From assembly GCA_028280415.1 (NCBI GenBank), contig JANQLV010000061.1, forward strand, positions 248,001 through 312,000: 64,000 bases of DNA. Direction: 5' to 3'. The stretch's first letter is position 1; each line of letters starts with the position of its first letter. A program made the position numbers and the translations under genes. The notes under the pieces were generated by a model. The model saw nothing but the letters and a program-made list of their open reading frames with translations. It searched no databases and had not been told where the DNA came from. Below, one piece after another: positions 1-64,000 of the stretch. Origin of the DNA: Saprospiraceae bacterium. Its GTDB lineage: Bacteria > Bacteroidota > Bacteroidia > Chitinophagales > Saprospiraceae.

Positions 1-410
1 ATTCCCAGTTCATCCTTCATCATTTCGCTGACCCAGACTTCTTTATTGGATGTAATAACCCTTACGACATCATCCAGTAATTTCCCCTCAAAGCCCTTTG
101 CTTTATAGATTTGTCTGATCTCTTCCCGTTCGGATTCGGGGAGGTGCTCAACTTCCCAATATTCATTTTGCTCGTGTTTGTGGAAATTATCTTTATCGGA
201 TTTAGCGGAGAGGTAGGCACCGACGGACATAGAGAATCCATCAGCAAGCAGGTTGGCAAATCCGAGAATTAAAATGATTCCGGCATCCAGGCCAGCTCCA
301 ACTGCGCCGGCTACCACTGCAAAAGTAGTAATAGCGCCATCTATACCACCATAGACAAACTCCCCGAGATATTCTTGAAGATATCCTTTATTCTCGGCCT
401 GATTTTTCAT
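1..410 (-). CDS. VIT1/CCC1-family transporter, C-terminus cut by window edge
   Basis: The minus-strand frame reads from an ATG at 410 off the window edge, giving about 136 residues. The N-terminus contains the motif YGGIDGAITTFAVVAG, followed by a second hydrophobic stretch with GFANLLADGFSMSVGAYLS. These are hallmarks of the VIT1/CCC1 (DUF125) family of membrane Fe2+/Mn2+ transporters. The acidic/basic loop after the second segment (HEQNEYWEVEHLPESEREEI) matches the cytosolic metal-binding region of this family. Substrate choice (iron or manganese) cannot be told from this part. It lies downstream of the 118-residue gene on the same strand and may be co-transcribed with it. Confidence 0.85.
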   Translation of the reverse strand, partial: MKNQAENKGYLQEYLGEFVYGGIDGAITTFAVVAGAVGAGLDAGIILILGFANLLADGFSMSVGAYLSAKSDKDNFHKHEQNEYWEVEHLPESEREEIRQIYKAKGFEGKLLDDVVRVITSNKEVWVSEMMKDELG

Positions 411-434
411 TTGATATATTTAAGCTAAGATGTG

Positions 435-484
435 AGTACCAGCATCGAAACCAAAAGCCTATCCTTGATTTTGATGCTGGTACT
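435..484 (-). terminator. Perfect 12-bp hairpin between the 118-aa gene and the VIT1-like gene
   Basis: AGTACCAGCATC at 435-446 is the exact inverse of GATGCTGGTACT at 473-484, with a 26-base loop. No run of T follows on the minus strand, so it may be a weak terminator, an mRNA stabiliser or a processing site rather than a true intrinsic terminator. Confidence 0.4.
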
Positions 485-518
485 TGCTACTCGGGCAGCT
501 TGCCTGGTATTTGATATA

Positions 519-875
519 CTAAGCAAAGGAATTGCTACCTTGTTCATTTTGCTCTGATAAGGTCCAATGATCGGTAGAAGTTGTCTGTAACCAGATATTA
601 CCAGACTTTCTAAAAACCTGAGCGTTTAGACCATAATCCTCTTTAAGTCGACCTTCAAGAGTACTCACTTTCTGATGGGCATTAATACTTAATTCTCCCG
701 AACTTTGAACCGTTCGAATTTCGCCGATAGTTTTATTGGCATCAATTTGCGTTTTTTCTGTATTGCCTTCGCCAGCCTCATGTTGCTTGGTGTAAAATTC
801 GATTTTCAAATTCTGGAATTTCGCGTTAAACTCCGATTGTATTTCACTAATCTTTTTGCTATCAGAAATTATCAT
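519..875 (-). CDS. Small hydrophilic protein of unknown function (118 aa)
   Basis: I do not recognise a named domain. The product is soluble and charged, with no signal peptide or membrane segment. Its N-terminal half is probably helical (repeated K/E, Q and I/L spacing), and its C-terminal half is richer in W, T and S and ends in NEQGSNSFA. It has its own promoter of the window-wide tandem FNR-like type (915-980), so it is a member of that regulon. It is followed on the same strand by a hairpin and then by the VIT1-like transporter. Codon use is like that of its neighbours. It is probably a genuine small stress-associated gene; its function is unknown. Confidence 0.7.
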   Translation of the reverse strand: MIISDSKKISEIQSEFNAKFQNLKIEFYTKQHEAGEGNTEKTQIDANKTIGEIRTVQSSGELSINAHQKVSTLEGRLKEDYGLNAQVFRKSGNIWLQTTSTDHWTLSEQNEQGSNSFA

Positions 876-914
876 AACTAAAATTTTTATCCATTCAATA
901 AATTAAACTAGTTT

Positions 915-980
915 CAAAGTTAATGGCCAGATGGTGTATGCCGGATGATAAAACTCAGAACTCTGAATGATTTTGATCAA
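915..980 (-). promoter_or_regulatory. Tandem FNR-like operator and promoter of the 118-aa gene
   Basis: The distal site is ATGATTTTGATCAA (967-980) and the proximal site ATGATAAAACTCAG (945-958), with centres 22 bp apart. The -7 box TAACTTTG (minus strand, 915-922) is centred exactly 33 bp downstream of the proximal centre. The start codon at 875 is 77 bp from the proximal centre. Confidence 0.8.
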
Positions 981-1658
981 TTACATTTTTAGGGGCCGTT
1001 GAATTCTCGTAAAATAATCACAGACTTCAAAAACCAATTGTTCATTTAAAATCTGGTTAAATTGATAGTTATTGGGATTGAGTCGATACTGTACCGTATC
1101 TCCACTGGAAAGGTTTTCGACCAAAGTAATCTCTTCTAATCGTTCCAGATCGGTAGGAATGTTAGCTGCGGATAAAATCAGATCGCGGTCCGGGGTCATG
1201 CTTAGAATCAATACCTCCCAGTCATCTGTATTGAGCTGCTTATTCAATATCTGATGCCCTTTGAATTGACGCAGGACCTGATATTCACCGATTTCAAATA
1301 AAGTATCGCTTAACATCAAATCTGCAAAAATAGAGTCGCCCTTGATGATCACGGGAACAGGTTCTTTCATAAAAGAGACATACATCAAATCATCTTCTAT
1401 TCTTACCTCTTTGTATACCTGGACCTCTTCTAAAGTCGTAGCAATGGAGTAGAGCTTTTCTTTATAGACTGTATTATTAGTTATTCGCACTGTTGCACTG
1501 TCTGAGGAGCAGAGAAAAACGCCCCGGTACATCATTGGGAAATTATTCAAAGTAAGGCCATCATGCGGCTGAGGTTCGGAAAAAACAACCGGAGGGGTAC
1601 AGGCGCTTAAAAAGCTAAGTACCAGTACTATACTAAGAGAATAAGATAGATTTTTCAT
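981..1658 (-). CDS. Lipoprotein of unknown function (225 aa)
   Basis: The N-terminus is a lipoprotein signal peptide with the lipobox LSAC and Cys20, so the protein is expected to be anchored to the membrane facing the periplasm or outside. The mature part has alternating short beta-prone segments (for example VPVIIKGDSIFADLML) and no motif I can assign to a family. It diverges from the USP gene at 1820 across a 161-bp spacer. The tandem operator in that spacer fits the plus-strand gene in orientation, so regulation of this one is unclear. Its stop codon lies right next to the distal operator site of the 118-aa gene. Confidence 0.8.
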   Translation of the reverse strand: MKNLSYSLSIVLVLSFLSACTPPVVFSEPQPHDGLTLNNFPMMYRGVFLCSSDSATVRITNNTVYKEKLYSIATTLEEVQVYKEVRIEDDLMYVSFMKEPVPVIIKGDSIFADLMLSDTLFEIGEYQVLRQFKGHQILNKQLNTDDWEVLILSMTPDRDLILSAANIPTDLERLEEITLVENLSSGDTVQYRLNPNNYQFNQILNEQLVFEVCDYFTRIQRPLKM

Positions 1659-1720
1659 GTTTTTGCTGCCAAGTTCTTCATAGTTGAAAAAATAAGCACT
1701 GATTTTTAATAAACTAAAGA

Positions 1721-1786
1721 TTGAGAAATATCATACAAGAGAATGATTAAAGTCAGAATAGCTAAACAGAATCCGGTATAACTTGG
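1721..1786 (+). promoter_or_regulatory. Tandem FNR-like operator and promoter of the USP-CBS-OMP operon
   Basis: Sites TTGAGAAATATCAT (1721-1734) and ATGATTAAAGTCAG (1743-1756) have centres 22 bp apart. The -7 box TAACTTGG (1779-1786) is centred 33 bp after the proximal site. The ATG is at 1820. Confidence 0.75.
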
Positions 1787-1819
1787 CCGAAAGATTATCT
1801 ACCAATAAAAAGTAATGAT

Positions 1820-2665
1820 ATGAAAATTTTGTTTCCTACTGATTTTTCAGTTCCCGCGCAGAATGCTTTTCAGCATGCTCTTCTTCTAGCAACCAAATCT
1901 AAAGCTGAAATTACTTTGTTACACGTTATTTATCCGGTGGTGGACGCGGCAGAAATTCCTGTTTTTGCAGTAAGAGCAATTAATGATCAAATAGAAACAG
2001 CTAAGGAGTTAGCCGAAATATTTATTGATAATGGAAAGACCGAATTGGGAGAAGAACTGACTGAAGAACCCTCAATTACTACCAAAGTGGTTGTAGGAGC
2101 GCCTGTTTCTAAAATCAGACAAGAGGTAAAGGATATAGATGCAGACTTGATCATTATGGGAACACAGGGGAAACATAGTACGCTCGAGAAAATTATGGGC
2201 TCGGTTAGTACGGGAGTAATTGAAAAAGCTAATTGTCCGGTAATGCTGGTTCCCGAAAATGCAAAATTTAAGATGTTCCATTCCGTGGTTTATGCAACGG
2301 ATGTTGAGGAAGCCGATCCTTTTGAAATCTGGAAAACCTCTAACCTCTTAGCTCCGCTCAGCGTTATTATCAGAGTATTGCACGTCAGTACGGGAAATGA
2401 ATCAGATTCAAAACAGGAGCATTTTGAAAAATTGAAAAAGTATTTTGAAGATAATCCTCTGGGCTTGCAAATGCAGTTTTATAATCTCAGAGCATCGAAT
2501 GTAGAGGAAAAAATTAATGAGTTTCTCTACGATTATGATGCAGATTTATTGGTAATGTATCGTCCGGGAAAATCTTTCCTGGAGCGAATTTTTTCGAAAA
2601 GTTATACTAAAGCAATGGCTCGTAAAACTCAGGTGCCATTATTAGTAATGAAGGATGTTGTTTAA
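1820..2665 (+). CDS. Universal stress protein, two UspA domains (281 aa)
   Basis: The product has two tandem USP folds. The first opens with MKILFPTDFS and carries the nucleotide-binding G-2x-G-9x-G-S pattern (MGTQGKHSTLEKIMGS, about residues 113-128), so it should bind ATP. The second half ends in VPLLVMKDVV and keeps the fold, but its loop (RPGKSFLERIFSKS) lacks that pattern. Such double-domain USPs are cytosolic and are linked in many bacteria to survival under oxygen or energy limitation. It is the first gene of an operon with the CBS protein (16-bp gap) and a small outer-membrane protein, under a tandem FNR-like promoter. Confidence 0.95.
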   Translation: MKILFPTDFSVPAQNAFQHALLLATKSKAEITLLHVIYPVVDAAEIPVFAVRAINDQIETAKELAEIFIDNGKTELGEELTEEPSITTKVVVGAPVSKIRQEVKDIDADLIIMGTQGKHSTLEKIMGSVSTGVIEKANCPVMLVPENAKFKMFHSVVYATDVEEADPFEIWKTSNLLAPLSVIIRVLHVSTGNESDSKQEHFEKLKKYFEDNPLGLQMQFYNLRASNVEEKINEFLYDYDADLLVMYRPGKSFLERIFSKSYTKAMARKTQVPLLVMKDVV

Positions 2666-2681
2666 TAAAAGTCAAAAAAAT

Positions 2682-3089
2682 ATGGATCTTTCTGCTTCAG
2701 TAAAAACAATTATGTCCTCGGATTTGGTTACTGTTGATAGTACCACTCCGGTTAAGGTATTGAAGACCAAGTTTAAAAGACGCGGTATTCATCATATTCT
2801 GGTAGATGATGAGCATGATAATCTATTGGGAATTATCAGCACAGAGGATTTGTTGCGTACAGCTCACTTCCCGGCCAAAGAAGAATTGCTACTGGCCAAG
2901 CATATTATGACGGTTAGCCCGGTAAAAGTACATTTGGATGCTTCAATCAAATCTGCGATTGAGATTTTTTTGGATAATTACTTCAGAGCAATACCGATCG
3001 TTGATGCCGAGGAAAAATTGGTGGGTATTATTACCCCATATGATGTATTAGCTGCACTGGATGGAAGATTAGCTATCGAAAATTTCTAA
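2682..3089 (+). CDS. CBS-domain pair protein (135 aa)
   Basis: Two CBS motifs make up the whole protein: the first around IMSSDLVTVDSTTPVKVL and the second around IMTVSPVKVHLDASIKSA, each ending in a GIIS/GIIT strand. CBS pairs bind adenine nucleotides and act as energy sensors. I chose the ATG at 2682 because the in-frame ATG at 2655 overlaps the end of the USP gene and adds a tail (MLFNKSQKN) not expected in the family. Translation is probably coupled to the preceding USP, with which it forms an operon. Two paralogues lie elsewhere in the window (18743 and 28827), also in stress-gene contexts. Confidence 0.92.
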   Translation: MDLSASVKTIMSSDLVTVDSTTPVKVLKTKFKRRGIHHILVDDEHDNLLGIISTEDLLRTAHFPAKEELLLAKHIMTVSPVKVHLDASIKSAIEIFLDNYFRAIPIVDAEEKLVGIITPYDVLAALDGRLAIENF

Positions 3090-3091
3090 AA

Positions 3092-3652
3092 ATGAGAAAT
3101 ATACTCTTAAGCATTGTTTGTACGGTATTCCTGGGGACTGTCCATGCACAGGATAATTCGATGCGTTTCTTTGCTGGCTCAATATTCGAGATCGGCCTTA
3201 ATTCGCAAAACAATGCTACTATCGGCGGAGTACTGGGTTTTGCTGAGAAAAATTATTTTTTTGGGATATATGGTACAAATACCTTTTACGATGAAATATT
3301 GGTAAAAGAATCATCGTACCAAAAGTCTTTAGGTTTAGGAGGTCTTATGATTGGCTTTACCCTTCCTTCTGAGGAACGTGCACACCTATTTGGTTCTTTA
3401 AAACTTGGTTGGGGAGAGGCACGTCTTTCTGACTATTATGACGACAACAGTATCAGATCTTATAAGAACGCTGTCTTTGCAATTAACCCCGAAATTGGAG
3501 TAGAAGTTAGAGTAACCTCCTGGTATAGTTTTGCGCTTACCGCGAATTATCGACTGGTAGAGGGGGTTGATAATTTGCCATCTATGGGGGATTATGATTT
3601 TGAAAACTATGGTTTAGGGGTCGTTTTTCGCTTTGGGAATTTTGCTTATTAA
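3092..3652 (+). CDS. Small outer-membrane beta-barrel-like protein (186 aa)
   Basis: A signal peptide ends near VHAQD, and the rest has alternating amphipathic strands ending in the aromatic-rich tail GVVFRFGNFAY. This pattern is typical of small 8-stranded outer-membrane barrels (the OmpW/OprF-like size class). No specific family motif is recognised. It starts 2 bp after the CBS stop codon and is surely in the same operon, so it belongs to the tandem-FNR regulon. Its 3' end overlaps the convergent flavodoxin-like gene by 4 bp. Confidence 0.75.
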   Translation: MRNILLSIVCTVFLGTVHAQDNSMRFFAGSIFEIGLNSQNNATIGGVLGFAEKNYFFGIYGTNTFYDEILVKESSYQKSLGLGGLMIGFTLPSEERAHLFGSLKLGWGEARLSDYYDDNSIRSYKNAVFAINPEIGVEVRVTSWYSFALTANYRLVEGVDNLPSMGDYDFENYGLGVVFRFGNFAY

Positions 3653-4257
3653 AAATCATTGGCACCTAAACGCTGTTTTCCAATTGACTGTCCAAATTGT
3701 TTCGCTTTATCTAAAGCAATTTCAATATTTGGAGTATCATCCGTTATGCTTTCATCGTTTGGACGCATCAACCAGTAAGCTTCCGAACCGATTAGTCTCC
3801 CCTCTTTAGCCGCCAATTTCTTTTCGAGAATTTTCTGTGCGCGATCAGTGGTTCCTGCACCGAGCGTAATAGCGATTACCGGCTTGTTCTCCAGATAAAT
3901 ATGATTTCTGATATAATTGCTAATGGCCCAGTCGGGAGCGAAATTATAAGTGTTTGCGCAAAAGACATATAAATCGAATTCTTCCTTTATTTTATAAGCC
4001 GAGGAAACGGTCATTACTTTAGCCGACCAACCCTCAGCACTGAGGCCTTCGGCGAAATTAGTACAGATTTGTTCGTCAAAATTATAGAAAGGATCCGGGT
4101 CATAAATGATCAGGGCAGTATTACTTTCTTCCGCTGAGCCGAATTGGTTGATTTTTTCATTACTGCTGGACTGTACAACTAAAGTAAGCGCTATCCAGAA
4201 TAAGGCAAGTCCTAAGGCTGTTTTTAAAAAAATCATCTTCCTCTTTTTCTTTTTCAT
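3649..4257 (-). CDS. Membrane-anchored flavodoxin-like protein (202 aa)
   Basis: After a basic N-terminus (MKKKKRK) there is one hydrophobic segment (about residues 8-27). The remainder reads as an alpha/beta flavodoxin-type domain: TALIIYDPDP gives the first strand and phosphate-loop region, DLYVFCANTYNFAPDWA the third strand, and VIAITLGAGTTDRAQ the fourth. The expected role is FMN binding or a flavodoxin-like scaffold at the membrane. The phosphate loop is not a classical T/S-x-T-x-x-T, so cofactor binding is uncertain. It diverges from the HlyD/ABC operon; the tandem operator between them fits the other gene in spacing. Confidence 0.65.
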   Translation of the reverse strand: MKKKKRKMIFLKTALGLALFWIALTLVVQSSSNEKINQFGSAEESNTALIIYDPDPFYNFDEQICTNFAEGLSAEGWSAKVMTVSSAYKIKEEFDLYVFCANTYNFAPDWAISNYIRNHIYLENKPVIAITLGAGTTDRAQKILEKKLAAKEGRLIGSEAYWLMRPNDESITDDTPNIEIALDKAKQFGQSIGKQRLGANDF

Positions 4258-4365
4258 TTCCTGTTAATTAAATTGATTGAACTAAAGCGATGAGCCAGGA
4301 GTGAAGAATGAGATACCTGCCCAATTTATTTATCACTAAATAAAGGTTTAAATGAACATAATTGA

Positions 4366-4431
4366 ATGACCTTTGTCATGTGTAATGTTGACCTGTGTCA
4401 TATAAAATGAAACTGGCTTCAGATAATTTTG
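4366..4431 (+). promoter_or_regulatory. Tandem FNR-like operator and promoter of the HlyD-ABC operon
   Basis: ATGACCTTTGTCAT (4366-4379) and TTGACCTGTGTCAT (4388-4401) have centres 22 bp apart. The perfect -7 box TAATTTTG (4424-4431) is centred 33 bp after the proximal site. This places the start of transcription just before the ATG at 4456 and excludes the TTG at 4429 as a start codon. Confidence 0.85.
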
Positions 4432-4455
4432 AGATTGTTTTTGAATTTTATTGAT

Positions 4456-5565
4456 ATGAATCAAATAACCAGGTGGAGAGAAAACTTTTTACAACTCGTT
4501 TGTATATCCACAATTTTATGTAGTCTAAGCGCTTGCAATAAAAAAACTGAAACGATTAAACCTCGTCTCAATGATTTAACGGAATCGATTTATGCTTCGG
4601 TGACCATCCAGCCCGAAGATATTTATACTGTTTATTCCAGTACTTCGGGCATACTTGAGGTTTTGACGATTGAGGAAGGTGATGCGGTTAAGTCCGGACA
4701 AATGCTTGCCCGGATTAAAACGATTGTACCAAGCTTGAATATCGAAAATGCCAATCTGAGCCTTGAATTGGCAAAGGAAAAATACCTGGGCCAAAGTAAT
4801 ACATTGGCAAGTATTAAAAATGAAATGGACCAGTTGGCGCAGCAGATTCAACTTGATTCTATTAATTATATTCGACAGATGAACCTGTGGAAACAAAATA
4901 TCGGTTCAAAAGCTGAACTGGAAAATAGAAAGTTGAAACTTGAAATCGGGCAAAAACAAAGAGCCGGCCTGTTTAAAAAATACCATCAGGCAGAAGTAGA
5001 ACTGGAAAACCTGTACAAGAAATCTCAAACCAGTTTGAAAAAAGCAAAAACCGATCTAAACGATTATACCATACAATCCAAAATTGACGGGAAGGTGTAC
5101 TCGCTTTTTAAGAATGAAGGCGAACGAATCAATCCTCAGGAACCTTTAGCCAGTATTGGTAAGGAAGAGGAATATATTATAGAAATGCGAATAGATGAGG
5201 TAGATATTGCAAGGGTCAAAAATGATCAGAAGGTTCTCATTACACTGGATGCCTATAATGGGCAGGTCTTTGAAGGGCATATTACCAGAATTTATCCTCA
5301 GAAAGATAAACAGACCCAGACTTTTAAAATCGAAGGTAAATTTGATCAAATCCCGGAAGTACTTTACGCAGGGCTTTCCGGGGAAGCTAATATCATTTTT
5401 GCTCAAAGAAAAAATGTATTGACCATTCCCCTGGAATATCTGATCGATCAGTCTAGAGTCAAAACAATTGATGGCGAGGTGAATGTTCAGACCGGAATAA
5501 AAACAATGGATCGAATTGAGATTATAAGTGGTTTGGATACGGCTACTCAAATTTTAAAACCTTAA
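4456..5565 (+). CDS. Periplasmic adaptor (HlyD/MacA-type membrane fusion lipoprotein)
   Basis: The protein has 369 residues from the ATG at 4456. The lipobox LSAC with Cys27 predicts a lipidated periplasmic protein. A split biotinyl-lipoyl domain is visible (GILEVLTIEEGDAVKSGQMLARI before the hairpin and DGKVYSLFKNEGERINPQEPLASIG after it), flanking a coiled-coil hairpin rich in Q, K and E. Beta-barrel and membrane-proximal domains follow. It is the adaptor of a MacAB/Lol-like ABC system encoded by the next two genes, 5 and 10 bp apart. No outer-membrane TolC partner is in the operon. Substrate unknown. Confidence 0.9.
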   Translation: MNQITRWRENFLQLVCISTILCSLSACNKKTETIKPRLNDLTESIYASVTIQPEDIYTVYSSTSGILEVLTIEEGDAVKSGQMLARIKTIVPSLNIENANLSLELAKEKYLGQSNTLASIKNEMDQLAQQIQLDSINYIRQMNLWKQNIGSKAELENRKLKLEIGQKQRAGLFKKYHQAEVELENLYKKSQTSLKKAKTDLNDYTIQSKIDGKVYSLFKNEGERINPQEPLASIGKEEEYIIEMRIDEVDIARVKNDQKVLITLDAYNGQVFEGHITRIYPQKDKQTQTFKIEGKFDQIPEVLYAGLSGEANIIFAQRKNVLTIPLEYLIDQSRVKTIDGEVNVQTGIKTMDRIEIISGLDTATQILKP

Positions 5566-5570
5566 GCAGA

Positions 5571-6833
5571 ATGACCAGGATGAGCCTCATTTTTGATATT
5601 ACCCGGACACATCTCTTGTCAAGGCTGAAACAATCCTCGATTGCAGCATTGGGAGTAACCTTTGGTATCGGGACCTATATCATCATGATGAGCTTTATGA
5701 CTGGATTGAATGGTTTGCTGGATGGACTGATCCTGAACCGAACGCCGCACATCCATATTTATAATGAGATCAAACCCAGTGCGCAACAGCCGGTGGATTA
5801 TTATCAGGCTTTCCAGAATAGTATAAATGTTGTTCATTCGATCAAACCTAAAAAGAGTCAGGTACGTCTTCATAATGCATTGCCATTAATGGCACATTTG
5901 AAAAAGGATACCCGTGTTAAAGGCGTAACCCCACAAGCGAATGCCAGGGTATTTTACCTGGCAGGATCGAATGAGCTAAACGGAATAGTTAACGGGATTA
6001 ATGCCCTGGAAGAAGTTCGGCTTTTTAATTTTGGAGATTATATTATTGGCGGAACGCCTCAGGATTTAATAAGAAACAGGAACGGAATTTTACTGGGTGC
6101 AGGTATCGCCAAAAAAATGTCTTTAAAAGTTGGAGATCGAGTGCAGGTGAGTACTGCTACCGGAGGAATTTTTCCGCTCAAAATCGTCGGACTCTATCAA
6201 AGTGGATTGGCAGAAATTGATAATGTACAAAGCTTTGTCAACCTGAAAACGGCGCAGCAATTGTTGGGAGAAGGCTCTAATTACATTTCCGACCTCAATG
6301 TAAAACTTTGGGATATGGAAAATGCGGTAGAGATGTCTAAAAACATTAGCAGGCAATTCAAGCTTACGGCGATTGATATCAAAACGGCTAATGCACAGTT
6401 CGAAACCGGTACATCCATCCGGAATATTATCTCTTATGCAGTATCAATCACCTTGCTCATTGTGGCGGGTTTTGGGATTTATAATATCCTCAATATGCTG
6501 ATCTACGAAAAAATGAACGATATCGCTATTTTAAAAGCGACCGGATTTTCGGGTACGGATGTACAGCTCATTTTCATCAGCCAGGCAGTAATTATTGGGA
6601 TCCTTGGAGGAATTATTGGTCTTTTGCTGGGCTATGGCGTTTCGGTTTTGATTAGCAATACCCCTTTTGAAACAGAGGCCCTGCCGACGATCGAAACTTT
6701 TCCGGTCAATTTTGATCCGGCTTTTTATGTCATTGGGATTGTGTTCGCTATGCTCTCTACTTTTTTAGCGGGTTATCTGCCTTCGCGTAAAGCAAAACAT
6801 ATTGATCCAATCGAAATCATTCGTGGTCAATAA
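5571..6833 (+). CDS. ABC transporter permease, MacB/FtsX type (420 aa)
   Basis: One transmembrane segment near the N-terminus (about residues 22-45) is followed by a large periplasmic MacB-like domain (about 50-270). Three further segments lie near the C-terminus, including IISYAVSITLLIVAGFGIYNIL and the FtsX-type motif KMNDIAILKATGFS. This is the layout of MacB/LolC/LolE permeases, which work by mechanotransmission rather than by forming a channel. It is the middle gene of the adaptor-permease-ATPase operon and should function as a dimer with the ATPase encoded next. Confidence 0.92.
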   Translation: MTRMSLIFDITRTHLLSRLKQSSIAALGVTFGIGTYIIMMSFMTGLNGLLDGLILNRTPHIHIYNEIKPSAQQPVDYYQAFQNSINVVHSIKPKKSQVRLHNALPLMAHLKKDTRVKGVTPQANARVFYLAGSNELNGIVNGINALEEVRLFNFGDYIIGGTPQDLIRNRNGILLGAGIAKKMSLKVGDRVQVSTATGGIFPLKIVGLYQSGLAEIDNVQSFVNLKTAQQLLGEGSNYISDLNVKLWDMENAVEMSKNISRQFKLTAIDIKTANAQFETGTSIRNIISYAVSITLLIVAGFGIYNILNMLIYEKMNDIAILKATGFSGTDVQLIFISQAVIIGILGGIIGLLLGYGVSVLISNTPFETEALPTIETFPVNFDPAFYVIGIVFAMLSTFLAGYLPSRKAKHIDPIEIIRGQ

Positions 6834-6843
6834 TTTTTAAACT

Positions 6844-7518
6844 ATGGATTTTATACTTGAGGCCAGAGCGGTCAATAAATACTTTCGGAATCCGGTGCTT
6901 TTTCATGTGCTTAAGAATATTTCCTTTGGGATTAATGAGGGAGAGTTCGTATCTATCATGGGGAAGTCCGGTTGTGGAAAATCTACCTTGCTTTATATCC
7001 TGTCTACTATGGATACGGACTACGAAGGAGATTTATTTATTAATAAAAGAAAATTGACGGGCTTAACAGGACCTGAACTGGCTCATGTCCGGAACGAACA
7101 AATCGGCTTTGTCTTTCAGTTTCACTACCTCCTGCCTGAATTCAGTGTTTTGGAAAACGTTATGTTACCCGCGCGGAAACTTGCCCGGAAAAGTCCCAAG
7201 CAAATCCGTATGGACGCTATGGAAAAGCTGGACTTACTGGGGATAAAAGATCAGGCTCTGAAAAAGGCGTCTATGATTTCTGGTGGACAAAAACAACGTG
7301 TGGCTATTGCCCGGGCTTTGATCAATGATCCGAAAATAATTATGGGGGATGAACCTACCGGAAACCTCGATAGCAAAAACTCTCTTAATGTTTTCAATAT
7401 CTTTAAGCAATTGAGCATAGAACAAAATCTTTCCTTATTAGTGGTTACACATGATCTGGATTTTGCCCGTAAAACAGATCGCATTATAGAAATGGCAGAT
7501 GGAGAGATTATTAGTTAA
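6844..7518 (+). CDS. ABC transporter ATPase, LolD/MacB type (224 aa)
   Basis: It is a complete nucleotide-binding domain: Walker A GKSGCGKST (about residues 40-48), Q-loop in FVFQFHYLLPEFSVLENVMLP, signature ISGGQKQR, Walker B IIMGDEPTGNLD and the H-loop VVTHD. The LPEFxVLENVMLP segment is typical of the LolD/MacB/FtsE group. It energises the permease at 5571 and is the last gene of the operon; no clear terminator hairpin was seen after it. Confidence 0.95.
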   Translation: MDFILEARAVNKYFRNPVLFHVLKNISFGINEGEFVSIMGKSGCGKSTLLYILSTMDTDYEGDLFINKRKLTGLTGPELAHVRNEQIGFVFQFHYLLPEFSVLENVMLPARKLARKSPKQIRMDAMEKLDLLGIKDQALKKASMISGGQKQRVAIARALINDPKIIMGDEPTGNLDSKNSLNVFNIFKQLSIEQNLSLLVVTHDLDFARKTDRIIEMADGEIIS

Positions 7519-7650
7519 AACATCTCGGTCCCGGGGGTGATTTTACTAAACATGAAGGGACTTCAAATCACAGTGCCGGTTCCGGAGCAATAATGTCATA
7601 TACTCCCCGATAATATCCTGCCACATCGGTTGAAAATGGAAATAAGCAGG

Positions 7651-8220
7651 TTAATAACTTCTATAGATATCGTCAAACCAGCCATTAGAAATTGAAATGA
7701 TATCAAGGCTGTCTTCTGGATTCACTAATTTGAAATTAAATTCGCCTGAACAAATATTTTCAACAGTATCTAACTTTGTAATGCTAATTCGGGCATTAGA
7801 AAAATCTTTAACAAAAAACTCTTTTTCAATTCTTTCTTCATCAGGGGATTGAATTTCTAAAGAATATTTGATACTAATGGAATCCAGTTCGTCCCAATTA
7901 ATAAGTCCTTCGTTATTTACAGGTTCTAGCAGGATATTAATTCTTTCTCTTCGAAAGCCCCATTCTGAAACCTTGAGAGCGCTGATTTTTAATGAATTAG
8001 GGCCATGGATGTAAGTGCCGGATTCATCATAGATGATATGTAGTTTTTTTGCGGTATATCCAGCATTATCTGCCATCCAGGCTTCATCATCTAGTATACA
8101 AGCAAAATTTTCTTCACCACTTTGAGTAGCATTTGGTAATTTGTCAACTAATTCGATACGGTCATCACTGCAGGAGTTGAGTATTAAAAAAACGATCGAG
8201 AGCATTAATATTTTTTTCAT
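7651..8220 (-). CDS. Lipoprotein of unknown function (189 aa)
   Basis: A lipoprotein signal peptide ends at Cys17 (lipobox LNSC). The mature part is acidic and beta-rich; segments such as CILDDEAWMADNAGYTAKKL and ICSGEFNFKLVNPEDS resemble the small DUF6252-like lipoproteins common in Bacteroidota, but that assignment is tentative. It is flanked by spacers of 132 and 288 bp and appears to be a single-gene unit. No tandem operator is seen upstream. Confidence 0.7.
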   Translation of the reverse strand: MKKILMLSIVFLILNSCSDDRIELVDKLPNATQSGEENFACILDDEAWMADNAGYTAKKLHIIYDESGTYIHGPNSLKISALKVSEWGFRRERINILLEPVNNEGLINWDELDSISIKYSLEIQSPDEERIEKEFFVKDFSNARISITKLDTVENICSGEFNFKLVNPEDSLDIISISNGWFDDIYRSY

Positions 8221-8508
8221 AAAAAAAGTTGTCGTGATTGGATAGTTAAAATTAAAAAGACTCCCATTCCGAATAATGGCTCTTTTTAATTAAATCACAT
8301 TTTTTTTAATGAACTATTAATAAATTTGTTGTTGCTTACTTCTTTGCAGGCTGGACTATAGTATTTCAAGGGATGAATCCGGATGATAAACCTCCTTAAC
8401 AAGAAAAATAATCAGTCTTTAATTCAAGAAGTAATTCAAATGCAGGTGGGATGATGTGTTTACCTGTACCTGAATGGGCTCAGAATCAGCTTCCCTATTT
8501 TAGTGTTT

Positions 8509-9201
8509 CTAGCAGCCTTTGGGATAAAACCAAACATTAGGAAAACCTTCATCATCAAGAATTTTCATCCATCCGTGATAGGTCTTTATTAAATGGTGTG
8601 GTTCTTCACAATAAACACTATTGTATTCTTTTATGACGACTTCTGCCCAAAGTCCCTTTGTCTTGCCCGTTGGCTCAATTTCAAATTGATCTCCTTTTAC
8701 CGTAAGAATCCGGGTGGCATTGATATTTGGCTGTTCCCGGATATTCATTCCATAACTCATGGTAAAAAACGTTCGATTGGGGTCAGACATAAAGCTTATC
8801 CACGGCTGATAGATAAAACCTTCTTTTTGTAATTCTTCTATAGCAATCCAGGAAATTATCTCTCCTTCTCTGTACATTATTTTAAGATGTCCGTCTCGTT
8901 CTTCATGGACAATTAATCCTTGAATTTCATAACCAATAGATATAACGGCTTCATCAGGAATATGCATGCGAGGCCCGCCAAACTTGCCATCTCGCCATAT
9001 AATCGTTCGAGTACCAGGGGCATAAATATTTTCTTCTACTCCAAGGCTTCCTTCTGTTTTTCCATTTGGAGCATCATAAACATTAATTTTTCCATTGCTA
9101 TCATAAGGTAGGCTCAGCACGCCGATACCCCATGCACTATTTTGAGCGGGTAATAATATAGGCAGGATGAGTAAGAGTAGTAGTATTTGAGTTTTCATCA
9201 T
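8509..9201 (-). CDS. Secreted protein with SH3-like regions (230 aa)
   Basis: A signal peptide with a poly-leucine core ends near LPAQNS. Two segments look like bacterial SH3 domains: KINVYDAPNGKTEGSL near residues 38-53, and MNIREQPNINATRILTVKGDQF near the middle of the second half. Such domains bind cell-wall peptides or mediate protein contacts in the periplasm. There is no catalytic domain. It may start at the first or second of two adjacent ATGs. The leader shows no tandem FNR-like operator, and the upstream region (9202-10421) is a 1.2-kb stretch of small ORFs and gene remnants. Confidence 0.7.
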   Translation of the reverse strand: MMKTQILLLLLILPILLPAQNSAWGIGVLSLPYDSNGKINVYDAPNGKTEGSLGVEENIYAPGTRTIIWRDGKFGGPRMHIPDEAVISIGYEIQGLIVHEERDGHLKIMYREGEIISWIAIEELQKEGFIYQPWISFMSDPNRTFFTMSYGMNIREQPNINATRILTVKGDQFEIEPTGKTKGLWAEVVIKEYNSVYCEEPHHLIKTYHGWMKILDDEGFPNVWFYPKGC

Positions 9202-9328
9202 TTCTAAAATTTGGACTTAGAATAGATATGAGAAGAGGAAAGGTTTGAACCTCAAATACACCAGTTGATAGGTCTATGTAATACATTTATTTAAGCAAGC
9301 GATATGCCAAATAGTTGAGAATGCTTTT

Positions 9329-9451
9329 ATGAAAGAAATAAGTATCAAGAACCGCGTGTATATTAATGTTTCACCGGCTTGTTATAGAAGATTTATTAAA
9401 AGAGTCCCGTTAGAGTTTTACGAAAAACTGCTTATGATCAAGCAAGTATGA
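9329..9451 (+). CDS. Possible 40-aa small ORF
   Basis: An ATG-to-TGA frame reads MKEISIKNRVYINVSPACYR and continues with a basic, aliphatic stretch. It could be a small gene, a piece of a decayed one, or chance. There is no promoter or homologue I can point to. It is listed because it lies in an otherwise gene-poor stretch. Confidence 0.2.
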   Translation: MKEISIKNRVYINVSPACYRRFIKRVPLEFYEKLLMIKQV

Positions 9452-9465
9452 AAGCTATTATTCAG

Positions 9466-9627
9466 CTATTCCAAAGAATTTTCCTGAATTTTAAAATAAC
9501 CCTTTTCGAGCCGTTTTTGGAAAAAATTATAGCTCATTTGAATAGGAATATCCACAAAAGGTAATTTGACTTTTACTAGGTCAGGTGTTGCTTCCAAAAT
9601 CTTGACATTAACAGATTGAATTTCCAT
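9466..9627 (-). CDS. Small protein of unknown function (53 aa)
   Basis: An intact ATG-to-TAG frame gives a 53-residue protein beginning MEIQSVNVKILEATPDLVKV, with a second half DIPIQMSYNFFQKRLEKGYF. The composition is that of a real folded small protein: alternating beta-prone residues, then an amphipathic helix with F, L, K and E. No family name is recognised. It is the only intact frame in a stretch of remnants on the same strand, just downstream of the short frame at 9652-9744, with which it may share a transcript. Confidence 0.5.
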   Translation of the reverse strand: MEIQSVNVKILEATPDLVKVKLPFVDIPIQMSYNFFQKRLEKGYFKIQENSLE

Positions 9628-9651
9628 ATCGAACTGGGTTTAATTGGATGC

Positions 9652-9744
9652 TTAAATACCAGGCGCATAATAATATTCGCTGGATGATTCTTTGAATACT
9701 CCATTGAGCATTAAGCTGCCTCCCGAGTCGAATTGATATTGCAA
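9652..9744 (-). other. Short open frame, possibly a small gene or remnant
   Basis: The frame reads QYQFDSGGSLMLNGVFKESS and ends EYYYAPGI. It has an internal ATG (9711) and a possible TTG start (9744), but a stop codon lies only a few codons upstream. The coding character (Gly/Ser turns, aromatic C-terminus) suggests a small protein or the 3' end of a broken gene. It is co-directional with the 53-aa gene, 24 bp upstream of it. Confidence 0.25.
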
Positions 9745-9809
9745 CTGATTATTGATTTTTTAAAACTTACCGCTCTATATATTCAAAACGCTACTTTGGC
9801 TTTTATTAT

Positions 9810-9981
9810 TCAGAACAATATCACTTTAACAATCATCTCCTGGTTTTCGTGAGTTATTTTAAGAGAGGCTGCTTCACCCGGGAGATGTAGGGAGACTACA
9901 CCTTACAAGCATAACAATATGTCTTGGGTTAACATCCACTATAGCTGTGGTATCATGCTTAAGGAGTCTATTATTGTAAAC
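9810..9981 (-). pseudogene. Frameshifted coding remnant, family unknown
   Basis: Two overlapping minus-strand frames give coding-like text that joins with one frameshift: VYNNRLLKHDTTAIVDVNPR from 9981 downwards, then VVSLHLPGEAASLKITHENQ to a stop at 9810-9812. Neither frame has a start codon of its own. The second piece has an LPG motif as in small heat-shock proteins, but the order relative to the next remnant is wrong for one gene. The family is unresolved. Confidence 0.3.
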
Positions 9982-10234
9982 GTTTTAAAGCAGCCAAAGT
10001 TCTCTCTTTGACTACTTCTTTCCTTGGGAGAATCAAGGCTACTTATCATCAGTGTAAATTGTTCCGGCCCGGGGATTGTTTCCTGTTCAATTATTGAGGC
10101 TAAATGCCTATTGAAAGATGAATAGAAAAACTCTCTTTGATATAGATTGTTTTATTTTTTTCTTGTGTCTTGTTTTTAACTTCGCTTTTAATAGCAATGA
10201 TGCTATTGGATAATCGAATTTGGAAATTGCCTTT
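9971..10234 (-). pseudogene. Degenerate small heat-shock protein (Hsp20) remnant
   Basis: Three minus-strand frames in succession resemble the parts of an Hsp20 alpha-crystallin domain. Frame 1 (10234-10100) reads KGNFQIRLSNSIIAIKSEVK then KTIYIKESFS, similar to the start of the domain in the intact Hsp20 at 22882 (EDFKIEVENGVLLISAETK and YTRKEFDF). Frame 2 (10148-9939) reads REFFYSSFNRHL, similar to KEFDFRSFKRSFWL. Frame 3 (10042-9971) reads VALILPRKEVVKERTL, similar to the conserved IPK tail. No single frame spans the region and stops interrupt each one. I infer a decayed paralogue; a profile search would settle it. Confidence 0.45.
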
Positions 10235-10487
10235 TTATATTCAGAACAATGCTTAGAGAGCTAATTAGCCTTGGGTTTCAATGGCTATGCCACTGTTTTA
10301 TAAGTATAATCTGTTCGGAAAATAGTAGTTTGCAGCTTCTTCATGCTAAAACTTAAGACATGAAGGCTATAAGCGTTTTTTAAGGATAAAACAAAACCTG
10401 ATAAGCTCCTTAGGGACTTAAATGGATTTTCTAGTTGAAGTTGAGACCAGGGTTCATTTTCAACTAAAAAATAAAACTAAACGAAAT

Positions 10488-11651
10488 ATGGTTCTTGCGG
10501 GATTAAATATAAATCTCTACGCTTTTGTGATAATGGGCTTTGTTATCATATTATTTGGCAGTCTTTTGCGCTATCTCAAACAGCCCTACATCGTTGCTTA
10601 TATTTTTGCCGGCATCTTATTAGGGGATTATGGTTTTGAGATCATCACCAATAAAGACCTGATTGATGCTTTCGGAGAGATTGGATTGGTGCTACTGTTG
10701 TTTTTTATAGGAATGGAAATTAGCTTGCCGGATCTGGTAAAAAACTGGAAGGTTTCGACTGTTGGGACACTATTACAAATACTGGTAAGTATTGGCTTTG
10801 TAAGTCTCATTGGGCTGTACTTTAGCTGGCCTACTGCGCGAATTATTACGATAGGTTTTATGATTAGCCTCAGTAGTTCGGCGGTAGTAATTAAGCTATT
10901 ACAAGATACAGGTGAGATTAATAGCTCGGTTGGACGAAACGTGATCAGTATTTTGTTAATGCAGGACATCCTCATTGTTCCTATGCTGATTACAACAAAT
11001 TATCTCGGAGGACATGCCCCAACTTTTCAAGAGTCTATTTTGCAAATTATAGGAGGTGTGCTTATTATCGGGACCATCGTCTGGATATGGAGAAAGAAAC
11101 ATATTACATTGCCTTTTGGGAAGCGATTTGAAAAGGATCATGAGCTACAGGTTTTTGCGGCGATGGTAGTTTGTTTTGGTTTTGCCATCATAACTGCATT
11201 TTTTGGCCTTTCCGCGGCCCTGGGAGCATTTGTAGGCGGGATGGTCATACACGCTGCCCGTTCAACCCAATGGTTTCACGAAAGTTTGCATTCTTTCCGC
11301 GTGATGTTTGTAGCGGTATTTTTTGTTTCGATCGGAATGTTAATCGATTTGAATTTTATTGTTGAAAACTGGAAAATGGTACTGGCAATTATTGTCATCG
11401 TATATCTGAGTAATCATTTTATTAATGCGGCGGTTCTGCACTATTTTGGAAGAAACTGGAAAAAAAGCTTTTATGGAGGTGCCATGCTCGCGCAAATAGG
11501 AGAGTTGAGCTTTGTCCTTGGCGCAAGTGCTTTTGCCGCAGAAATCATTACAGAATTCACCTATCAATTAATGATTGTGGTGATTTCCTTAACACTTCTG
11601 ATTAGTCCGTTTTGGATATCACTGACAAAGTGGATGCTCGGTAAAAAATGA
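10488..11651 (+). CDS. CPA2-family Na+(K+)/H+ antiporter (387 aa)
   Basis: The product has about a dozen hydrophobic segments and the CPA2 signatures: QPYIVAYIFAGILLGDYG in the second segment, IGLVLLLFFIGMEIS, and SLSSSAVVIKLLQD, followed by FGLSAALGAFVGGMVI. This is the KefB/GerN-type exchanger fold. It ends after the membrane domain (WMLGKK) without a TrkA-N nucleotide-binding tail. I chose the ATG at 10488; an ATG at 10422 would add a charged 22-residue tail unusual for the family. It probably exports Na+ or K+ in exchange for H+. It is followed by an aldehyde dehydrogenase gene. Confidence 0.9.
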   Translation: MVLAGLNINLYAFVIMGFVIILFGSLLRYLKQPYIVAYIFAGILLGDYGFEIITNKDLIDAFGEIGLVLLLFFIGMEISLPDLVKNWKVSTVGTLLQILVSIGFVSLIGLYFSWPTARIITIGFMISLSSSAVVIKLLQDTGEINSSVGRNVISILLMQDILIVPMLITTNYLGGHAPTFQESILQIIGGVLIIGTIVWIWRKKHITLPFGKRFEKDHELQVFAAMVVCFGFAIITAFFGLSAALGAFVGGMVIHAARSTQWFHESLHSFRVMFVAVFFVSIGMLIDLNFIVENWKMVLAIIVIVYLSNHFINAAVLHYFGRNWKKSFYGGAMLAQIGELSFVLGASAFAAEIITEFTYQLMIVVISLTLLISPFWISLTKWMLGKK

Positions 11652-11739
11652 AAAAAACAATAGATCAGAACTAATCCAAAAATGGTTGACAGGCTTTGTA
11701 CAGCGCTCGAAAAATCATTTATTAAACGATATTTAAAAT

Positions 11740-13113
11740 ATGGGGATTAAAATCACGAGCCCGGTTAACGGTGAGATCATAACAAAAGACCTGGAAAAAA
11801 TGGAGGATGATGAAGTCCGCAGGATTATTGAATATGCGGATATGGTCAGCAAGAAATGGCGAACTGATCAGCTTGATTTCAGGGAAGGTATAATGCGAAA
11901 AGCAGCTAATGTATTAAGTACAAATCGGGAAAATTATGCACGTCTTATCACCCAGGAAATGGGAAAACCAATTTTGGAAGCCAAAGCTGAAATTGACAAA
12001 TGTGTCTGGGTTTGTGAGTACTATGCGGAGCATAGCCGTCTGTTTTTACAACCGGATATCATCAAAACATCTGCCAGGAAAAGTATGGTAGTATATCAAC
12101 CCCTGGGGCTTATTCTGGCTGTTATGCCCTGGAACTTTCCCTTTTGGCAAGTTTTCAGATTCGCGGCTCCTGCTCTGATGGCTGGCAATGGGGCGGTTCT
12201 GAAGCATGCCTCCAATGTCCCGGGTTGTGCCATGGCGATTCAGCATATCCTGGAAGAAGCTGGCGTTCCGAAAGGACTTTTTTCTACTTTGTTGATTGAT
12301 AGCAAACAGGTAGAAGCTGTTATCAGGCATCCGAAAATAAAAGCGGTAACACTTACCGGAAGTGAGCTGGCGGGAAGTGCCGTTGCTTCCCTTGCCGGCA
12401 AGCATATTAAGAAAACGGTACTTGAGCTGGGCGGGAGTGATCCTTACCTGATTCTTAAAGATGCAGATATAGAACATGCCGCAGAAGTGTGTAAAAATAG
12501 TCGTCTCATTAATTCCGGACAAAGTTGTATTGGTGCAAAACGGATCATTGTGGTCAGGGAAGTATACGATGCTTTTTTAGAAGTATTTACAAAAAAAATG
12601 CAATCGGTTAAACTTGGTGATCCTTTCGAAACCGATACGGAAATCGGTCCTATGGCTAGGTTCGATCTACGGGATGAATTACACGAACAGGTTTTAAAAA
12701 GTATTAAATCCGGAGCAAAATGTATTCTTGGGGGAGCAATCCCTGCTTTGCAAGGAGCTTACTATCCCGCTACCATTCTTGTGAATGTGGGCCCGGGAAT
12801 GCCCGCTTACGAGGAAGAGTTATTTGGTCCTGTAGCTGCAATAATCAGAGCTAAGGATGAAGCGGATGCGATTCGTATTGCCAATGATTCCGAGTTTGGA
12901 CTTGGTGCAGCTATTTTTACGCAAGATTTGGAAAGAGGAGAGTATATTGCCCGGGAAAAAATCGAAGCGGGTGCTTGTTTTGTGAATGAACTGGTAAAAT
13001 CCGACCCTCGATTACCATTTGGCGGGGTCAAAAAAAGTGGATACGGCCGGGAGCTTTCCAGGCTTGGAATCAAAGAGTTCGTAAATGCCAAAACTGTTTA
13101 TATAAATGCCTAA
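11740..13113 (+). CDS. NAD(P)-dependent aldehyde dehydrogenase, succinate-semialdehyde type (457 aa)
   Basis: A full-length ALDH: MPWNFPFWQVFRFAAPALMAGN is the conserved cofactor-site entry, followed by Lys in VLKHASNVP, general base Glu in VLELGGSDPYL and catalytic Cys in NSGQSCIGAKR. The C-terminal ELFGPVAAI and LPFGGVKKSGYGRELS motifs follow. The short length and the SGQSC variant fit the succinate-semialdehyde dehydrogenase (GabD/Sad-like) subgroup, which feeds succinate into the TCA cycle. Exact substrate is inference. It stands alone, after the antiporter and ahead of an MscS channel. Confidence 0.92.
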   Translation: MGIKITSPVNGEIITKDLEKMEDDEVRRIIEYADMVSKKWRTDQLDFREGIMRKAANVLSTNRENYARLITQEMGKPILEAKAEIDKCVWVCEYYAEHSRLFLQPDIIKTSARKSMVVYQPLGLILAVMPWNFPFWQVFRFAAPALMAGNGAVLKHASNVPGCAMAIQHILEEAGVPKGLFSTLLIDSKQVEAVIRHPKIKAVTLTGSELAGSAVASLAGKHIKKTVLELGGSDPYLILKDADIEHAAEVCKNSRLINSGQSCIGAKRIIVVREVYDAFLEVFTKKMQSVKLGDPFETDTEIGPMARFDLRDELHEQVLKSIKSGAKCILGGAIPALQGAYYPATILVNVGPGMPAYEEELFGPVAAIIRAKDEADAIRIANDSEFGLGAAIFTQDLERGEYIAREKIEAGACFVNELVKSDPRLPFGGVKKSGYGRELSRLGIKEFVNAKTVYINA

Positions 13114-13254
13114 TCAGTATTAAAACTACCTGGACAGGTGAGTTATAGAAAGACTATGAAGTTCATTTTTAGCCATATTACTACTATTAGTGATATGGTT
13201 TCCTTTTTATATTGGGATATAAAGTTTAGAATATAAAAGGTAATTACAACTTTA

Positions 13255-14109
13255 ATGAATAAGAATATTATGTATATCATCATTTTTATCAGCATTATCC
13301 TGGTCACGATCCTGATTGCTTTTTTGATTAATCGGTTTTTTCGTCGATTGATTAAAAAGTCGACAGAAGAAATGAAGAACGATCCGACGAATTACCTCTT
13401 TTTGAGGCATATCGTAACGGTTCTTATTTATATAATCGGCTTTAGCATTGCTATCTACTCTGTCCCGGATTTACGTACCCTGGCTAGTTCCTTATTAGCA
13501 GGTGCAGGTATACTGGCAGTAGCGGTTGGCTTTGCGTCGCAACATGCACTTAGCAATATCATAAGTGGAATTTTTATTGTGATCTTTAAACCATTTCGTG
13601 TCAATGATCGCTTACGAGTCCGAACATTGGATGGTATTGTTGAAGATATTACTTTGCGCCATACGGTAATTCGTGATTTTGAAAACAAACGCATCCTGAT
13701 CCCGAATGCAGTAATCAGTGATGAAGTGATCATTAATTCTGATTTTGCTGAAGATAAAATTTGTAAATGGATAGAAGTAGGGATCAGTTTTGATAGCGAT
13801 ATTGATAAAGCAAAGGAAATTATGAGATCGGAAGCGATGCATCATCCACTGGCTATTGACGCCCGGACACCCGAGCAAATTGCAGCGGGAACTCCGATGA
13901 TAACAGTTAGGGTACTTAGTCTGGGAGAAAGTTCCGTCAATCTGCGAGCCTGGGTATGGGCCAAAGACTCTCCCGATGGATTTGTACTCAGTTGTGATCT
14001 ATACGAGAGCATAAAAAAACGTTTTGATCGGGAAGGGATCGAGATTCCATTTCCGCATCGCACCTTGTTTCATAAAAATAATTGGACCAGCACCGGGAAA
14101 GAACAATAA
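13255..14109 (+). CDS. Small-conductance mechanosensitive channel, MscS family (284 aa)
   Basis: Three membrane segments are visible: one at the N-terminus, one near residues 50-70, and the pore helix around LRTLASSLLAGAGILAVAVGFASQHALSNIISGIFI, which has the Ala/Gly pattern of MscS TM3. The cytosolic beta domain follows with FRVNDRLRV, ITLRHTVIRDFENKRILIPNAVIS and a C-terminal domain ending IEIPFPHRT. It releases osmolytes on hypo-osmotic shock. There is no tandem FNR-like operator upstream. Confidence 0.95.
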   Translation: MNKNIMYIIIFISIILVTILIAFLINRFFRRLIKKSTEEMKNDPTNYLFLRHIVTVLIYIIGFSIAIYSVPDLRTLASSLLAGAGILAVAVGFASQHALSNIISGIFIVIFKPFRVNDRLRVRTLDGIVEDITLRHTVIRDFENKRILIPNAVISDEVIINSDFAEDKICKWIEVGISFDSDIDKAKEIMRSEAMHHPLAIDARTPEQIAAGTPMITVRVLSLGESSVNLRAWVWAKDSPDGFVLSCDLYESIKKRFDREGIEIPFPHRTLFHKNNWTSTGKEQ

Positions 14110-14284
14110 GATAGAAAAGGGTTTTCCGTCCGGTTCTGTTATTTTTATCGGAAAGCCAGCAACGAAAGTAAGCTGGAAGAACCGGATAGAAGTATTCCCG
14201 GAGGGATGAAAAGCGAATAGAACAGCTGAATGCTAATAATCATTAGCAACTCTTTTACGATATATCAGCACAACAAAAGTGTCA

Positions 14285-14366
14285 GGTATTTGGGTTTAGA
14301 TGTTCCGGGCCCCTCAATGCATAAGACCCGATACCTGAAACAACTTGGTGCCTAAACCCCAATACC
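14285..14366. repeat. Intergenic inverted-repeat element, copy 1
   Basis: GGTATTTGGGTTTAG (14285-14299) and CTAAACCCCAATACC (14352-14366) pair with one mismatch around a GC-rich loop. Downstream, CTTTAAAGC and GCTAAAATCCGGGATAA are shared with the second copy near 19330-19420. Both copies lie between convergent genes, just before the stop codon of the minus-strand gene. It may be a bidirectional terminator or a REP-like element. The rest of the 338-bp gap (14110-14447) shows nothing else. Confidence 0.55.
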
Positions 14367-14447
14367 TTTTTCATGGAACTTTAAAGCGCTTAATATTCTA
14401 TAATTCCTTTTAGAGATGCTAAAATCCGGGATAACTCATGCTTTGTT

Positions 14448-15362
14448 CTATAGAGAGAAAGCGACCAGTCGCTCGAACTTCTTAACCCGGGCATTAATTT
14501 CCGAAGCGCGCAGGGATTTTAATCTTCCAATGCTAAACGCTTCTACGCAAAAGGAAGCCATAGCTGAACCATAGATAACAGCGCGTTTCATGTTTTCAAA
14601 ACTGGTACTGCCCGATTTGGCAATATATCCCATGAATCCACCGGCAAAGGTATCTCCGGCACCAGTTGGATCATAAACTTCGGCAAGGGGTAAAGCCGGA
14701 GCATAAAACATTTTATTGTCGGAAAAGAGTAGCGCTCCATGTTCTCCCTTTTTGATCACCAGAAATTTTGGCCCCATTTTATGAATTTCTTTAGCCGCTT
14801 TTACCAGAGAATATTCTCCGGACAACTGGCGGGCTTCTTCGTCATTGATGATCAGGATATCTACTTGCTTGATAGTTTTTTTCAATGAATCGAGTGCCAC
14901 ATCCATCCAGAAATTCATAGTATCCATAGCAATCAATTTAGGGCGTTTTCTCATTTGCTTGATCACTTTCAGTTGGATTTCCGGTGTAAGATTCCCCAGC
15001 ATTAAATACTTGGCGCTGCGTAGACGAAGCGGAACTTTAGGCTTGAAATCCGCCAGTACATTGAGGTCGGTAACCAGTGTATCTCTTTTATTCATATTAT
15101 CATGGTACCTCCCTGCCCAGTAAAAAGATTTTTCTCCTGGCTTGATTTCCAAACCATCCAGATTAATTCCTCTTTTTTTCATGTATTTCAGTTCTTCTTC
15201 CGGAAAATCATCGCCCACAACAGAAACGATTCCCTGATCTTTTGTGAAATACGAAGCGGCCAAACTAATATAGGTAGCAGCACCACCTACAACCATGTCC
15301 GCTTTCCCAAACGGTGTTTCAATACTATCAAAAGCAACGGTTCCAACCGTAACTAAGCTCAT
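14448..15362 (-). CDS. PfkB-family carbohydrate/nucleoside kinase (304 aa)
   Basis: The C-terminal PfkB signature with catalytic Asp is clear: YDPTGAGDTFAGGFMGYIA (about residues 222-240). The N-terminal substrate region shows TFGKADMVVGGAATYISLAAS, and NDEEARQLSG is the second PfkB signature region. It phosphorylates a sugar or nucleoside with ATP in the cytosol. Members of this sub-group are annotated variously as adenosine, ribose or fructose kinase; I cannot decide between them. It stands alone between an inverted-repeat element and the divergent tRNA-Asn promoter. Confidence 0.88.
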   Translation of the reverse strand: MSLVTVGTVAFDSIETPFGKADMVVGGAATYISLAASYFTKDQGIVSVVGDDFPEEELKYMKKRGINLDGLEIKPGEKSFYWAGRYHDNMNKRDTLVTDLNVLADFKPKVPLRLRSAKYLMLGNLTPEIQLKVIKQMRKRPKLIAMDTMNFWMDVALDSLKKTIKQVDILIINDEEARQLSGEYSLVKAAKEIHKMGPKFLVIKKGEHGALLFSDNKMFYAPALPLAEVYDPTGAGDTFAGGFMGYIAKSGSTSFENMKRAVIYGSAMASFCVEAFSIGRLKSLRASEINARVKKFERLVAFSL

Positions 15363-15405
15363 ATTCTTAGGGTTTTAAAAAGTTCAAAAAAAATATGCAC
15401 AAAGA

Positions 15406-15436
15406 TTGCACTTTTTTTTTGAATAATATATCTTTG
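15406..15436 (+). promoter_or_regulatory. Housekeeping-type promoter of tRNA-Asn
   Basis: TTG at 15406-15408 and TATCTTTG at 15429-15436, separated by 20 bp, match the Bacteroidota sigma-A consensus (TTG, spacer 19-20, TAnnTTTG). The tRNA begins 34 bp downstream. Confidence 0.8.
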
Positions 15437-15469
15437 CACTCGCCTTATGAAAGATAAGGTATTAAATAT

Positions 15470-15543
15470 GCTTCCTTAGCTCAGCTGGTTAGAGCATCTG
15501 ACTGTTAATCAGAGGGTCCAAGGTTCAAGTCCTTGAGGAAGCG
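15470..15543 (+). tRNA. tRNA-Asn (anticodon GTT)
   Basis: A complete cloverleaf can be folded: acceptor GCTTCCT/AGGAAGC, D-arm GCTC/GAGC, anticodon stem TCTGA/TCAGA with loop CTGTTAA (anticodon GTT), T-stem CAAGG/CCTTG with loop TTCAAGT, and discriminator G. The 3' CCA is not encoded. Confidence 0.97.
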
Positions 15544-15547
15544 CATC

Positions 15548-15590
15548 AAACCGCAAGTTGTCTTTTCTGACTTCTTGCGGTTTTGTTTTT
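15548..15590 (+). terminator. Intrinsic terminator after tRNA-Asn
   Basis: AAACCGCAAG (15548-15557) pairs with CTTGCGGTTT (15574-15583), followed by a T-rich run (TTGTTTTT). It lies 5 bp after the tRNA. Confidence 0.85.
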
Positions 15591-15636
15591 CATTTTCCTT
15601 TCGTACTTTTCCAGCTTAAATGAAGCCTTTTCCCCA

Positions 15637-15702
15637 TTGATAAAAATCATCTTATTACTTGATCAAAATCAGAGTTCCTGCTTTTTTCAAAGGCTTATTT
15701 TG
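15637..15702 (+). promoter_or_regulatory. Tandem FNR-like operator and promoter of the HMA-USP-USP operon
   Basis: TTGATAAAAATCAT (15637-15650) and TTGATCAAAATCAG (15659-15672) have centres 22 bp apart. The -7 box TTATTTTG (15695-15702) is centred 33 bp after the proximal site. The predicted leader before the ATG at 15714 is very short. Confidence 0.85.
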
Positions 15703-15713
15703 TATTAAAAACA

Positions 15714-15983
15714 ATGGGGCAGGAAATTATAAAAGTAGATAATTTAAAATGTGGTGGTTGCGCCAATTCTGTTATTAGAGCGTTTCAGGCTGTAAAGGAT
15801 GTTTCAACTGTAAATGTTGATCCCGAGTCAGGCACAGTTGAAATTAACTATGAAAAGGCGGGGCGACGAGAAGAATATATCAAATTACTTTCTAAATTGG
15901 GATATCCCGAAGCAGGGACATCTACTCTGTTGCAAAAAGGGAAATCTTATATCAGTTGTGCGGTAGGCCGAATTAAAAAATAA
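15714..15983 (+). CDS. Heavy-metal-associated (HMA) domain protein (89 aa)
   Basis: The N-terminal 65 residues form an HMA (ferredoxin-like) domain with the metal-binding motif CGGC (Cys13, Cys16) in VDNLKCGGCANSV, as in CopZ/Atx1 metallochaperones. A short C-terminal tail contains another Cys (SYISCAVGRIKK). It probably carries Cu(I) or another soft metal, but no P1B-type ATPase is nearby. It is the first gene of an operon with two USP genes, driven by a tandem FNR-like promoter; this ties a metal carrier to the stress regulon. Confidence 0.88.
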   Translation: MGQEIIKVDNLKCGGCANSVIRAFQAVKDVSTVNVDPESGTVEINYEKAGRREEYIKLLSKLGYPEAGTSTLLQKGKSYISCAVGRIKK

Positions 15984-16046
15984 AGCTTTCTCGTTTTATA
16001 TGACAAGCCTGTTATCTGAACTATTTGAAATTTCATTTTTACTATT

Positions 16047-16889
16047 ATGAAAAATATACTCCTTCCTACAGATTTCTCTTCTGTGGCCAAGAATGCATAT
16101 CTCTACGCTAGGGACCTGGCTACTTATATCGATGCTCAATTAAAAGTAGTCAATATTTGCTATCCGGATAAGGATACGATCGGAGGTTTTATTCCTTCCA
16201 CAGATGATTTAATCAAACATCAGCAAAAGCAACTGGATTCGTTCGTAGGTACTGTTCAGGAGACCTCACTGGAGGGAGTTGTTGAAACAGCGATGGTAGA
16301 AACCGAGGTGATTATCGGTTTTCCAAAAGAGGAAATCCAGAAACTTTCTTCGCAGGAGGAAGTGGACTTAATTATAATGGGAACAACGGGGAGTGGGAGT
16401 AATCGAATCAGCAAAATGATTGGAAGTGTTTCCAGCGGCGTTGCTCAAAAGGCAAATTGTCCGGTTTTGCTTGTTCCACCGGAAGCTTCATTCGAAGGAA
16501 TCAAAAATATGCTCTATGCTGGTAATTATGAATCTGCCAAAGGACAGGTGTTGAATGATATTTCGGAATTAGCCGAAAAGTTTGAAGCCGATATACATCT
16601 GGTACATATAGCTAAAGAAGCATCTTTAGGCACAAATCCGATTCAGGAAGTAGTGCTTGAAAGACTATTTAAGAAAGTTGCTCCTGAGCTGAAATTTGAA
16701 TTCCATACAATGGCCAGCGAAAAAGTTTGGGAAGGTTTGGATAAATATGCTCGGACGAACGATATAGATCTTATAGTTCTGGTCACCCGACAGAGAAGCT
16801 TTTGGGAAAGCCTGAGTCATAAGAGCCTGACCAGAAAGATGATCTTCTATAGTGAAGTGCCACTACTGGTTATGCATACGGATAAATAA
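16047..16889 (+). CDS. Universal stress protein, two UspA domains (280 aa)
   Basis: Start MKNILLPTDFSSVAKNA is the conserved first strand. The ATP-binding loop of domain 1 is MGTTGSGSNRISKMIGSVSSG, which fits G-2x-G-9x-G-S. Domain 2 ends VPLLVMHTDK, with a degenerate loop (TRQRSFWESLSHKS). It lies 63 bp after the HMA gene with no promoter signature of its own, and 36 bp before the next USP, so all three are probably one transcript. It is closely similar in layout to the USP at 1820. Confidence 0.95.
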   Translation: MKNILLPTDFSSVAKNAYLYARDLATYIDAQLKVVNICYPDKDTIGGFIPSTDDLIKHQQKQLDSFVGTVQETSLEGVVETAMVETEVIIGFPKEEIQKLSSQEEVDLIIMGTTGSGSNRISKMIGSVSSGVAQKANCPVLLVPPEASFEGIKNMLYAGNYESAKGQVLNDISELAEKFEADIHLVHIAKEASLGTNPIQEVVLERLFKKVAPELKFEFHTMASEKVWEGLDKYARTNDIDLIVLVTRQRSFWESLSHKSLTRKMIFYSEVPLLVMHTDK

Positions 16890-16925
16890 AACTGTTTTCC
16901 TCTTTTAATCATATAAAATCAGGCA

Positions 16926-17735
16926 ATGAAAAAAACAATAATTGTGCCTACGGATTATTCTGATAATGCTTTAAACGCTTTGCATTATGCAGTAAATTTT
17001 GCGAATCAATTTGATCAAGCTACGATCCATTTATTACACGTTTTTGCTGCCCGAAGTGAGGTGGGAATTATGGCAAGCGTAAATATGTTTATGAAAAATA
17101 ATATTGACAAGCAGTTATCTACGCTTGTCGATGAAGTAAAACCTGGACTACTGGAGAGTACCAGGCTGATCTCAAAGGCAATAGAAGGTTATCCGATCAG
17201 TACAATTTGCCAGTACGCAGAGGAACAGCAAGCTGATTATATCATTATGGGGACAAAAGGAGCCAGTGGTTTGAAAAGTGTTTTTCTCGGAAGCAATACC
17301 AGCGGGGTAATGAAAAAATCTAAACATCCGGTTTTAGCCATTCCTACGGATTATCGGTATCGTCCTCCTTTAAATATAGCTTTGGCTATAGATGCAGAAA
17401 TTGTAAGCACTGAAGACGTTCTGATGCCAATGATTGAAATTGCAAAAAAATTGCGTTCGAAAGTAGAAGTCGTCCATGTGAAAGGCGTCAAGGAACTGGC
17501 AGTCATCGATGCGGGAGTGGATATTTATCTATCTGATATTAATCACTCATTTCATGTCGTAAGAGGAAATGATGTCAATAAAGAGATTAATCAGTTTGTC
17601 CATGAAAACAAAATGGAAATGCTTTGTATGATTCAACGACGCCATAGCTTTTTCCACAGACTTGTTTTCGCCAGTCTGACCGAAGAGGAAATGTTTAATT
17701 GCCAGGTTCCTTTGCTGGTGCTAAATGACCGTTGA
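16926..17735 (+). CDS. Universal stress protein, two UspA domains (269 aa)
   Basis: MKKTIIVPTDYSDNALNAL is the first USP strand and MGTKGASGLKSVFLGSNTSG the ATP-binding loop of domain 1. Domain 2 keeps the fold, but its loop (IQRRHSFFHRLVFASL) has lost the glycines. It is the last gene of the HMA-USP-USP operon. Its 3' end overlaps the convergent USP at 17721 by 15 bp, so antisense effects between the two mRNAs are possible. Confidence 0.95.
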   Translation: MKKTIIVPTDYSDNALNALHYAVNFANQFDQATIHLLHVFAARSEVGIMASVNMFMKNNIDKQLSTLVDEVKPGLLESTRLISKAIEGYPISTICQYAEEQQADYIIMGTKGASGLKSVFLGSNTSGVMKKSKHPVLAIPTDYRYRPPLNIALAIDAEIVSTEDVLMPMIEIAKKLRSKVEVVHVKGVKELAVIDAGVDIYLSDINHSFHVVRGNDVNKEINQFVHENKMEMLCMIQRRHSFFHRLVFASLTEEEMFNCQVPLLVLNDR

Positions 17736-18539
17736 TTCTTCGTTCCATATCAACAAGGGAATCGTACTGTGGTATATCATTCGCTTGCTGAGACTTCGGT
17801 GAAAAATCTTTTCCAAACCCGTTCGTTTTGGAATACTCATAGCCAACAAATCTATTTGATATTTATTGATAAAATAGTCAAGCCCTCTGATCGTAGACAG
17901 GTCTCTGATAATAGTAATCTCTGCTTCGGGATTGGGCTCTTCTTCCATCCAGGTTGGATTGTATTTTTCTTCTTTTTCAGTGCTGAAATCCCGGGGTAGC
18001 GGAAAGACAAAGACGCGGTTAATACTTGCATCAAATGGAGGCGTGAGTTTTTTGAGAAATCTGAATAAAGGTGTATCGTATTCATCTTGCTCGGTAGCAA
18101 TGGCTATCTTTTGAAAGGCTGAAAAACTGGTTTCCTCGGGGACTATGATTACCGGGGCATTTACCTTATTAATGATAATGGTAGAAACACTGCCCAGCAG
18201 ATAATCCATAAGACTGTGTTTTTTACGTGTTCCCAGAATGATCAGGTCAATTGAGAAATCTTTACATATCCTGTTTAAAGTTGGTTCCAGTTTTCCAATT
18301 GTAGCTATCTGGTTTATTGAAATTTCGTTTCCGGAAGATGGCATTTTTGAATCCATTTTCATTTTCTCTCGAGCCTGTGCTATAGCTTTTGCTTTTTCTG
18401 CTTCGGTATCTAATGTTTTTCTCGGGGAAATGATATGTAGTTGAAAAATATTTCCAGGTAAAGCCTTTGCTAATGAGCAGCTGTAATCATAAGCTTTAGC
18501 AGAGGCAGGTGAAAAATCGGTTAAAACCAGAATATTCAT
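17721..18539 (-). CDS. Universal stress protein, two UspA domains (272 aa)
   Basis: MNILVLTDFSPASAKAYDYS opens domain 1, and the ATP-binding loop reads LGTRKKHSLMDYLLGSVST, with the first glycine of the G-2x-G pair replaced (LGTRKKH), so nucleotide binding is less certain than in its paralogues. Domain 2 ends IPLLIWNEE with a degenerate loop. It diverges from the CBS gene at 18743; the tandem operator between them fits the CBS gene in polarity and -7 spacing, so control of this gene is unclear. It overlaps the neighbouring USP tail-to-tail. Confidence 0.93.
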   Translation of the reverse strand: MNILVLTDFSPASAKAYDYSCSLAKALPGNIFQLHIISPRKTLDTEAEKAKAIAQAREKMKMDSKMPSSGNEISINQIATIGKLEPTLNRICKDFSIDLIILGTRKKHSLMDYLLGSVSTIIINKVNAPVIIVPEETSFSAFQKIAIATEQDEYDTPLFRFLKKLTPPFDASINRVFVFPLPRDFSTEKEEKYNPTWMEEEPNPEAEITIIRDLSTIRGLDYFINKYQIDLLAMSIPKRTGLEKIFHRSLSKRMIYHSTIPLLIWNEESTVI

Positions 18540-18606
18540 AATTTAATTTTTTCTGTAAAATCCGAAATTTTCTATTTTATAAAGGTGATGATAATTAGTA
18601 AGACAA

Positions 18607-18672
18607 TTGATAAATATCAGTTTTTTTACTGACCTAAGTCATTCATAAAGTGGAGCAAATGATTGAACTTTG
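18607..18672 (+). promoter_or_regulatory. Tandem FNR-like operator and promoter of the CBS gene
   Basis: TTGATAAATATCAG (18607-18620) and CTGACCTAAGTCAT (18629-18642) have centres 22 bp apart. The -7 box GAACTTTG (18665-18672) is centred 33 bp downstream. No CAAAnnTA box is found at the mirrored position for the divergent USP. Confidence 0.8.
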
Positions 18673-18742
18673 AATTAGTTGTAGAGGCGTATTTAAAAAA
18701 GAATAAAGCGCTGTTTTTAATAACATAAAAAAGATTCTCAAA

Positions 18743-19189
18743 ATGTATACTACTAAACTTTCAGAAATAATGACACCCAACCCTGCTACGGTCAATTCAG
18801 ATGACAATTTTGAGATAGTTGATTATCTTTTTAATAATAACGACTTTCACCATTTACCGGTGGTGGATGCAGACAGCAAATTGGTGGGGATTGTAAGCAA
18901 ATCGGATTACCTTACGCTTTGTGATAGTTTTTCGATTTTTAAAAGTAAAATAAGTGAAGCGCAAAATCATCGCTTGTTCAAATCAATACTTGTCAAAGAT
19001 GTAATGCAAAAAAATATTGCTAAGCTCAATCCTGAGCATAGTGTAATGATAGCGGCGGGATTTTTTAAAGAGAATTTATTCCATGCCATTCCGGTCGTGG
19101 ATGCAGAGAATAAATTAGTAGGAATTGTAACTACATTTGATCTGCTAAACCTGGCCTATGCAGAACCCGGGGTTAGTAGCAAAGTCTAA
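18743..19189 (+). CDS. CBS-domain pair protein (148 aa)
   Basis: Two CBS motifs fill the protein: IMTPNPATVNSDDNFEIVDY with HHLPVVDADSKLVGIVSKSDYL, and VMQKNIAKLNPEHSVMIAAG with HAIPVVDAENKLVGIVTTFDLL. There is no attached effector domain, so it acts as a stand-alone adenine-nucleotide sensor, probably by binding partner proteins. It has its own tandem FNR-like promoter and is followed by a strong terminator, so it is a single-gene unit. Confidence 0.93.
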   Translation: MYTTKLSEIMTPNPATVNSDDNFEIVDYLFNNNDFHHLPVVDADSKLVGIVSKSDYLTLCDSFSIFKSKISEAQNHRLFKSILVKDVMQKNIAKLNPEHSVMIAAGFFKENLFHAIPVVDAENKLVGIVTTFDLLNLAYAEPGVSSKV

Positions 19190-19213
19190 AGAAAAATACT
19201 TTTCATTGGTGGT

Positions 19214-19255
19214 AGGCTAATTAGAGACGCTTGTAGCTAATTAGCCTTTTTCTTT
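19214..19255 (+). terminator. Intrinsic terminator after the CBS gene
   Basis: AGGCTAATTAG (19214-19224) and CTAATTAGCCT (19237-19247) form a perfect 11-bp stem, followed by TTTTTCTTT. Confidence 0.85.
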
Positions 19256-19329
19256 GTCTTAAACCAAGCCCGGTCCTCGTATTTCGATTCTCGACTTTCG
19301 TTATTCGAATTTTGTTATTTTAGGCAGTA

Positions 19330-19396
19330 GGTATCAGGCCTTAGGGAGTATGATTTATGTTTTTCGGGATCCACCCAATTCCTAAAACCTGATACC
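19330..19396. repeat. Intergenic inverted-repeat element, copy 2
   Basis: GGTATCAGGCCTTAGG (19330-19345) and CCTAAAACCTGATACC (19381-19396) pair with two mismatches. CTTTAAAGC and GCTAAAATTCGGGATGA follow (to about 19424), matching copy 1 near 14285-14434. Confidence 0.55.
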
Positions 19397-19425
19397 TCTT
19401 TAAAGCTGCTAAAATTCGGGATGAT

Positions 19426-20757
19426 CTATTTATTCGGAACTTGAATACGATACATGGGCATGGATGCATCAGGGAAAAGAACCCCCAAAGTGCTTATGGC
19501 TGGTTTTTTAGTTAGATAGACCTTAAACAATTGATTGCTTGCACTGTCCATTAATTCGCCATTGGAATAAAACATAGGGCTGGGCGTAGTCGCACCACCA
19601 TAAATATAACCAATGAGATTGCGATTATCATCACCGAGTTCATCCAGGTAAATAATCCCGTTTTGCTTGTTGTTGGCTGGTAAAAATAAAGCATCTTTAC
19701 CTCTGGTGAGATAAGCTTGAATCTGGGAAGTTTCGATCTGTGTATACCCATCCGGGAATCGGGTAAAACTGGTCATTTCTTCTACCATGTTCGGAGCGTA
19801 TTCCTGTTCATCACTACACAGATAATCATCGCAGCCTCCCAGGAAAACAGTATGCATTTTATTGTTTTTCTGGTCGTAAACCGGGATGATGGTACTGTGA
19901 TATTGAGGAATTTCTGCTTCCGGTTGTGCATGGGTGCTGTAACCAAAATCAAATATATTCATCCAGCTTAACTTATTGACACTTTCTATTTTTTCATTAT
20001 AAAAAATGGTTAAACCTTGTTCTCCATCCGGGAAAACCTGTGCAATTGCCTTAGGGTAAAGAGACAGGAAATGCTCATCAAAAGCCATCGTTTCGATATG
20101 CTTCAGATTGAAATCTTCTCCTTCGGAAATTTTGAAAATCGAACATTTACCATAAGGACTCTCATCTATGATTAATTCACCTTGTTCATTGAAAGTACCA
20201 TTTAGAGTCTGTCCACCGACTAGAAAAAACCTTGAATCGACCACGGAGAGCGTAGCGTTCATCGTTCTAAAAGATTCGTCTTCAATTTGATCGAAATAAG
20301 AACTAATCTTTTCCTTTTTGATAATAGCATTGATTAGCGCAGGGACTTCAATTCGGGTAAGGTAGGGAAATGTTCCAAAAGCTTCTGATTCGGCCAGATA
20401 CCCCATACCGCCAACAAGATATAGATAATCGCCTACTTGTTGACTCGCAGCAAAGCAAGCTGAAAGATGTTCTGGTTCTTCAATATCCATTGCGGCGTAT
20501 TCGTAGGGATAAGACCAAAATTTTGAATTAAGCGGATCAATGACCAGAAATTCGTAATTGGGATGACTGGAAAATGTATTCTCACCAGTAATTCCGCCGA
20601 TTATCAGCCATTTGCCATTGTGCTGAGCAAAAGCATAAGAATGCAATGCCGGTAAGTCAGGAATATTATAAGGGACAATCTCCAGAGTGAAACCGGATTG
20701 TGCAGAAGTCCGAAGAATAGAAAATTGAACCAGGAAAATCAATATTAAGTATCTCAT
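19426..20757 (-). CDS. Secreted kelch/beta-propeller-like protein (443 aa)
   Basis: A signal peptide ends at RTSAQS. The mature chain has repeated blades with a kelch-like pattern: hydrophobic strand, Gly-Gly, then an aromatic, seen at GKWLIIGGITGE, DYLYLVGGMGYL, SRFFLVGGQTLNG, HTVFLGGCDDY and GYIYGGATTP. A beta-propeller fold is inferred. The C-terminus (MPMYRIQVPNK) has no sorting domain. The ligand or role is unknown. It lies downstream of FtsH on the same strand with a 68-bp gap and may be read through from it. Confidence 0.7.
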   Translation of the reverse strand: MRYLILIFLVQFSILRTSAQSGFTLEIVPYNIPDLPALHSYAFAQHNGKWLIIGGITGENTFSSHPNYEFLVIDPLNSKFWSYPYEYAAMDIEEPEHLSACFAASQQVGDYLYLVGGMGYLAESEAFGTFPYLTRIEVPALINAIIKKEKISSYFDQIEDESFRTMNATLSVVDSRFFLVGGQTLNGTFNEQGELIIDESPYGKCSIFKISEGEDFNLKHIETMAFDEHFLSLYPKAIAQVFPDGEQGLTIFYNEKIESVNKLSWMNIFDFGYSTHAQPEAEIPQYHSTIIPVYDQKNNKMHTVFLGGCDDYLCSDEQEYAPNMVEEMTSFTRFPDGYTQIETSQIQAYLTRGKDALFLPANNKQNGIIYLDELGDDNRNLIGYIYGGATTPSPMFYSNGELMDSASNQLFKVYLTKKPAISTLGVLFPDASMPMYRIQVPNK

Positions 20758-20825
20758 CTTTTTTAAGTTAATTGCAAATAAATAACGTTGAGTTAATGAA
20801 AACCAATAAAACAGACTGATCTCTG

Positions 20826-22751
20826 TCAGGAAGCGATAGTTAAAGACTTATCATTAGTTGAAGCGGGCCTCTTCCCGAGGATTGCTTCCAGATCTTCTTT
20901 TACTACAACTTCTTTTTGAATCAGTAATTCAGCTAATTCCTTCAAGGCTTTTCGATGCTGGGCGAGGATCGTTTTGGCTTTGGCATATGCAGAGTCAACC
21001 AGACGTCGCACCTCAAGATCAATTAATTCGGCAGTCGCTTCACTGTAAGGTTTTTGTAGGGATTGCTCGTATTGTCCGCTACTGTCATAAAAACTGGTAT
21101 TGCCTAATTTATCACTGAAGCCATAATAAGTAACCATCATATAGGCTTGCTTGGTAACTTTTTCGAGATCATCCAAAGCACCGGAGGAAACCTCTCCGAA
21201 AACTAATTCTTCAGCGGCCCGACCACCAAGAGCGGTACACAGGCGATCCATGAACTGAGCGCGGGTATAGAGCTGTTGCTCTTCGGGTAAATACCAGGCC
21301 GAACCCAGAGATTTACCGCGAGGGACTATAGAAACTTTCATAAGTTCATCCGCATGTTCCAGAAACCAACTGACGGTAGCATGACCTGCCTCGTGAAACG
21401 CAATGATTTTTTTCTCTTCATCGGAAATGATCTTGCTTTTCTTTTCCAATCCGGAAATGATCCTATCGGTTGCCTCCATAAAATCTTTCATTTCGATGGC
21501 GTCTTTTTTGCGACGGGCGGCAATCAGCGCAGCTTCATTACAGATATTCGCAATGTCCGCTCCGGAGAAACCGGGCGTTTGCGCAGCAAGGACTTCAACT
21601 TCAATATCCGAAGCTAATATCAGGGGTTTCAAATGTACTTTAAAAATAGCCAGCCTTTCTGTTCGACTGGGTAACTCGAGATAAATATGTCGATCAAACC
21701 GGCCGGGGCGTAAAAGCGCCTTGTCCAGAACATCGGCACGGTTGGTAGCGGCCAGTACAATTACGCCGGTATTTGTACCAAAGCCATCCATCTCTGCCAA
21801 TAACTGATTCAACGTACTTTCGCGTTCATCATTAGAGCGCATGGAAAGTGCACTCCCGCGAGCCCGGCCAATGGCATCTATTTCATCTATGAAAATGATA
21901 CTCGGGGCTTTTGCCTTTGCTTTTTTAAATAAATCGCGTACTCTGGAAGCTCCGACTCCGACAAACATCTCTACGAATTCCGAACCGGAGATATGAAAAA
22001 AGGGAACCTGTGCTTCACCGGCAACCGCTTTTGCCAAAAGGGTTTTCCCTGTTCCGGGAGGGCCAACTAAAATGACACCCTTGGGAATTTTTGCGCCGAG
22101 CCTCGTATAGAATCCCGGGTCTTTCAAAAAAGACACAATCTCTTGCACTTCAACTTTAGCCTCTTCAAGACCGGCAACATTATCAAAAGTGATTTTATTT
22201 TTCTTGGTTTGGTCAAAAAGAGTCGGCCGGGATTTGCCAAAGTCAAAAGGAGAAGCGCCCCCTCGACCTCCCATTCTACCGGATAAACTGAACATATAAT
22301 ACCATAAAAGGACTATGATAACCAGAGGTAACATCCAGGCCAGAATGTTGCCGATCCAGTTGGTTCGAGTAATATATTTTATCTCCGGAAGATTGCTGAG
22401 TTGATATTTTTCCTGAACGGATGCCAGTTTGTTTTCAAAAGTTTCGACAGAGCCTATCGTAAAATAAAACTGAGGGCCGCGTGTCTTTTTCAGCCATTCG
22501 GGATGTTCTTCCTGGGCAATCTTTTCGCTGTTGAGGAATACTTCTACCCGCTCTTTGTTGACTACTTCGATATGGCCTACAAGATCCTTGGATAGTATTT
22601 CGAGTTCGAATTTAGACCAGCTTATCTCTTCCGGGCTATTCCAGTAGGTAGAAAACTGAATTAAAAAGAATGCCAATAGCAGGATATAAAACCAGTTAAT
22701 TTTTTTACCCAAAGGCTTCTTAAGGTTATTTTCTTGTTTATCTTTCTGCAT
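20826..22751 (-). CDS. ftsH: ATP-dependent zinc metalloprotease FtsH (641 aa)
   Basis: Two N-terminal membrane segments (about residues 20-37 and 132-152) flank a periplasmic domain. The AAA+ module follows with Walker A GPPGTGKT, Walker B IIFIDEID, the second region of homology [19 protein letters not shown] and pore motif [10 protein letters not shown]. The M41 protease domain has zinc site HEAGHA and the downstream Asp region ([15 protein letters not shown]). Length is normal for FtsH. It forms a membrane hexamer that degrades damaged membrane and cytosolic proteins. It lies downstream of hsp20 on the same strand (130 bp), so it is probably part of the FNR-like regulon and may be a stress paralogue of a housekeeping copy elsewhere. 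Confidence 0.97.
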
Positions 22752-22805
22752 CGTACTAGTTTTTATGGCGGAAGCCGGTCTGCGAGATTAAACTTCATTT
22801 ATAAA

Positions 22806-22847
22806 CAAGGCAAACAGACTCGAATGAGATCAAGTTGCTTGCCTGTT
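22806..22847 (-). other. Hairpin between hsp20 and ftsH
   Basis: On the minus strand, AACAGGCAAGCA pairs imperfectly with TGTTTGCCTTGTT. It may be a partial terminator or mRNA processing site that adjusts ftsH expression relative to hsp20. Weak evidence. Confidence 0.3.
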
Positions 22848-22881
22848 CTTTATAGATTGATTAAAAAATCTCTGAAAAACT

Positions 22882-23343
22882 TTATGAGACTTCAATAGTT
22901 TTACCTTTCTTTTCTTCTTCTACCCTGGTTTTAGGAATAGAGACTTCTAAAATTCCTTCTTTGTAGTTTGCTTTTATATTGTCAAGATCAATATTTTCAG
23001 GCAACCAGAAAGAACGTTTGAAGGAACGGAAATCGAATTCCTTTCGAGTGTAATTATCTGTGGTATCTTCTGTCTCCGTTTTTGTTTCGGCACTGATTAG
23101 AAGTACTCCATTTTCTACTTCAATTTTAAAGTCTTCCTTTTTCATACCGGGAGCTGCGACCTCAAGGTCATAGGATGTTTCATTTTCCTGAACGTTAACT
23201 GCGGGGAGCAATTCGTCTCTTCTCCAACGACGATTGAAAAAACCGTCATCATCTCTGAAGAAATCTTCAACCCAATTCGTCAAAGTTGTTCTAGGATAAT
23301 TTTTTCCGCTTTTTCGCCATTTTTCAAGTGACATATTTTTCAT
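22882..23343 (-). CDS. Small heat-shock protein, Hsp20/alpha-crystallin family (153 aa)
   Basis: A variable N-terminus is followed by the alpha-crystallin domain from about residue 45: YDLEVAAPGMKKEDFKIEVENGVL, RKEFDFRSFKRSFWLPENIDLDNIKANYKEGILEVSIPK. The C-terminal tail has the GKTIEVS extension; the usual I-x-I anchor appears as IEV. It is an ATP-independent holdase that binds unfolding proteins in the cytosol. It is driven by a tandem FNR-like promoter rather than an obvious heat-shock element, and is followed by ftsH. A decayed paralogue may lie near 10,000. Confidence 0.96.
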   Translation of the reverse strand: MKNMSLEKWRKSGKNYPRTTLTNWVEDFFRDDDGFFNRRWRRDELLPAVNVQENETSYDLEVAAPGMKKEDFKIEVENGVLLISAETKTETEDTTDNYTRKEFDFRSFKRSFWLPENIDLDNIKANYKEGILEVSIPKTRVEEEKKGKTIEVS

Positions 23344-23367
23344 TTTTTATGGTTAACAAATACAATT

Positions 23368-23433
23368 CAAAATTAAGTGGATATACTTTATAATGAAATG
23401 GAATTTGTCAAAGCAGATATTGATTTTTGTCAA
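23368..23433 (-). promoter_or_regulatory. Tandem FNR-like operator and promoter of hsp20-ftsH
   Basis: Distal site TTGATTTTTGTCAA (23420-23433, plus-strand reading), proximal site ATGGAATTTGTCAA (23398-23411), centres 22 bp apart. The -7 box TAATTTTG (minus strand, 23368-23375) is centred 33 bp downstream. The remainder of the gap to 23676 shows no further gene; the 75-codon frame at 23377-23604 overlaps this promoter. Confidence 0.8.
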
Positions 23434-23676
23434 ACCTGCATTGGAACTATTGATAAAAAACTAATAAAAAAGGACGGGTATGTAATACCATTTTTGACAT
23501 GCTACTTAATTTGGAAAATGGGCTGTCATAAAGCGGGCTATAATATTAATATGCATATCAACACAGTAGCTTTTGATGACTCTGTGACTGGCATGATCCA
23601 ATAGAGCTCTGGTATTTCAATAGAAACACCAGAAGCTAACGTAATGTTAATCAGGCTTCTTTTAAAAAGAATGGTA

Positions 23677-24615
23677 TTATTTTATAATCATAGTGGGGAT
23701 ACTATTATTGGTATCCAGTATTTCTTCCGCGACACTTCCCATTAACAGGCGATGTACATTGGAATGTCCTTTGGCACCAAGAAATAGAAAATCACATCCG
23801 TTTTCGCTGGCATAATTCATAATAAAGTGGCTGATACCGGGTTGTGTTTTCTCAACCAATGCGATATTGATCTTTTCCTGATATTCGGGGGCATTGCTGT
23901 GGAGAAAAGCCTTAAAGCCATCCATGATATTGGCTTCTATACTCTGTTGAGATAATGCGCGCACCGAATCTGATTTAAAATAACGAACACTAGGCGCTCG
24001 ATAAATATAAAGACAAGTAATTTTGACCGAAGCATTCAACTGTTTATGAAAGCTCACTGCATTTTTCAGGGCACGTGCCGAGTTTTCAGAAAAATCAACC
24101 GGAATCAAAATATGCGAAATTTTAGCCGGGCTATCCTGTGGAATAATTAAAGCCTTGTTTTGGGTTTCCCGGGCCAGATTTTTTGCTAAAATTTTATGCT
24201 TGTTATTGGCCTTGCTTTGACCAATGACCAGGAGGTCGATTTTTAATTGTTCGGCACTTTTAAGTAACTCTTCTAAAGGATCGCCTTCTTTTACATCGTA
24301 TTCCACATAGATATTCTCTTCCTGCGGAAATCCCGTTTTTACTCTGTCTTCGATTCTTTGGATGATCTCTTCGTCGAGTGCGTACTGGCCCGAAGATACT
24401 TCCACCTCTTTTTCATAGAGCGCCTTTATCAAATCAAGCTTGGGCAAGACGTGTAAAAAATAAGATGCGGTAGTTGGGATCTGGCTTACAAAAAAATTGA
24501 AATATCTGAGTGTTGAACTATCCGTGTCATCAAAACCAAGCCCTACCATTGCTTGCACGATGTTCATAGGAGTAATAGAAGATTCCGTACTCGTAGGTGT
24601 ATTTTGCTGTGCCAT
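23677..24615 (-). CDS. Universal stress protein, two UspA domains in reversed order of conservation (312 aa)
   Basis: Unlike the other USPs here, the ATP-binding pattern is in the second domain (LGAKGHSNVHRLLMGSVAEE, near the C-terminus, followed by IPTMIIK). The first domain has only a degenerate loop (IGQSKANNKHKILAKN). Domain 2 begins at about residue 168 (ISHILIPVDFSENSARAL). The N-terminal 45 residues include a Ser/Thr-rich tail. It is a single-gene unit with its own tandem FNR-like promoter. The different layout suggests a separate lineage within the USP set. Confidence 0.9.
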   Translation of the reverse strand: MAQQNTPTSTESSITPMNIVQAMVGLGFDDTDSSTLRYFNFFVSQIPTTASYFLHVLPKLDLIKALYEKEVEVSSGQYALDEEIIQRIEDRVKTGFPQEENIYVEYDVKEGDPLEELLKSAEQLKIDLLVIGQSKANNKHKILAKNLARETQNKALIIPQDSPAKISHILIPVDFSENSARALKNAVSFHKQLNASVKITCLYIYRAPSVRYFKSDSVRALSQQSIEANIMDGFKAFLHSNAPEYQEKINIALVEKTQPGISHFIMNYASENGCDFLFLGAKGHSNVHRLLMGSVAEEILDTNNSIPTMIIK

Positions 24616-24646
24616 ATCAATTTATTTTTTCTAAAAAAAGTATGGT

Positions 24647-24712
24647 CAAAGCTAATGAAATACCTTTTTCGGAATGGTGACAAAACTCAGGCAGAGAATT
24701 GATATTTATCAT
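24647..24712 (-). promoter_or_regulatory. Tandem FNR-like operator and promoter of the 312-aa USP
   Basis: Distal site TTGATATTTATCAT (24699-24712), proximal site GTGACAAAACTCAG (24677-24690), centres 22 bp apart. The perfect -7 box TAGCTTTG (minus strand, 24647-24654) is centred 33 bp downstream. Confidence 0.85.
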
Positions 24713-24753
24713 TCTGGCAGGTCGGGAACGGTTTGAATTTGTTACAGGTCTGG

Positions 24754-24790
24754 TCAAACAAAAGCCCTAATACTTGTGCATTAAGGCTTT
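24754..24790 (-). terminator. Intrinsic terminator after the AhpD-like gene
   Basis: On the minus strand AAAGCCTTAAT pairs with ATTAGGGCTTT (one G-U pair), followed by TGTTTGACC. It lies 69 bp after the AhpD-like stop and separates that gene from the USP promoter. Confidence 0.65.
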
Positions 24791-24858
24791 AGTTTAAATA
24801 ATGAGAAAAGCTGTAAAAACTTTAAAGGTTTATCTTACTCGGGGTTAAAGTATTTTTG

Positions 24859-25230
24859 TTAAACATTACTTGCGGCTGCTTCTTGTTCTTTTTCCATTTC
24901 GAATTGTTTCAAGGCTTCAAGAGCTTCGCAACCATATATTACGGCTGGTCCGCCACCCATTAAAACAGCTACACCTATGGCTTCCACAATTTCCTGCTTG
25001 CTTGCACCAGATTTTATAGCATCGTGCGTATGAAAAGCAATACAGCCGTCACATCGACTGGTAATAGCAATTCCTAATGAAATCAATTCTTTGGTTTTTG
25101 TAGAAAGCGCACCTTCTCCACAAGCAGATTTATGCAAAGCATTGAAACTGTTCATGGTTTCTGGAATTTCTGCTTGTAAGTCTCCGATGAGGCGAGAAAG
25201 TTCTTGATAGTGATTCGGATAATTTTTCAT
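24859..25230 (-). CDS. Carboxymuconolactone decarboxylase/AhpD-like protein (123 aa)
   Basis: The family motif CDGCIAFHTHDAIKSGASKQEIVEAIGVAVLMGGGPAV contains a CxxC pair (Cys55, Cys58) and the following His, as in AhpD-type alkylhydroperoxidases, where the cysteines carry out thiol-based peroxide or disulfide chemistry. The length is normal for the family. It is probably a cytosolic redox protein; the physiological partner is unknown. It is a single-gene unit with a perfect FNR-like site in its promoter, divergent from the hybrid regulator gene. Confidence 0.9.
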   Translation of the reverse strand: MKNYPNHYQELSRLIGDLQAEIPETMNSFNALHKSACGEGALSTKTKELISLGIAITSRCDGCIAFHTHDAIKSGASKQEIVEAIGVAVLMGGGPAVIYGCEALEALKQFEMEKEQEAAASNV

Positions 25231-25242
25231 TTTTTTTTATCA

Positions 25243-25308
25243 CAAAAGTATCGGAAGGCCTGCTTCAAATAAATGAGCAAATTCATTTTGAGATTTGATA
25301 TTTATCAA
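25243..25308 (-). promoter_or_regulatory. Tandem FNR-like operator and promoter of the AhpD-like gene
   Basis: Distal site TTGATATTTATCAA (25295-25308) is a perfect FNR box; the proximal site is ATGAGCAAATTCAT (25273-25286), centres 22 bp apart. The perfect -7 box TACTTTTG (minus strand, 25243-25250) is centred 33 bp downstream. Confidence 0.9.
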
Positions 25309-25372
25309 TGGAATTCCCCGGAAGAATTTCGGGGAAAATAGTGCCTCTCAGCGAATAGAATAAAAAGCAAAC

Positions 25373-25438
25373 ATGATAATTGTCACTACTATAAATGACC
25401 AGGATCATGTTTTTTGACTTGCCGATATGTTTTATTTG
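25373..25438 (+). promoter_or_regulatory. Tandem FNR-like operator and promoter of the hybrid regulator (autoregulation)
   Basis: ATGATAATTGTCAC (25373-25386) and ATGACCAGGATCAT (25395-25408) have centres 22 bp apart. The -7 box TTTATTTG (25431-25438) is centred 33 bp downstream. The ATG is at 25462. Confidence 0.8.
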
Positions 25439-25461
25439 TTTTTAAATAGAACAAAAGTTTT

Positions 25462-26517
25462 ATGAAAAAAATCCTAATTATTGAAGATAACCCGGAAGTG
25501 AGAGAGAATCTGGAAGAAATTCTTTCCCTTTCGGGCTATGATATTTCCACCGCAGAAAATGGAGTTGTAGGAGTGGAAAAAGCGCTGAAAGAGAATCCGC
25601 ATTTGATTCTTTGCGATGTAATGATGCCAAAACTGGACGGCTTCGGGGTTTTAAGAATTCTCAATCAGAAACCCGAGACCAATGATATACCTTTTATCTT
25701 TTTAACTGCAAAAGCCGAAAAAAATGATTTTCGGGTCGGAATGAATTTGGGGGCGGATGATTATATTACCAAACCTTTTGAGCACCTGGAGTTACTGGAA
25801 GCCATAGAAACCCGATTGAAAAAAACAGAACGTCTGGACAAGGCTTTTAAAGAAGGGGTAATGCAAACTAAAACCCTGACGGATGAACAAAAAGGTCAAA
25901 GAGAGTTGGAAAAACTGGTGGAATCCAAAGAATGCAGGTTTTATCACAAAAAGGATATCATCTTTCGCGAAGGAGAGATGCCAAGGCGCTTATTTTATGT
26001 AGCCAAAGGAAAAGTGAAAACTTACCGGACCAATGATTTTGGAAAGGACTTTATAACCGGAGTCTATAATCCCGGAGATTTTATTGGATTTAATGCGCTG
26101 CTAACGGAAGGTAACTATCAGGAATCTGCGGCGACTATGGAAGATGCCGAAGTGTGTTTTATTCCCAAAGAAGAATTTATGGAATTATTGAGTGGAAGCC
26201 GGGATTTTACTGCCCGGTTTATCAAAATGCTCAGTAATAATATTGCGGAAAAAGAAGCGCAGTTAATTAACCTCGCTTACAACTCTATAAGAAAACGGGT
26301 AGCCGATGCTTTGGTTGTGCTTCATAAAAAGGCCAGTGCTATCGGAGAAACCAAAATTAATATCTTGCGTGATGATCTGGCGAGTATGGTTGGAACAGCT
26401 AAAGAATCCGTTTCCAGGATGTTAACCGATTTTAAATCCGAAAAACTCATTGAGATCGAACCTAATGGCTTGATCACTATTTTGAATGAAGAAGATCTGG
26501 CCGCTATTCCGAATTAA
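25462..26517 (+). CDS. Hybrid regulator: receiver + cNMP-binding + Crp/Fnr HTH (351 aa)
   Basis: Residues 1-120 are a response-regulator receiver with acidic pocket (IIEDN), phospho-acceptor Asp52 (LILCDVMMP) and Lys in ITKPF. Residues 150-265 are a Crp-type sensor domain ([31 protein letters not shown]) with no four-Cys Fe-S set as in E. coli FNR. The C-terminal winged helix has recognition helix AKESVSRML. The E-x-x-S-R pattern is that of FNR (VETISR), unlike CRP (RETVGR), and predicts TTGAT-type half-sites. Such half-sites occur as tandem pairs throughout the window, including in this gene's own promoter. I infer it is the regulon's master regulator, with phosphorylation rather than an Fe-S cluster as the likely signal. 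Confidence 0.93.
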
Positions 26518-27338
26518 CCCAGAGCCACATCCAGCGTCATCATTAATGCGAATCCAAGTAATGCTGCGATTGTAGCTAAATCCGTATTTCCTTTCTGCTG
26601 GGATTCGGGAATGAGTTCTTCTATGACTACAAACATCATTGCCCCTGCGGCGAAAGCCAGTGCATAAGGCAAGATGAATTGCATGCTCAATACTGCCAGA
26701 GCGCCTATTATTCCGGCCACTGGTTCAACCATTCCGGATAATTGTCCGTAAAAAAATGCTTTCCTTCTGGACATCCCCTCTCGCCTTAGCGGAACGGAAA
26801 CAGCAGTGCCCTCCGGAAGGTTTTGTAAACCAATGCCAATGGTCAAAGCAATTGCTGCTCCGATTGTTGCAGAGGGCAGACCGTAGGCCACTGCTCCAAA
26901 GGCCACGCCGATAGCTAGCCCTTCGGGAATGTTATGCAGGGTGATGGCGAGTACAAGCAGGACACTTCTGCGCCAGCTGGTGGCCGGGCCTTCGGCCTGA
27001 TCCATATCCAGTCCCGGATGTAAATGAGGTAAAATTTTATCCAGTCCCGCCAGGAAAAAACCTCCGGCCAAAAATCCAATTAAAGCCGGAAGCCAGCGGG
27101 GTAAATCACTGATTTCTTCGGCCAGTTCGATGGAAGGGGCAAGTAAGCTCCAAAAGCTTGCGGCTATCATTACACCGGCGGCGAAGCCCAGCATTGCATC
27201 TAATAAACGCTGGTTAAAAGACTTGAAGAAAACTACCAGTGAAGCACCTAAGGCGGTAACACCCCAGGTAAAAAGCGTAGCCAGAAAAGCTTGCCATACC
27301 GGACTCAAGCCAAGAAGGTGTTCGGTAATTGTTTGCAT
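26514..27338 (-). CDS. ZIP-family metal transporter, GufA-like (274 aa)
   Basis: Eight hydrophobic segments with the ZIP binuclear metal-site motifs [14 protein letters not shown] (about residues 136-149) and [10 protein letters not shown] (about 171-180). A His-containing loop ([14 protein letters not shown]) precedes TM4. It belongs to the prokaryotic ZupT/GufA branch, which imports Zn2+, Fe2+ or related metals across the inner membrane. It overlaps the 3' end of the hybrid regulator by 4 bp on the opposite strand. A hairpin lies about 40 bp upstream of its start; no tandem operator sits in the right place for it. Confidence 0.92.
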
Positions 27339-27379
27339 TCATCTGTGTTTTAAGGCAGGTTTGATCTTTCATCCAAATA

Positions 27380-27408
27380 AAGAGACCGAACTCAAAGCCC
27401 GATCTCTT
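27380..27408 (-). terminator. Intrinsic terminator downstream of the small ORF at 27465-27635
   Basis: On the minus strand AAGAGATCG pairs with CGGTCTCTT (one G-U pair) and is followed by TATTTGG. It lies about 60 bp after the stop of the small minus-strand frame and just upstream of the ZIP gene. Confidence 0.6.
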
Positions 27409-27464
27409 CAATTATTAATGATGCTAGAAATCTCAAAATTGTGAACTTCCCTGAAACCTCCGTT

Positions 27465-27635
27465 TTACTGTACCTCAGGAATAATAGTTCCAATACCTGT
27501 ATCAGTGATCGTGATTCCTGTATAAACCCGGGGCCACCTCATTCTCAATGTTTTTAACGCATTCTTCCTCGCAATACTAATATCCTCTCCGGGACAGATC
27601 GTGGATTGGGCATATATAGCTAGCTGAAAATAACA
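27465..27635 (-). pseudogene. Small secreted-protein-like frame without a clear start codon
   Basis: An open minus-strand frame reads FQLAIYAQSTICPGEDISIA, continues through an Arg/Lys-rich stretch and ends TGITITDTGIGTIIPEVQ before a TAA at 27465-27467. The first part looks like the end of a signal peptide, but an in-frame TAA lies just upstream and the only ATG nearby (27637) is in another frame. A plausible promoter with a weak tandem operator precedes it and an intrinsic terminator follows. I infer a small secreted-protein gene with a frameshift in its signal sequence, or one using an unusual start. Confidence 0.4.
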
Positions 27636-27695
27636 TTAGAGTGAAGCGGAGTGATTTGACCGGGTTTTTATTTTTTAATTAAATGATTTATGAGG

Positions 27696-27761
27696 CAAGT
27701 ATACTAATTCCTGGATCGAGTTCCTATGTGCTAGATCAATGCAGCGCTTATTATTCATCAA
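27696..27761 (-). promoter_or_regulatory. Weak tandem FNR-like operator and promoter for the small minus-strand frame
   Basis: The sites (plus-strand reading) are TTATTATTCATCAA (27748-27761) and ATGTGCTAGATCAA (27726-27739), each with one good ATCAA half-site, centres 22 bp apart. TATACTTG on the minus strand (27696-27703) is centred 33 bp downstream. It is the weakest of the set, but the spacing is exact. Confidence 0.45.
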
Positions 27762-27770
27762 TGGCCTCTT

Positions 27771-27836
27771 TTGATAAAAATCAATGAGTAAATTGATAAA
27801 CAATAGTTGAAGAAGTATGGAATGGAAGTATCTTAT
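27771..27836 (+). promoter_or_regulatory. Tandem FNR-like operator and promoter of the head-GIN lipoprotein gene
   Basis: TTGATAAAAATCAA (27771-27784) is a perfect FNR box; TTGATAAACAATAG (27793-27806) has one good half. The centres are 22 bp apart. The -7-like box TATCTTAT (27829-27836) is centred 33 bp downstream. Confidence 0.7.
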
Positions 27837-27894
27837 CTGTGGAAAGGGAGCTCCCGATTATCTGGATCAGTTTTATTAAAATCCAAAAAGCAAC

Positions 27895-28620
27895 ATGCAG
27901 AAAAAAATATCATTTTCAAGTTTATTAATAGCAATACTTTTACTGAGTCAAGCCTGTCAGAAACCCGAAGACAGGTGTACCTTTGGATACGGCGAAATAG
28001 AACGACAACCGCTTTTTTTGCCTCCAATAGAAGGTATTGAATTAAACATAGATGCTAAGGTCTTTTTGAATTACGATAGGGCTCAAAAAGTAGAAATTGA
28101 AGCTCAGGGAAATGTATACAATAATATTGAAAGGAAAATACAGGATGGTATTTGGGAAATTGATTTTGAAAACTGTATGTTAGCCCATCAGGCGATCAAT
28201 ATCTACATATCTCTTCCGCAATTGACTCTTGTAGAGAATAATGATGAAGGAGAAATTTATACCGAAACCTTATTTGAAAATCAGGATGAAATCACTATTA
28301 GAAATAATCGTTCGGGCTACATTTCCCTTAAAGCGGAAGCACAACAATTAAATACCGATCTGAATGCTTCCGGTAATATTAAGCTGTTTGGCACAACGAA
28401 TTATAATTATATTAGTCTCTCCGGTTCTGGAAATATAAGGTCTTACGATTGTATTAATGCTAAAGCGGAAGTCCTTTTAAGCGGCAGTGGTGATGTGCGG
28501 TTGAATGTTACCGAAGAATTAAGCGGAGAAATATCCGGTAGTGGTGATATTCTCTACATTGGAAATCCGGTGATCGATATTCTGGCCAGTGGCAAGGGAG
28601 AATTGATCAATATGAATTGA
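27895..28620 (+). CDS. Head-GIN (DUF2807) lipoprotein (241 aa)
   Basis: A lipobox SQAC with Cys21 marks a lipoprotein. The mature chain is a repetitive beta-solenoid with Gly/Ser turns: NASGNIKLFG, LSGSGNIRSYD, LSGSGDVRLN and ISGSGDILYIG. This is the DUF2807 putative auto-transporter adhesin head-GIN pattern. It is expected at the cell envelope; its function is unknown and adhesion is only the family label. It has its own tandem FNR-like promoter. The 206-bp gap after it holds no gene I can support. Confidence 0.85.
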   Translation: MQKKISFSSLLIAILLLSQACQKPEDRCTFGYGEIERQPLFLPPIEGIELNIDAKVFLNYDRAQKVEIEAQGNVYNNIERKIQDGIWEIDFENCMLAHQAINIYISLPQLTLVENNDEGEIYTETLFENQDEITIRNNRSGYISLKAEAQQLNTDLNASGNIKLFGTTNYNYISLSGSGNIRSYDCINAKAEVLLSGSGDVRLNVTEELSGEISGSGDILYIGNPVIDILASGKGELINMN

Positions 28621-28826
28621 TCATAAAAAGACTTTTTCCCGGACTGTATCATGGTTCTTCCGAATCGTGAAAGAACTTTTTTGGAGCGGGCCGTACAAAG
28701 AAACGATACGAGATACATCTCAATATCTTCAATAGCCCTGCTGACAGTATCATGTACTTCTACCATTTTTAATTACTGTCAGCCAAGGCTAAATCAATGC
28801 TGTCGGCTGCTGCTTTATGCATTTTA

Positions 28827-29258
28827 TCAGACATTATCAAAATGCTTTTCTGCCTCTTCTTCTGCTGCAAATCGCTCTTTTAAAGCGAGCATAAGGTCAT
28901 AAGGGGTAACGATTCCGACAACTTTATCTTTGGGGTCGACAACCGGCATCGCTCTGAAGCGGCTGTCCAAAAAGTAATCCAGTACTTCTTTCAGTGGAGT
29001 CTCCGGGCGTATTTTAAGAAGACTTGCAGTCATGATACTTTTAGCCGTTAACTCTTCATCGCCTTGTGAGAAATGATCAGTTCTGCCAAGATCAACCGGG
29101 CTAATCATACCCTCCAGGATTCCCTCTTCGTTTTCTACCAAAATATGATGCAGGTTTTCAGTTTTGAACAAACTTCTCAATTTATTAACCGGCGTATCGG
29201 GTGTTATCGCCACAAGTTCGGTAGTCATAATTGTGCGGACTTCTTCTGTGTAATGCAT
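28827..29258 (-). CDS. CBS-domain pair protein (143 aa)
   Basis: Two CBS motifs: IMTTELVAITPDTPVNKLRS with HHILVENEEGILEGMISPVDL, and IMTASLLKIRPETPLKEVLD with RAMPVVDPKDKVVGIVTPYDLM. I chose the ATG at 29258 (MHYTEEVRTIM), since the longer frame to 29321 overlaps the stop region of the ATPase and adds a hydrophobic tail foreign to the family. It is 62 bp downstream of the P-type ATPase on the same strand and is probably co-transcribed, so it may sense nucleotide level for that pump. It is most similar in layout to the CBS protein at 2682. Confidence 0.92.
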   Translation of the reverse strand: MHYTEEVRTIMTTELVAITPDTPVNKLRSLFKTENLHHILVENEEGILEGMISPVDLGRTDHFSQGDEELTAKSIMTASLLKIRPETPLKEVLDYFLDSRFRAMPVVDPKDKVVGIVTPYDLMLALKERFAAEEEAEKHFDNV

Positions 29259-29320
29259 AATAAAATGTTGTGATGTTAATAAAATTATTTTCTGATCACT
29301 GCACAGGAGGAATAAAAACA

Positions 29321-31996
29321 CTATTCTATAATGCGCAGTAATTTTACAAATCGAATTAAAAAAACGGGAATCAGGCTAAAAGTGAAGATCATCCCGAATA
29401 CTTCCCAGGTAATTGGTTGCAAATTCAAAACTTCCCGCGTTAGTGGAATTTCATACATTACAAAAGTGACCAACACACAAGTAAGCAAAGCCATCCAGAT
29501 ATGTACATTCTGTGTTACTTCGTTTTTGAAAAAGGATTGATTTGCTCCGGGCAGATTAAATACATGCCAGAGTTGTACTAATATGAGCGTATAAAATGTA
29601 TAATTGTTAGCCTGAACAGCGTCTACACTCAAATAATAGGTAGCATAAAAAGTAAGTCCTAAAACAGCCGCCGCCATTGCCATCGCATAAACGATAATGG
29701 ATCGCCACATCCTCGAATTAATAATCGATGCTTTGGCTTTTCTGGGCGAATTCTGCATTACCTGATTAGACGCTTTATTCATTCCCAGCGCCAGAGCCGG
29801 GAAAACATCCGTAACCATATTTAGAAAAAGGATTTGTAAGGGCAATAAATAGGAGTTGAAACCGAAAAGCACAATAGTTGCCACCACGATAATCTCACTC
29901 AGGTTACAGGAAAGAAGGTATACGACAAAGTAACGGATATTTTGAAAAATGCCGCGTCCCAGCTTTATAGCCAGCGCAATAGAGGTAAAAGCGTCGTCTT
30001 CCAGAACCAGGTCAGCTACTTCTTTAGCCGCCTCTGTCCCTCTTTTCCCCATTGCGATTCCAATGTCGGCTTTTTTTAATGCGGGTGTGTCATTAATCCC
30101 GTCACCGGTCATTCCAACTACAGACTGTTTTTCCTGAAAAATCTTTACGAGCCCTAATTTTTGTGCCGGACTAACCCTTGCAAATATTTGAGTATTCATT
30201 AGCTCGGAATGCTTTTCCTTGTTCAGCAGATTTCCGGGTTTTAGATTCGAACCATGTACCACCTTCGCATGATCCGATTTGACCAGGCCGGTTTTTTGGG
30301 CAATATTTCGAGCTGTTTCAGGATGATCTCCGGTAACCATGATTACCTTGATGCCAGCTTCCTGACAAGTTTGAATGGCTTCTTTTACGCCGGATCGGGG
30401 CGGATCGAGGAAGCCTACAAATCCGACAAACGTCAGATTATGAAAAAAATACTCTTTTTCTTCGTCGATTTCACTGTAGGCAAAGCCCAGTAAACGCAAA
30501 CCCTGTGCTGCCAAACGATCTGCTCTTTGCAACCAGGCTTTCTTATCTTTAAAATTTCTTCGGCCTTCCTGGCTTAGTACATAATCGCTTTCGCCTAATA
30601 CTACCTCCAGGGCTCCTTTTATGCAAACCAGAAAATCGGGACGATTTCCATTTTTATGCAATGTACCCATCATTTTCGCATTGCTGTCAAAAGGAATTTC
30701 CCGCAAGCGGGGGTAAAGCATTTTACTTTCCTTGAGATTGATATGCGCCGATTGAGCAAAATTCAGCAAGGCAATTTCAAGAGGATCACCAATGTGTTCA
30801 CCAGCCTGATCGTCTAAAGTCAAACTGGCATTATTGCACAAAGCAGAAATCTTTAATAATTGACCATAAGCAAAAGTGTCTTGTACATATTGCTCGTTCT
30901 TCTTCTCAAATTGTATATGACCATTTTCGAAAAGGACATTTGTATCTGCGAATTCAAAGCCCAATACGGATACGGATAATTGATTCTCCGTAAGCGTTCC
31001 GGTTTTATCAGTTAAAATAACCTGAGCTTCCCCGAGTGTTTCTACTGCACTCAGTTTTTTTACAATAACCCGATGTTTAGCCAATCTCAACATACCTTTT
31101 GCCAGTACTATTGTGGCTACAATCGGCAAGCCTTCGGGAATCGCAGCAATCCCCAAAGCAATAGCGGTCTTGAGCATTATATAGAAATCCCTGCCCTGAA
31201 TTATTCCAAGCACAAGGATAATTAACATCAGCACTAAAGTCAACCATAATAACTTCATGCTGAATTCATTCAGTTTCTTTTCGAGCGGTGTTACCGCCTT
31301 GTCGGCACTATGAGTCAGTTCACTGATCTTTCCAAGTTCCGTATGTTTTCCAGTAGTAAAAACAATGGCTTTGGCATTGCCCATGCTTATAATAGTTCCT
31401 TTGAATAAAAGATTAGTGCGATCTGCGAGAGTTACCTCACCTTTCAAAGCTTCGATTTGTTTTTTTACCTGATTACTTTCTCCTGTAAGTGCTGCTTCTT
31501 TTACACGTATATTATGTTGTTCTAAAATTCGACAATCAGCCGGGACGACATCCCCCGCTTCAAGAAATAATAAATCTCCCGGGACTAAATCAGTCGTTTT
31601 GACCTTTTTCAAAGATCCATCTCTGTAAACATTTGCGGAAGTCTGTGTAAGCTTTCTTAATGCTTTCATGGAGCGACTGGCCTGCCATTCCATGAAAAAA
31701 CCAATTGCTGCATTAATCAGGATGACACTGAGAATCGCGAAACCTTCCAGCCACTCTTTAAACAAAAAGGCGAGTATCGCGGCAATTAACAATACCCAGA
31801 CTAGTGGGCTGATGAACTGGTGAAGGAAAAGGCGGATTAGAGGCGTATCTTTTTGTAAAGTCAATTCGTTTCTGCCCCAGGTTTCCAAACGCCGTTCCGC
31901 TTCATTTTGACTAAGCCCTTTACGGTCACTACTCTCAAGTAAACTGACTATGTTCTCCGGCGGAATTTGCCATGCTTTTCTTATAGGGTCGGGCAT
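29321..31996 (-). CDS. Ca2+-type (P2) cation-transporting P-type ATPase (891 aa)
   Basis: All P-type motifs are present: N-terminal cation-ATPase domain (NIVSLLESSDRKGLSQNEAERRL), actuator motif LTGES, metal-site motif PEGLP in TM4, phosphorylation site DKTGTLTEN, nucleotide-domain KGALEVVL, MVTGDHPETA and hinge MTGDGINDTPAL. About ten membrane segments with a C-terminal cation-ATPase domain follow. The PEGLP motif and length fit the SERCA/PMCA-like P2A/B group, so Ca2+ (or Mn2+) export is likely. It has its own tandem FNR-like promoter and is followed by a CBS gene, as with the CtpF-type pumps of dormancy regulons. Confidence 0.95.
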   Translation of the reverse strand: MPDPIRKAWQIPPENIVSLLESSDRKGLSQNEAERRLETWGRNELTLQKDTPLIRLFLHQFISPLVWVLLIAAILAFLFKEWLEGFAILSVILINAAIGFFMEWQASRSMKALRKLTQTSANVYRDGSLKKVKTTDLVPGDLLFLEAGDVVPADCRILEQHNIRVKEAALTGESNQVKKQIEALKGEVTLADRTNLLFKGTIISMGNAKAIVFTTGKHTELGKISELTHSADKAVTPLEKKLNEFSMKLLWLTLVLMLIILVLGIIQGRDFYIMLKTAIALGIAAIPEGLPIVATIVLAKGMLRLAKHRVIVKKLSAVETLGEAQVILTDKTGTLTENQLSVSVLGFEFADTNVLFENGHIQFEKKNEQYVQDTFAYGQLLKISALCNNASLTLDDQAGEHIGDPLEIALLNFAQSAHINLKESKMLYPRLREIPFDSNAKMMGTLHKNGNRPDFLVCIKGALEVVLGESDYVLSQEGRRNFKDKKAWLQRADRLAAQGLRLLGFAYSEIDEEKEYFFHNLTFVGFVGFLDPPRSGVKEAIQTCQEAGIKVIMVTGDHPETARNIAQKTGLVKSDHAKVVHGSNLKPGNLLNKEKHSELMNTQIFARVSPAQKLGLVKIFQEKQSVVGMTGDGINDTPALKKADIGIAMGKRGTEAAKEVADLVLEDDAFTSIALAIKLGRGIFQNIRYFVVYLLSCNLSEIIVVATIVLFGFNSYLLPLQILFLNMVTDVFPALALGMNKASNQVMQNSPRKAKASIINSRMWRSIIVYAMAMAAAVLGLTFYATYYLSVDAVQANNYTFYTLILVQLWHVFNLPGANQSFFKNEVTQNVHIWMALLTCVLVTFVMYEIPLTREVLNLQPITWEVFGMIFTFSLIPVFLIRFVKLLRIIE

Positions 31997-32018
31997 GTTT
32001 TTATGATGAAGTTCTTTT

Positions 32019-32084
32019 CAAAAATATCGTATTGATTGGCATACTAAGATGATCGCGGTCAAGCAGCAGAATGATAAAGATCAT
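32019..32084 (-). promoter_or_regulatory. Tandem FNR-like operator and promoter of the P-ATPase-CBS operon
   Basis: Distal site ATGATAAAGATCAT (32071-32084), proximal site ATGATCGCGGTCAA (32049-32062), centres 22 bp apart. The perfect -7 box TATTTTTG (minus strand, 32019-32026) is centred 33 bp downstream. In the rest of the 304-bp gap (to 32300) I see no gene I can support. Confidence 0.85.
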
Positions 32085-32300
32085 TCGGGATGATAGTAAG
32101 TAATGGAAATAGCTTATGCACACCGACAGTTCCCACTGCTGATTCGTTCGACGGAAAATTTAATCCTGACAAAGCTTATTCTATCGGATGTATCTTTATT
32201 GTAAAAGTAGCATCTGCAATTATGACGAATAGGCGAAGGCTGGAGATGCGCTACAATTCGATTTTGCTTAATAAAGGATTGAGAGCCTTGTTATATTGGT

Positions 32301-33992
32301 TTAAAAATCCCCATGCTTGATAATTGAGTAAAGCAGACGGAATGCCAGAAGGCCAGATAAAACAAAGCCGGAAAAGCCGAGCAGGGAAATATTGAAAATA
32401 TAAGGTGGAACTTCTGCCGTAACAATCCAGGATGAACCAAGGATCAAGGCAGAGAGCAATAAAGTAAAAGATATTCTGTTTGAAACGGTTTCCATTTTTT
32501 TCAGGAAAGGAGTCAGCCCTTTATGCTCGAACTCTACATGGAGTTTTCCGGATTTGATCTTATAAAACGTTTCGCGAATGTCTTCGGGCAATTCTGTGAC
32601 CAGCTCAGAAAGTTGTAAAAACGATCTGAGGAACTTTCCTTTGAATTTTTCGGGTGCAAACCTTTTCAGCAGTAAGCGCCGTGCATAGGGATCAATATTT
32701 TTTATGATATCATATTGAGGGTCTAATTCAAGTCCTACCCCTTCGATAATCAGCATGGCCTTGATCAACAATAGAAGATTGGAAGGAACTTTAATTTTAT
32801 AATCAAAAAACAAAGCATTTAATCCTCTTAATACTTCGTCTGTATCAATATTCTCAATAGCTAAAGATTCGTAGTTAGCGAAAAATTCGACAATATCCTG
32901 TTCCAGCTCTTGCTCGTTTGACAGGTAGTTATCTTCTGTAAATTCAATTAGTGATCTTTTCAAGCCCTGTATATCCCGACTCGAAATAGACAGCAAAAGA
33001 TCAGCGATACGTTCCTGATCTTTTTCCAGGACAAAACCCATCATCCCAAAATCAATGAAACAGATTTGACCGGTTTCCCGCATCACAAATATATTCCCCG
33101 GATGTGGGTCCGCATGAAAGAAGCCATGTTCGAAAACCTGCTCGAAATAAAGACCAATTCCTTTTAATGCAAGATCCCGACCGGTAAGGCCGGTGTTTTT
33201 TTCGATGGCTTCTATATCTGTAATTTTAAATCCGTCGATATACTCCATACAGAGTACCTGATTGGTCGTATATTCTGGATATACCTCGGGAACATAGATG
33301 TCGGGATGTCCCGCAAACTGTTTCTGGAAGCGAATGATATTAGCGGCTTCGGCAGTGAATTTTAATTCTTTGAGAATGCTGGTCTCAAACATCTTTAATA
33401 ATTCACGAGGTTGGAAAGCCTGATATTGTGGGAAGTAATGTTCAATAATTCCTACCAGGCTTCTCAGGATGGCGATATCTGCTTCAATATTGGAACTGAT
33501 ATCCGGCCTTTGTATTTTCAGAACCACTTCGCGACCGCCGATTGTTCGGGCTCGATGTACCTGAGCAATGGAAGCTGAAGCAAGCGGATTATAATCGATG
33601 TATTCAAAATAATCTTTCAATGGACGTTTGTACTCCTCTTGTAAAATCTTTTGAATCTTTTCTTTGGGCACTTCCAATGCCTGATCCTGAAACTTGGTTA
33701 GCTCATGGATTAAATCCTCGGGTAAAACATCAGGTCGATTACTGGCAACTTGAGCAAATTTTATAAAAGTAGTACCCAATTCCTCGCATACCATACGGAT
33801 GCGTTCATAGCGGGTGTACAACAATACGGACTTGCCGTCCCGCAAAGGAGCAAGTTTGCCGGTAATCGACTTGAATCTGCTGAGTGGAGGATGCGATACT
33901 ATATCTTCAAAGCCATACTTGATCAGCACACCAATAACCTTTTGATAGCGTTTCCAATGACTCTGAGTAGCAATCGTTTCCGGTTCCCGCAT
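32301..33992 (-). CDS. UbiB/ABC1-family atypical kinase (563 aa)
   Basis: Kinase-like ABC1 motifs are clear: SIAQVHRARTIGGREVVLKIQRPDI (Ala-rich loop and Lys), EYIDGFKI, HADPHPGNIFV (catalytic loop) and FIDFGMMG (metal-binding DFG). Two hydrophobic segments at the C-terminus anchor it to the membrane. The family supports isoprenoid quinone biosynthesis or lipid handling through an atypical ATPase activity. I chose the ATG at 33992; an in-frame TTG at 34040 would add 16 residues. It follows the coiled-coil gene at 34046 on the same strand and shares its tandem FNR-like promoter. Confidence 0.9.
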   Translation of the reverse strand: MREPETIATQSHWKRYQKVIGVLIKYGFEDIVSHPPLSRFKSITGKLAPLRDGKSVLLYTRYERIRMVCEELGTTFIKFAQVASNRPDVLPEDLIHELTKFQDQALEVPKEKIQKILQEEYKRPLKDYFEYIDYNPLASASIAQVHRARTIGGREVVLKIQRPDISSNIEADIAILRSLVGIIEHYFPQYQAFQPRELLKMFETSILKELKFTAEAANIIRFQKQFAGHPDIYVPEVYPEYTTNQVLCMEYIDGFKITDIEAIEKNTGLTGRDLALKGIGLYFEQVFEHGFFHADPHPGNIFVMRETGQICFIDFGMMGFVLEKDQERIADLLLSISSRDIQGLKRSLIEFTEDNYLSNEQELEQDIVEFFANYESLAIENIDTDEVLRGLNALFFDYKIKVPSNLLLLIKAMLIIEGVGLELDPQYDIIKNIDPYARRLLLKRFAPEKFKGKFLRSFLQLSELVTELPEDIRETFYKIKSGKLHVEFEHKGLTPFLKKMETVSNRISFTLLLSALILGSSWIVTAEVPPYIFNISLLGFSGFVLSGLLAFRLLYSIIKHGDF

Positions 33993-34045
33993 GATTGATT
34001 TACCTTGAAGGGTTCGTGAGATTTTAGGTTTAAGAGCCAAGTTTC

Positions 34046-34657
34046 TTATAATATTTCTGAAAAAGCATGTTTAAGATGATTGAAAGACTGAGAGATTTCT
34101 TCCATGAATCGCTCGACGCTGTTCCCATCCAGATTGTTTTCCCGATCTATGATCTGGATAGTCTTGTCTAGAACTACTTCCAATTCATTTTGTGGCCGTG
34201 AAAGCTTTTGCCGGGTATCATATTCGCTCAAAGCCAACTGAATACGGTAAACATCAAGGGGATTTCTCAACTCGGTCAACTGGCGACTGCTGCGTTCAGG
34301 AGAGTCGCTGATAATTTCTCGGAGCATGTATTCTACTTCGTGGATCAGTTTCAGCGTTTGTTTTCGGAAATTATCGAAAGATCGTTTACTTTTTGCTTCT
34401 TCTTTGCGAAGAACAGAACTCAACTCACTTAGCTTTCGTACTAAAGTGATGCGCTGGTCTTTGTTTTGGGCGTCTGCTTTTTCGAATTGAGCCTGTTGTT
34501 GCCTGAAAAACTTTTTGAGATTTTTACTTTCCTTTTCCCAGGCATCTTTTGCTTCCGCTTTACCCAATGAAAGTTGTAGCTCTAATTCTTCTATCATGCC
34601 TTTCCATTGATTGAGTTTGGACTTACCAAATTCCATGAATTCTTTTTTCGTATCCAT
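34046..34657 (-). CDS. Coiled-coil protein of unknown function (203 aa)
   Basis: The protein is almost entirely helical and charged, with heptad-like runs (LKKFFRQQQAQFEKADAQNK, LSSVLRKEEAKSKRSFDNFR). It has no signal peptide or membrane segment, so it is cytosolic. No family is recognised. It is the first gene of an operon with the UbiB-type kinase and has its own tandem FNR-like promoter. A link to membrane or quinone function is suggested only by this neighbour. Confidence 0.75.
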   Translation of the reverse strand: MDTKKEFMEFGKSKLNQWKGMIEELELQLSLGKAEAKDAWEKESKNLKKFFRQQQAQFEKADAQNKDQRITLVRKLSELSSVLRKEEAKSKRSFDNFRKQTLKLIHEVEYMLREIISDSPERSSRQLTELRNPLDVYRIQLALSEYDTRQKLSRPQNELEVVLDKTIQIIDRENNLDGNSVERFMEEISQSFNHLKHAFSEIL

Positions 34658-34697
34658 TTTATTTTTTTTATTATTTGAAACTCTTAATTAATTAGGG

Positions 34698-34763
34698 CCA
34701 AGATGCGGCCTTTGTTTATAGCATTAAATGTTGTTGATCAAAAGAAAATATGATTTTTATCAA
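34698..34763 (-). promoter_or_regulatory. Tandem FNR-like operator and promoter of the coiled-coil-UbiB operon
   Basis: Distal site ATGATTTTTATCAA (34750-34763), proximal site ATGTTGTTGATCAA (34728-34741), centres 22 bp apart. A degenerate -7 box CATCTTGG (minus strand, 34698-34705) is centred 33 bp downstream. Confidence 0.7.
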
Positions 34764-34926
34764 TTGTGAAGCCGGACCTTTCGGTTCGTCAATATTGGGA
34801 ATATTAATTTTTTGTAAACAAATTTGCCTCTGATCTCCCGAATGAATTAAACCATGAAAAAATCAGATGAAACCGAATGCCAACCTTGTATGTTATAGGA
34901 CCAGTTAGTCCCCAGGTCTTCTATTG

Positions 34927-34992
34927 ATGATAAATATCAACAGCAGGCTTGAATTAAATCAGCTTTAGATAAGAGGCAAGCTTCTAAATTGG
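34927..34992 (+). promoter_or_regulatory. Tandem FNR-like operator and promoter of the Mla/MCE operon
   Basis: ATGATAAATATCAA (34927-34940) and TTGAATTAAATCAG (34949-34962) have centres 22 bp apart. The -7 box TAAATTGG (34985-34992) is centred 33 bp downstream. The predicted leader to the ATG at 35119 is about 120 nt, the longest in the set. The rest of the 461-bp gap 34658-35118 shows no gene. Confidence 0.75.
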
Positions 34993-35118
34993 CATTTAAT
35001 TTTAGAATGCAATGGTTCTTTGAATTGAAAAATGATATTTGTAGATTGATTAATAATTTCCCAGGTACGCTCTAATTAAAGAAAACAAAACCTGAAACTT
35101 CATACCCATGTTTCTGAC

Positions 35119-35892
35119 ATGAATACACTGGTAAAAAATATTCGAAATTATCTGGATGAAACCGGAAAGATTTCGCTCTTTGCTTTCCGCTTTTTTCAAC
35201 AGGTTTTTCGACGACCTTTTGAGTTTAAAGAACTGTTTCGCCAATGTTATTTGCTCGGCTACAAGTCTTTATTTTTGGTGGTTACGACCGGGTTTATTAT
35301 GGGGCTGGTATTGACCTTACAGATTCGGCCGACAATGATCGAATTTGGGGCAACTTACTATATTCCTCAAATGGTCGGGATTGCTATTGTTCGCGAAATA
35401 GGACCGGTTATCACGGCTTTGATCTGCGCTGGAAAAATTGGCTCCAGTATTGGAGCAGAACTTGGGTCGATGAAAGTTACCGAGCAGATTGATGCAATGG
35501 AGGTCTCGGGAACCAATCCATTCAAATATCTGGTAGTAACGAGAATACTGGCGAGTACGCTTATGCTGCCTTTATTGGTCATCGCAGCGGATGCCATTGG
35601 ATTATTCGGTTCTTTTTTGGTAGAAGCGACAAAAGGGGATATCAGTGCAACGCTTTACTTCAATATTGTCTTTGATAGCCTGGTTTTTGGAGATCTTATT
35701 CCCGCTACACTTAAATCCTTCTTTTTTGGATTTGCCATTGGATTGGTGGGATGTTATAAAGGTTATTATTCCGATAAAGGGACGGAGGGCGTCGGACGTG
35801 CCGCGAATATGGCAGTAGTGTTAGCAAGTTTACTTCTTTTTGTGATTGATTTTCTGGCGGTATTAATTGCGGATATCTTTTTTGAAATTTAA
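35119..35892 (+). CDS. MlaE-family ABC permease (257 aa)
   Basis: The MlaE/YrbE family is recognised from FIMGLVLTLQIRPTMIEFGATYYIPQMVGIAIVREIGPVITALICAGKIGSSIGAELGSMKVTEQIDAMEV; the REIGPV and GAELG...EQIDA motifs are typical. Four to five membrane segments follow a basic N-terminus. It is the permease of a phospholipid-transport ABC system (Mla/MCE) that moves lipids between inner and outer membrane. The ATPase and the MCE substrate-binding protein follow at once. No MlaC, MlaA or MlaB partner is in the operon. Confidence 0.95.
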   Translation: MNTLVKNIRNYLDETGKISLFAFRFFQQVFRRPFEFKELFRQCYLLGYKSLFLVVTTGFIMGLVLTLQIRPTMIEFGATYYIPQMVGIAIVREIGPVITALICAGKIGSSIGAELGSMKVTEQIDAMEVSGTNPFKYLVVTRILASTLMLPLLVIAADAIGLFGSFLVEATKGDISATLYFNIVFDSLVFGDLIPATLKSFFFGFAIGLVGCYKGYYSDKGTEGVGRAANMAVVLASLLLFVIDFLAVLIADIFFEI

Positions 35893-35896
35893 AAAA

Positions 35897-36694
35897 ATGA
35901 TTCAAAACGATTCTACAACAAAATCCGGGAATGAAGGGGGAAGACCTGAAATACAACCTTTGGTACGTATCCGAAACCTGAAAAAAGCATTCGGAAAAAA
36001 CCTGGTATTAAAGGGCTTTAACCTCGAATTATACCCCAACGAAAATGTTGTAATTCTTGGGAAATCCGGCTCGGGGAAATCGGTCCTGATTAAATGCCTG
36101 GTTCGCCTGATCGATATTGATGAAGGCGAGATATTCGTACTGGATAGATCGATACCTGACCTCGAACAAGAAGAGCTGGATCATATTAGAACAGAGGTTG
36201 GTTTTTTGTTTCAGGGAAGCGCCTTATACGATTCGATGACGGTAAGAGAGAATTTACAGTTTCCACTGCGTCGGCATACGGATCGACTGCAGGGGCAGGA
36301 TGAAGAAGTGCTCATTATAAAAGCCCTGGAAAGTGTCGGTCTGGAAGATGCGATTGATCTGATGCCCGCAGAGCTTTCCGGGGGGATGAAACGGCGGGTA
36401 GCACTTGCCAGAACCCTGATCCTCCGCCCCAAGATAATTTTGTATGACGAGCCGACCACTGGACTTGACCCCATCACTTCTAATGAGATTGTCCAGTTAA
36501 TTTTAAAAATTCAAAAAGACTTTAATACGGCCTCTTTGATCATTACGCACGATATGGATTGTGCCCGCGTGATTTCCAACCGAATGATCATCCTGCAGGA
36601 TGGAATCAATTATGCAGAGGGAACTTATGAAGAGTTATCCCAGTCGAATGATCCGAAAGTCAAAGCTTTTTTCAAAGAAGTAAAAAACAGGTAA
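35897..36694 (+). CDS. MlaF-like ABC ATPase (265 aa)
   Basis: Walker A GKSGSGKSVL, Q-loop FLFQGSALYDSMTVRENLQFPL (the SALYDSMTV segment is typical of MlaF), signature LSGGMKRR, Walker B IILYDEPTTGLD and H-loop ITHD are all in place. I chose the ATG at 35897 (MIQNDSTTK), 4 bp after the permease stop codon; an upstream ATG at 35867 lies inside the permease gene. It powers the MlaE-type permease. Confidence 0.95.
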   Translation: MIQNDSTTKSGNEGGRPEIQPLVRIRNLKKAFGKNLVLKGFNLELYPNENVVILGKSGSGKSVLIKCLVRLIDIDEGEIFVLDRSIPDLEQEELDHIRTEVGFLFQGSALYDSMTVRENLQFPLRRHTDRLQGQDEEVLIIKALESVGLEDAIDLMPAELSGGMKRRVALARTLILRPKIILYDEPTTGLDPITSNEIVQLILKIQKDFNTASLIITHDMDCARVISNRMIILQDGINYAEGTYEELSQSNDPKVKAFFKEVKNR

Positions 36695-36695
36695 A

Positions 36696-37748
36696 ATGAA
36701 AAGAGACAACTTTAATACGGTCAAACTAGGAATATTTGTAACCATCGCTTTTTTACTCTTTACCGTAGCTGTTTACTATATCGGTAATACACAGAACCTA
36801 TTTGGGTCAACGCTCAAAATATCTTCCATCTTTAATAATGTAAAAGGTTTACAAGTGGGCAATAATGTTCGCTATGCGGGGATCAATGTTGGCACGGTTA
36901 GCGAGATTCATATTATTAATGACTCGACTATTCAGGTAGATATGGTAATAGAAGAAGAGCTTTCGAAATTTCTAAGAGAAGACGCTATCGCCAGTATTGG
37001 TTCTGATGGTTTGGTGGGAAATATGATTGTTAACATCAGCCCCGGGCAAGGAGGGGGAGCGAGTGTGAAAGAAGGCGATGTGATTCCCTCTTATGCGCGT
37101 AAGGAAGCAAGTGATATGATGAATGTTCTGGGAAGCACAACGGAGAATATTGCATTACTCACTGTCAACCTGCTGGAAATATCGGAACGCATTAATTCAG
37201 GCGAAGGAAGTGTTGGTAAATTAATCAATGATCCGGTCATGGCAAATGATTTTCAACAAGCGATACGCAATTTAAGATGGAGTACAGAGAATATTGGTCA
37301 ACTTAGTAAACAATTGGAAGAGAGTGTCAATGAAGTCGGTAAAGGGCAGGGTTTAATGGGCTATTTACTCACGGATTCTACATTGGAAAACCAAATCAAT
37401 CATATTGCCGAAGGAGTAGACAGCCTGATTAGAGACCGGACACAACCCATATTAACTAATCTGGAAACTTCAAGTGAAGACATTACAAAGATTACGAACA
37501 AACTGAATAATATGGTCGAAGAGTTAAACATGGAAGAAGGATTGCTTGGTGTTGCTTTAAAGGATTCCCTGGCGGCTGAAAACTTTAAGCAGACCCTGCG
37601 AAACCTCAATGAAGGAACGGAGCGGTTTAACGAAAACATGGAAGCGATGAAGCATAATTTTTTGTTTAGAAGATATTTTAAAAAACAGGAAAAGAAACGC
37701 AAAAAGCAGTTAAAAGAACAAAAGAAAGAAAACGTGGTGCAAGACTAA
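36696..37748 (+). CDS. MCE-domain lipid-binding protein, MlaD-like (350 aa)
   Basis: One N-terminal membrane anchor (GIFVTIAFLLFTVAVYYIG) precedes an MCE domain (about residues 38-120: LKISSIFNNVKGLQVGNNVRYAGINVGTV). A long helical C-terminus follows, with repeated INSGEGSVGKLINDPV and EEGLLGVALKDS motifs, typical of longer MCE proteins that form hexameric rings with a helical needle. It starts 1 bp after the ATPase stop codon. The tail is highly basic (QEKKRKKQLKEQKK). It is the periplasmic component of the lipid-transport operon. Confidence 0.93.
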   Translation: MKRDNFNTVKLGIFVTIAFLLFTVAVYYIGNTQNLFGSTLKISSIFNNVKGLQVGNNVRYAGINVGTVSEIHIINDSTIQVDMVIEEELSKFLREDAIASIGSDGLVGNMIVNISPGQGGGASVKEGDVIPSYARKEASDMMNVLGSTTENIALLTVNLLEISERINSGEGSVGKLINDPVMANDFQQAIRNLRWSTENIGQLSKQLEESVNEVGKGQGLMGYLLTDSTLENQINHIAEGVDSLIRDRTQPILTNLETSSEDITKITNKLNNMVEELNMEEGLLGVALKDSLAAENFKQTLRNLNEGTERFNENMEAMKHNFLFRRYFKKQEKKRKKQLKEQKKENVVQD

Positions 37749-37781
37749 ATCATCCATCAAATACCACTCTCTGAAATGGAG

Positions 37782-37847
37782 TTGATGAAGATCAATACCT
37801 GGTCTGTGAAATGACAACTCTTCTTCTAAATTAAGATGCGAACTTTG
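37782..37847 (+). promoter_or_regulatory. Tandem FNR-like operator and promoter of the 541-aa protein gene
   Basis: TTGATGAAGATCAA (37782-37795) is a perfect FNR box; CTGTGAAATGACAA (37804-37817) is weak. The centres are 22 bp apart. The -7 box GAACTTTG (37840-37847, the same octamer as at 18665) is centred 33 bp downstream. Confidence 0.7.
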
Positions 37848-37874
37848 AACTAAGATTTAAACAAAAATAGTGTT

Positions 37875-39500
37875 ATGAACAGTTCAGAGCCTAAGCTTAT
37901 TCAATTCTTCCTGTTTTTATTTTTATTCGGAGTTTTCCTCAACGCTAATGCGCAGACGGATAAAGAATTGCTCCGTGAACTAGTGACGGAAGAACAAGAA
38001 GCGGTTAATGCATTGGTCCTTTATCCGGAGGAAGTGCGGAATGATATTTTCATTGCTGCTCAACATCCCGAAGCATTGATTAAAGTAGAAAGTATTCAAC
38101 GTCAAACCAGTAATTCTTTTCAGGAATTGCTGACATCCTATCCTCAGGATATTCAGGAGTTGATCTGGGATTTGACTCGTTATCCCAATTTGATTGAAAA
38201 AGTAATAACTCCCGAAAATCAATCAAAAGCAGCTTTAAAACGCATTCTTAAAAACTATCCTGAGAAGATTCGGCCACAAGCCAAAAAGGCGGCACAGGAC
38301 TATCTTCCGTTATTGATGAGTATCAGTCAGCTTAACGAATCTGCTGAATCTGCCTTTGAATCCATCCTGCTCGAATACCCGCCACAAAGCCGGAAAGCCC
38401 TGCGGCAAATGATTAAGCTTCCCGAAGTCTTAACCATACTGACCAGCAATATTCGCCTAGTTGTTTTGGTAGGAGATATTTACAGCAAAGATCCGGAGTG
38501 GTTACATTACAAAGCGGATAGCCTCAATCTGCTTCTTGCCAGCCAAAATGCCAGGGAGCTTGAGGACTGGAAAGCGAGCTTGGAGAATAATCCGGAAGTA
38601 CTGGAAGAGCTTAAAGCATCCGGCGATACCTATAATGAACATTACGATTATGATGATGACGAATATCAGGACTTCATCGATGATCTTTATTACGATGCTG
38701 AAGAAGATGAACCGGCCGAGGTCATTGTCCGTCACCATTATTACCATAGCTATCGCTATTGGTTTGGTTATCCATACTGGTACGAGTATCCGAGATGGCG
38801 CATTTATCCTTATTGGTACGATTGGGGGTTTTATATTGGTAGGAATAATGCGGTAGTTGTAATTGGTTTGCCTTCCTATCATTTTACACAATGGTATTTT
38901 TACCATCCGCATCACCATGCTTACTGGCCTCATTTATCCGCTCATTTTGTCAATCATTATTATGGGCATCGCAAGGTGGGTAGCAGTATTGTGAGTAGTG
39001 TAAGAAGCTGGAAACACCAAAACAGATCAGTCATCAATGATCAATGGCTACAAGATGATAAAAACCTGGTCCGGAGGTTCAGGGAATACGGGAAGTTCGA
39101 GACGGAGAGATTGAAACACAATCGGAAAAAACCGGAGAAAGCTTATTCGCAATCCGAGTATGCGGATCGATACAAAAAACGCTATCCCGAATTATCAAAA
39201 ACCAGAAAGCAAGTAGAAGAGGTCACTAAAGTTCCCAGGAATCAGCAGGGGAAAGAGTTTACTAAATCGAGAGTAGACATCCCCTCAAAAGAGGTTCCAA
39301 CGAAGACCATTCCGAAAAGAGATAAAAAGCTTAGAAAAAAAGTGACTGTTCCAAAAGTGGATAAAGCAAGAGATTATCACAAAAATACCTGGGAAAAACC
39401 CAAACGAACAAGAGTGATAAAACCCAGACAAAATAAAGCACCAAAAACGTTTAAACCCAAAAAAATAAAACCTACAAGGAAAAAACAGAAACCAACTTAA
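37875..39500 (+). CDS. Large exported protein with Tyr/Trp-rich centre and basic tail (541 aa)
   Basis: A signal peptide ends near NANAQT. Residues 25-200 hold repeated helical units built around YPE/YPQ/YPN turns (LVLYPEEVRNDI, LLTSYPQDIQEL, LTRYPNLIEKV, LKNYPEKIRP, LLEYPPQSRKA), somewhat like DUF3300 proteins. An acidic stretch (YDYDDDEYQDFIDDLYYDAEEDE) leads into an extreme Tyr/Trp/His-rich segment (about residues 285-345), and the last 150 residues are Lys/Arg-rich. Its family is uncertain. It has its own tandem FNR-like promoter and may be co-transcribed with the two DUF4136 lipoprotein genes that follow. An envelope-associated structural role is possible. Confidence 0.7.
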   Translation: MNSSEPKLIQFFLFLFLFGVFLNANAQTDKELLRELVTEEQEAVNALVLYPEEVRNDIFIAAQHPEALIKVESIQRQTSNSFQELLTSYPQDIQELIWDLTRYPNLIEKVITPENQSKAALKRILKNYPEKIRPQAKKAAQDYLPLLMSISQLNESAESAFESILLEYPPQSRKALRQMIKLPEVLTILTSNIRLVVLVGDIYSKDPEWLHYKADSLNLLLASQNARELEDWKASLENNPEVLEELKASGDTYNEHYDYDDDEYQDFIDDLYYDAEEDEPAEVIVRHHYYHSYRYWFGYPYWYEYPRWRIYPYWYDWGFYIGRNNAVVVIGLPSYHFTQWYFYHPHHHAYWPHLSAHFVNHYYGHRKVGSSIVSSVRSWKHQNRSVINDQWLQDDKNLVRRFREYGKFETERLKHNRKKPEKAYSQSEYADRYKKRYPELSKTRKQVEEVTKVPRNQQGKEFTKSRVDIPSKEVPTKTIPKRDKKLRKKVTVPKVDKARDYHKNTWEKPKRTRVIKPRQNKAPKTFKPKKIKPTRKKQKPT

Positions 39501-39575
39501 AGGCAATGAATATTCATTAGCTGCTAAGTAAAAAATGTAAAAATAAATTCATAGGCAAAAATAAACCGTATTGTT

Positions 39576-40115
39576 ATGAAAGTTTCAAATAGTATAATCA
39601 TAGTCCTGATCCTCTTTGTCCTGTCCGGTTGTACTACTAATTATTGGGTCATCAGTGATTATGAAAGAGAAGTTGATTTTAACATGTACAAAACCTATGA
39701 AGTGTACAATCATGCCAATGGATTTCCGAAAGGAGCGAATCCAATTAATAAACAACGTATCGAAAGAGCGATAAAAAAAGAGATGATAGAACTGGGTTAC
39801 GAAGCATCGGAAGAACCCGATTTATTGGTTTCCTGGTACGTCACAGTAGAAGATAAAAGAGTGATGGACGTTTATCGGGATTTTTACCACAGATGGGCCT
39901 ATTATGCCGTAAATGTTTACGAATATCAAGAAGGGACATTGGTGATTGATATGATCGACCGGAAAAAAAATGAGGTAGTATGGCATGGTAAAACTTCCGA
40001 AAGGGTCTACGAAGGAATGCCGAATGTAGATAAGAAGATTAAAAAAGCGGTGCAATCAATGCTCGAAAAATATGCTAAAGATGTGAAGCTGAATAAAGTG
40101 TACGCTTCAAAGTAG
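39576..40115 (+). CDS. DUF4136 lipoprotein (179 aa)
   Basis: The lipobox LSGC with Cys19 is followed by DYEREVDFNMYKTYEVY, residues with the DUF4136 pattern. The rest follows the family layout: basic helix NKQRIERAIKKEMIELGYEASEEPDLLVSWYV and C-terminal EGTLVIDMIDRKKNEVVWHGKTSERV. DUF4136 proteins are envelope lipoproteins of unknown function. It is 75 bp after the 541-residue protein gene and 48 bp before a paralogue, so the three may form one transcript. Confidence 0.88.
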   Translation: MKVSNSIIIVLILFVLSGCTTNYWVISDYEREVDFNMYKTYEVYNHANGFPKGANPINKQRIERAIKKEMIELGYEASEEPDLLVSWYVTVEDKRVMDVYRDFYHRWAYYAVNVYEYQEGTLVIDMIDRKKNEVVWHGKTSERVYEGMPNVDKKIKKAVQSMLEKYAKDVKLNKVYASK

Positions 40116-40163
40116 CACGGCGTTCAGAATGTTTAAGATTGTATAGTTACTTATGTATAAAAT

Positions 40164-40718
40164 ATGAAAAATATCCAGTTTTTATTGTTAGCCATAGTGT
40201 TCCTCGGGGGATGGATGGCCTGCCAGAGTTCAGAACCATTAATGGAGGAACAGATTAAAACCTTGGAGCATTCAAGCTACCAGACCTATCAATTATTGGA
40301 ACACGAGGATGATTTATCTTACGGGGTCAATCAGAAAACCCGGCAACAAATTGAAAAGGCAATCCAAAGAGAATTATTAGTATCGAAACTTAAAATGTCA
40401 ACCGAGCCCGATCTATGGATTTCCTATTTTGTAAAAGAGTCTTTATTGGAAAAACGGGAGCATAATTATGTCGGTTACTACAAAAAATGGGGTTTTCCAC
40501 TTTGGACAAATGTAGATAATTATGCGGAAGGAACCTTGATTATCGATGTGATTGATAGCAAAAGCAGCGAGATCATCTGGCACGGTAAAAGTAAAGCGAA
40601 AATCACGGATCGTATAGAAAATGCGGAGCATCTAATTCAAGAGAATGTACAGACTATATTGGAGAAGTTTCTTGTGGAAACAGGACTCAGGCGGGAGAAT
40701 ACGGCATCGGTCCGGTGA
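40164..40718 (+). CDS. DUF4136-like lipoprotein, paralogue of the previous gene (184 aa)
   Basis: The lipobox WMAC with Cys20 is followed by HSSYQTYQLLEHEDDL. The same blocks as in the gene at 39576 occur: NQKTRQQIEKAIQRELLVSKLKMSTEPDLWISYFV and EGTLIIDVIDSKSSEIIWHGKSKAKI. It is a tandem duplicate that has diverged strongly in the first half. Function unknown. Confidence 0.82.
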   Translation: MKNIQFLLLAIVFLGGWMACQSSEPLMEEQIKTLEHSSYQTYQLLEHEDDLSYGVNQKTRQQIEKAIQRELLVSKLKMSTEPDLWISYFVKESLLEKREHNYVGYYKKWGFPLWTNVDNYAEGTLIIDVIDSKSSEIIWHGKSKAKITDRIENAEHLIQENVQTILEKFLVETGLRRENTASVR

Positions 40719-40832
40719 AAAAATAATTGATCCAGAAGACGCTGTAGCTTAAAAATTCAATCGCATGATCTGTTCCGATCTTTTTAGCAAACAGCAGGTA
40801 AGAAAAGCTTCATTCACCGGGGATTTCCTTTA

Positions 40833-42746
40833 TTATGGCTTGGGAATTTCTACGTAGAAAGTCGTCCCTTCTCCCAATTTGCTTTCAAACCAAATCTTGC
40901 CATACATCAAGTCGAGATAGCGTTTGACAATAGTAAGCCCGAGGCCCGTACCTTGAATATTGGAAACATTATTGGCCCGGAAAAACCGGGAGAACATATG
41001 TTTTTGATCCTCTTCCGGAATTCCCATCCCTTTGTCGGCAACCTCAATGCGAATTTTATTATCCGTATTTTTGGAAACTATTTTAATCGGCTTATGCTCT
41101 GGAGAATATTTGATGGCATTAGACAACAGATTAAGTAGTACATTCTTAACCAGATTGGTATCAATGCTAATGGTATGATCTCCCTCGTGATAATGATCAA
41201 TGGTTTGACCTTCTTTTAAAATAACCTTTAGCTCTTCTTTAATATCCTCGACATAGCTTTTAAAATTAGTCGTTTTTAAAGAAAGGCTTACTTTACCGGA
41301 TTCAAGTTTTTCGAGCGAAAGAAAATCATTCAGGATAGCAGTTAAGTTTCTAACCGAAGACTTGATTCGATCGATATGGCGATATTGTTTATCAAATTGT
41401 TCCTTCTTGTTGTATAATTCGATTAGTGAGGCAGAAGAAAGAATAGAAGAAAGGGGCGTCCTGAATTCGTGAGAGGCCATTGAAACAAAACGGGATTTGA
41501 GTTCTCCAAGCTCTCTTTCTCTTTCAAGTGCTTTCAATAGCTTTTGTTCACTAATTTTTAGCTCCTGAGTCCGTTCCGCCACTTTTTGTTCCAGTTTATC
41601 AGAATATTCATGCATTTTGCGTTCGTATTCTCGCCTTTCGGAAATATCCAGGATGATAGCTACGAAGACGGGATTATTTCCCAAATTTGCGTATTGTAAA
41701 TGCACCTCTACAGGGTAGGTACTCCTGTCTTTTCGCTGATGAACGCTTTCGAATAAAAGTTTGTCGACTTTTCCTTCTTGCAAAGGGGCGATCAGGCGCA
41801 TAAAATCTTCTTTACTATACTCCGGCTTGATATCAACAGGAGTCATCGTTTGCATTTCCTCCAGCGTATAACCTATGTTTTTTAAAGCCCCTTTATTAAC
41901 TTGAACAAACTTGAAGTCTATACCATCAAATATAAATATCTCATTTAGCGACTCCTCTACAATTTTTGAGATACCTTCTTTATAACTTATTGCTTCTCTG
42001 AGGTCGGTAACATCCTGAAGCAGGCCAAAAACTTTTACGACAGTATTATTTTCATCCAGTTTCACATCTCGCTTTCCCTCGACATATCTCAATCCCTGCG
42101 TTTTGGAAAGTATCCGGTAACCAAAATTGATTCCCTTCTTTTCTTCTTTTATTTTTTTATAAAAACCCCTTACCAAATCCACATCTTCGGGATAAATATG
42201 CCCGAAATATTTTTCCTTGGAAATGACTTCCGAATCATTTTCAAATCCAAAGATTCGATACATTTCTTTTGACCATTTATACTGCCCGGTTTGAAAATCT
42301 ATCTCAAAACTTCCCGTACGGGCTATTTTTTGGGACTCTTCCAAAAGCGCTTGACTGTCTTGTAGCTTATTGAGCATTTGCTGCTGGGCACTATTATCAC
42401 TTACATAGGCAATGACAAACTGATCTCCATTGAGGGCCATTGAACTCAGGCTTATCTTAACCGGAAACTGTAATCCGTTTTTTCGCAAACCGTATAATTC
42501 CAGATTGGCACCCATAGCTCGTGGGACCAGGTTTTGCTGATATGATTTTCTGTATTTAACATGCTGTTCACGAAAAGATTTTGGAAGCAGTTCTTCTACC
42601 TTCAAATTGATCAGGGCGCCATTTTCATATCCAAACAACTTTTCAGAAAAAGGATTAGCTTTTATAATATTCCCCTCAAAATCAACCACAATAATACCTA
42701 TTGTCGCCTCCAGAAACATAGATTCCAGCATTCTAATGTCGTCCAT
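40833..42746 (-). CDS. PAS-domain sensor histidine kinase (637 aa)
   Basis: Three PAS-type sensor regions can be read: LFLEATIGIIVVDFEGNIIKAN near the N-terminus, SFEIDFQTGQYKWSKEMYRIFGFE in the middle, and EIFIFDGIDFKFVQVNKGALKNIGY. A coiled-coil and a HisKA domain with the phospho-accepting His (SMASHEFRTPLSS, about residue 423) follow, then a HATPase domain with N-box LLSNAIKYS, DKGMGIPEED and GTGLGLTIV. There are no membrane segments, so it senses an internal signal. It lies 17 bp after a single-domain receiver gene on the same strand. It is a candidate kinase for both that receiver and the hybrid regulator at 25462. Confidence 0.93.
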   Translation of the reverse strand: MDDIRMLESMFLEATIGIIVVDFEGNIIKANPFSEKLFGYENGALINLKVEELLPKSFREQHVKYRKSYQQNLVPRAMGANLELYGLRKNGLQFPVKISLSSMALNGDQFVIAYVSDNSAQQQMLNKLQDSQALLEESQKIARTGSFEIDFQTGQYKWSKEMYRIFGFENDSEVISKEKYFGHIYPEDVDLVRGFYKKIKEEKKGINFGYRILSKTQGLRYVEGKRDVKLDENNTVVKVFGLLQDVTDLREAISYKEGISKIVEESLNEIFIFDGIDFKFVQVNKGALKNIGYTLEEMQTMTPVDIKPEYSKEDFMRLIAPLQEGKVDKLLFESVHQRKDRSTYPVEVHLQYANLGNNPVFVAIILDISERREYERKMHEYSDKLEQKVAERTQELKISEQKLLKALERERELGELKSRFVSMASHEFRTPLSSILSSASLIELYNKKEQFDKQYRHIDRIKSSVRNLTAILNDFLSLEKLESGKVSLSLKTTNFKSYVEDIKEELKVILKEGQTIDHYHEGDHTISIDTNLVKNVLLNLLSNAIKYSPEHKPIKIVSKNTDNKIRIEVADKGMGIPEEDQKHMFSRFFRANNVSNIQGTGLGLTIVKRYLDLMYGKIWFESKLGEGTTFYVEIPKP

Positions 42747-42763
42747 AATTTTACTCTAAATGT

Positions 42764-43135
42764 CTACTTAAGTAAGTTCTCAATCGTATCCAGTAAATGG
42801 TCCACTTGAAAAGGTTTTGTAAGATAGGCATCAGCACCGGAAACCTTGCCTTTTGCAATATCTCGTTCTTGTGCACTGGCTGTCAAAAACATGAAAGGAA
42901 TTTGTTCGGCTTTGAGAATAGGATTTAGAGTTTCAAAAACTTCATAACCATCTTTGGCAGGCATGGAAATATCACAAATGATTAGATCAAATTGCTCATT
43001 AGTAGCTTTCTCAATACCAATAGCCCCGTTTTCTGCTATTGATACCTGATAATTGGCAAGTTCAAGAAGCTCTTCCAGATTCTCTCGAATATCATCATTA
43101 TCTTCAATGACGAGGATTTTATGCATGTTTTTCAT
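42764..43135 (-). CDS. Single-domain response regulator (123 aa)
   Basis: This is a lone receiver: acidic pocket VIEDNDD, phospho-acceptor Asp in LIICDISMPAKDGYEVF, Thr in MFLTAS and Lys in YLTKPF. No output domain is present. I chose the ATG at 43135 (MKNMHKILVIED), since the longer frame adds a non-family tail. It resembles the receiver of the hybrid regulator at 25462 closely (IAENGAIGIEKA against [12 protein letters not shown]), suggesting a shared phosphorelay. A candidate -7 box (TATTTTTG on the minus strand, 43184-43191) lies upstream without FNR-like sites. Confidence 0.92.
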   Translation of the reverse strand: MKNMHKILVIEDNDDIRENLEELLELANYQVSIAENGAIGIEKATNEQFDLIICDISMPAKDGYEVFETLNPILKAEQIPFMFLTASAQERDIAKGKVSGADAYLTKPFQVDHLLDTIENLLK

Positions 43136-43373
43136 TAATTGGCCTGTACCTGTAAGAGTGCGTTTAAGATTCGTATTTGATGGCAAAAATACTGGATTTT
43201 TGGTTCTGAAAAAAGCCGAAACCAAAGTTTAAAAACCGCCTGCCCTCCAGAAGGGATGTATTTGCAATTCTAAAAACGAGATTTAAACATACTTTAACGT
43301 AATATAATCAAATAATTCAAAAAAGCTTTTCAAAAGCTTGTCTTATTATTTAAGATAACTTCAAGTGAAAAAG

Positions 43374-43439
43374 TTGAGAAATTATAAACCGGCCATTGAT
43401 AAAAGTCAATTGAACTTTCAATAAATGAGAATAGCTTTG
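43374..43439 (+). promoter_or_regulatory. Tandem FNR-like operator and promoter of the PEP synthase gene
   Basis: TTGAGAAATTATAA (43374-43387, weak) and TTGATAAAAGTCAA (43396-43409, strong) have centres 22 bp apart. The perfect -7 box TAGCTTTG (43432-43439) is centred 33 bp downstream. Here the stronger site is the proximal one. Nothing else is seen in the 336-bp gap. Confidence 0.8.
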
Positions 43440-43471
43440 AATCATAAAGTAATAGATTAAATTAAAAAGTT

Positions 43472-45859
43472 ATGCTCAATTATACCCTTGATTTCAATCA
43501 GATAGATATTAAAAGCCTGGCAAAGGTGGGAGGTAAAAATGCCTCACTGGGGGAAATGTTCCAGCATTTAAGTGGGAGAGGAATTAAAGTGCCGGATGGA
43601 TTTGCCATTACGGCGGAAGCTTATTGGAAATTCATGGAGGAAAATTCTTTTGTCAATGTACTTAAGGATATTCTGGAAAAACTGGACAGAGAAAAGTATT
43701 CTAATCTTCACATAATCGGACAAGAAGCCAGAACACTGATTAAAGAAGGGGTTTTTCCTTATGATTTGCAAATAAGTATTCTTTCTGCATACAAAAATCT
43801 GATTGAGCGTTTGGGAGATGATTGCTCCCTTGCCGTTCGAAGCAGTGCGACCGCAGAAGATTTACCGGAAGCCAGTTTTGCTGGACAACAGGAAAGTTTT
43901 TTAAATATAAAAGGAGATGATCAACTATTGCAGGCTTGTCAGGACTGTTATGCTTCTCTTTTTACTGACAGAGCCATTAAATATCGGGAAGATATGGGCT
44001 TTGATCATCTTGAAGTCGCGCTTTCAATAGGAGTTCAGCAAATGGTGCGATCTGATCTGGCCTGTGCCGGTGTTGGCTTCAGTATTGAACCGGATAGCGG
44101 TTTTCGGGATGTGGTGGTACTGACCGGGACCTGGGGCCTGGGTGAAAATATAGTTAAAGGCCGCGTGGAACCGGATGAATATACCGTTTTTAAACCCACC
44201 TTAAATTCTAATAAGCAGAGTATAATTTCCAAAAAACTGGGCAGCAAAAAAGAAATGCTTGTGTACAGTGAAAGTTCGGAAGAGAATACAATCAATATTC
44301 CTACTTCCGTAAACAGGCAAAATCAATTTGTCCTTTCAGATAAAGAGGTAGAGCAATTGGCTAAATGGACCGTTGTAATTGAAGATTATTATAAAATGCC
44401 AATGGATATTGAATGGGCAAAAGACGGTGTGACGGGTGAACTTTATATCGTACAGGCCCGACCGGAAACCATTTATGCAAATAAAAAGATTCGCGCATTT
44501 ACGATATTTAGATTAAAAAACAGGAGCAGGCTTATTACTTCCGGGACCGGATTGGGAAATAGCATTACTGCTGGTAAAGCGAGAATTTTAAATACACCGG
44601 ATCAGGCGCATCTGTTACGGGAAGGAGAAGTATTGGTCACTAAATCAACCGATCCGGACTGGGATCCGATTCTGAAAAAAGCAGCAGCAGTTATTACCGA
44701 TACAGGAGGACGGACCAGTCATGCCGCTATCGTCGCTCGTGAACTGGGAGCAGTAGCTATTGTCGGAACAGGAGATGGTACCGATACAATAAAAGATGGT
44801 CAAATGGTGACCGTCTCGACTGCGAGGGGGAAAACAGGGCATGTCTACGAAGGCCAGCTCGAATGGGAAGAAAAATCCGTAAGACTTGATCAGTTGCCGG
44901 CAATAGAAACAAAGACCATGTTGATTCTCGGTGATCCCGACCGGGCCTTTCATTATGCAGCACTTCCGGTCGATGGGGTCGGTCTGATGAGGCTTGAATT
45001 TGTTATTAACAATAGTATCCGTATCCATCCGATGGCATTGGCGAAATTTGATGAAATTCAGGATATACATGTCCGGGAAAAAATAGAGATACTAACCCAA
45101 GGCTACAAGATTAAAACGGATTATTTTATCGATAAGCTTTCTCAGGCCGTAGCTACTATTGCTGCTGCTTTTTACCCAAAGGATGTCATTGTTCGAATGA
45201 GTGATTTTAAATCGAATGAGTATGCGAATCTCATTGGAGGTGAGCAATTTGAACCCACAGAACAAAATCCGATGCTGGGATTTCGGGGTGCTTCGAGATA
45301 TTGCCACGAAAAATACAAAGCCGGTTTTCGACTGGAATGCGAAGCGATGAAAATAGTGAGGAATAAAATGGGACTAACCAATGTAAAATTGATGATCCCT
45401 TTTTGCCGTACGGTTGAAGAAGGCAAAGAGGTAATTGACCAGATGGCTGAATACGGTTTGGAAAGCGGAGAGAATGGTTTGGAGATTTATACCATGATTG
45501 AAATTCCCAGCAATGTAATCCTGGCGAACAGCTTTGCCGAAATCTTTGATGGCTTTTCGATTGGTTCGAATGATTTGACTCAATTGGTACTGGGTTTGGA
45601 TAGAGATAATGAATTGATCAGCAATTTATTTGATGAAAATAATCCGGCTGTTAAAAAAATGATCGCAGAAGTAATACAAGTAGCAAGAGAACAGGGAATC
45701 AAAATCGGCTTATGTGGACAAGCTCCGAGTGATTTTCCGGAGTTTGCTCAGTTCCTTGTCGAAGAGGGAATTGATAGCATTTCTTTTAATGTCGATGCAT
45801 TGTTCGAAGGGATTAAAAATATTGGTATAGCGGAAATAAAAAATCTGGTTAAAGTTTAG
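43472..45859 (+). CDS. ppsA: Phosphoenolpyruvate synthase (795 aa)
   Basis: The N-terminal nucleotide-binding domain reads VGGKNASLGEMFQ, LAVRSSATAEDLPEASFAGQQESFLNI and GLGENIVKGRVEPDEY. The swivelling domain has the phospho-His site GGRTSHAAIVARELG (about residue 421). The TIM-barrel PEP/pyruvate domain shows NPMLGFRGASRY, MIEIPSN, FSIGSNDLTQLVLGLDRD and the catalytic Cys motif GLCGQAPSD. Full length for PpsA. It converts pyruvate + ATP + water to PEP + AMP + phosphate for gluconeogenesis. It is a single-gene unit with a tandem FNR-like promoter, consistent with metabolic rerouting under the regulon signal. Confidence 0.97.
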   Translation: MLNYTLDFNQIDIKSLAKVGGKNASLGEMFQHLSGRGIKVPDGFAITAEAYWKFMEENSFVNVLKDILEKLDREKYSNLHIIGQEARTLIKEGVFPYDLQISILSAYKNLIERLGDDCSLAVRSSATAEDLPEASFAGQQESFLNIKGDDQLLQACQDCYASLFTDRAIKYREDMGFDHLEVALSIGVQQMVRSDLACAGVGFSIEPDSGFRDVVVLTGTWGLGENIVKGRVEPDEYTVFKPTLNSNKQSIISKKLGSKKEMLVYSESSEENTINIPTSVNRQNQFVLSDKEVEQLAKWTVVIEDYYKMPMDIEWAKDGVTGELYIVQARPETIYANKKIRAFTIFRLKNRSRLITSGTGLGNSITAGKARILNTPDQAHLLREGEVLVTKSTDPDWDPILKKAAAVITDTGGRTSHAAIVARELGAVAIVGTGDGTDTIKDGQMVTVSTARGKTGHVYEGQLEWEEKSVRLDQLPAIETKTMLILGDPDRAFHYAALPVDGVGLMRLEFVINNSIRIHPMALAKFDEIQDIHVREKIEILTQGYKIKTDYFIDKLSQAVATIAAAFYPKDVIVRMSDFKSNEYANLIGGEQFEPTEQNPMLGFRGASRYCHEKYKAGFRLECEAMKIVRNKMGLTNVKLMIPFCRTVEEGKEVIDQMAEYGLESGENGLEIYTMIEIPSNVILANSFAEIFDGFSIGSNDLTQLVLGLDRDNELISNLFDENNPAVKKMIAEVIQVAREQGIKIGLCGQAPSDFPEFAQFLVEEGIDSISFNVDALFEGIKNIGIAEIKNLVKV

Positions 45860-45973
45860 TAATCTAATTATTAGGATCAATGTACTGTTTTTAGATCGAG
45901 AGGCTATGTTTAAATATTAAATTATTCTTGAATATGTCATTTGGCCTTCGTATCTTAAGGGGCAGCGAAAGAT

Positions 45974-45987
45974 TTGCCTTGTGGCAA
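45974..45987. promoter_or_regulatory. Palindrome upstream of the first cargo gene
   Basis: TTGCCTTGTGGCAA has perfect 5-bp arms with a 4-bp spacer and lies 38 bp before the cargo start codon. It has the spacing of the FNR-like sites but a different half-site (TTGCC). It could be an operator or an mRNA hairpin; weak evidence. Confidence 0.25.
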
Positions 45988-46024
45988 CAGGTAATACTAG
46001 CTTCAAAACCCTAAAAAACAAAGC

Positions 46025-49000
46025 ATGCGCCATCCTTCTGGCAAAAAACCAGATTCCAAACATAATCACGATCCTCGAAACGAAAACAGTAAAAGTACCG
46101 AGAGTACCCTTACACCTGCTTTTGAAGATCGTCGTCCCGGGACAGTTGCTCAGCGCAAACTACAGGAAAAAGCGGATGAGTTTGTCAAGACTTCAACTAT
46201 TCAAAGACAAAAAAACAATACGGGCTTACCGGATCAACTTAAATCAGGCATTGAAAATTTGTCCGGTCTATCCATGGATGATGTTAAGGTGCATTATAAT
46301 TCAGCTCAGCCAGCGCAGATCAATGCCCATGCTTATGCTCAGGGAGCTAATATTCATCTTGCTCCCGGGCAGGAGAAGCACCTGCCCCACGAAGCCTGGC
46401 ACGTCGTTCAGCAAAAACAGGGGCGTGTCCAACCGACTGGCCAATTAAAAGGCAATATAAATCTTAATGATGATGCAGGTCTGGAAAAAGAGGCCGACAA
46501 AATGGGAAATCAGGCTATCCAGCAGAAAACTTCGGGAGCAACACTACAGAAAAAATCAAGCTCAGCTGCAAGAGCTGTAATTCAAAGAAAAGTCAATAAT
46601 CTCAATAATTATTTTCATAACAATTATGATAATTACCTCGGCCCAGATGATTCTCCGGCCCACAAAATTGATCAGGAAGTAAAGGATTATAATAACATCA
46701 GAGCAGGGCATGCTAAACATGATATATATGTTAGCCAGATCGTAGATTTAGAATCCATTCAAGGATTGGAAGCTCAGGCATTTCAAGAAATAACTCAAAG
46801 AATAAGAGCCAGAAAAACACAGAGAGAACAGAATAAAAGAGTTTTTGAGGCTTCTAATCGTTTGGATACTCAGCGAATAAGTCAAATTGATCAGAGGCTG
46901 GAGGCAATAGAAGAGGAATTAGACTCTGCAGAAGACACTGGTGATCTGGTGAGGGAACAGCAGGCTTTAGGAAGAGAAAAACAAAATCTGGAGCAAAGCG
47001 TCCATGCAAGAACCCAACAGATTGCGGTACTTCGGATTGAAATTGCAGTATTGGACAACCAACTCACTACTGACCTGGGGAATGACCAGGGACAATTTCA
47101 TACAGAGGTCGGAAACGAAATTATTGCAGTCAGGGGAGAAATACAAAACAGCGCTTTAACTGCCAGGTTGCCTTCGATTGAAAAACTCGGGACAAGGTTT
47201 TATCAGGATAGAGCCCCTAAAAAGATCAATGCACTGATTCAGAAATTAAATGGAGCGGGAAACCCCAATGAGAAGTTTCCAATTGTCATGGAGCTGGATG
47301 AGGCTATTTATAGCTGGAAAAATACTTATACTTCCGGGGGGCATTTGAAAGTGAAATACAGAGGCCTTTCGGAGAATTATGAAGCCCGCTTAGCGACGGT
47401 TAAATTAATCGAGCATCAATTGCAGTTTACGCGAAATGCAATACTGCAAAATGTTTTTGGAGGTGCTGCCGCTGCCGCCGGAGATGGTGGCGGACTTGGC
47501 CGGGATATTATGAATTTTGGAAAAGAAGCCGGAAGTACACTTGCTGCACCCGGTAGAGGCTCTCGTTTTGCCGGAGGTGCGGGTAGCTCGACCGGACTGA
47601 CAGGTGAACTAAAAGAGACTGGGAAGATCGAGATTCCGGGCATCTGGTCTGAAAGCTTTAGTCCGGAACAGATTTCCAAACTAAGCGAATATCTCAATGC
47701 CGCAGGTGCCGGCGTAAATGGCTTAGGGCAGTTTTTCCGTTTAATGGAAATAGCCGACAGCTGGAAAACTTTCAAAGCGAATAAGACAAAGTTGAATGCT
47801 TTGATGCTCGCTTTGAATATTGCGGATGTAGGAGCCACGACGGCTGCGGAAGTGGTGATGGCGGGAGATAACATCACCAAGCTTAAAGAGGGTAAAAGTC
47901 TGGATGAATCGACTAATTGGTCAAAACCCGGTTGGGAGAATGCTGCAGTTGTGACCACCGGCCTTGCCCAGGGTGTTTTCGCCCTCAAGAATTTGGCGCT
48001 GGGAATTATCAGTTTGCGCAAAGCTTATCAGCGGAAGGGCATCGATAATGATAAAATGTTTACCCATAGTTTGCAAGGCGGTATATCGCTGACTAAAGCT
48101 GTTATTAGTGGTATGCGGACTGCGCAAAGTGTTTATAAAATTATCCATGCGACCGTACCACCTGCTTTATTACATGCGATCCCTTTTGTTTCCCTGGCGC
48201 TGGATCTTATTGAATTGATTGAGTCGATCTATAGAACTGCTCAGGGTTATAAACAACAAAGGGCAATGGAAGAAAGGATGGCAAAATTCGAAAATTCTGC
48301 ACATCCTGGTTTTTTCAGGCATCTTAACGATGACCGGATTGCCCGTAAAGAAACCCGGGGAGTCTTTGCGCTGGGCTTTGGAGCTACCCGTAAGAGCTAT
48401 CGGCGATTCAACCCCTGGGTAATGCATGAGATTGATGCACGGGGCGCCGGAGGTCTGCAAATCGATATCGATGGACAAGGTGCTACCACTAATCTGAATG
48501 CTACAGATGTTAAAGAAATTAAGGAATACGAGTACCTGAGCAAAATGCAGGAGATTAATCAGAAACGCAAAACGAAAGGTGGTTTGGATGCAATTAAGAC
48601 ATTGGTTAATATGACCGGAGATATTCTTACCTTAGCACATGTTGCCGCTATTGGTGGTGTTGCACTGAAATCATTGACAACGGTTGGCTCTTTGACCCAT
48701 AGTGGCTCTAAATTGGCGCAGAAAGCCTATCGAAACTATAAAAGGTCCAAATTAGAAGATGAGCATGGAGGGATGGGAAGTTTTACGAATGTTAAAGCAT
48801 ATAATGATGCTGTCGGAGGTCGTGAAGCGGTTGATAAATCCACCAAGCAAAAAGAGACAGAATATTTCCGCCATGCAACCTACATTTTAGACCGTTTAAC
48901 TACTATGGCCGTTGCAGGGCATGGTCCTGCAAATATTGATAATGCCGTCGAGGTTTTTCAGGATAATAAAAAACTATTGAAGGCCACCGGCGTGGATTAT

Positions 49001-49075
49001 TATGATTTTATAAATACTTCAAATGTGGATGATCAGGTAAAACTCTTAATAAAATCAATGAAATCCGGCCGCTAA
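46025..49075 (+). CDS. eCIS-core (DUF4157) domain protein, probable cargo/effector 1 (1016 aa)
   Basis: Residues about 35-175 form the eCIS-core/DUF4157 module: TAQRKLQEKAD, LPDQLKSGIENLSGLSMDDV, VHYNSAQPAQINAHAYAQG and the HExxH motif HEAWH at residues 122-126, then VQQKQGRV and LEKEADKMG. A coiled-coil region (about 230-370) and a Gly/Ala-rich linker (about 478-530) follow. The C-terminal half has several Ala/Ile/Leu-rich helices (residues 600-780 and 860-910) that might interact with membranes. No known enzyme domain is recognised. Position at the head of an eCIS locus and the modular layout suggest a delivered effector; that role is inferred. Confidence 0.85.
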   Translation: MRHPSGKKPDSKHNHDPRNENSKSTESTLTPAFEDRRPGTVAQRKLQEKADEFVKTSTIQRQKNNTGLPDQLKSGIENLSGLSMDDVKVHYNSAQPAQINAHAYAQGANIHLAPGQEKHLPHEAWHVVQQKQGRVQPTGQLKGNINLNDDAGLEKEADKMGNQAIQQKTSGATLQKKSSSAARAVIQRKVNNLNNYFHNNYDNYLGPDDSPAHKIDQEVKDYNNIRAGHAKHDIYVSQIVDLESIQGLEAQAFQEITQRIRARKTQREQNKRVFEASNRLDTQRISQIDQRLEAIEEELDSAEDTGDLVREQQALGREKQNLEQSVHARTQQIAVLRIEIAVLDNQLTTDLGNDQGQFHTEVGNEIIAVRGEIQNSALTARLPSIEKLGTRFYQDRAPKKINALIQKLNGAGNPNEKFPIVMELDEAIYSWKNTYTSGGHLKVKYRGLSENYEARLATVKLIEHQLQFTRNAILQNVFGGAAAAAGDGGGLGRDIMNFGKEAGSTLAAPGRGSRFAGGAGSSTGLTGELKETGKIEIPGIWSESFSPEQISKLSEYLNAAGAGVNGLGQFFRLMEIADSWKTFKANKTKLNALMLALNIADVGATTAAEVVMAGDNITKLKEGKSLDESTNWSKPGWENAAVVTTGLAQGVFALKNLALGIISLRKAYQRKGIDNDKMFTHSLQGGISLTKAVISGMRTAQSVYKIIHATVPPALLHAIPFVSLALDLIELIESIYRTAQGYKQQRAMEERMAKFENSAHPGFFRHLNDDRIARKETRGVFALGFGATRKSYRRFNPWVMHEIDARGAGGLQIDIDGQGATTNLNATDVKEIKEYEYLSKMQEINQKRKTKGGLDAIKTLVNMTGDILTLAHVAAIGGVALKSLTTVGSLTHSGSKLAQKAYRNYKRSKLEDEHGGMGSFTNVKAYNDAVGGREAVDKSTKQKETEYFRHATYILDRLTTMAVAGHGPANIDNAVEVFQDNKKLLKATGVDYYDFINTSNVDDQVKLLIKSMKSGR

Positions 49076-49094
49076 TTTTTAAAACAAACTTATT

Positions 49095-49610
49095 ATGATA
49101 TCCGAAACGGAGCAAAAACGACAATGGGTAGATTTAGAATTTTTACAAACGACGATTAATAATGCGGGAATAAAAACTCAACTTATTCCGGCCTCTGAAG
49201 AATTTCCTCAACCGGTACTGATCGGTTCGATGCCGGATTCTTACCAGGGACCGGAAGCAGAGTTTCAATTGACTTACCTTGCCATTGAAGGGATGTTATC
49301 GGAAGTGACACTTTTGCAAATCCATCTGTACTTAGCAAAAGAATTAAAAGAAGAAGAGATCAATCATAAGGACTTGTTTTATGCAATGAATACGCGCAGC
49401 TTGCTCGGGTATTTTGGCATGGAAGAAGGACAGTTGTTTTTTAGATATGTTTTTACAAATCCCAGATATAATCCGCCTAATGAAGAGGTGTTTATGGAAA
49501 CCCTGGGTTTGTGTTTTGGAAATTTTGGAAATTTTGCCAATCTGATTGCACAGCTTGATCAGGGAGAAAAGAGCAGAGCGGAACTCATTCATAGCCTTGA
49601 GCAGGAATAA
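49095..49610 (+). CDS. Small acidic protein between the two cargo genes, possible cargo chaperone (171 aa)
   Basis: The sequence is acidic and soluble with no signal peptide. Its layout (LIGSMPDSYQGPEAEFQLTY, then YLAIEGMLSEVTLLQIHLYLAKELKEEEI, ... LLGYFGMEEGQLFFRYVFTN ... HSLEQE) is reminiscent of YbjN or type III chaperone-like folds, but I cannot assign a family. It lies 19 bp after cargo 1 and 4 bp before cargo 2. A chaperone or loading factor for one or both DUF4157 proteins is an inference from size, charge and position. Confidence 0.7.
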   Translation: MISETEQKRQWVDLEFLQTTINNAGIKTQLIPASEEFPQPVLIGSMPDSYQGPEAEFQLTYLAIEGMLSEVTLLQIHLYLAKELKEEEINHKDLFYAMNTRSLLGYFGMEEGQLFFRYVFTNPRYNPPNEEVFMETLGLCFGNFGNFANLIAQLDQGEKSRAELIHSLEQE

Positions 49611-49614
49611 TTTT

Positions 49615-51852
49615 ATGAAAACACCATTAAAATTTGACCAGCAAATAAAAGAAGCTCCGGTAAACCAGCTTCAAACTAAACAGCAAACGTCTCGAAAGGT
49701 TTTTCCTGCTTTTGAAGATAGTAGAACGGAAGCTACCGCTCAGCGTAAACTTCAGAAAAAGGCCGATAAGAGCCTGGTTTCTCAGCGAGCTATTCAATTA
49801 CAAAAAAAAGCAAATCAATTTTCCGCCAAGCAGGCTATTCAGAAGCAAGAAAACAAAACCGGCCTTCCGGATAATTTAAAATCCGGGATCGAAAACCTCT
49901 CCGGCTATTCGATGGATGATGTGAGGGTACATTATAATTCTGATAAGCCTGCGGAATTAAATGCACATGCCTATGCTCAGGGTACGGATATCCACCTTGC
50001 TTCCGGGCAAGAGAAACATCTGCCCCACGAAGCCTGGCATGTCGTACAGCAAAAACAAGGAAGAGTGAAACCGACGATGCAGATGAAGGAAAAGGTAAAT
50101 ATTAATGATGATCAGGGCTTGGAAAAAGAAGCGGATATGATGGGAGCCAAGGCAATGCAAATGAAATACGCACCTAATTCTGTCTCGGAAAAGGATAGTA
50201 AATTAAATGCCAATTCTAAAAATAGAAATACAACAATACAATCAAAGTCTCCCGTTCAATTAATTAAATATAAGAATACCTGGCGGGGAAGAGAGGGGAA
50301 TTGGAAGACATTCTTAGGGTACTGGGCAGACGAAAAGGCCGAAAATAAATGGAGGGATATTGAAAAAGCGCTAAATGCGGTTAAGGAATTATTCGATTCT
50401 AAAAAGGCAGAGATCAATAGCCAGGAGAAAATTACAGAGATACAAGCCAGGATAAATAAATTAGATAGCGAAACAATTCCTTATTCGGAAGCTGATTCGA
50501 CACTTAAACAAATTCAGGATATAAAAGCAGAGATCGAAAAATTAATAGCAAAAAAAGGAAAGGAGACAACTAAAGATCAAGAAAATACTATAACTGTTAA
50601 TCATAATAATCCACCCGCCGAAGAAAAGGAGAAAGAGAAGGAAAATAAAATAAAGGATTTGGAAGAGGTTGAAGAAAAGGGCAGAGGCCATTTAATGGAA
50701 GAAGCTGTTACCGGGTTTGAGGAATTAGGTAGAGCATCAACTGAGATAAGGGAGAAAGACGAACGTAGTGAAATAGAAAAAAAACAAAAAGAAGACTTAC
50801 AAAGAATTCAAACAGAAAATGCGGGAGTTGCTGCATTTATCGGGAAACATTTGAATACATCATCTGATAAGGTATCAGATCATAAGAAAGAAATAATAAG
50901 AAGGTGTCTTTACCATCCGAAATCTATTTTTAAAAACAACAAAGCAGTTATTGTAAAATATCTTGATTTGGGAGCTCATATTAGTAGTAGCAAAACCACT
51001 AATGTAGTAGGGGAGGAACATAATCAATATCCAACTGTGATTGATATGATCCGGGAGCATTCTATAACTGGCGCTATTCATGAACGATTTAAAGAATCCA
51101 TGCCCTTTGATAGTAAAGTAGCCAGAAAAGATAAAAAACTAGTCGATATTGGAAATGAGGTGACGGTGATTAATAGTAAAGCTAAAGAAAAGTCAAATTT
51201 AGGTGAAGATGTAGGAGCGGGGGAGTCTATACTTGGCTTTGCCGCCTTTGGAGGCTCTTATATTGTGGAACAATATGATCAATTTATTCAGGCTAGTACA
51301 GATGCGGAAAAAGAAGAATGCTGTTCAAATCTTAAAAATCATTATAAAAGACAATTAAGGACAACCTTATTGGTAGCAATAAAATACGTTTATGGACAAG
51401 GAGCGGATTTTAGAAAAGCTCAATTGGAGGAGGACAAATTAGATGATAAAGATTATTTAGAGAAAAACGCTAATGAAAAAGCTAAACTTATTCAGGAATT
51501 ATTATACGAAATTATAAAGCTTCCCGGCAATTATAAAAATTTGACAAACTATATAAACAATATTACAATTGGTGAAAAAAGCCAACAACCATTAAGTTTA
51601 TTGAGTGAACCTTATACTCACTTGTCTGCAAAAGCAGCTAAAGGGCTTAAAAGGGATACAGATTGGGAAATTCTAAAATTCAGAGATCAGTCAATGATGC
51701 ATATCATAGAACGAGGAATTCAAAAAGGAGTCAAACTGCTAGGCTATGGGAGAACACATGTAGAAACGGTTAAACATTATAAAGATAGGATTGATGGACA
51801 TCAAAATCTTAAAGTCTATTTAGAAACTATAGATTTTATCAAAGATGTTTGA
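49615..51852 (+). CDS. eCIS-core (DUF4157) domain protein, probable cargo/effector 2 (745 aa)
   Basis: The start is the ATG at 49615 (MKTPLKFDQQ), 4 bp after the preceding stop. Residues about 38-185 repeat the cargo-1 module nearly word for word: TAQRKLQKKAD, GLPDNLKSGIENLSGYSMDDV, HEAWH at residues 138-142, VVQQKQGRV and LEKEADMMG. From about residue 200 the sequence is unrelated to cargo 1: a Lys/Glu-rich coiled-coil (to about 390) then an unrecognised domain (about 400-745). The 3' two thirds is visibly more A/T-rich than its neighbours, which fits recent acquisition. The toxic or effector activity is unknown. Confidence 0.85.
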   Translation: MKTPLKFDQQIKEAPVNQLQTKQQTSRKVFPAFEDSRTEATAQRKLQKKADKSLVSQRAIQLQKKANQFSAKQAIQKQENKTGLPDNLKSGIENLSGYSMDDVRVHYNSDKPAELNAHAYAQGTDIHLASGQEKHLPHEAWHVVQQKQGRVKPTMQMKEKVNINDDQGLEKEADMMGAKAMQMKYAPNSVSEKDSKLNANSKNRNTTIQSKSPVQLIKYKNTWRGREGNWKTFLGYWADEKAENKWRDIEKALNAVKELFDSKKAEINSQEKITEIQARINKLDSETIPYSEADSTLKQIQDIKAEIEKLIAKKGKETTKDQENTITVNHNNPPAEEKEKEKENKIKDLEEVEEKGRGHLMEEAVTGFEELGRASTEIREKDERSEIEKKQKEDLQRIQTENAGVAAFIGKHLNTSSDKVSDHKKEIIRRCLYHPKSIFKNNKAVIVKYLDLGAHISSSKTTNVVGEEHNQYPTVIDMIREHSITGAIHERFKESMPFDSKVARKDKKLVDIGNEVTVINSKAKEKSNLGEDVGAGESILGFAAFGGSYIVEQYDQFIQASTDAEKEECCSNLKNHYKRQLRTTLLVAIKYVYGQGADFRKAQLEEDKLDDKDYLEKNANEKAKLIQELLYEIIKLPGNYKNLTNYINNITIGEKSQQPLSLLSEPYTHLSAKAAKGLKRDTDWEILKFRDQSMMHIIERGIQKGVKLLGYGRTHVETVKHYKDRIDGHQNLKVYLETIDFIKDV

Positions 51853-52065
51853 TTAAAGAGACATGAATAAATATTTGTATAGTCCTCAGCATAGATAATG
51901 CTTCTTGAAAAAATATGAACCATAGAATTATAAATTTATCAAATTAGCAGCGTTGAATAGCAAAATATGAATGTTTAAATACATGTATTAGAGACTGAAA
52001 TTTAATATTAATACGCATAATGATATTTTTTCATATCAAAATACACATAAATTCCTTTTTTTAAT

Positions 52066-52073
52066 TATATTTG
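52066..52073 (+). promoter_or_regulatory. Candidate -7 box ahead of the eCIS structural genes
   Basis: TATATTTG is a perfect Bacteroidota -7 octamer, 84 bp before the DUF4255 start codon. No good TTG -33 element or FNR-like pair accompanies it. The rest of the 304-bp gap 51853-52156 holds no gene I can see. Confidence 0.45.
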
Positions 52074-52156
52074 AAACGCTAAGCGGGAATTCTACCCAAA
52101 CAAGTGTACTACCGTGAAGCACTTTTTAAGATAACTCCAAAAAAACCTTTCTTCCA

Positions 52157-52750
52157 ATGATCGGAAGTCTACTGGATCTTGTGGTCCAAGAACTAAATAG
52201 TGTAATCTGTCGAAGATTAGGGATCAATCCCGCTACTTCTCAAAAGGTAGCACTCTCTCCGATTATAGAATCCGATGGCTCCTTGGCGGTCAAAGACAAA
52301 AACCTTCTCCTGTTTAAGTTAATCAATATCGAAATGGATCCGGTAGCCAATGGGCCGCAGCCAACTGCCGGTTTTCCCGGAAACGGAAGCTCGCTTATTA
52401 AGGCTTCGCCTATCTACTTGAACCTGAAAGTTATTCTTGCAGCTCATTTCAAACCCGAACAAATCAAAGAAGGACTGGATATTCTTACAATGGGAATTGC
52501 CCATTTTCAGGGAAAACCTGCCTGGAATGCTCAAAATACACCCGGATTTCCGGAAAGTGTCAATAAGCTCCTGTTTGAAATGGAAACGATTGATTTAAAC
52601 CAACTCGGACATCTCTGGGGGGCAATCGGAGTGAAATATATGCCTTCTGTTTTGTATAAGGTAAAAATGATAACTATTGATGACAGTACCATTAAGGAGT
52701 TTATTCCTTCGGTCATAGAACTTTCTACAACAGTTAATACCTCAGAATAA
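52157..52750 (+). CDS. eCIS DUF4255 (Pvc16/Afp16-type cap/terminator) protein (197 aa)
   Basis: The start MIGSLLDLVVQELNSVI, then LKDKNLLLFKLINIEMDPV and the middle block PIYLNLKVILAAHFKPEQIKEGLDILTMGIAHFQGKPAWN, match the DUF4255 (Pvc16_N) family. In PVC and Afp systems this protein caps the tube and sheath and sets the end of the particle. Putative Leu- and Ile-rich C-terminal part (LGHLWGAIGVKYMPSVLYKVKMITID) is also family-typical. It opens the structural operon; its stop overlaps the ATG of the next gene (TAATG). Confidence 0.9.
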   Translation: MIGSLLDLVVQELNSVICRRLGINPATSQKVALSPIIESDGSLAVKDKNLLLFKLINIEMDPVANGPQPTAGFPGNGSSLIKASPIYLNLKVILAAHFKPEQIKEGLDILTMGIAHFQGKPAWNAQNTPGFPESVNKLLFEMETIDLNQLGHLWGAIGVKYMPSVLYKVKMITIDDSTIKEFIPSVIELSTTVNTSE

Positions 52751-53781
52751 TGATTACTACCTCTTTCGAAAAAATATTACAGCTGAATATCCAACATCAG
52801 TATTTCTCTGATGAAGGTGCTGGAGATATTTTCAAATTCGAAATGATGTCAGTACTATCAGATTATCCGGCAAAATTGAAATTACAGCAACTTTCCAATA
52901 GTTGTTCTCTATTTCATGAAAAGAGCTTTTCTGCTATGTCGGGACTTGCAGATCACATAAGTGATACCGGAGATACTAATGGATATACTTTTAACTTTCC
53001 TATAAACATACTGGATTCCAGTTTTTTCAATTATACGAATCTTGATTTTCAAGCCGAAAAGGTATTATACATTAGATACAATAATGCTCCGGTATTAAAA
53101 GCATCGGAAGGCGAATGGCTGGATATCAAAGCCAAACAGTTTGTATACCCCCTGGCTGCTGAGGATATGGAAAGGCTTTCTGCGATAAAACTGGAAAGAA
53201 CAAATGGCCAGACAATTCCTGTTGCTCTTCCTGAGAGACCTTATGGCAATGGAATCCTTGTAAATCTTTTTGGAGAACCAGATGATGCTTATCAACTTGT
53301 GCTAGATTTTAAAAATCCGGATAAGCGTCAGACTTATAGCTTCTTTTGCTCTGATCGTCTGGTACAAGTACCGCCTAATATAATAGTGGGGGTTGACAGC
53401 AAAACTCAAGACAAGAATCTCTCTCTGACTTTGTCTTTCGACGCACGTCAGGTTTATCTAAAGTATTTCTTTTTAGGGCTGAAAAAAGATGAGGATTGGA
53501 ATACTGGTAAAATCAGTAGTTTTAATTTTTCGGGACAAAATATCAACTTCATCAAAGCAACTTCCTCCGAGGTGTTGGAAAATGGACAGTCGGCTTACAC
53601 GGCTGTATCGGATCATCCCGTTCCTTTTCTACAACGCCCAAACTGGAATATAAAATACAGTTCCGACCAGATTTCTCAAGGCTTTCAACTTCCGTATCCC
53701 AGTCCGGATAATACACTGAGGATAGAAGAAGAACCCGATGGCCAAATCAGGTATCTTTCTAACATTTATTGTTATATCTGA
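52750..53781 (+). CDS. eCIS-associated protein of unknown function (343 aa)
   Basis: The protein is soluble and beta-rich with no signal peptide. No family is recognised by eye. It overlaps the DUF4255 gene by one base and precedes the sheath, so translation is coupled to the cap protein. Segments such as FSFFCSDRLVQVPPNIIVGVD and YLKYFFLGLKKDEDW do not match a known baseplate domain. An assembly or accessory particle protein is the likely role, from context only. Confidence 0.7.
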   Translation: MITTSFEKILQLNIQHQYFSDEGAGDIFKFEMMSVLSDYPAKLKLQQLSNSCSLFHEKSFSAMSGLADHISDTGDTNGYTFNFPINILDSSFFNYTNLDFQAEKVLYIRYNNAPVLKASEGEWLDIKAKQFVYPLAAEDMERLSAIKLERTNGQTIPVALPERPYGNGILVNLFGEPDDAYQLVLDFKNPDKRQTYSFFCSDRLVQVPPNIIVGVDSKTQDKNLSLTLSFDARQVYLKYFFLGLKKDEDWNTGKISSFNFSGQNINFIKATSSEVLENGQSAYTAVSDHPVPFLQRPNWNIKYSSDQISQGFQLPYPSPDNTLRIEEEPDGQIRYLSNIYCYI

Positions 53782-54005
53782 TCTAAGGGAGAATCAAAAT
53801 ATGAGAAAACAAATTAGGGAAAATTAAGGCCAATACATTTTGACATTGATGTATTGTCCGGTTTGAGTTATGCCTTTACAAAATAGGAGGTATGAGCTAT
53901 AGGGTTTCAGTTTAAGTCTGAAATTTGATAGATCTACCTTATGACTGAATTATATTAAAATACTAATTTTCACAAAAAATAGAATGACCTAAATTATTTT
54001 TTATC

Positions 54006-56165
54006 ATGATGAATGCTAATAACCCGCAAACTCCCGGTATTTATACCGTTGAGAAAAATGCCTTTCCAAATTCCGTTGCAGAAGTACCAACTGCAATACC
54101 TGCTTTCGTCGGTTATACGGAATTCGCTATAAAGGATGGAAAACCATTGAAGACACCCTTGCTAGTCAATTCCATGGCGGAGTATACTCAACATTTTGGA
54201 GGTTCTTTTCAAAACCAGTACCCCATCAAATTGTTGACCGTTTCCTCCGATCCGATTACAAAGGAAAAGGTCATTCCTCCTTACGATTTTGAAGTAAATG
54301 ATAAATACTACGAAATCCTTCAACCTGGCTCCGGGATGATGTTTTACCTTTATAATTGCCTGGACCTTTTTTATCAAAATGGTGGAGGGCCTTGTTATAT
54401 TATGTCCATCGGAACATATACCAAGGAAGTTGAGGCAACTCCCCCGGCCAAAGGTTATGTGTCGGTTCCGAATGTTCCGGACAAAGATCATTTCCTGTCT
54501 GGCTTGGAAGAACTTCCCAAGATACAATTTCCTAAACCAACCATGATCCTTACCCCGGATTCTCTCTTGCTAAGTTCTACAGATTACTTCACTGTACAAG
54601 AGCAGGTACTCATGCAATGCGGTGAATTAAGAGATCGAGTGGGAATGATTGATATTTATGATGGATATCAGGGCTTGGACAAAGGAGTGATTAGTAATTT
54701 TCGAAACAGCATTGGAAATAATTACCTGAAGTACGGAATCACTTATTATCCATTTCTCGAAACAACGGTCGTTGATGCTACTGATGTGACCTATGCCAAT
54801 GTGGATCAGGATAGTACTTATGCTAAAGGGCAAGGCGGCGTAACACTTGCAGAAATCTTTATCGGAGAACCTGCTTTACCCGCTCTTAAAACCATTACCC
54901 AGGATTTGCATAGCGTTGCTAACCTGACGGCTACGCCATTTATGAATTTTGCGGGGGCACTTCCCAGTGCATTACCGGATACGGCAGCAGCAGCACCCAG
55001 TGTACAATACCCTTCCTGGTCCTTATCGTTCAATGCTTTCCCGGCCAGTGATAATACTACCGAGATTCTACAATGGCAAATGCGGGTCGTCTTCAGCATG
55101 GTTTGGACGCTTTATACCCTGGGGCAGAAAAATGAACTGAAGTTTCCTGAAGTTTCCATCGCTAATAAGACGCTGCAAAGTGCGGTCAAGAGTATGACTA
55201 ATGTTCAGGGTAATCTGGTTTCTCAATTGATCAACCTCTACGCTTACGATGCAAATTACAAACCGAGTGATGATACGAGTACAACTAGTATTGGCGTATT
55301 GACACCGGCAAACTTTGCCAAAATAGGTGTCACACAAGATATAATCAATAATACCCCTAAGCTAAAGACACCTCCGAATCCTTACGGCCCCACTCCGATG
55401 GCTTCCGGAGAATTATTCAATATTGCGGATAATGCGATTAAGAGCGCTTTTACAGTTGCTTTGAAATCCATATATCAGGTTGCTACGGCAGCTCAGACTT
55501 TATTGAATCAGTACAATTCCTCTTTGGAAAATAGCAATGCTAATTATAAAACGCTTATGGTTGCACTTGCCAAACACGCCGGGACATTACCTCCGAGTGC
55601 GGCGATGGCCGGCGTCTATGCTTTGGTTGATAATACCGAAGGGGTATGGATCGCTCCTGCGAATCGAAACATTAATTCGGTGATTGCACCTACGGTTACG
55701 ATTAATAATGATCAGCAGGCTTCACTAAACGTAGATGCCTTGGCTGGAAAATCAATCAATGCAATCCGCTCTTTCTACGGTCGTGGTCCGGCAATTATCT
55801 GGGGGGCGCGTACCTTGGATGGAAATAGTCAGGATTGGAGATATATCAATGTTCGCAGAACAATGATCATGATCGAACAGTCGATTGCCAATGCTGCTGA
55901 ACAGTTGGTTTTCCAACCGAATGATTCCTCTACCTGGAATAATTGTGAAGCAATGATTGATAATTTCTTACACAACTTATGGTCAGAAGGCTGCCTGCAA
56001 GGAGCTGCCCCTTCAGCAGCATATAATGTCTCCGTAGGGCTTGGAAAGACAATGACACCACAGGATATCCTGGACGGAATCATGCGGGTAGAAGTTAAAC
56101 TGGCCATCGTTCGTCCAGCAGAATTTATCATTATCACTTATGAGCAAAAAATGGCAACTTCATAA
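54006..56165 (+). CDS. Contractile tail sheath protein (719 aa)
   Basis: The N-terminus TPGIYTVEKNAFPNSVAEVPTAIPAFVGYTEFA is the sheath start shared by eCIS and phage sheaths. The C-terminal domain SFYGRGPAIIWGARTLDGNSQDWRYINVRRTMIMIEQSIANAAEQLVFQPN...WSEGCLQG is the conserved sheath fold that mediates the interlocking of subunits. The long middle (residues 250-530) is variable and has a Thr/Ser/Pro-rich insert (about 330-350). It contracts to drive the tube into the target. ATGs at 54006 and 54009 are both possible starts. A weak hairpin (CAATACA/TGTATTG, 53831-53856) lies in the upstream 224-bp spacer. Confidence 0.95.
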   Translation: MMNANNPQTPGIYTVEKNAFPNSVAEVPTAIPAFVGYTEFAIKDGKPLKTPLLVNSMAEYTQHFGGSFQNQYPIKLLTVSSDPITKEKVIPPYDFEVNDKYYEILQPGSGMMFYLYNCLDLFYQNGGGPCYIMSIGTYTKEVEATPPAKGYVSVPNVPDKDHFLSGLEELPKIQFPKPTMILTPDSLLLSSTDYFTVQEQVLMQCGELRDRVGMIDIYDGYQGLDKGVISNFRNSIGNNYLKYGITYYPFLETTVVDATDVTYANVDQDSTYAKGQGGVTLAEIFIGEPALPALKTITQDLHSVANLTATPFMNFAGALPSALPDTAAAAPSVQYPSWSLSFNAFPASDNTTEILQWQMRVVFSMVWTLYTLGQKNELKFPEVSIANKTLQSAVKSMTNVQGNLVSQLINLYAYDANYKPSDDTSTTSIGVLTPANFAKIGVTQDIINNTPKLKTPPNPYGPTPMASGELFNIADNAIKSAFTVALKSIYQVATAAQTLLNQYNSSLENSNANYKTLMVALAKHAGTLPPSAAMAGVYALVDNTEGVWIAPANRNINSVIAPTVTINNDQQASLNVDALAGKSINAIRSFYGRGPAIIWGARTLDGNSQDWRYINVRRTMIMIEQSIANAAEQLVFQPNDSSTWNNCEAMIDNFLHNLWSEGCLQGAAPSAAYNVSVGLGKTMTPQDILDGIMRVEVKLAIVRPAEFIIITYEQKMATS

Positions 56166-56238
56166 TAATACCCTTGTGAAGTGCTATGTCCGTTTTAGTA
56201 TTTAATTAAAAAATAAAAACCAAAAAATATTTTCAGTC

Positions 56239-56706
56239 ATGGCAAAAAAAACTGGAAAACAGGAAAATGCAATATGGCCAATGCCGAAGTTTTACTTCAA
56301 AGTGTCATGGGGAAGTGCAACCATAAAATTCTCCGAAGTAAGTGGCCTGGATACCGAAACCCAAATCATCGAATACCGCCACGGGGATAGTAAAATATTC
56401 TATCCAATCAAAATGCCCGGTATCGGAAAAGTAGGGAATGTGACGATGAAACGTGGCGTGTTTGTGGGGGATACTACCTATTGGGATTGGTATTCTCAAA
56501 TCAAACTCAATACTATTGAAAGACAAACCGTCGTCGTACAATTGCTAAACGAAAATGGAAAACCAACGATGAGCTGGACACTTAACAATGCCTGGCCAAC
56601 TAAAATTACCAGTACCGATTTGAAGTCAGATGGAAACGAAGCAGCAATCGATACGATCGAGATTGCCTACGAAACGCTGACTATTAAAAACGCAAATAAC
56701 CCTTAA
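56239..56706 (+). CDS. Tail tube protein, gp19 family (155 aa)
   Basis: The protein reads as a T4 gp19-type tube subunit: PKFYFKVSWGSATIKFSEVSGLDTETQIIEYRHGDSKI, VTMKRGVFVGDTTYWDWYSQI and IDTIEIAYETLTI. These tubes form the rigid inner channel of hexameric rings. It is the first of two tube paralogues, separated from the second by a long hairpin. Confidence 0.95.
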   Translation: MAKKTGKQENAIWPMPKFYFKVSWGSATIKFSEVSGLDTETQIIEYRHGDSKIFYPIKMPGIGKVGNVTMKRGVFVGDTTYWDWYSQIKLNTIERQTVVVQLLNENGKPTMSWTLNNAWPTKITSTDLKSDGNEAAIDTIEIAYETLTIKNANNP

Positions 56707-56761
56707 AACCAATGGCTTGATATGTCCGGCAAAACACTCCCTGCCGGGCATGTCATTGGTT
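56707..56761 (+). other. Long hairpin between the two tube genes
   Basis: AACCAATG (56707-56714) pairs with CATTGGTT (56754-56761), and an inner arm CCGGCA pairs with TGCCGG, giving a two-part stem. It is not followed by a T run, so an intrinsic terminator is unlikely. An mRNA-stabilising or processing element that sets tube-1 against tube-2 protein amounts is plausible. Confidence 0.6.
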
Positions 56762-56786
56762 CTAAACGACATAAAATGATTAAACT

Positions 56787-57242
56787 ATGCCGACTACAAA
56801 AAATTACTATCCGCCAGTCGGGTTTTATTTTCAAGTAAAATTTCAAGGAGGAAATATCAATAGCGAAGCCAGCTTTAAAGAAGTATCCGGACTTAGTGTC
56901 AATATCTCACCCGATGAAATAAAAGAAGGAGGAAATACCAGATTTGTTCACAAACTACCTGCTACTCCCAAGTATTCCAATCTGGTTTTGAAAAGAGGTT
57001 TACTAAAAGATTCTGCCCTGCGAAAATGGATAGAAAAAGGGATCAATGAATTTGAATTTACTCCCATCACGGTACTGGTTCAGTTGTTAAATGACAAAGG
57101 GGACCCTACAATGGCCTGGAAATGTACGAATGTCTGGCCGGTAAAATGGGATATTTCAAATTTTAACTCGATGAATAATGAACTTGTCGTAGAATCTATC
57201 GAACTTGCTTATGACGCTTTCGAAACAATGAAAATGTCATAA
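56787..57242 (+). CDS. Second tail tube protein, gp19 family (151 aa)
   Basis: This is a divergent paralogue of the tube protein: PPVGFYFQVKFQGG, FKEVSGLSVNISPDEIKEGGN, LVLKRGLLKDSALRKWIEKGI and VVESIELAYDAFETMKMS. In eCIS the second tube paralogue commonly forms the adaptor ring between tube and spike. The gene order tube1-tube2-DUF5908-LysM fits this. Confidence 0.93.
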   Translation: MPTTKNYYPPVGFYFQVKFQGGNINSEASFKEVSGLSVNISPDEIKEGGNTRFVHKLPATPKYSNLVLKRGLLKDSALRKWIEKGINEFEFTPITVLVQLLNDKGDPTMAWKCTNVWPVKWDISNFNSMNNELVVESIELAYDAFETMKMS

Positions 57243-57265
57243 GCCTATTTATAAAAATTGTAGTC

Positions 57266-57439
57266 ATGCCAATCGAAATCAGAGAAGTTGTCATCAAAGC
57301 AAATTTGGAAAAATCTTTTTCCCATAAAGACTCGGACGAAGTTGTGAAGGAGGAACAAATAAGAGACTTGAAGGAACAAATTATGGCAGAGCTGATGGAA
57401 CAAATCACGGAAAAGCTTTGGCTGAAAAAGGAAAGATAA
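57266..57439 (+). CDS. DUF5908 family small eCIS protein (57 aa)
   Basis: MPIEIREVVIKANLEKSFS is the diagnostic start of DUF5908; the rest is a charged helix (VVKEEQIRDLKEQIMAEL). It is encoded between the tube and LysM genes, as in other Bacteroidota eCIS loci. Its role is unknown; the size suggests a small adaptor or assembly factor. Confidence 0.88.
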   Translation: MPIEIREVVIKANLEKSFSHKDSDEVVKEEQIRDLKEQIMAELMEQITEKLWLKKER

Positions 57440-57445
57440 GCGACC

Positions 57446-58120
57446 ATGAAATTTGCAAAACTAACCATCAAGGCTTACGAAAAGCCTGAGGATACTTCTG
57501 TAAAGAAAACCTTCACCGCATTGATCAATCCGGAAACCCTGTCTACGGATTACCGGATTATTTATAATAACAAACAGGCTTCCGGGACTACTGTCCCTCA
57601 ATTAAAATTCCAAAATATACAATCCGGGAAAGTTAGTTTCACCTTGATCTTTGATGGAACCGGACTGATCTCTACCGCAAAAGAATCTTATCGCAAAAAA
57701 ACGGTTCCTGAGCAGATTGATCAGTTCATTAATACGACGATCAAGTATCAGGGCAGCATTCACCGACCCTATTATCTTTCTCTGATATGGGGGAAATCAT
57801 TGTTCTTTAAAGGCTTTCTCACTGATCTTTCCATCAAGCATAAACTATTTAAACAGGATGGGACCCCCATTCGCTCCGAAGCGAATGTAACTTTCCAAAC
57901 TTCCGATAGCGCTGCACACGCCGCTCGTAGAGCGGGTAAAAAATCTCCGGACATGACGCATATTCGGAAAATTATGGCTGGAGATCGTTTACCCAATATG
58001 TGTAATAAAATCTATGATGGAGTTAATTATTATATTCAGGTTGCTAAACACAATCAACTGAATCACCTTCGTAGTTTAAAACCCGGAAACAACTTAAGTT
58101 TTCCACCAATTATAGATTAA
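57446..58120 (+). CDS. Baseplate adaptor with CIS-tube N-domain and LysM (Afp7/Pvc7-like, 224 aa)
   Basis: Residues 1-165 match the CIS tube N-terminal domain (KLTIKAYEKPEDTSVKKTFTALINPETLSTDY and GTGLIS). A C-terminal LysM-type module follows (IRKIMAGDRLPNMCNKIYDGVNYYIQVAKHNQLNHLRSLKPGNNLSFPP). In PVC/Afp this protein (Pvc7) connects the tube end to the spike. The gap to DUF5908 is only 6 bp, so they are one operon. Confidence 0.9.
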   Translation: MKFAKLTIKAYEKPEDTSVKKTFTALINPETLSTDYRIIYNNKQASGTTVPQLKFQNIQSGKVSFTLIFDGTGLISTAKESYRKKTVPEQIDQFINTTIKYQGSIHRPYYLSLIWGKSLFFKGFLTDLSIKHKLFKQDGTPIRSEANVTFQTSDSAAHAARRAGKKSPDMTHIRKIMAGDRLPNMCNKIYDGVNYYIQVAKHNQLNHLRSLKPGNNLSFPPIID

Positions 58121-58130
58121 ACAATTTACT

Positions 58131-59930
58131 ATGGCAGAACCTGATGAATTATTAGTATCCACTAAAATCCTTATTGCAGGCAGTGAACTTAAAGAATCCT
58201 ATGATATCTATGAGTTCAAAGTAATAAAACCGGTTAATAAGATTGCAACCGCAATCGTTAAATTACTGGATGGTTCAGTAGCTAAAGAAGACTTTAAATT
58301 GAGTGATGGAGATGAACTGATCCCCGGTAAAGAAATTGAAATACAAGTGGGCTTCGGTATGAAAACAAAGCCTGTTTTTAAAGGAGTCATCACTGCACAG
58401 AGTATTCGGCACACCGGGCATGGTGGAAGTATGTTGATTATCGAATGTAAAGATAAAGCAGTGAAGATGACTATCGGTCAAAACAATAACGTTTTTACGG
58501 ATTCGACAGATAGTAGCCTTATGCAAAAACTAGCGGGTAATCATGGCCTTGCAAATGATATTGCTTCTACTTCGAATACCTATCCTCAAATTGTACAATA
58601 TTACGCAACGGATTGGGATTTTCTGATGTCCAGAGCGGAGGTAAATGGCCTGCTGGTTACTACCGATAATAATAAGCTTACTGTAGCCAAACCCGCTTCG
58701 AGTGCAGCCCTAGCAACATTTACCTTTGGAGATAATATTTTTGAATTCAATACCAAAATGGATGCCCGCTACCAGTTATCAGGAGTGAACGCCAGTGCCT
58801 GGGATTATAAATCACAAGCCATAGTCGACGCTTCCGCTTCCGATCCCTCCCTTCCGGAACAGGGAAATATTACCGGTAAAAAATTATCCGAAGTTGTTAA
58901 TGACAAACCTATTCAACTCCAGACTACCGGAAATCTGGAAAATGGAGAACTAAAGTCCTGGGCAGATGGAAAACTATTGAAATCCCGACTGGCCCGGATA
59001 CAAGGGGAAATAAAAGTAGAGGGAAATGCTAGTCTTGAACCTAATAAAATCATCTCCTTAAAAGGTATGGGTAAAAGGTTTAACGGAGATGCGCTCATCT
59101 CCGAAGTGATCCACGAAATGAGCCAGGGTAACTGGTATTCGTATATCAAAGTTGGCTTTGATCCGGACTGGTTTGCCAAATCCAGATCGATTAGTGCCCA
59201 ACCTGCTTCTGCACTTTTACCGGGGATTAGAGGGCTTCAAAATGCAACCGTAAAAAAGATTTATGAAGATCCAAAGTCGGAAACCAGAATACAGGTGGAA
59301 GTGCCTATTTTTAAAAATGCGGAATCCACACTATTATGGGCCCGATGGGTACAGCCTTATGCTACTTCAGGCGCCGGACAATTCTTTGTGCCGGAGGTAG
59401 GAGATGAAGTGGTATTGGGTTTTCTTAATGAGGATCCCCGCTTTCCGGTAATACTGGGGAGTTTGTACAGTAGTCAAAAAGCGCCGCCCTATACCCCGGC
59501 TGAAGAAAACCCGATCAAGGCTATCGTAACAAAAAATCAACTCAAAATAGAGTTTGATGATAAAAATAAAGTACTCACTATTACTACACCTGGAGAGAAT
59601 AAAGTTATATTTAGTGATAAGGATCAGAATATTACTTTACAGGATCAAAATAGCAATAAAGTCGTTATGAGTTCTTCAGGAATTGAAATGAATAGCCCTG
59701 CTGATATCAAAATAACAGCTCAGGGAAATGTAAATATCAGTGGTACTGCCGGAGTGAAGATCAGTTCGGATGCTTCGGTTGAGATTTCCGGTACGGCGGG
59801 GACAAAAATCTCCGGACTGGAAGTTAAAATATCAGCAGATACTTCTTTCTCTGCCTCCGGAGGAGCTGAAGCCAGTGTATCCGGTGGCGGACAACTTGCG
59901 CTCAAAGGTGCTATGGTTATGATCAATTAA
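58131..59930 (+). CDS. VgrG-like spike protein (Afp8/Pvc8-type, 599 aa)
   Basis: The N-terminal half is the gp27-like part (DGDELIPGKEIEIQVGFG, FTAQSIRHTGHGGSMLIIECKDKAVKMTIGQ, YYATDWDFLMSRAEVNGLLV). A gp5-like OB domain follows at about residues 365-450 (ATVKKIYEDPKSETRIQVEVP ... WARWVQPYATSGAGQFFVPEVGDEVVLGFLNEDPRFPVILGSLYSS). The C-terminal beta-helix needle has repeats INITGTAGVKISSD-like (NISGTAGVKISSDASVEISG, TKISGLEVKISADTS). The needle is the puncturing tip that carries the PAAR cap encoded next. Confidence 0.95.
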   Translation: MAEPDELLVSTKILIAGSELKESYDIYEFKVIKPVNKIATAIVKLLDGSVAKEDFKLSDGDELIPGKEIEIQVGFGMKTKPVFKGVITAQSIRHTGHGGSMLIIECKDKAVKMTIGQNNNVFTDSTDSSLMQKLAGNHGLANDIASTSNTYPQIVQYYATDWDFLMSRAEVNGLLVTTDNNKLTVAKPASSAALATFTFGDNIFEFNTKMDARYQLSGVNASAWDYKSQAIVDASASDPSLPEQGNITGKKLSEVVNDKPIQLQTTGNLENGELKSWADGKLLKSRLARIQGEIKVEGNASLEPNKIISLKGMGKRFNGDALISEVIHEMSQGNWYSYIKVGFDPDWFAKSRSISAQPASALLPGIRGLQNATVKKIYEDPKSETRIQVEVPIFKNAESTLLWARWVQPYATSGAGQFFVPEVGDEVVLGFLNEDPRFPVILGSLYSSQKAPPYTPAEENPIKAIVTKNQLKIEFDDKNKVLTITTPGENKVIFSDKDQNITLQDQNSNKVVMSSSGIEMNSPADIKITAQGNVNISGTAGVKISSDASVEISGTAGTKISGLEVKISADTSFSASGGAEASVSGGGQLALKGAMVMIN

Positions 59931-60033
59931 TTCGACTTAGAATTAATAACTTGCTTATATTGGGGAAACAAACTTTTTGAAAAAAATTATTGAAGCATTT
60001 CGCATTCAATGAACTTGTTTAAAAAATAAAAAT

Positions 60034-60324
60034 ATGCCTCCAGCAGCAACATTAACCAGTATGCATACCTGTCCTATGGTTACAGGTATTGTTCCACATG
60101 TGGGCGGGCCAATTATTGGTCCGGGAGCCCCGACCGTTTTAATAGGTGGATTACCCGCTTCCGTAGTCGGTGATATGTGTACTTGCGTAGGCCCTCCCGA
60201 TACGATTGTCAAGGGCTCGGCAACTGTAATGATTATGGGACGGCCAGCTGCGTATATGGGAAGTACGACTGCCCATGGAGGAGTAATCGTCATGGGAGTA
60301 CCAAACGTAATGATAGGTGGCTGA
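60034..60324 (+). CDS. PAAR-domain spike tip protein (96 aa)
   Basis: The whole protein is a PAAR-like fold: HTCPMVTGIVPHVGGPIIGPGAPTVLIGGLPASVVGDMCTCVGPPDTIVKGSATVMIMGRPAAYMGSTTAHGGVIVMGVPNVMIGG. The PAAR His/Cys residues (H11, C13, H22, C47/C49 region) probably bind zinc and sharpen the tip. There is no fused effector domain. It caps the VgrG-like needle; its stop overlaps the GTG start of the gp25 gene by 8 bp. Confidence 0.93.
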   Translation: MPPAATLTSMHTCPMVTGIVPHVGGPIIGPGAPTVLIGGLPASVVGDMCTCVGPPDTIVKGSATVMIMGRPAAYMGSTTAHGGVIVMGVPNVMIGG

Positions 60325-60742
60325 TTCAAAAAAAAATATTATCGGAACGGGCTGGTCTTTCCCTCCCTCTTTCAATCTGCATAGCAGAAAGGTAGAAACA
60401 GTAAGTGGTGAGCGAGATATTATTCAAAGCCTGAATATTCTTTTCAGTACTCGTCCGGGAGAAAGGATTTTGGTACAGGGCTTCGGATGCGATATTGAAG
60501 CAGCCATGTTTCAAAATATGGATGTAACAGAAAAAGCGGTCTTGGAAAATAATATTAAAAGAGCCATTATTAATTACGAGTCGCGTATTGAACTGATCAA
60601 GGTAGAAGTGGATACCAGTCAGGTCCTGGATGGAATTGTTTTTATTCAAATCGAATTCTCTATTGCGACGGATAATAGTCGGCATAATATTGTTTATCCA
60701 TTTTTTATCAGAGAAGGAACGCTCATTCCCAAAGCATTTTAA
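60317..60742 (+). CDS. GPW/gp25-family baseplate wedge protein (Afp9/Pvc9-type, 141 aa)
   Basis: The core is the gp25 pattern: GWSFPPSFNLHSRKVETVSGERDIIQSLNILFSTRPGERILVQGFGCDIEAAMF, with the EKAVLENNIKRAIINYESRI helix and YPFFIREG. The GTG start at 60317 overlaps the end of the PAAR gene by 8 bp, indicating translational coupling. gp25 forms the first sheath-like contacts in the baseplate. Confidence 0.93.
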   Translation: MADSKKNIIGTGWSFPPSFNLHSRKVETVSGERDIIQSLNILFSTRPGERILVQGFGCDIEAAMFQNMDVTEKAVLENNIKRAIINYESRIELIKVEVDTSQVLDGIVFIQIEFSIATDNSRHNIVYPFFIREGTLIPKAF

Positions 60743-60763
60743 AAGTGAAATCTGATATCTGGA

Positions 60764-63700
60764 ATGAAACAAACACTTTTCTCCACAGGCACACTTCAAA
60801 CTCAGCGCTCCAATGCTGCGTTGGCTCCGGACTATGTTGCTGTGGATGAAAAGACCATTGGGGATTATCTGGTATTTGTAAAAAACTACAGCAGTTTAAT
60901 CAGGTATTGGAATCTGCAAAATTCACCCGAAGGAACCTGGCAGGCTTTTTTTAACGAAGATTTAAGCATCCTTTTAGCTTATATCAACCACATTGATATT
61001 TCTGTTTTTCCACAAAGACATGATAAGATTTCCAAAGCCTATCAGGATACAGCCGTTGGGATGGAAAAAGAATATGCGCTGATTGATTTATTATTGCTGA
61101 TCCTCGATATCAGTGCGCTGATTCAGGACTGGTATCAAAAAATCAATGAACAGTCCGCTCTTGATGGTAATGATAATCTTATTGAAGGAACGATTAAGGA
61201 ATTGATCCAGAGTAACATTTGGCAGGGTTGTAAAGAGATGGAGCTTAGTTATCGTTATATGGTTTACTCCTTTCAGCAATATCCGGATATCACTGCCGGG
61301 AAGGATCTTTCCGGTCCGATAAAAAAAACGACACATTTTTACGAAAGCATACTTGAAAAAGAACAGAAAGGGAAGGATGCTGATTTTGATTTTAGTGATT
61401 ATCAGGGGTTTTATAATTATTTAGATGAAGTTTATCAAAGTGTTTACGGAGTCGTAAATCTCATCCAGCAGGCAATTCCGGATTTTCTGGAACAGTCCTT
61501 GGAACAATCCAATCATACACCGCATATCAGTTTGGTACTGGCTTTTTGGAAAATGCTAGGGGAAAGCCAGCAGTTAATGAATCAATTTACAGCGAAGCAT
61601 CTGTCTTTTTATTATCTGGATGTGCTGCAACAAAAACATGCGGAAGCGATTCCGGATCAGGTCCTATTATATTTTAAACTTAATCCTTTTCAAAAAACGG
61701 CCTTTCTTCCAAAGGGTACGGCCTTTGTAGCGGGTAAAAGCCCGGAGGGAAAGCCATTACTCTATGACTTGGACCGGGAGCTTGCGATCAATCAGGCGCA
61801 ACCCGTTTTTTATAAATCACTTTACAATGGATTAGCAGGACAGGAACATATATTAAGTGATAAAGCTTTTTTAATGTATGCTGCCCCGGTAGCAAATTCT
61901 AAAGATGGTCAGGGCGCAAAGTTTTTAAAAAAGCCCGGTTCCTGGCCGCCTTTTGGCAGACATCCGGAGCCAGGAGATACTTCGGGATTGGCGAAAATGG
62001 GATTTGCAATTTCTGATTCTATGTTTTTTCTTTCCGAAGGAGATCGAAGTATTAATATCCGCTTGAAATTTAGTGAGGATACTATCGATTTTTTAAAACA
62101 GGAATTCGTCAAGATCGGAATCAATGATAATGATTTTTGGGAAGCATTGGTCCTTTTGATCCACCGCAGTTTCACCTGTGAGTATACGGCTCAAAAGTCC
62201 TGGGAAAGTCCGGCCTCTTTCCATACCTGGTTGATGACCATTGATCAGGGAATCGGTATTAGTTTTTTTATAAAAATCAATAATACGCAACCTGCTGTCA
62301 GTGCCTATAATCCTAAGGTTCACGGAACGGCTTATTCAACTTCTGATCCCATTATTAGGTTTTGGATCAACCAAAGTGTTAGCATTAAAAAAGAGGAACT
62401 TTCCAAACCGATCCAGAACAAGCTTTATAAAAATATAAATTCAGTTAACTTAAACCCTTATGCTTTATTATCGCAACTAAGCATTGATACAATTCCGATT
62501 ATCGTTTCGGCAGTGGGGGTTCAGGACTTTTCTATACAAAATGATTTTTCTAAACTCAATCCTAAAAAACCTTATAGCCCTTTTGGAGGAACGCCAATTG
62601 TCAACAATCATTTTTACCTGGGGAATAATGAGATTTTTCGAAAACCCCTTGATTTTTTGGGCTTAAAAATTCAATGGTTTGACCTGCCTAAATTGCCCAA
62701 TGGCTTTTGTGATTATTATTATGATTATAATCTTTTTCAACCGAAGAAACCATTTTACAATTCCGTTTTTAAATGGAACCTTGATCTCTTAACTCCCGAA
62801 ACTCAAATTGCCAATAATAAATGGCAACCTTTGGATTTTACCGCTCAGGCATCCGGCCTGAAAACGGAAACCGAACATCCTCTTGACCCCGCTGATCCCA
62901 ATGCCGCGCAGGAACTATTCACTGGCTTAACTTCTGCTCTTGCTATTCCCCCGCCCCCACAGTCGCTGACTCCTGAAACTGCTCAAAAAATGTTGGATAA
63001 ACTTGGCAAACACTACGGAGACAACTGGACGAAAAACAGCAGCCCTCCGAGGCCCAATTCCCCATCGCCTCCAGAAAGGACCACCGGTCCTGCTGATCCT
63101 CCTAAAGAATCAGCCTCCAAACCTAAGAGCAGCGTCAAGCCTTCGGTTGTAAAAAGTTTACTGGATAAACTCGGCAAACATTACGGAGCGAACTGGGCGA
63201 CGAATAGTCCTTCTACTTCCGCTGTAAGCAAATCTGCGCCCGCTTTAAATACGGATACCGCAACATCAATTCTGGATAAGCTTGGCAAACATTATGGTGA
63301 AAACTGGGCGACGAATAGTCCAAATGTAAACGAGGGCGTCAATCCTCCGTTGATTATTTACAAAGGGAATAATTTTCAGGGAAAACCGGTTATTGCCGAT
63401 ACGGAGTTCAAACCGGCCCTTGATCGCATTGATCAATATGCTGCAAAGAATAAAGTGAAAGTACACGTTACCAGTTCTTTCCGTACCAGTACTCAGGTAA
63501 AAGGAGCAATTGTAAAACCGGCTACCCGGTCCAATCATATGGTTGGGCACGCCATTGATATGAATTTAATTTATAATGGGGATCAATGGGCAGATTCCAA
63601 GTATCTCAATAAAGCTAATGAAGATTTATGGGATCCGGCGGTGAAAGGATTTATTAATGATATTAGAAATGATGGGGATCTTCGCTGGGGAGGAGACTTT

Positions 63701-64000
63701 GGTACACAGGACCCGGTACATATTGATGATGGTCTGAATATTAAAGACCCCAAAGCCTGGGAAAAACGTTATGAGCTTACTCAGGCTGCCTGGAAAGCAA
63801 AGCCTTTTGAAAATGCAGAGCGCCCGGGAACCAGTGCCCCTGCCGACTCATCGACAAATCCACAGGCTGCTCCTGATCCACTCACCATTGCTCAGAAACT
63901 GGCGAAAAATATTATCACTCAGTTGAACCCGCCGGAGGAATCCCAAAGCTCTGCTCCTGATACCAGCGCAAGTGCAAATGCTGGCTCGAATCCAACTGTA
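60764..64000 (+). CDS. Large eCIS baseplate protein (Afp11-like) with repeat and M15 peptidase extension, 3' end cut off
   Basis: An uninterrupted frame runs from the ATG at 60764 off the window end (1079 residues so far). Residues 1-700 (PDYVAVDEKTIGDYLVFVKNYSSLIRYWNLQN..., FKLNPFQKTAFLPKGTAFVAG) match Afp11-type baseplate proteins in position and layout. A Pro/Ser/Thr-rich region with three 17-residue repeats (about 743-852) precedes a peptidase M15-like domain (about 870-1000) with the zinc motif SNHMVGHAIDM, an upstream SSFR and WGGDF...PVHID. Such domains cleave peptidoglycan peptides (VanY, L-Ala-D-Glu endolysins). The frame continues past the window, so its real end is unknown. Confidence 0.85.
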   Translation, partial: MKQTLFSTGTLQTQRSNAALAPDYVAVDEKTIGDYLVFVKNYSSLIRYWNLQNSPEGTWQAFFNEDLSILLAYINHIDISVFPQRHDKISKAYQDTAVGMEKEYALIDLLLLILDISALIQDWYQKINEQSALDGNDNLIEGTIKELIQSNIWQGCKEMELSYRYMVYSFQQYPDITAGKDLSGPIKKTTHFYESILEKEQKGKDADFDFSDYQGFYNYLDEVYQSVYGVVNLIQQAIPDFLEQSLEQSNHTPHISLVLAFWKMLGESQQLMNQFTAKHLSFYYLDVLQQKHAEAIPDQVLLYFKLNPFQKTAFLPKGTAFVAGKSPEGKPLLYDLDRELAINQAQPVFYKSLYNGLAGQEHILSDKAFLMYAAPVANSKDGQGAKFLKKPGSWPPFGRHPEPGDTSGLAKMGFAISDSMFFLSEGDRSINIRLKFSEDTIDFLKQEFVKIGINDNDFWEALVLLIHRSFTCEYTAQKSWESPASFHTWLMTIDQGIGISFFIKINNTQPAVSAYNPKVHGTAYSTSDPIIRFWINQSVSIKKEELSKPIQNKLYKNINSVNLNPYALLSQLSIDTIPIIVSAVGVQDFSIQNDFSKLNPKKPYSPFGGTPIVNNHFYLGNNEIFRKPLDFLGLKIQWFDLPKLPNGFCDYYYDYNLFQPKKPFYNSVFKWNLDLLTPETQIANNKWQPLDFTAQASGLKTETEHPLDPADPNAAQELFTGLTSALAIPPPPQSLTPETAQKMLDKLGKHYGDNWTKNSSPPRPNSPSPPERTTGPADPPKESASKPKSSVKPSVVKSLLDKLGKHYGANWATNSPSTSAVSKSAPALNTDTATSILDKLGKHYGENWATNSPNVNEGVNPPLIIYKGNNFQGKPVIADTEFKPALDRIDQYAAKNKVKVHVTSSFRTSTQVKGAIVKPATRSNHMVGHAIDMNLIYNGDQWADSKYLNKANEDLWDPAVKGFINDIRNDGDLRWGGDFGTQDPVHIDDGLNIKDPKAWEKRYELTQAAWKAKPFENAERPGTSAPADSSTNPQAAPDPLTIAQKLAKNIITQLNPPEESQSSAPDTSASANAGSNPTV
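62990..63319 (+). repeat. Three 17-residue coding repeats in the baseplate protein
   Basis: Copies MLDKLGKHYGDNWTKNS (62990-63040), LLDKLGKHYGANWATNS (63158-63208) and ILDKLGKHYGENWATNS (63269-63319) are in the same frame, separated by Pro/Ser/Ala-rich linkers of about 39 and 20 codons. The core LDKLGKHYG-NW is identical in all three. Confidence 0.93.

Follow-up and report, generated by a model that had tools for sequence, protein, structure and literature searches.

In Escherichia coli, class II promoters activated by FNR carry the same site sequence as the promoters described here, positioned near -41.5. The stress regulons of DosR (actinobacteria) and ANR (pseudomonads) comprise universal stress proteins (Usp), CBS proteins, Hsp20, P-type ATPases and PEP enzymes; DosR is a NarL-type regulator with a different site arrangement. 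In the rhizobial Fix cascades (FixL-FixJ-FixK2 in Bradyrhizobium, hFixL-FxkR-FixK in Rhizobium), FixK is defined, in the available portions of the sources, as a CRP/FNR protein without a cysteine motif that has TTGA-N6-TCAA sites (PMC5582078, PMC7888657).

The window, a 64,000-nucleotide stretch of a Saprospiraceae genome, contains a series of promoters with paired sites and a gene (at 25462) whose product joins a receiver to a CRP/FNR domain. Judged by sequence, the system resembles a rhizobial FixL-FixJ-FixK cascade in which FixJ and FixK are fused. As in rhizobia, a FixL-like haem-PAS kinase, a receiver and a cysteine-free CRP/FNR activator are found, together with TTGA-N6-TCAA sites and both fixI-type ATPase and hemN-like candidate targets. 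Unlike the rhizobial cascades, receiver and CRP output are combined in a single protein, which makes a FixJ-type HTH step unnecessary, and the sites form a fixed pair, whereas the fixNOQP and fixGHIS promoters are described with one activating box in the available text of PMC7888657. The helix of the fusion carries E and R at positions aligned with those of E. coli CRP. Differences from the E. coli FNR class II promoters are that the fusion lacks an Fe-S cysteine cluster, that a second site at a predicted -63.5 is nearly obligatory and that the core element is a Bacteroidota -7 box. In gene content the set may resemble the dormancy-type stress regulons of DosR and ANR. Within the open-licence literature, the titles and abstract openings of the papers listed contained no report of this paired promoter in Bacteroidota, nor of a receiver-CRP partner of FixL there. 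The one study found that treated a Saprospiraceae genome guessed, in its available text, that the CRP/FNR protein there senses carbon in the manner of MalR (PMC8510549).

Established below are how the promoters are laid out and conserved, that this layout co-occurs with the regulator, that kinase and regulator genes are paired, and which residues are FixL-like. From these we infer binding by the fusion, cooperativity, activation, phosphotransfer, an oxygen signal and the start sites, and propose, with a probability of about 0.72, that the modules are low-oxygen activation promoters occupied by paired dimers and read by the fusion under a FixL-like kinase. Each module would act under microaerobic conditions, with a FixK/FNR-type dimer on the proximal palindrome, at about -41.5 and overlapping the -33 region, contacting RNA polymerase. 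A second dimer, 22 bp or two helical turns further upstream and on the same DNA face, would sit on the distal palindrome, which is mostly the stronger, and help to load the weaker proximal site. The putative activator is the fusion at 25462 with its two paralogs, probably phosphorylated by the FixL-like kinase. A FixL sensor, a receiver as in FixJ and a CRP output as in FixK would then signal in one step instead of two and, if this is true, a two-step signalling cascade has collapsed into one protein.

Promoter geometry and its chance expectation

All 15 named promoters in the window contain two TTGAT-N4-ATCAA-like palindromes 22 bp apart, measured between the starts of the two 14-mers, and a TAnnTTTG-like -7 box whose centre lies 33 bp downstream of the proximal palindrome centre. 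The latter distance corresponds to 36 bp between the starts of the proximal 14-mer and the box, and the combination is referred to as the (22,36) cell. The original prediction had claimed this arrangement for 15 genes, and every one of these modules was recovered in place (Table 1). A sixteenth module, proposed as weaker, for the frame at 27635 is weak indeed, scoring 24.3 against 29.7-42.3 for the named modules with a position weight matrix trained on those 15, and no frame of at least 60 aa starts within 260 bp of it.

Table 1. Promoter modules and signalling genes in the window
Feature	Position	Strand	Remark
Module for 118-aa gene 519-875	915..980	-	distal palindrome, proximal palindrome, -7 box
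Module for Usp gene 1820-2665	1721..1786	+	
Module for HlyD-type membrane fusion gene 4456-5565	4366..4431	+	
Module for HMA-domain gene 15714-15983	15637..15702	+	gene lies upstream of Usp-like genes
Module for CBS-domain gene 18743-19189	18607..18672	+	
Module for Hsp20 gene 22882-23343	23368..23433	-	
Module for Usp gene 23677-24615	24647..24712	-	
Module for carboxymuconolactone-decarboxylase-family gene 24859-25230	25243..25308	-	
Module for regulator gene 25462-26517 itself	25373..25438	+	putative autoregulation
Weak module for frame at 27635	27696..27761	-	27761 down to 27696
Module for DUF2807 gene 27895-28620	27771..27836	+	poor -7 box, TATCTTAT
Module for P-type cation ATPase gene 29321-31996	32019..32084	-	
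Module for 203-aa gene 34046-34657	34698..34763	-	
Module for MlaE-type permease gene 35119-35892	34927..34992	+	
Module for 541-aa gene 37875-39500	37782..37847	+	
Module for PEP-utilising / PPDK-type gene 43472-45859	43374..43439	+	proximal site is the strong one
Regulator, receiver + cNMP-binding + Crp-type HTH	25462..26517	+	351 aa
Histidine kinase	40833..42746	-	several PAS domains
Stand-alone receiver protein	42764..43225	-	its receiver and the regulator's share 51% identity

Exact TGA-N6-TCA was present in both palindromes of 10 modules; it is missing from the proximal copy in the modules of 23343, 27895, 34657 and 37875, and from the distal copy only in that of 43472. The distal palindrome is the stronger in 14/15 modules, and the two copies also differ in flanking letters. 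TAnnTTTG spans -12 to -5 in Flavobacterium psychrophilum (PMC9723704, available text), so the sites are predicted to lie at -41.5 and -63.5. The sharp peak at offset 36 places the proximal site over the -35/-33 region at a fixed box distance, as at class II promoters, and TTGAT-N4-ATCAA sites near the predicted -41.5 are of the FNR type. Among 16 own-genome sites that have a correctly placed box, 14 are paired with a second site at exactly 22 bp, giving sequence-level support to the second dimer that had been suggested two turns upstream as well as to the class II-like position.

Chance counts were made with an untrained consensus, TTGATNNNNATCAA, instead of the matrix. At 22 bp the window yielded 11 pairs, and the remaining spacings in the range 14-60 had 0-4 apiece; at most 3 pairs at 22 bp appeared in any of 30 dinucleotide shuffles, and 260 kb of own-genome control stretches gave 3, no excess over other spacings. 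When spacing and box distance were slid together, the window's (22,36) cell collected 11 modules; 774 other cells averaged 0.014, with no more than 3 in any of them. In 13 own-genome control stretches the (22,36) cell was empty. The arrangement is thus less frequent in shuffled and unrelated DNA, and the claim that it exceeds chance stands.

Over the whole genome, 27 exact pairs were found at 22 bp versus 1 at 25 bp. The untrained scan placed 10 further modules in the (22,36) cell outside the window; these provide a fair test of box distance and a partial test of spacing, coming from chosen own-genome stretches (L031, L032, L033 and L037 for 22-bp pairs already seen there, L034-L036 as stretches near these or the window, L121 for its regulator). 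Most of the first 45 kb had been described as one regulon: the sequences point to a shared regulon, and its limitation to 45 kb was not borne out, as modules also occur beyond.

Genes beside pairs encode a FixI/CcoI-type metal ATPase, a HemN-like radical-SAM protein, a COX2 domain, Hsp20, Usp and CBS proteins, a ribosome-hibernation-type protein and the kinase itself; four of the underlying reference-protein matches are of a protein with itself (three in L128, one in L139). In the available text of the sources, an activating box is described for fixGHIS (PMC7888657), hemN counts as a target of FixK/FnrN (PMC4999443) and a small heat-shock protein is FnrN-dependent (PMC11784457). The candidate targets are thus of a type that FixK/FNR proteins activate, which argues against a pair that mainly represses, its proximal dimer covering the -33 region to block polymerase and its distal dimer strengthening the block. 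The proximal site does overlap that region, and one of the two rhizobial fnrN anaeroboxes is described as repressive (PMC7888657, available text). A repressor, however, would tolerate shifts, whereas the box distance is constant nearly to the base and equals the class II activation position, making repression very unlikely.

Some pairs serve divergent genes. At the pair of 4366..4431, a weaker reading on the opposite strand faces 4257.

The receiver-CRP fusion and its probable kinase partner

The gene at 25462 encodes a receiver joined to an HTH_Crp_2/Crp output, not to the NarL/LuxR-type HTH of FixJ, with a cNMP-binding-type domain kept. Among 48 aligned fusion rows, the phospho-acceptor D52 and helix residues E315 and R319 are present in all, and beyond the receiver every column has cysteine in fewer than 5 rows. 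A classical FNR was therefore rejected as the regulator. The likeness to FNR holds for the type and predicted position of the sites and fails at the cysteine cluster for a [4Fe-4S] centre. Since Fe-S cysteines are lacking and a receiver is present, the protein appears FixK-like and probably kinase-controlled, differing from the stand-alone FixK, switched on by FixJ or FxkR, in its fused receiver. The assignment of the protein at 25462 as regulator gains support at the level of sequence.

Ten CRP-type HTH hits occur in the genome (three fusion paralogs and seven others), so the fusion is assigned as binder of the pairs by association. The number of such proteins, and the unequal strength and flanks of the two palindromes, would also suit two readers, with the strong distal site bound by the fusion and the weaker proximal one by a stand-alone CRP protein, the promoter adding two signals. 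However, the helix pattern is matched by all three fusions and by 0/7 of the other CRP proteins, and pairs between divergent genes would need each site to be distal for one gene and proximal for the other. Moreover, four stretches from fusion-free genomes show the same pair geometry near a single cysteine-bearing FNR-like protein. We consider two readers quite unlikely and retain the fusion as the probable reader of both sites. Helix residue 318 is S in 4 rows and I in 44, and its match with the outer half-site base (distal, p = 0.013 and 0.004; proximal, p = 0.056 and 0.31) is a hint only, because most of the other species have a higher G+C content.

A kinase gene adjoins the fusion gene on the same strand in 33/34 named loci, a count that began with 32 of the 34 fusion loci, to which L172 (cut by a contig end) and L173 (36% identity) were then added. 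In the same genome as the window, the kinase at L033:17344-18618, beside the fusion at C5:166 kb, has a PAS domain matching the FixL haem PAS (102 bits, E 2e-28) with both the haem histidine and the distal arginine, and has HisKA and HATPase domains, as in FixL. No kinase gene adjoins the window copy of the fusion; 14 kb separate it from the nearest FixL-like kinase found (40833..42746), which is encoded on the opposite strand. The best solved match of PAS 1 in this window kinase is the FixL haem PAS, with the histidine aligned and the distal arginine absent.

The haem histidine occurs in 46/46 kinase rows with a residue in that column. The arginine column is occupied by arginine in 42/46 rows, 39 of them in a FixL-like IGxGR context; this stretch is absent in 7/46 rows, including the window kinase. 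The seven exceptions, and the cNMP-binding-type domain of the fusion, would be accommodated if architecture and regulator were as described and the signal were nitric oxide, redox state or a ligand of that domain. With histidine and arginine in FixL context in 39 of the 46 rows, and genes beside the pairs that fit low oxygen, a signal other than oxygen appears unlikely, and oxygen sensing by the FixL-like kinase is preferred.

Occurrence in other species and across the order

A scan of this genome and relatives, proposed with the original prediction, found the paired geometry recurring in both. In 46 loci of other species, 33 modules were found at (22,36) and 21 at 23 bp, so the spacing there may be 23 bp instead of 22 bp. 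As controls served the other 46 loci of the same relative list, taken as receiver-only matches, with 0 modules at (22,36) and 1 at (23,36). A peculiarity of the window was thereby rejected.

A single sample of 198 genomes from the order contained 759 pairs at 22 bp versus 78 at 25 bp. A coding-sequence artefact was rejected as the whole cause because the 25-bp spacing, which has the same codon phase, gives a tenth of the counts. Among genomes at least 90% complete, the mean number of pairs was 5.54 with the fusion only (n=94), 2.86 with an FNR-like profile hit only (n=22; the label denotes the hit, cysteine clusters being checked afterwards), 4.14 with both regulators (n=14) and 0.57, near background, with neither (n=23). 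When the label 'either regulator' was shuffled within families, with counts limited to 10, the observed value was never reached in 5000 trials. The correlation is independent of descent at the family level only, not beyond.

The FNR-like proteins of other Chitinophagales (profile A1) are stand-alone, about 235 aa long and, unlike the fusion, have no receiver; 39/46 hits carry an N-terminal CxxC...C cluster. The same paired geometry and similar nearby genes accompany them in some genomes that lack the fusion; the fusion-free genomes covered were 18, picked by pair count (11 with at least 4 pairs, 7 with none). On a more speculative reading, Chitinophagales, and perhaps wider Bacteroidota, would have kept a fixed paired promoter code while exchanging the oxygen sensor without rewriting promoters. 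The reader would be either an Fe-S FNR-like protein that itself senses oxygen or a fusion of FixJ and FixK under a haem FixL kinase, and genomes would tend to have one or the other. We hold this tentatively, at slightly less than even odds; if true, a conserved promoter code would have outlasted an exchange of its sensor. If the modules are low-oxygen promoters as proposed, the sequence rule (a spacing of 22 or 23 bp, a further 33 bp and TAnnTTTG) would make a low-oxygen regulon readable in many genomes, a fair share of them from uncultured aquatic and wastewater bacteria; records of fusion relatives are mostly metagenome-assembled.

Exceptions occurred in both directions. Four families (f2, f19, f21 and f22) had no pair excess, and 9/125 fusion-bearing genomes were without any exact pair. 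Of genomes with neither regulator, 6/43 had at least 3 pairs, 5 of these 6 being less than 90% complete. One genome from another order (G461), with no profile hit at E 1e-40, contained 8 pairs.

Anatomy and spacing of the paired-site module

Fifteen promoters in the window (64 kb of contig C5, from a genome of 7.1 Mb) had been proposed to carry paired palindromes of the xTGAx-N4-xTCAx type upstream of a -7 box, and all 15 are present, fall into register on alignment and give leave-one-out scores of 22.5-37.8. Their distal 14-mer is near TTGATAAAAATCAA and their proximal 14-mer near TTGAnnnnnnTCAT; the 8 bases between the palindromes lack conservation, the 22 bases from the proximal 14-mer to the box are little conserved, the box is near TAnCTTTG, and 10/15 modules have exact cores in both palindromes. 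At a sixteenth proposed promoter, for a frame at 27635, a weaker module was found, but no frame of at least 60 aa lies near downstream. A tRNA-Asn gene (anticodon GTT) sits upstream of the module at 15637.

The original prediction also held that such geometry would not recur as often in shuffled or unrelated DNA, and this is borne out. With an untrained consensus, 11 window pairs were found at 22 bp versus 0-4 at each other spacing from 14 to 60 bp, and pairs at 22 bp never exceeded 3 in 30 shuffles of the window. Sliding both palindrome spacing and box distance gave a single sharp peak of 11 at a spacing of 22 bp with the box starting 36 bp past the proximal 14-mer start (22,36), while the 774 other cells had a mean of 0.014 and a maximum of 3. 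Outside the window, 10 modules at (22,36) were found in 153 kb of the same genome, in stretches partly picked for pairs, and none in 260 kb of its control DNA. Among 46 regulator-bearing loci of other species there were 33 modules at (22,36), 21 at (23,36), 9 at (22,37) and at most 5 in any other cell; 46 control loci gave none at (22,36) and one at (23,36). In the genome's own regulon DNA, offsets 36 and 58 are the only ones at which strong single palindromes repeatedly had a box; these correspond to the proximal and the distal partner.

The unit of the promoter is the pair of sites. Among 16 sites in the genome whose box is correctly spaced, 14 are preceded at exactly 22 bp by a second site, and when one symmetric matrix is applied to both copies, the distal one outscores the proximal in 14/15 (Wilcoxon p = 0.008). 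In other species, the proximal-box distance is kept in 4/6 modules with 23-bp spacing, as it is in the separate slide for the 21 at (23,36), so it is apparently the proximal dimer that is anchored to polymerase. Some pairs are shared by two divergent promoters, and a few arrays have three sites at 22-bp steps.

Locations of arrays, genes and other features (G000, the genome studied; G054 and G128, other sampled genomes; L, fetched loci)
Feature	Sequence	Positions
Three palindromes, 22-bp steps	G000:C5	159790-159845
Three palindromes, 22-bp steps	G054:C2	2518584-2518639
Three palindromes, 22-bp steps	G128:C5	324937-324992
Window regulator (+)	Window	25462-26517
tRNA-Asn gene	Window	15470-15544
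CRP-type HTH match	G000:C4	54543-54722
~120-aa protein	Window	519-875
~120-aa protein	L033	18744-19109
~120-aa protein	L136, L143, L227
203-aa protein	Window	34046-34657
Injection system-like genes	Window	46025-60742

The fusion as probable regulator and a neighbouring FixL-like kinase

The protein encoded at 25462 combines a receiver with a cNMP-binding-type domain and a Crp-type HTH; its closest named relatives are from Saprospiraceae. The genome has three fusions of this kind (C5:273 kb, C5:166 kb and C31:73 kb), and one or more modules lie no farther than 20 kb from each. The phospho-acceptor aspartate never varies across 48 distinct fusion rows, nor do a helix glutamate and a helix arginine; outside the receiver, cysteine occupies fewer than 5 rows of every column. 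C51 of the window regulator, a cysteine just ahead of the phospho-acceptor aspartate, is kept in 48/48 rows. About 10 kb from pairs on contig C4 lies a CRP-type HTH match with one in-frame TGA, which may be decayed.

In 33/34 named loci (the exception being L158) a FixL-like histidine kinase adjoins the fusion on the same strand. A PAS domain of the kinase beside the C5:166-kb fusion scores 102 bits against the FixL haem PAS. All 46 kinase rows with a residue in the haem histidine column have H, and 42/46 have R in the distal arginine column, 39 of these in a FixL-like IGxGR context. We take these columns to be His200 and Arg220 of FixL; the printed sequence of 1y28 is unlike that of 1dp6 at the arginine column, which fits the Arg220 assignment. 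No kinase adjoins the window's own fusion. A FixL-like kinase at 40833, without the distal arginine, adjoins a stand-alone receiver 51% identical to that of the fusion.

As a whole, the arrangement would work like FixL-FixJ-FixK, and the kinase beside the C5:166-kb fusion has the sequence features of a FixL. The fusion, however, differs from FixJ in its output domain, from FixK in not standing alone and from FNR in being without the cysteines. We found no report of this arrangement in open-licence literature, which does not prove absence.

As described in PMC4999443 and PMC5582078, the haem of FixL gives up oxygen when oxygen is low and the kinase turns active. By analogy, the most likely course here, every step of which beyond the sequence anatomy we infer, is that low oxygen would strip oxygen from the haem of the FixL-like kinase, and the active kinase would phosphorylate the fusion. 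Two fusion dimers would then bind the same face of the DNA, with the distal and stronger one aiding the weaker proximal dimer, which would touch polymerase. PMC9723704 places the mapped F. psychrophilum -7 box at -12 to -5; this puts the site centres at -41.5 and -63.5, the values originally predicted.

Regulators and site pairs across the order and class

In 198 genomes of the order Chitinophagales, exact pairs numbered 759 at 22 bp versus 78 at 25 bp, and a backward-read control of the 22-bp search gave 0 or 1 per genome. Genomes with a fusion averaged 5.12 22-bp pairs (n=125) versus 1.63 in those without (n=73); 25-bp pairs averaged about 0.4 in both alike.

The excess of pairs in fusion-less genomes led to another regulator. 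In four stretches from such genomes, a stand-alone protein of ~235 aa whose N-terminus carries a CxxC...C cluster lies near pairs and FixI/CcoI-type genes, with Usp genes also nearby in 3/4. The best CRP frame had the cluster in 11/18 loci, 10 of these with pairs nearby (box at least 4 of 6), and the remaining 7 had neither cluster nor pair. With a profile built from ten cysteine-cluster proteins, left-out members reached at least 331 bits and fusions no more than 197. At E 1e-65 the profile matched FNR-like proteins in 46/198 genomes, with the cluster present in 39/46. Among genomes at least 90% complete, mean pairs were 5.54 with the fusion only (94), 4.14 with both (14), 2.86 with the profile match only (22) and 0.57 with neither (23). 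The 30 matches without a fusion averaged 3.16 pairs with the cluster (25) versus 0.40 without it (5).

Fusion and FNR-like match occur together less often than expected (both 16, alone 109 and 30, neither 43; Fisher p = 9e-6; cluster-checked 14, 111, 25 and 48, p = 1.6e-4), in tests weakened by shared descent. When possession of either regulator was shuffled within families, the observed statistic was reached in 0/5000 trials; families f2, f19, f21 and f22 showed no excess of pairs. Elsewhere in the class, 19/57 genomes had at least 2 pairs. Mean pairs were 3.87 in the 15 of these 19 that have a CRP frame of 351-372 aa (long frames, grouped by length; candidate fusions) versus 0.88 in the other 42. 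One genome, G461, had 8 pairs and no profile match at E 1e-40.

Candidate targets

Candidate first genes behind the window modules encode Usp, CBS, Hsp20, HMA, P-type cation ATPase, PEP-utilising enzyme, MlaE permease, HlyD-type, DUF2807 and CMD-family proteins and the regulator itself; three have no Pfam match. Elsewhere in the genome, modules precede genes for a metal ATPase with ATPase-cat_bd and weak HMA domains, presumably of FixI/CcoI type from this make-up, and a radical-SAM protein that we take to be HemN-like, with further candidates for an S30AE ribosome-hibernation-type protein, Usp, Hsp20, CBS, a rhodanese/lactamase-B protein and a FixL-like kinase. Behind 67 modules in the 46 loci of other species, the nearest of 27 references was CBS in 15 (2 weak), Usp in 7, Hsp20 in 4, kinase in 3, FixI-type in 2, and HemN-like, hibernation factor and COX2 in one each; 11 matched other references, 20 matched none and 2 had no frame, four matches being of a reference to itself. 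Rhizobial FixK/FnrN regulons are described as covering cco oxidase operons together with hemN and fixLJ (PMC4999443) and fixGHIS (PMC7888657), and a small heat-shock protein is described as FnrN-dependent (PMC11784457).

The distal part of the window holds, by eye, contractile injection system-like genes (tail sheath, tube, spike, PAAR-like) preceded by two large proteins, and the module scan found none within this interval. A protein of ~120 aa without a Pfam match recurs beside modules and regulators in other loci. Another of 203 aa, also without a Pfam match, has same-length look-alikes, judged by eye, behind modules of other species (loci L143, L144, L152 and L170), where they are divergent from a thioredoxin-like gene.
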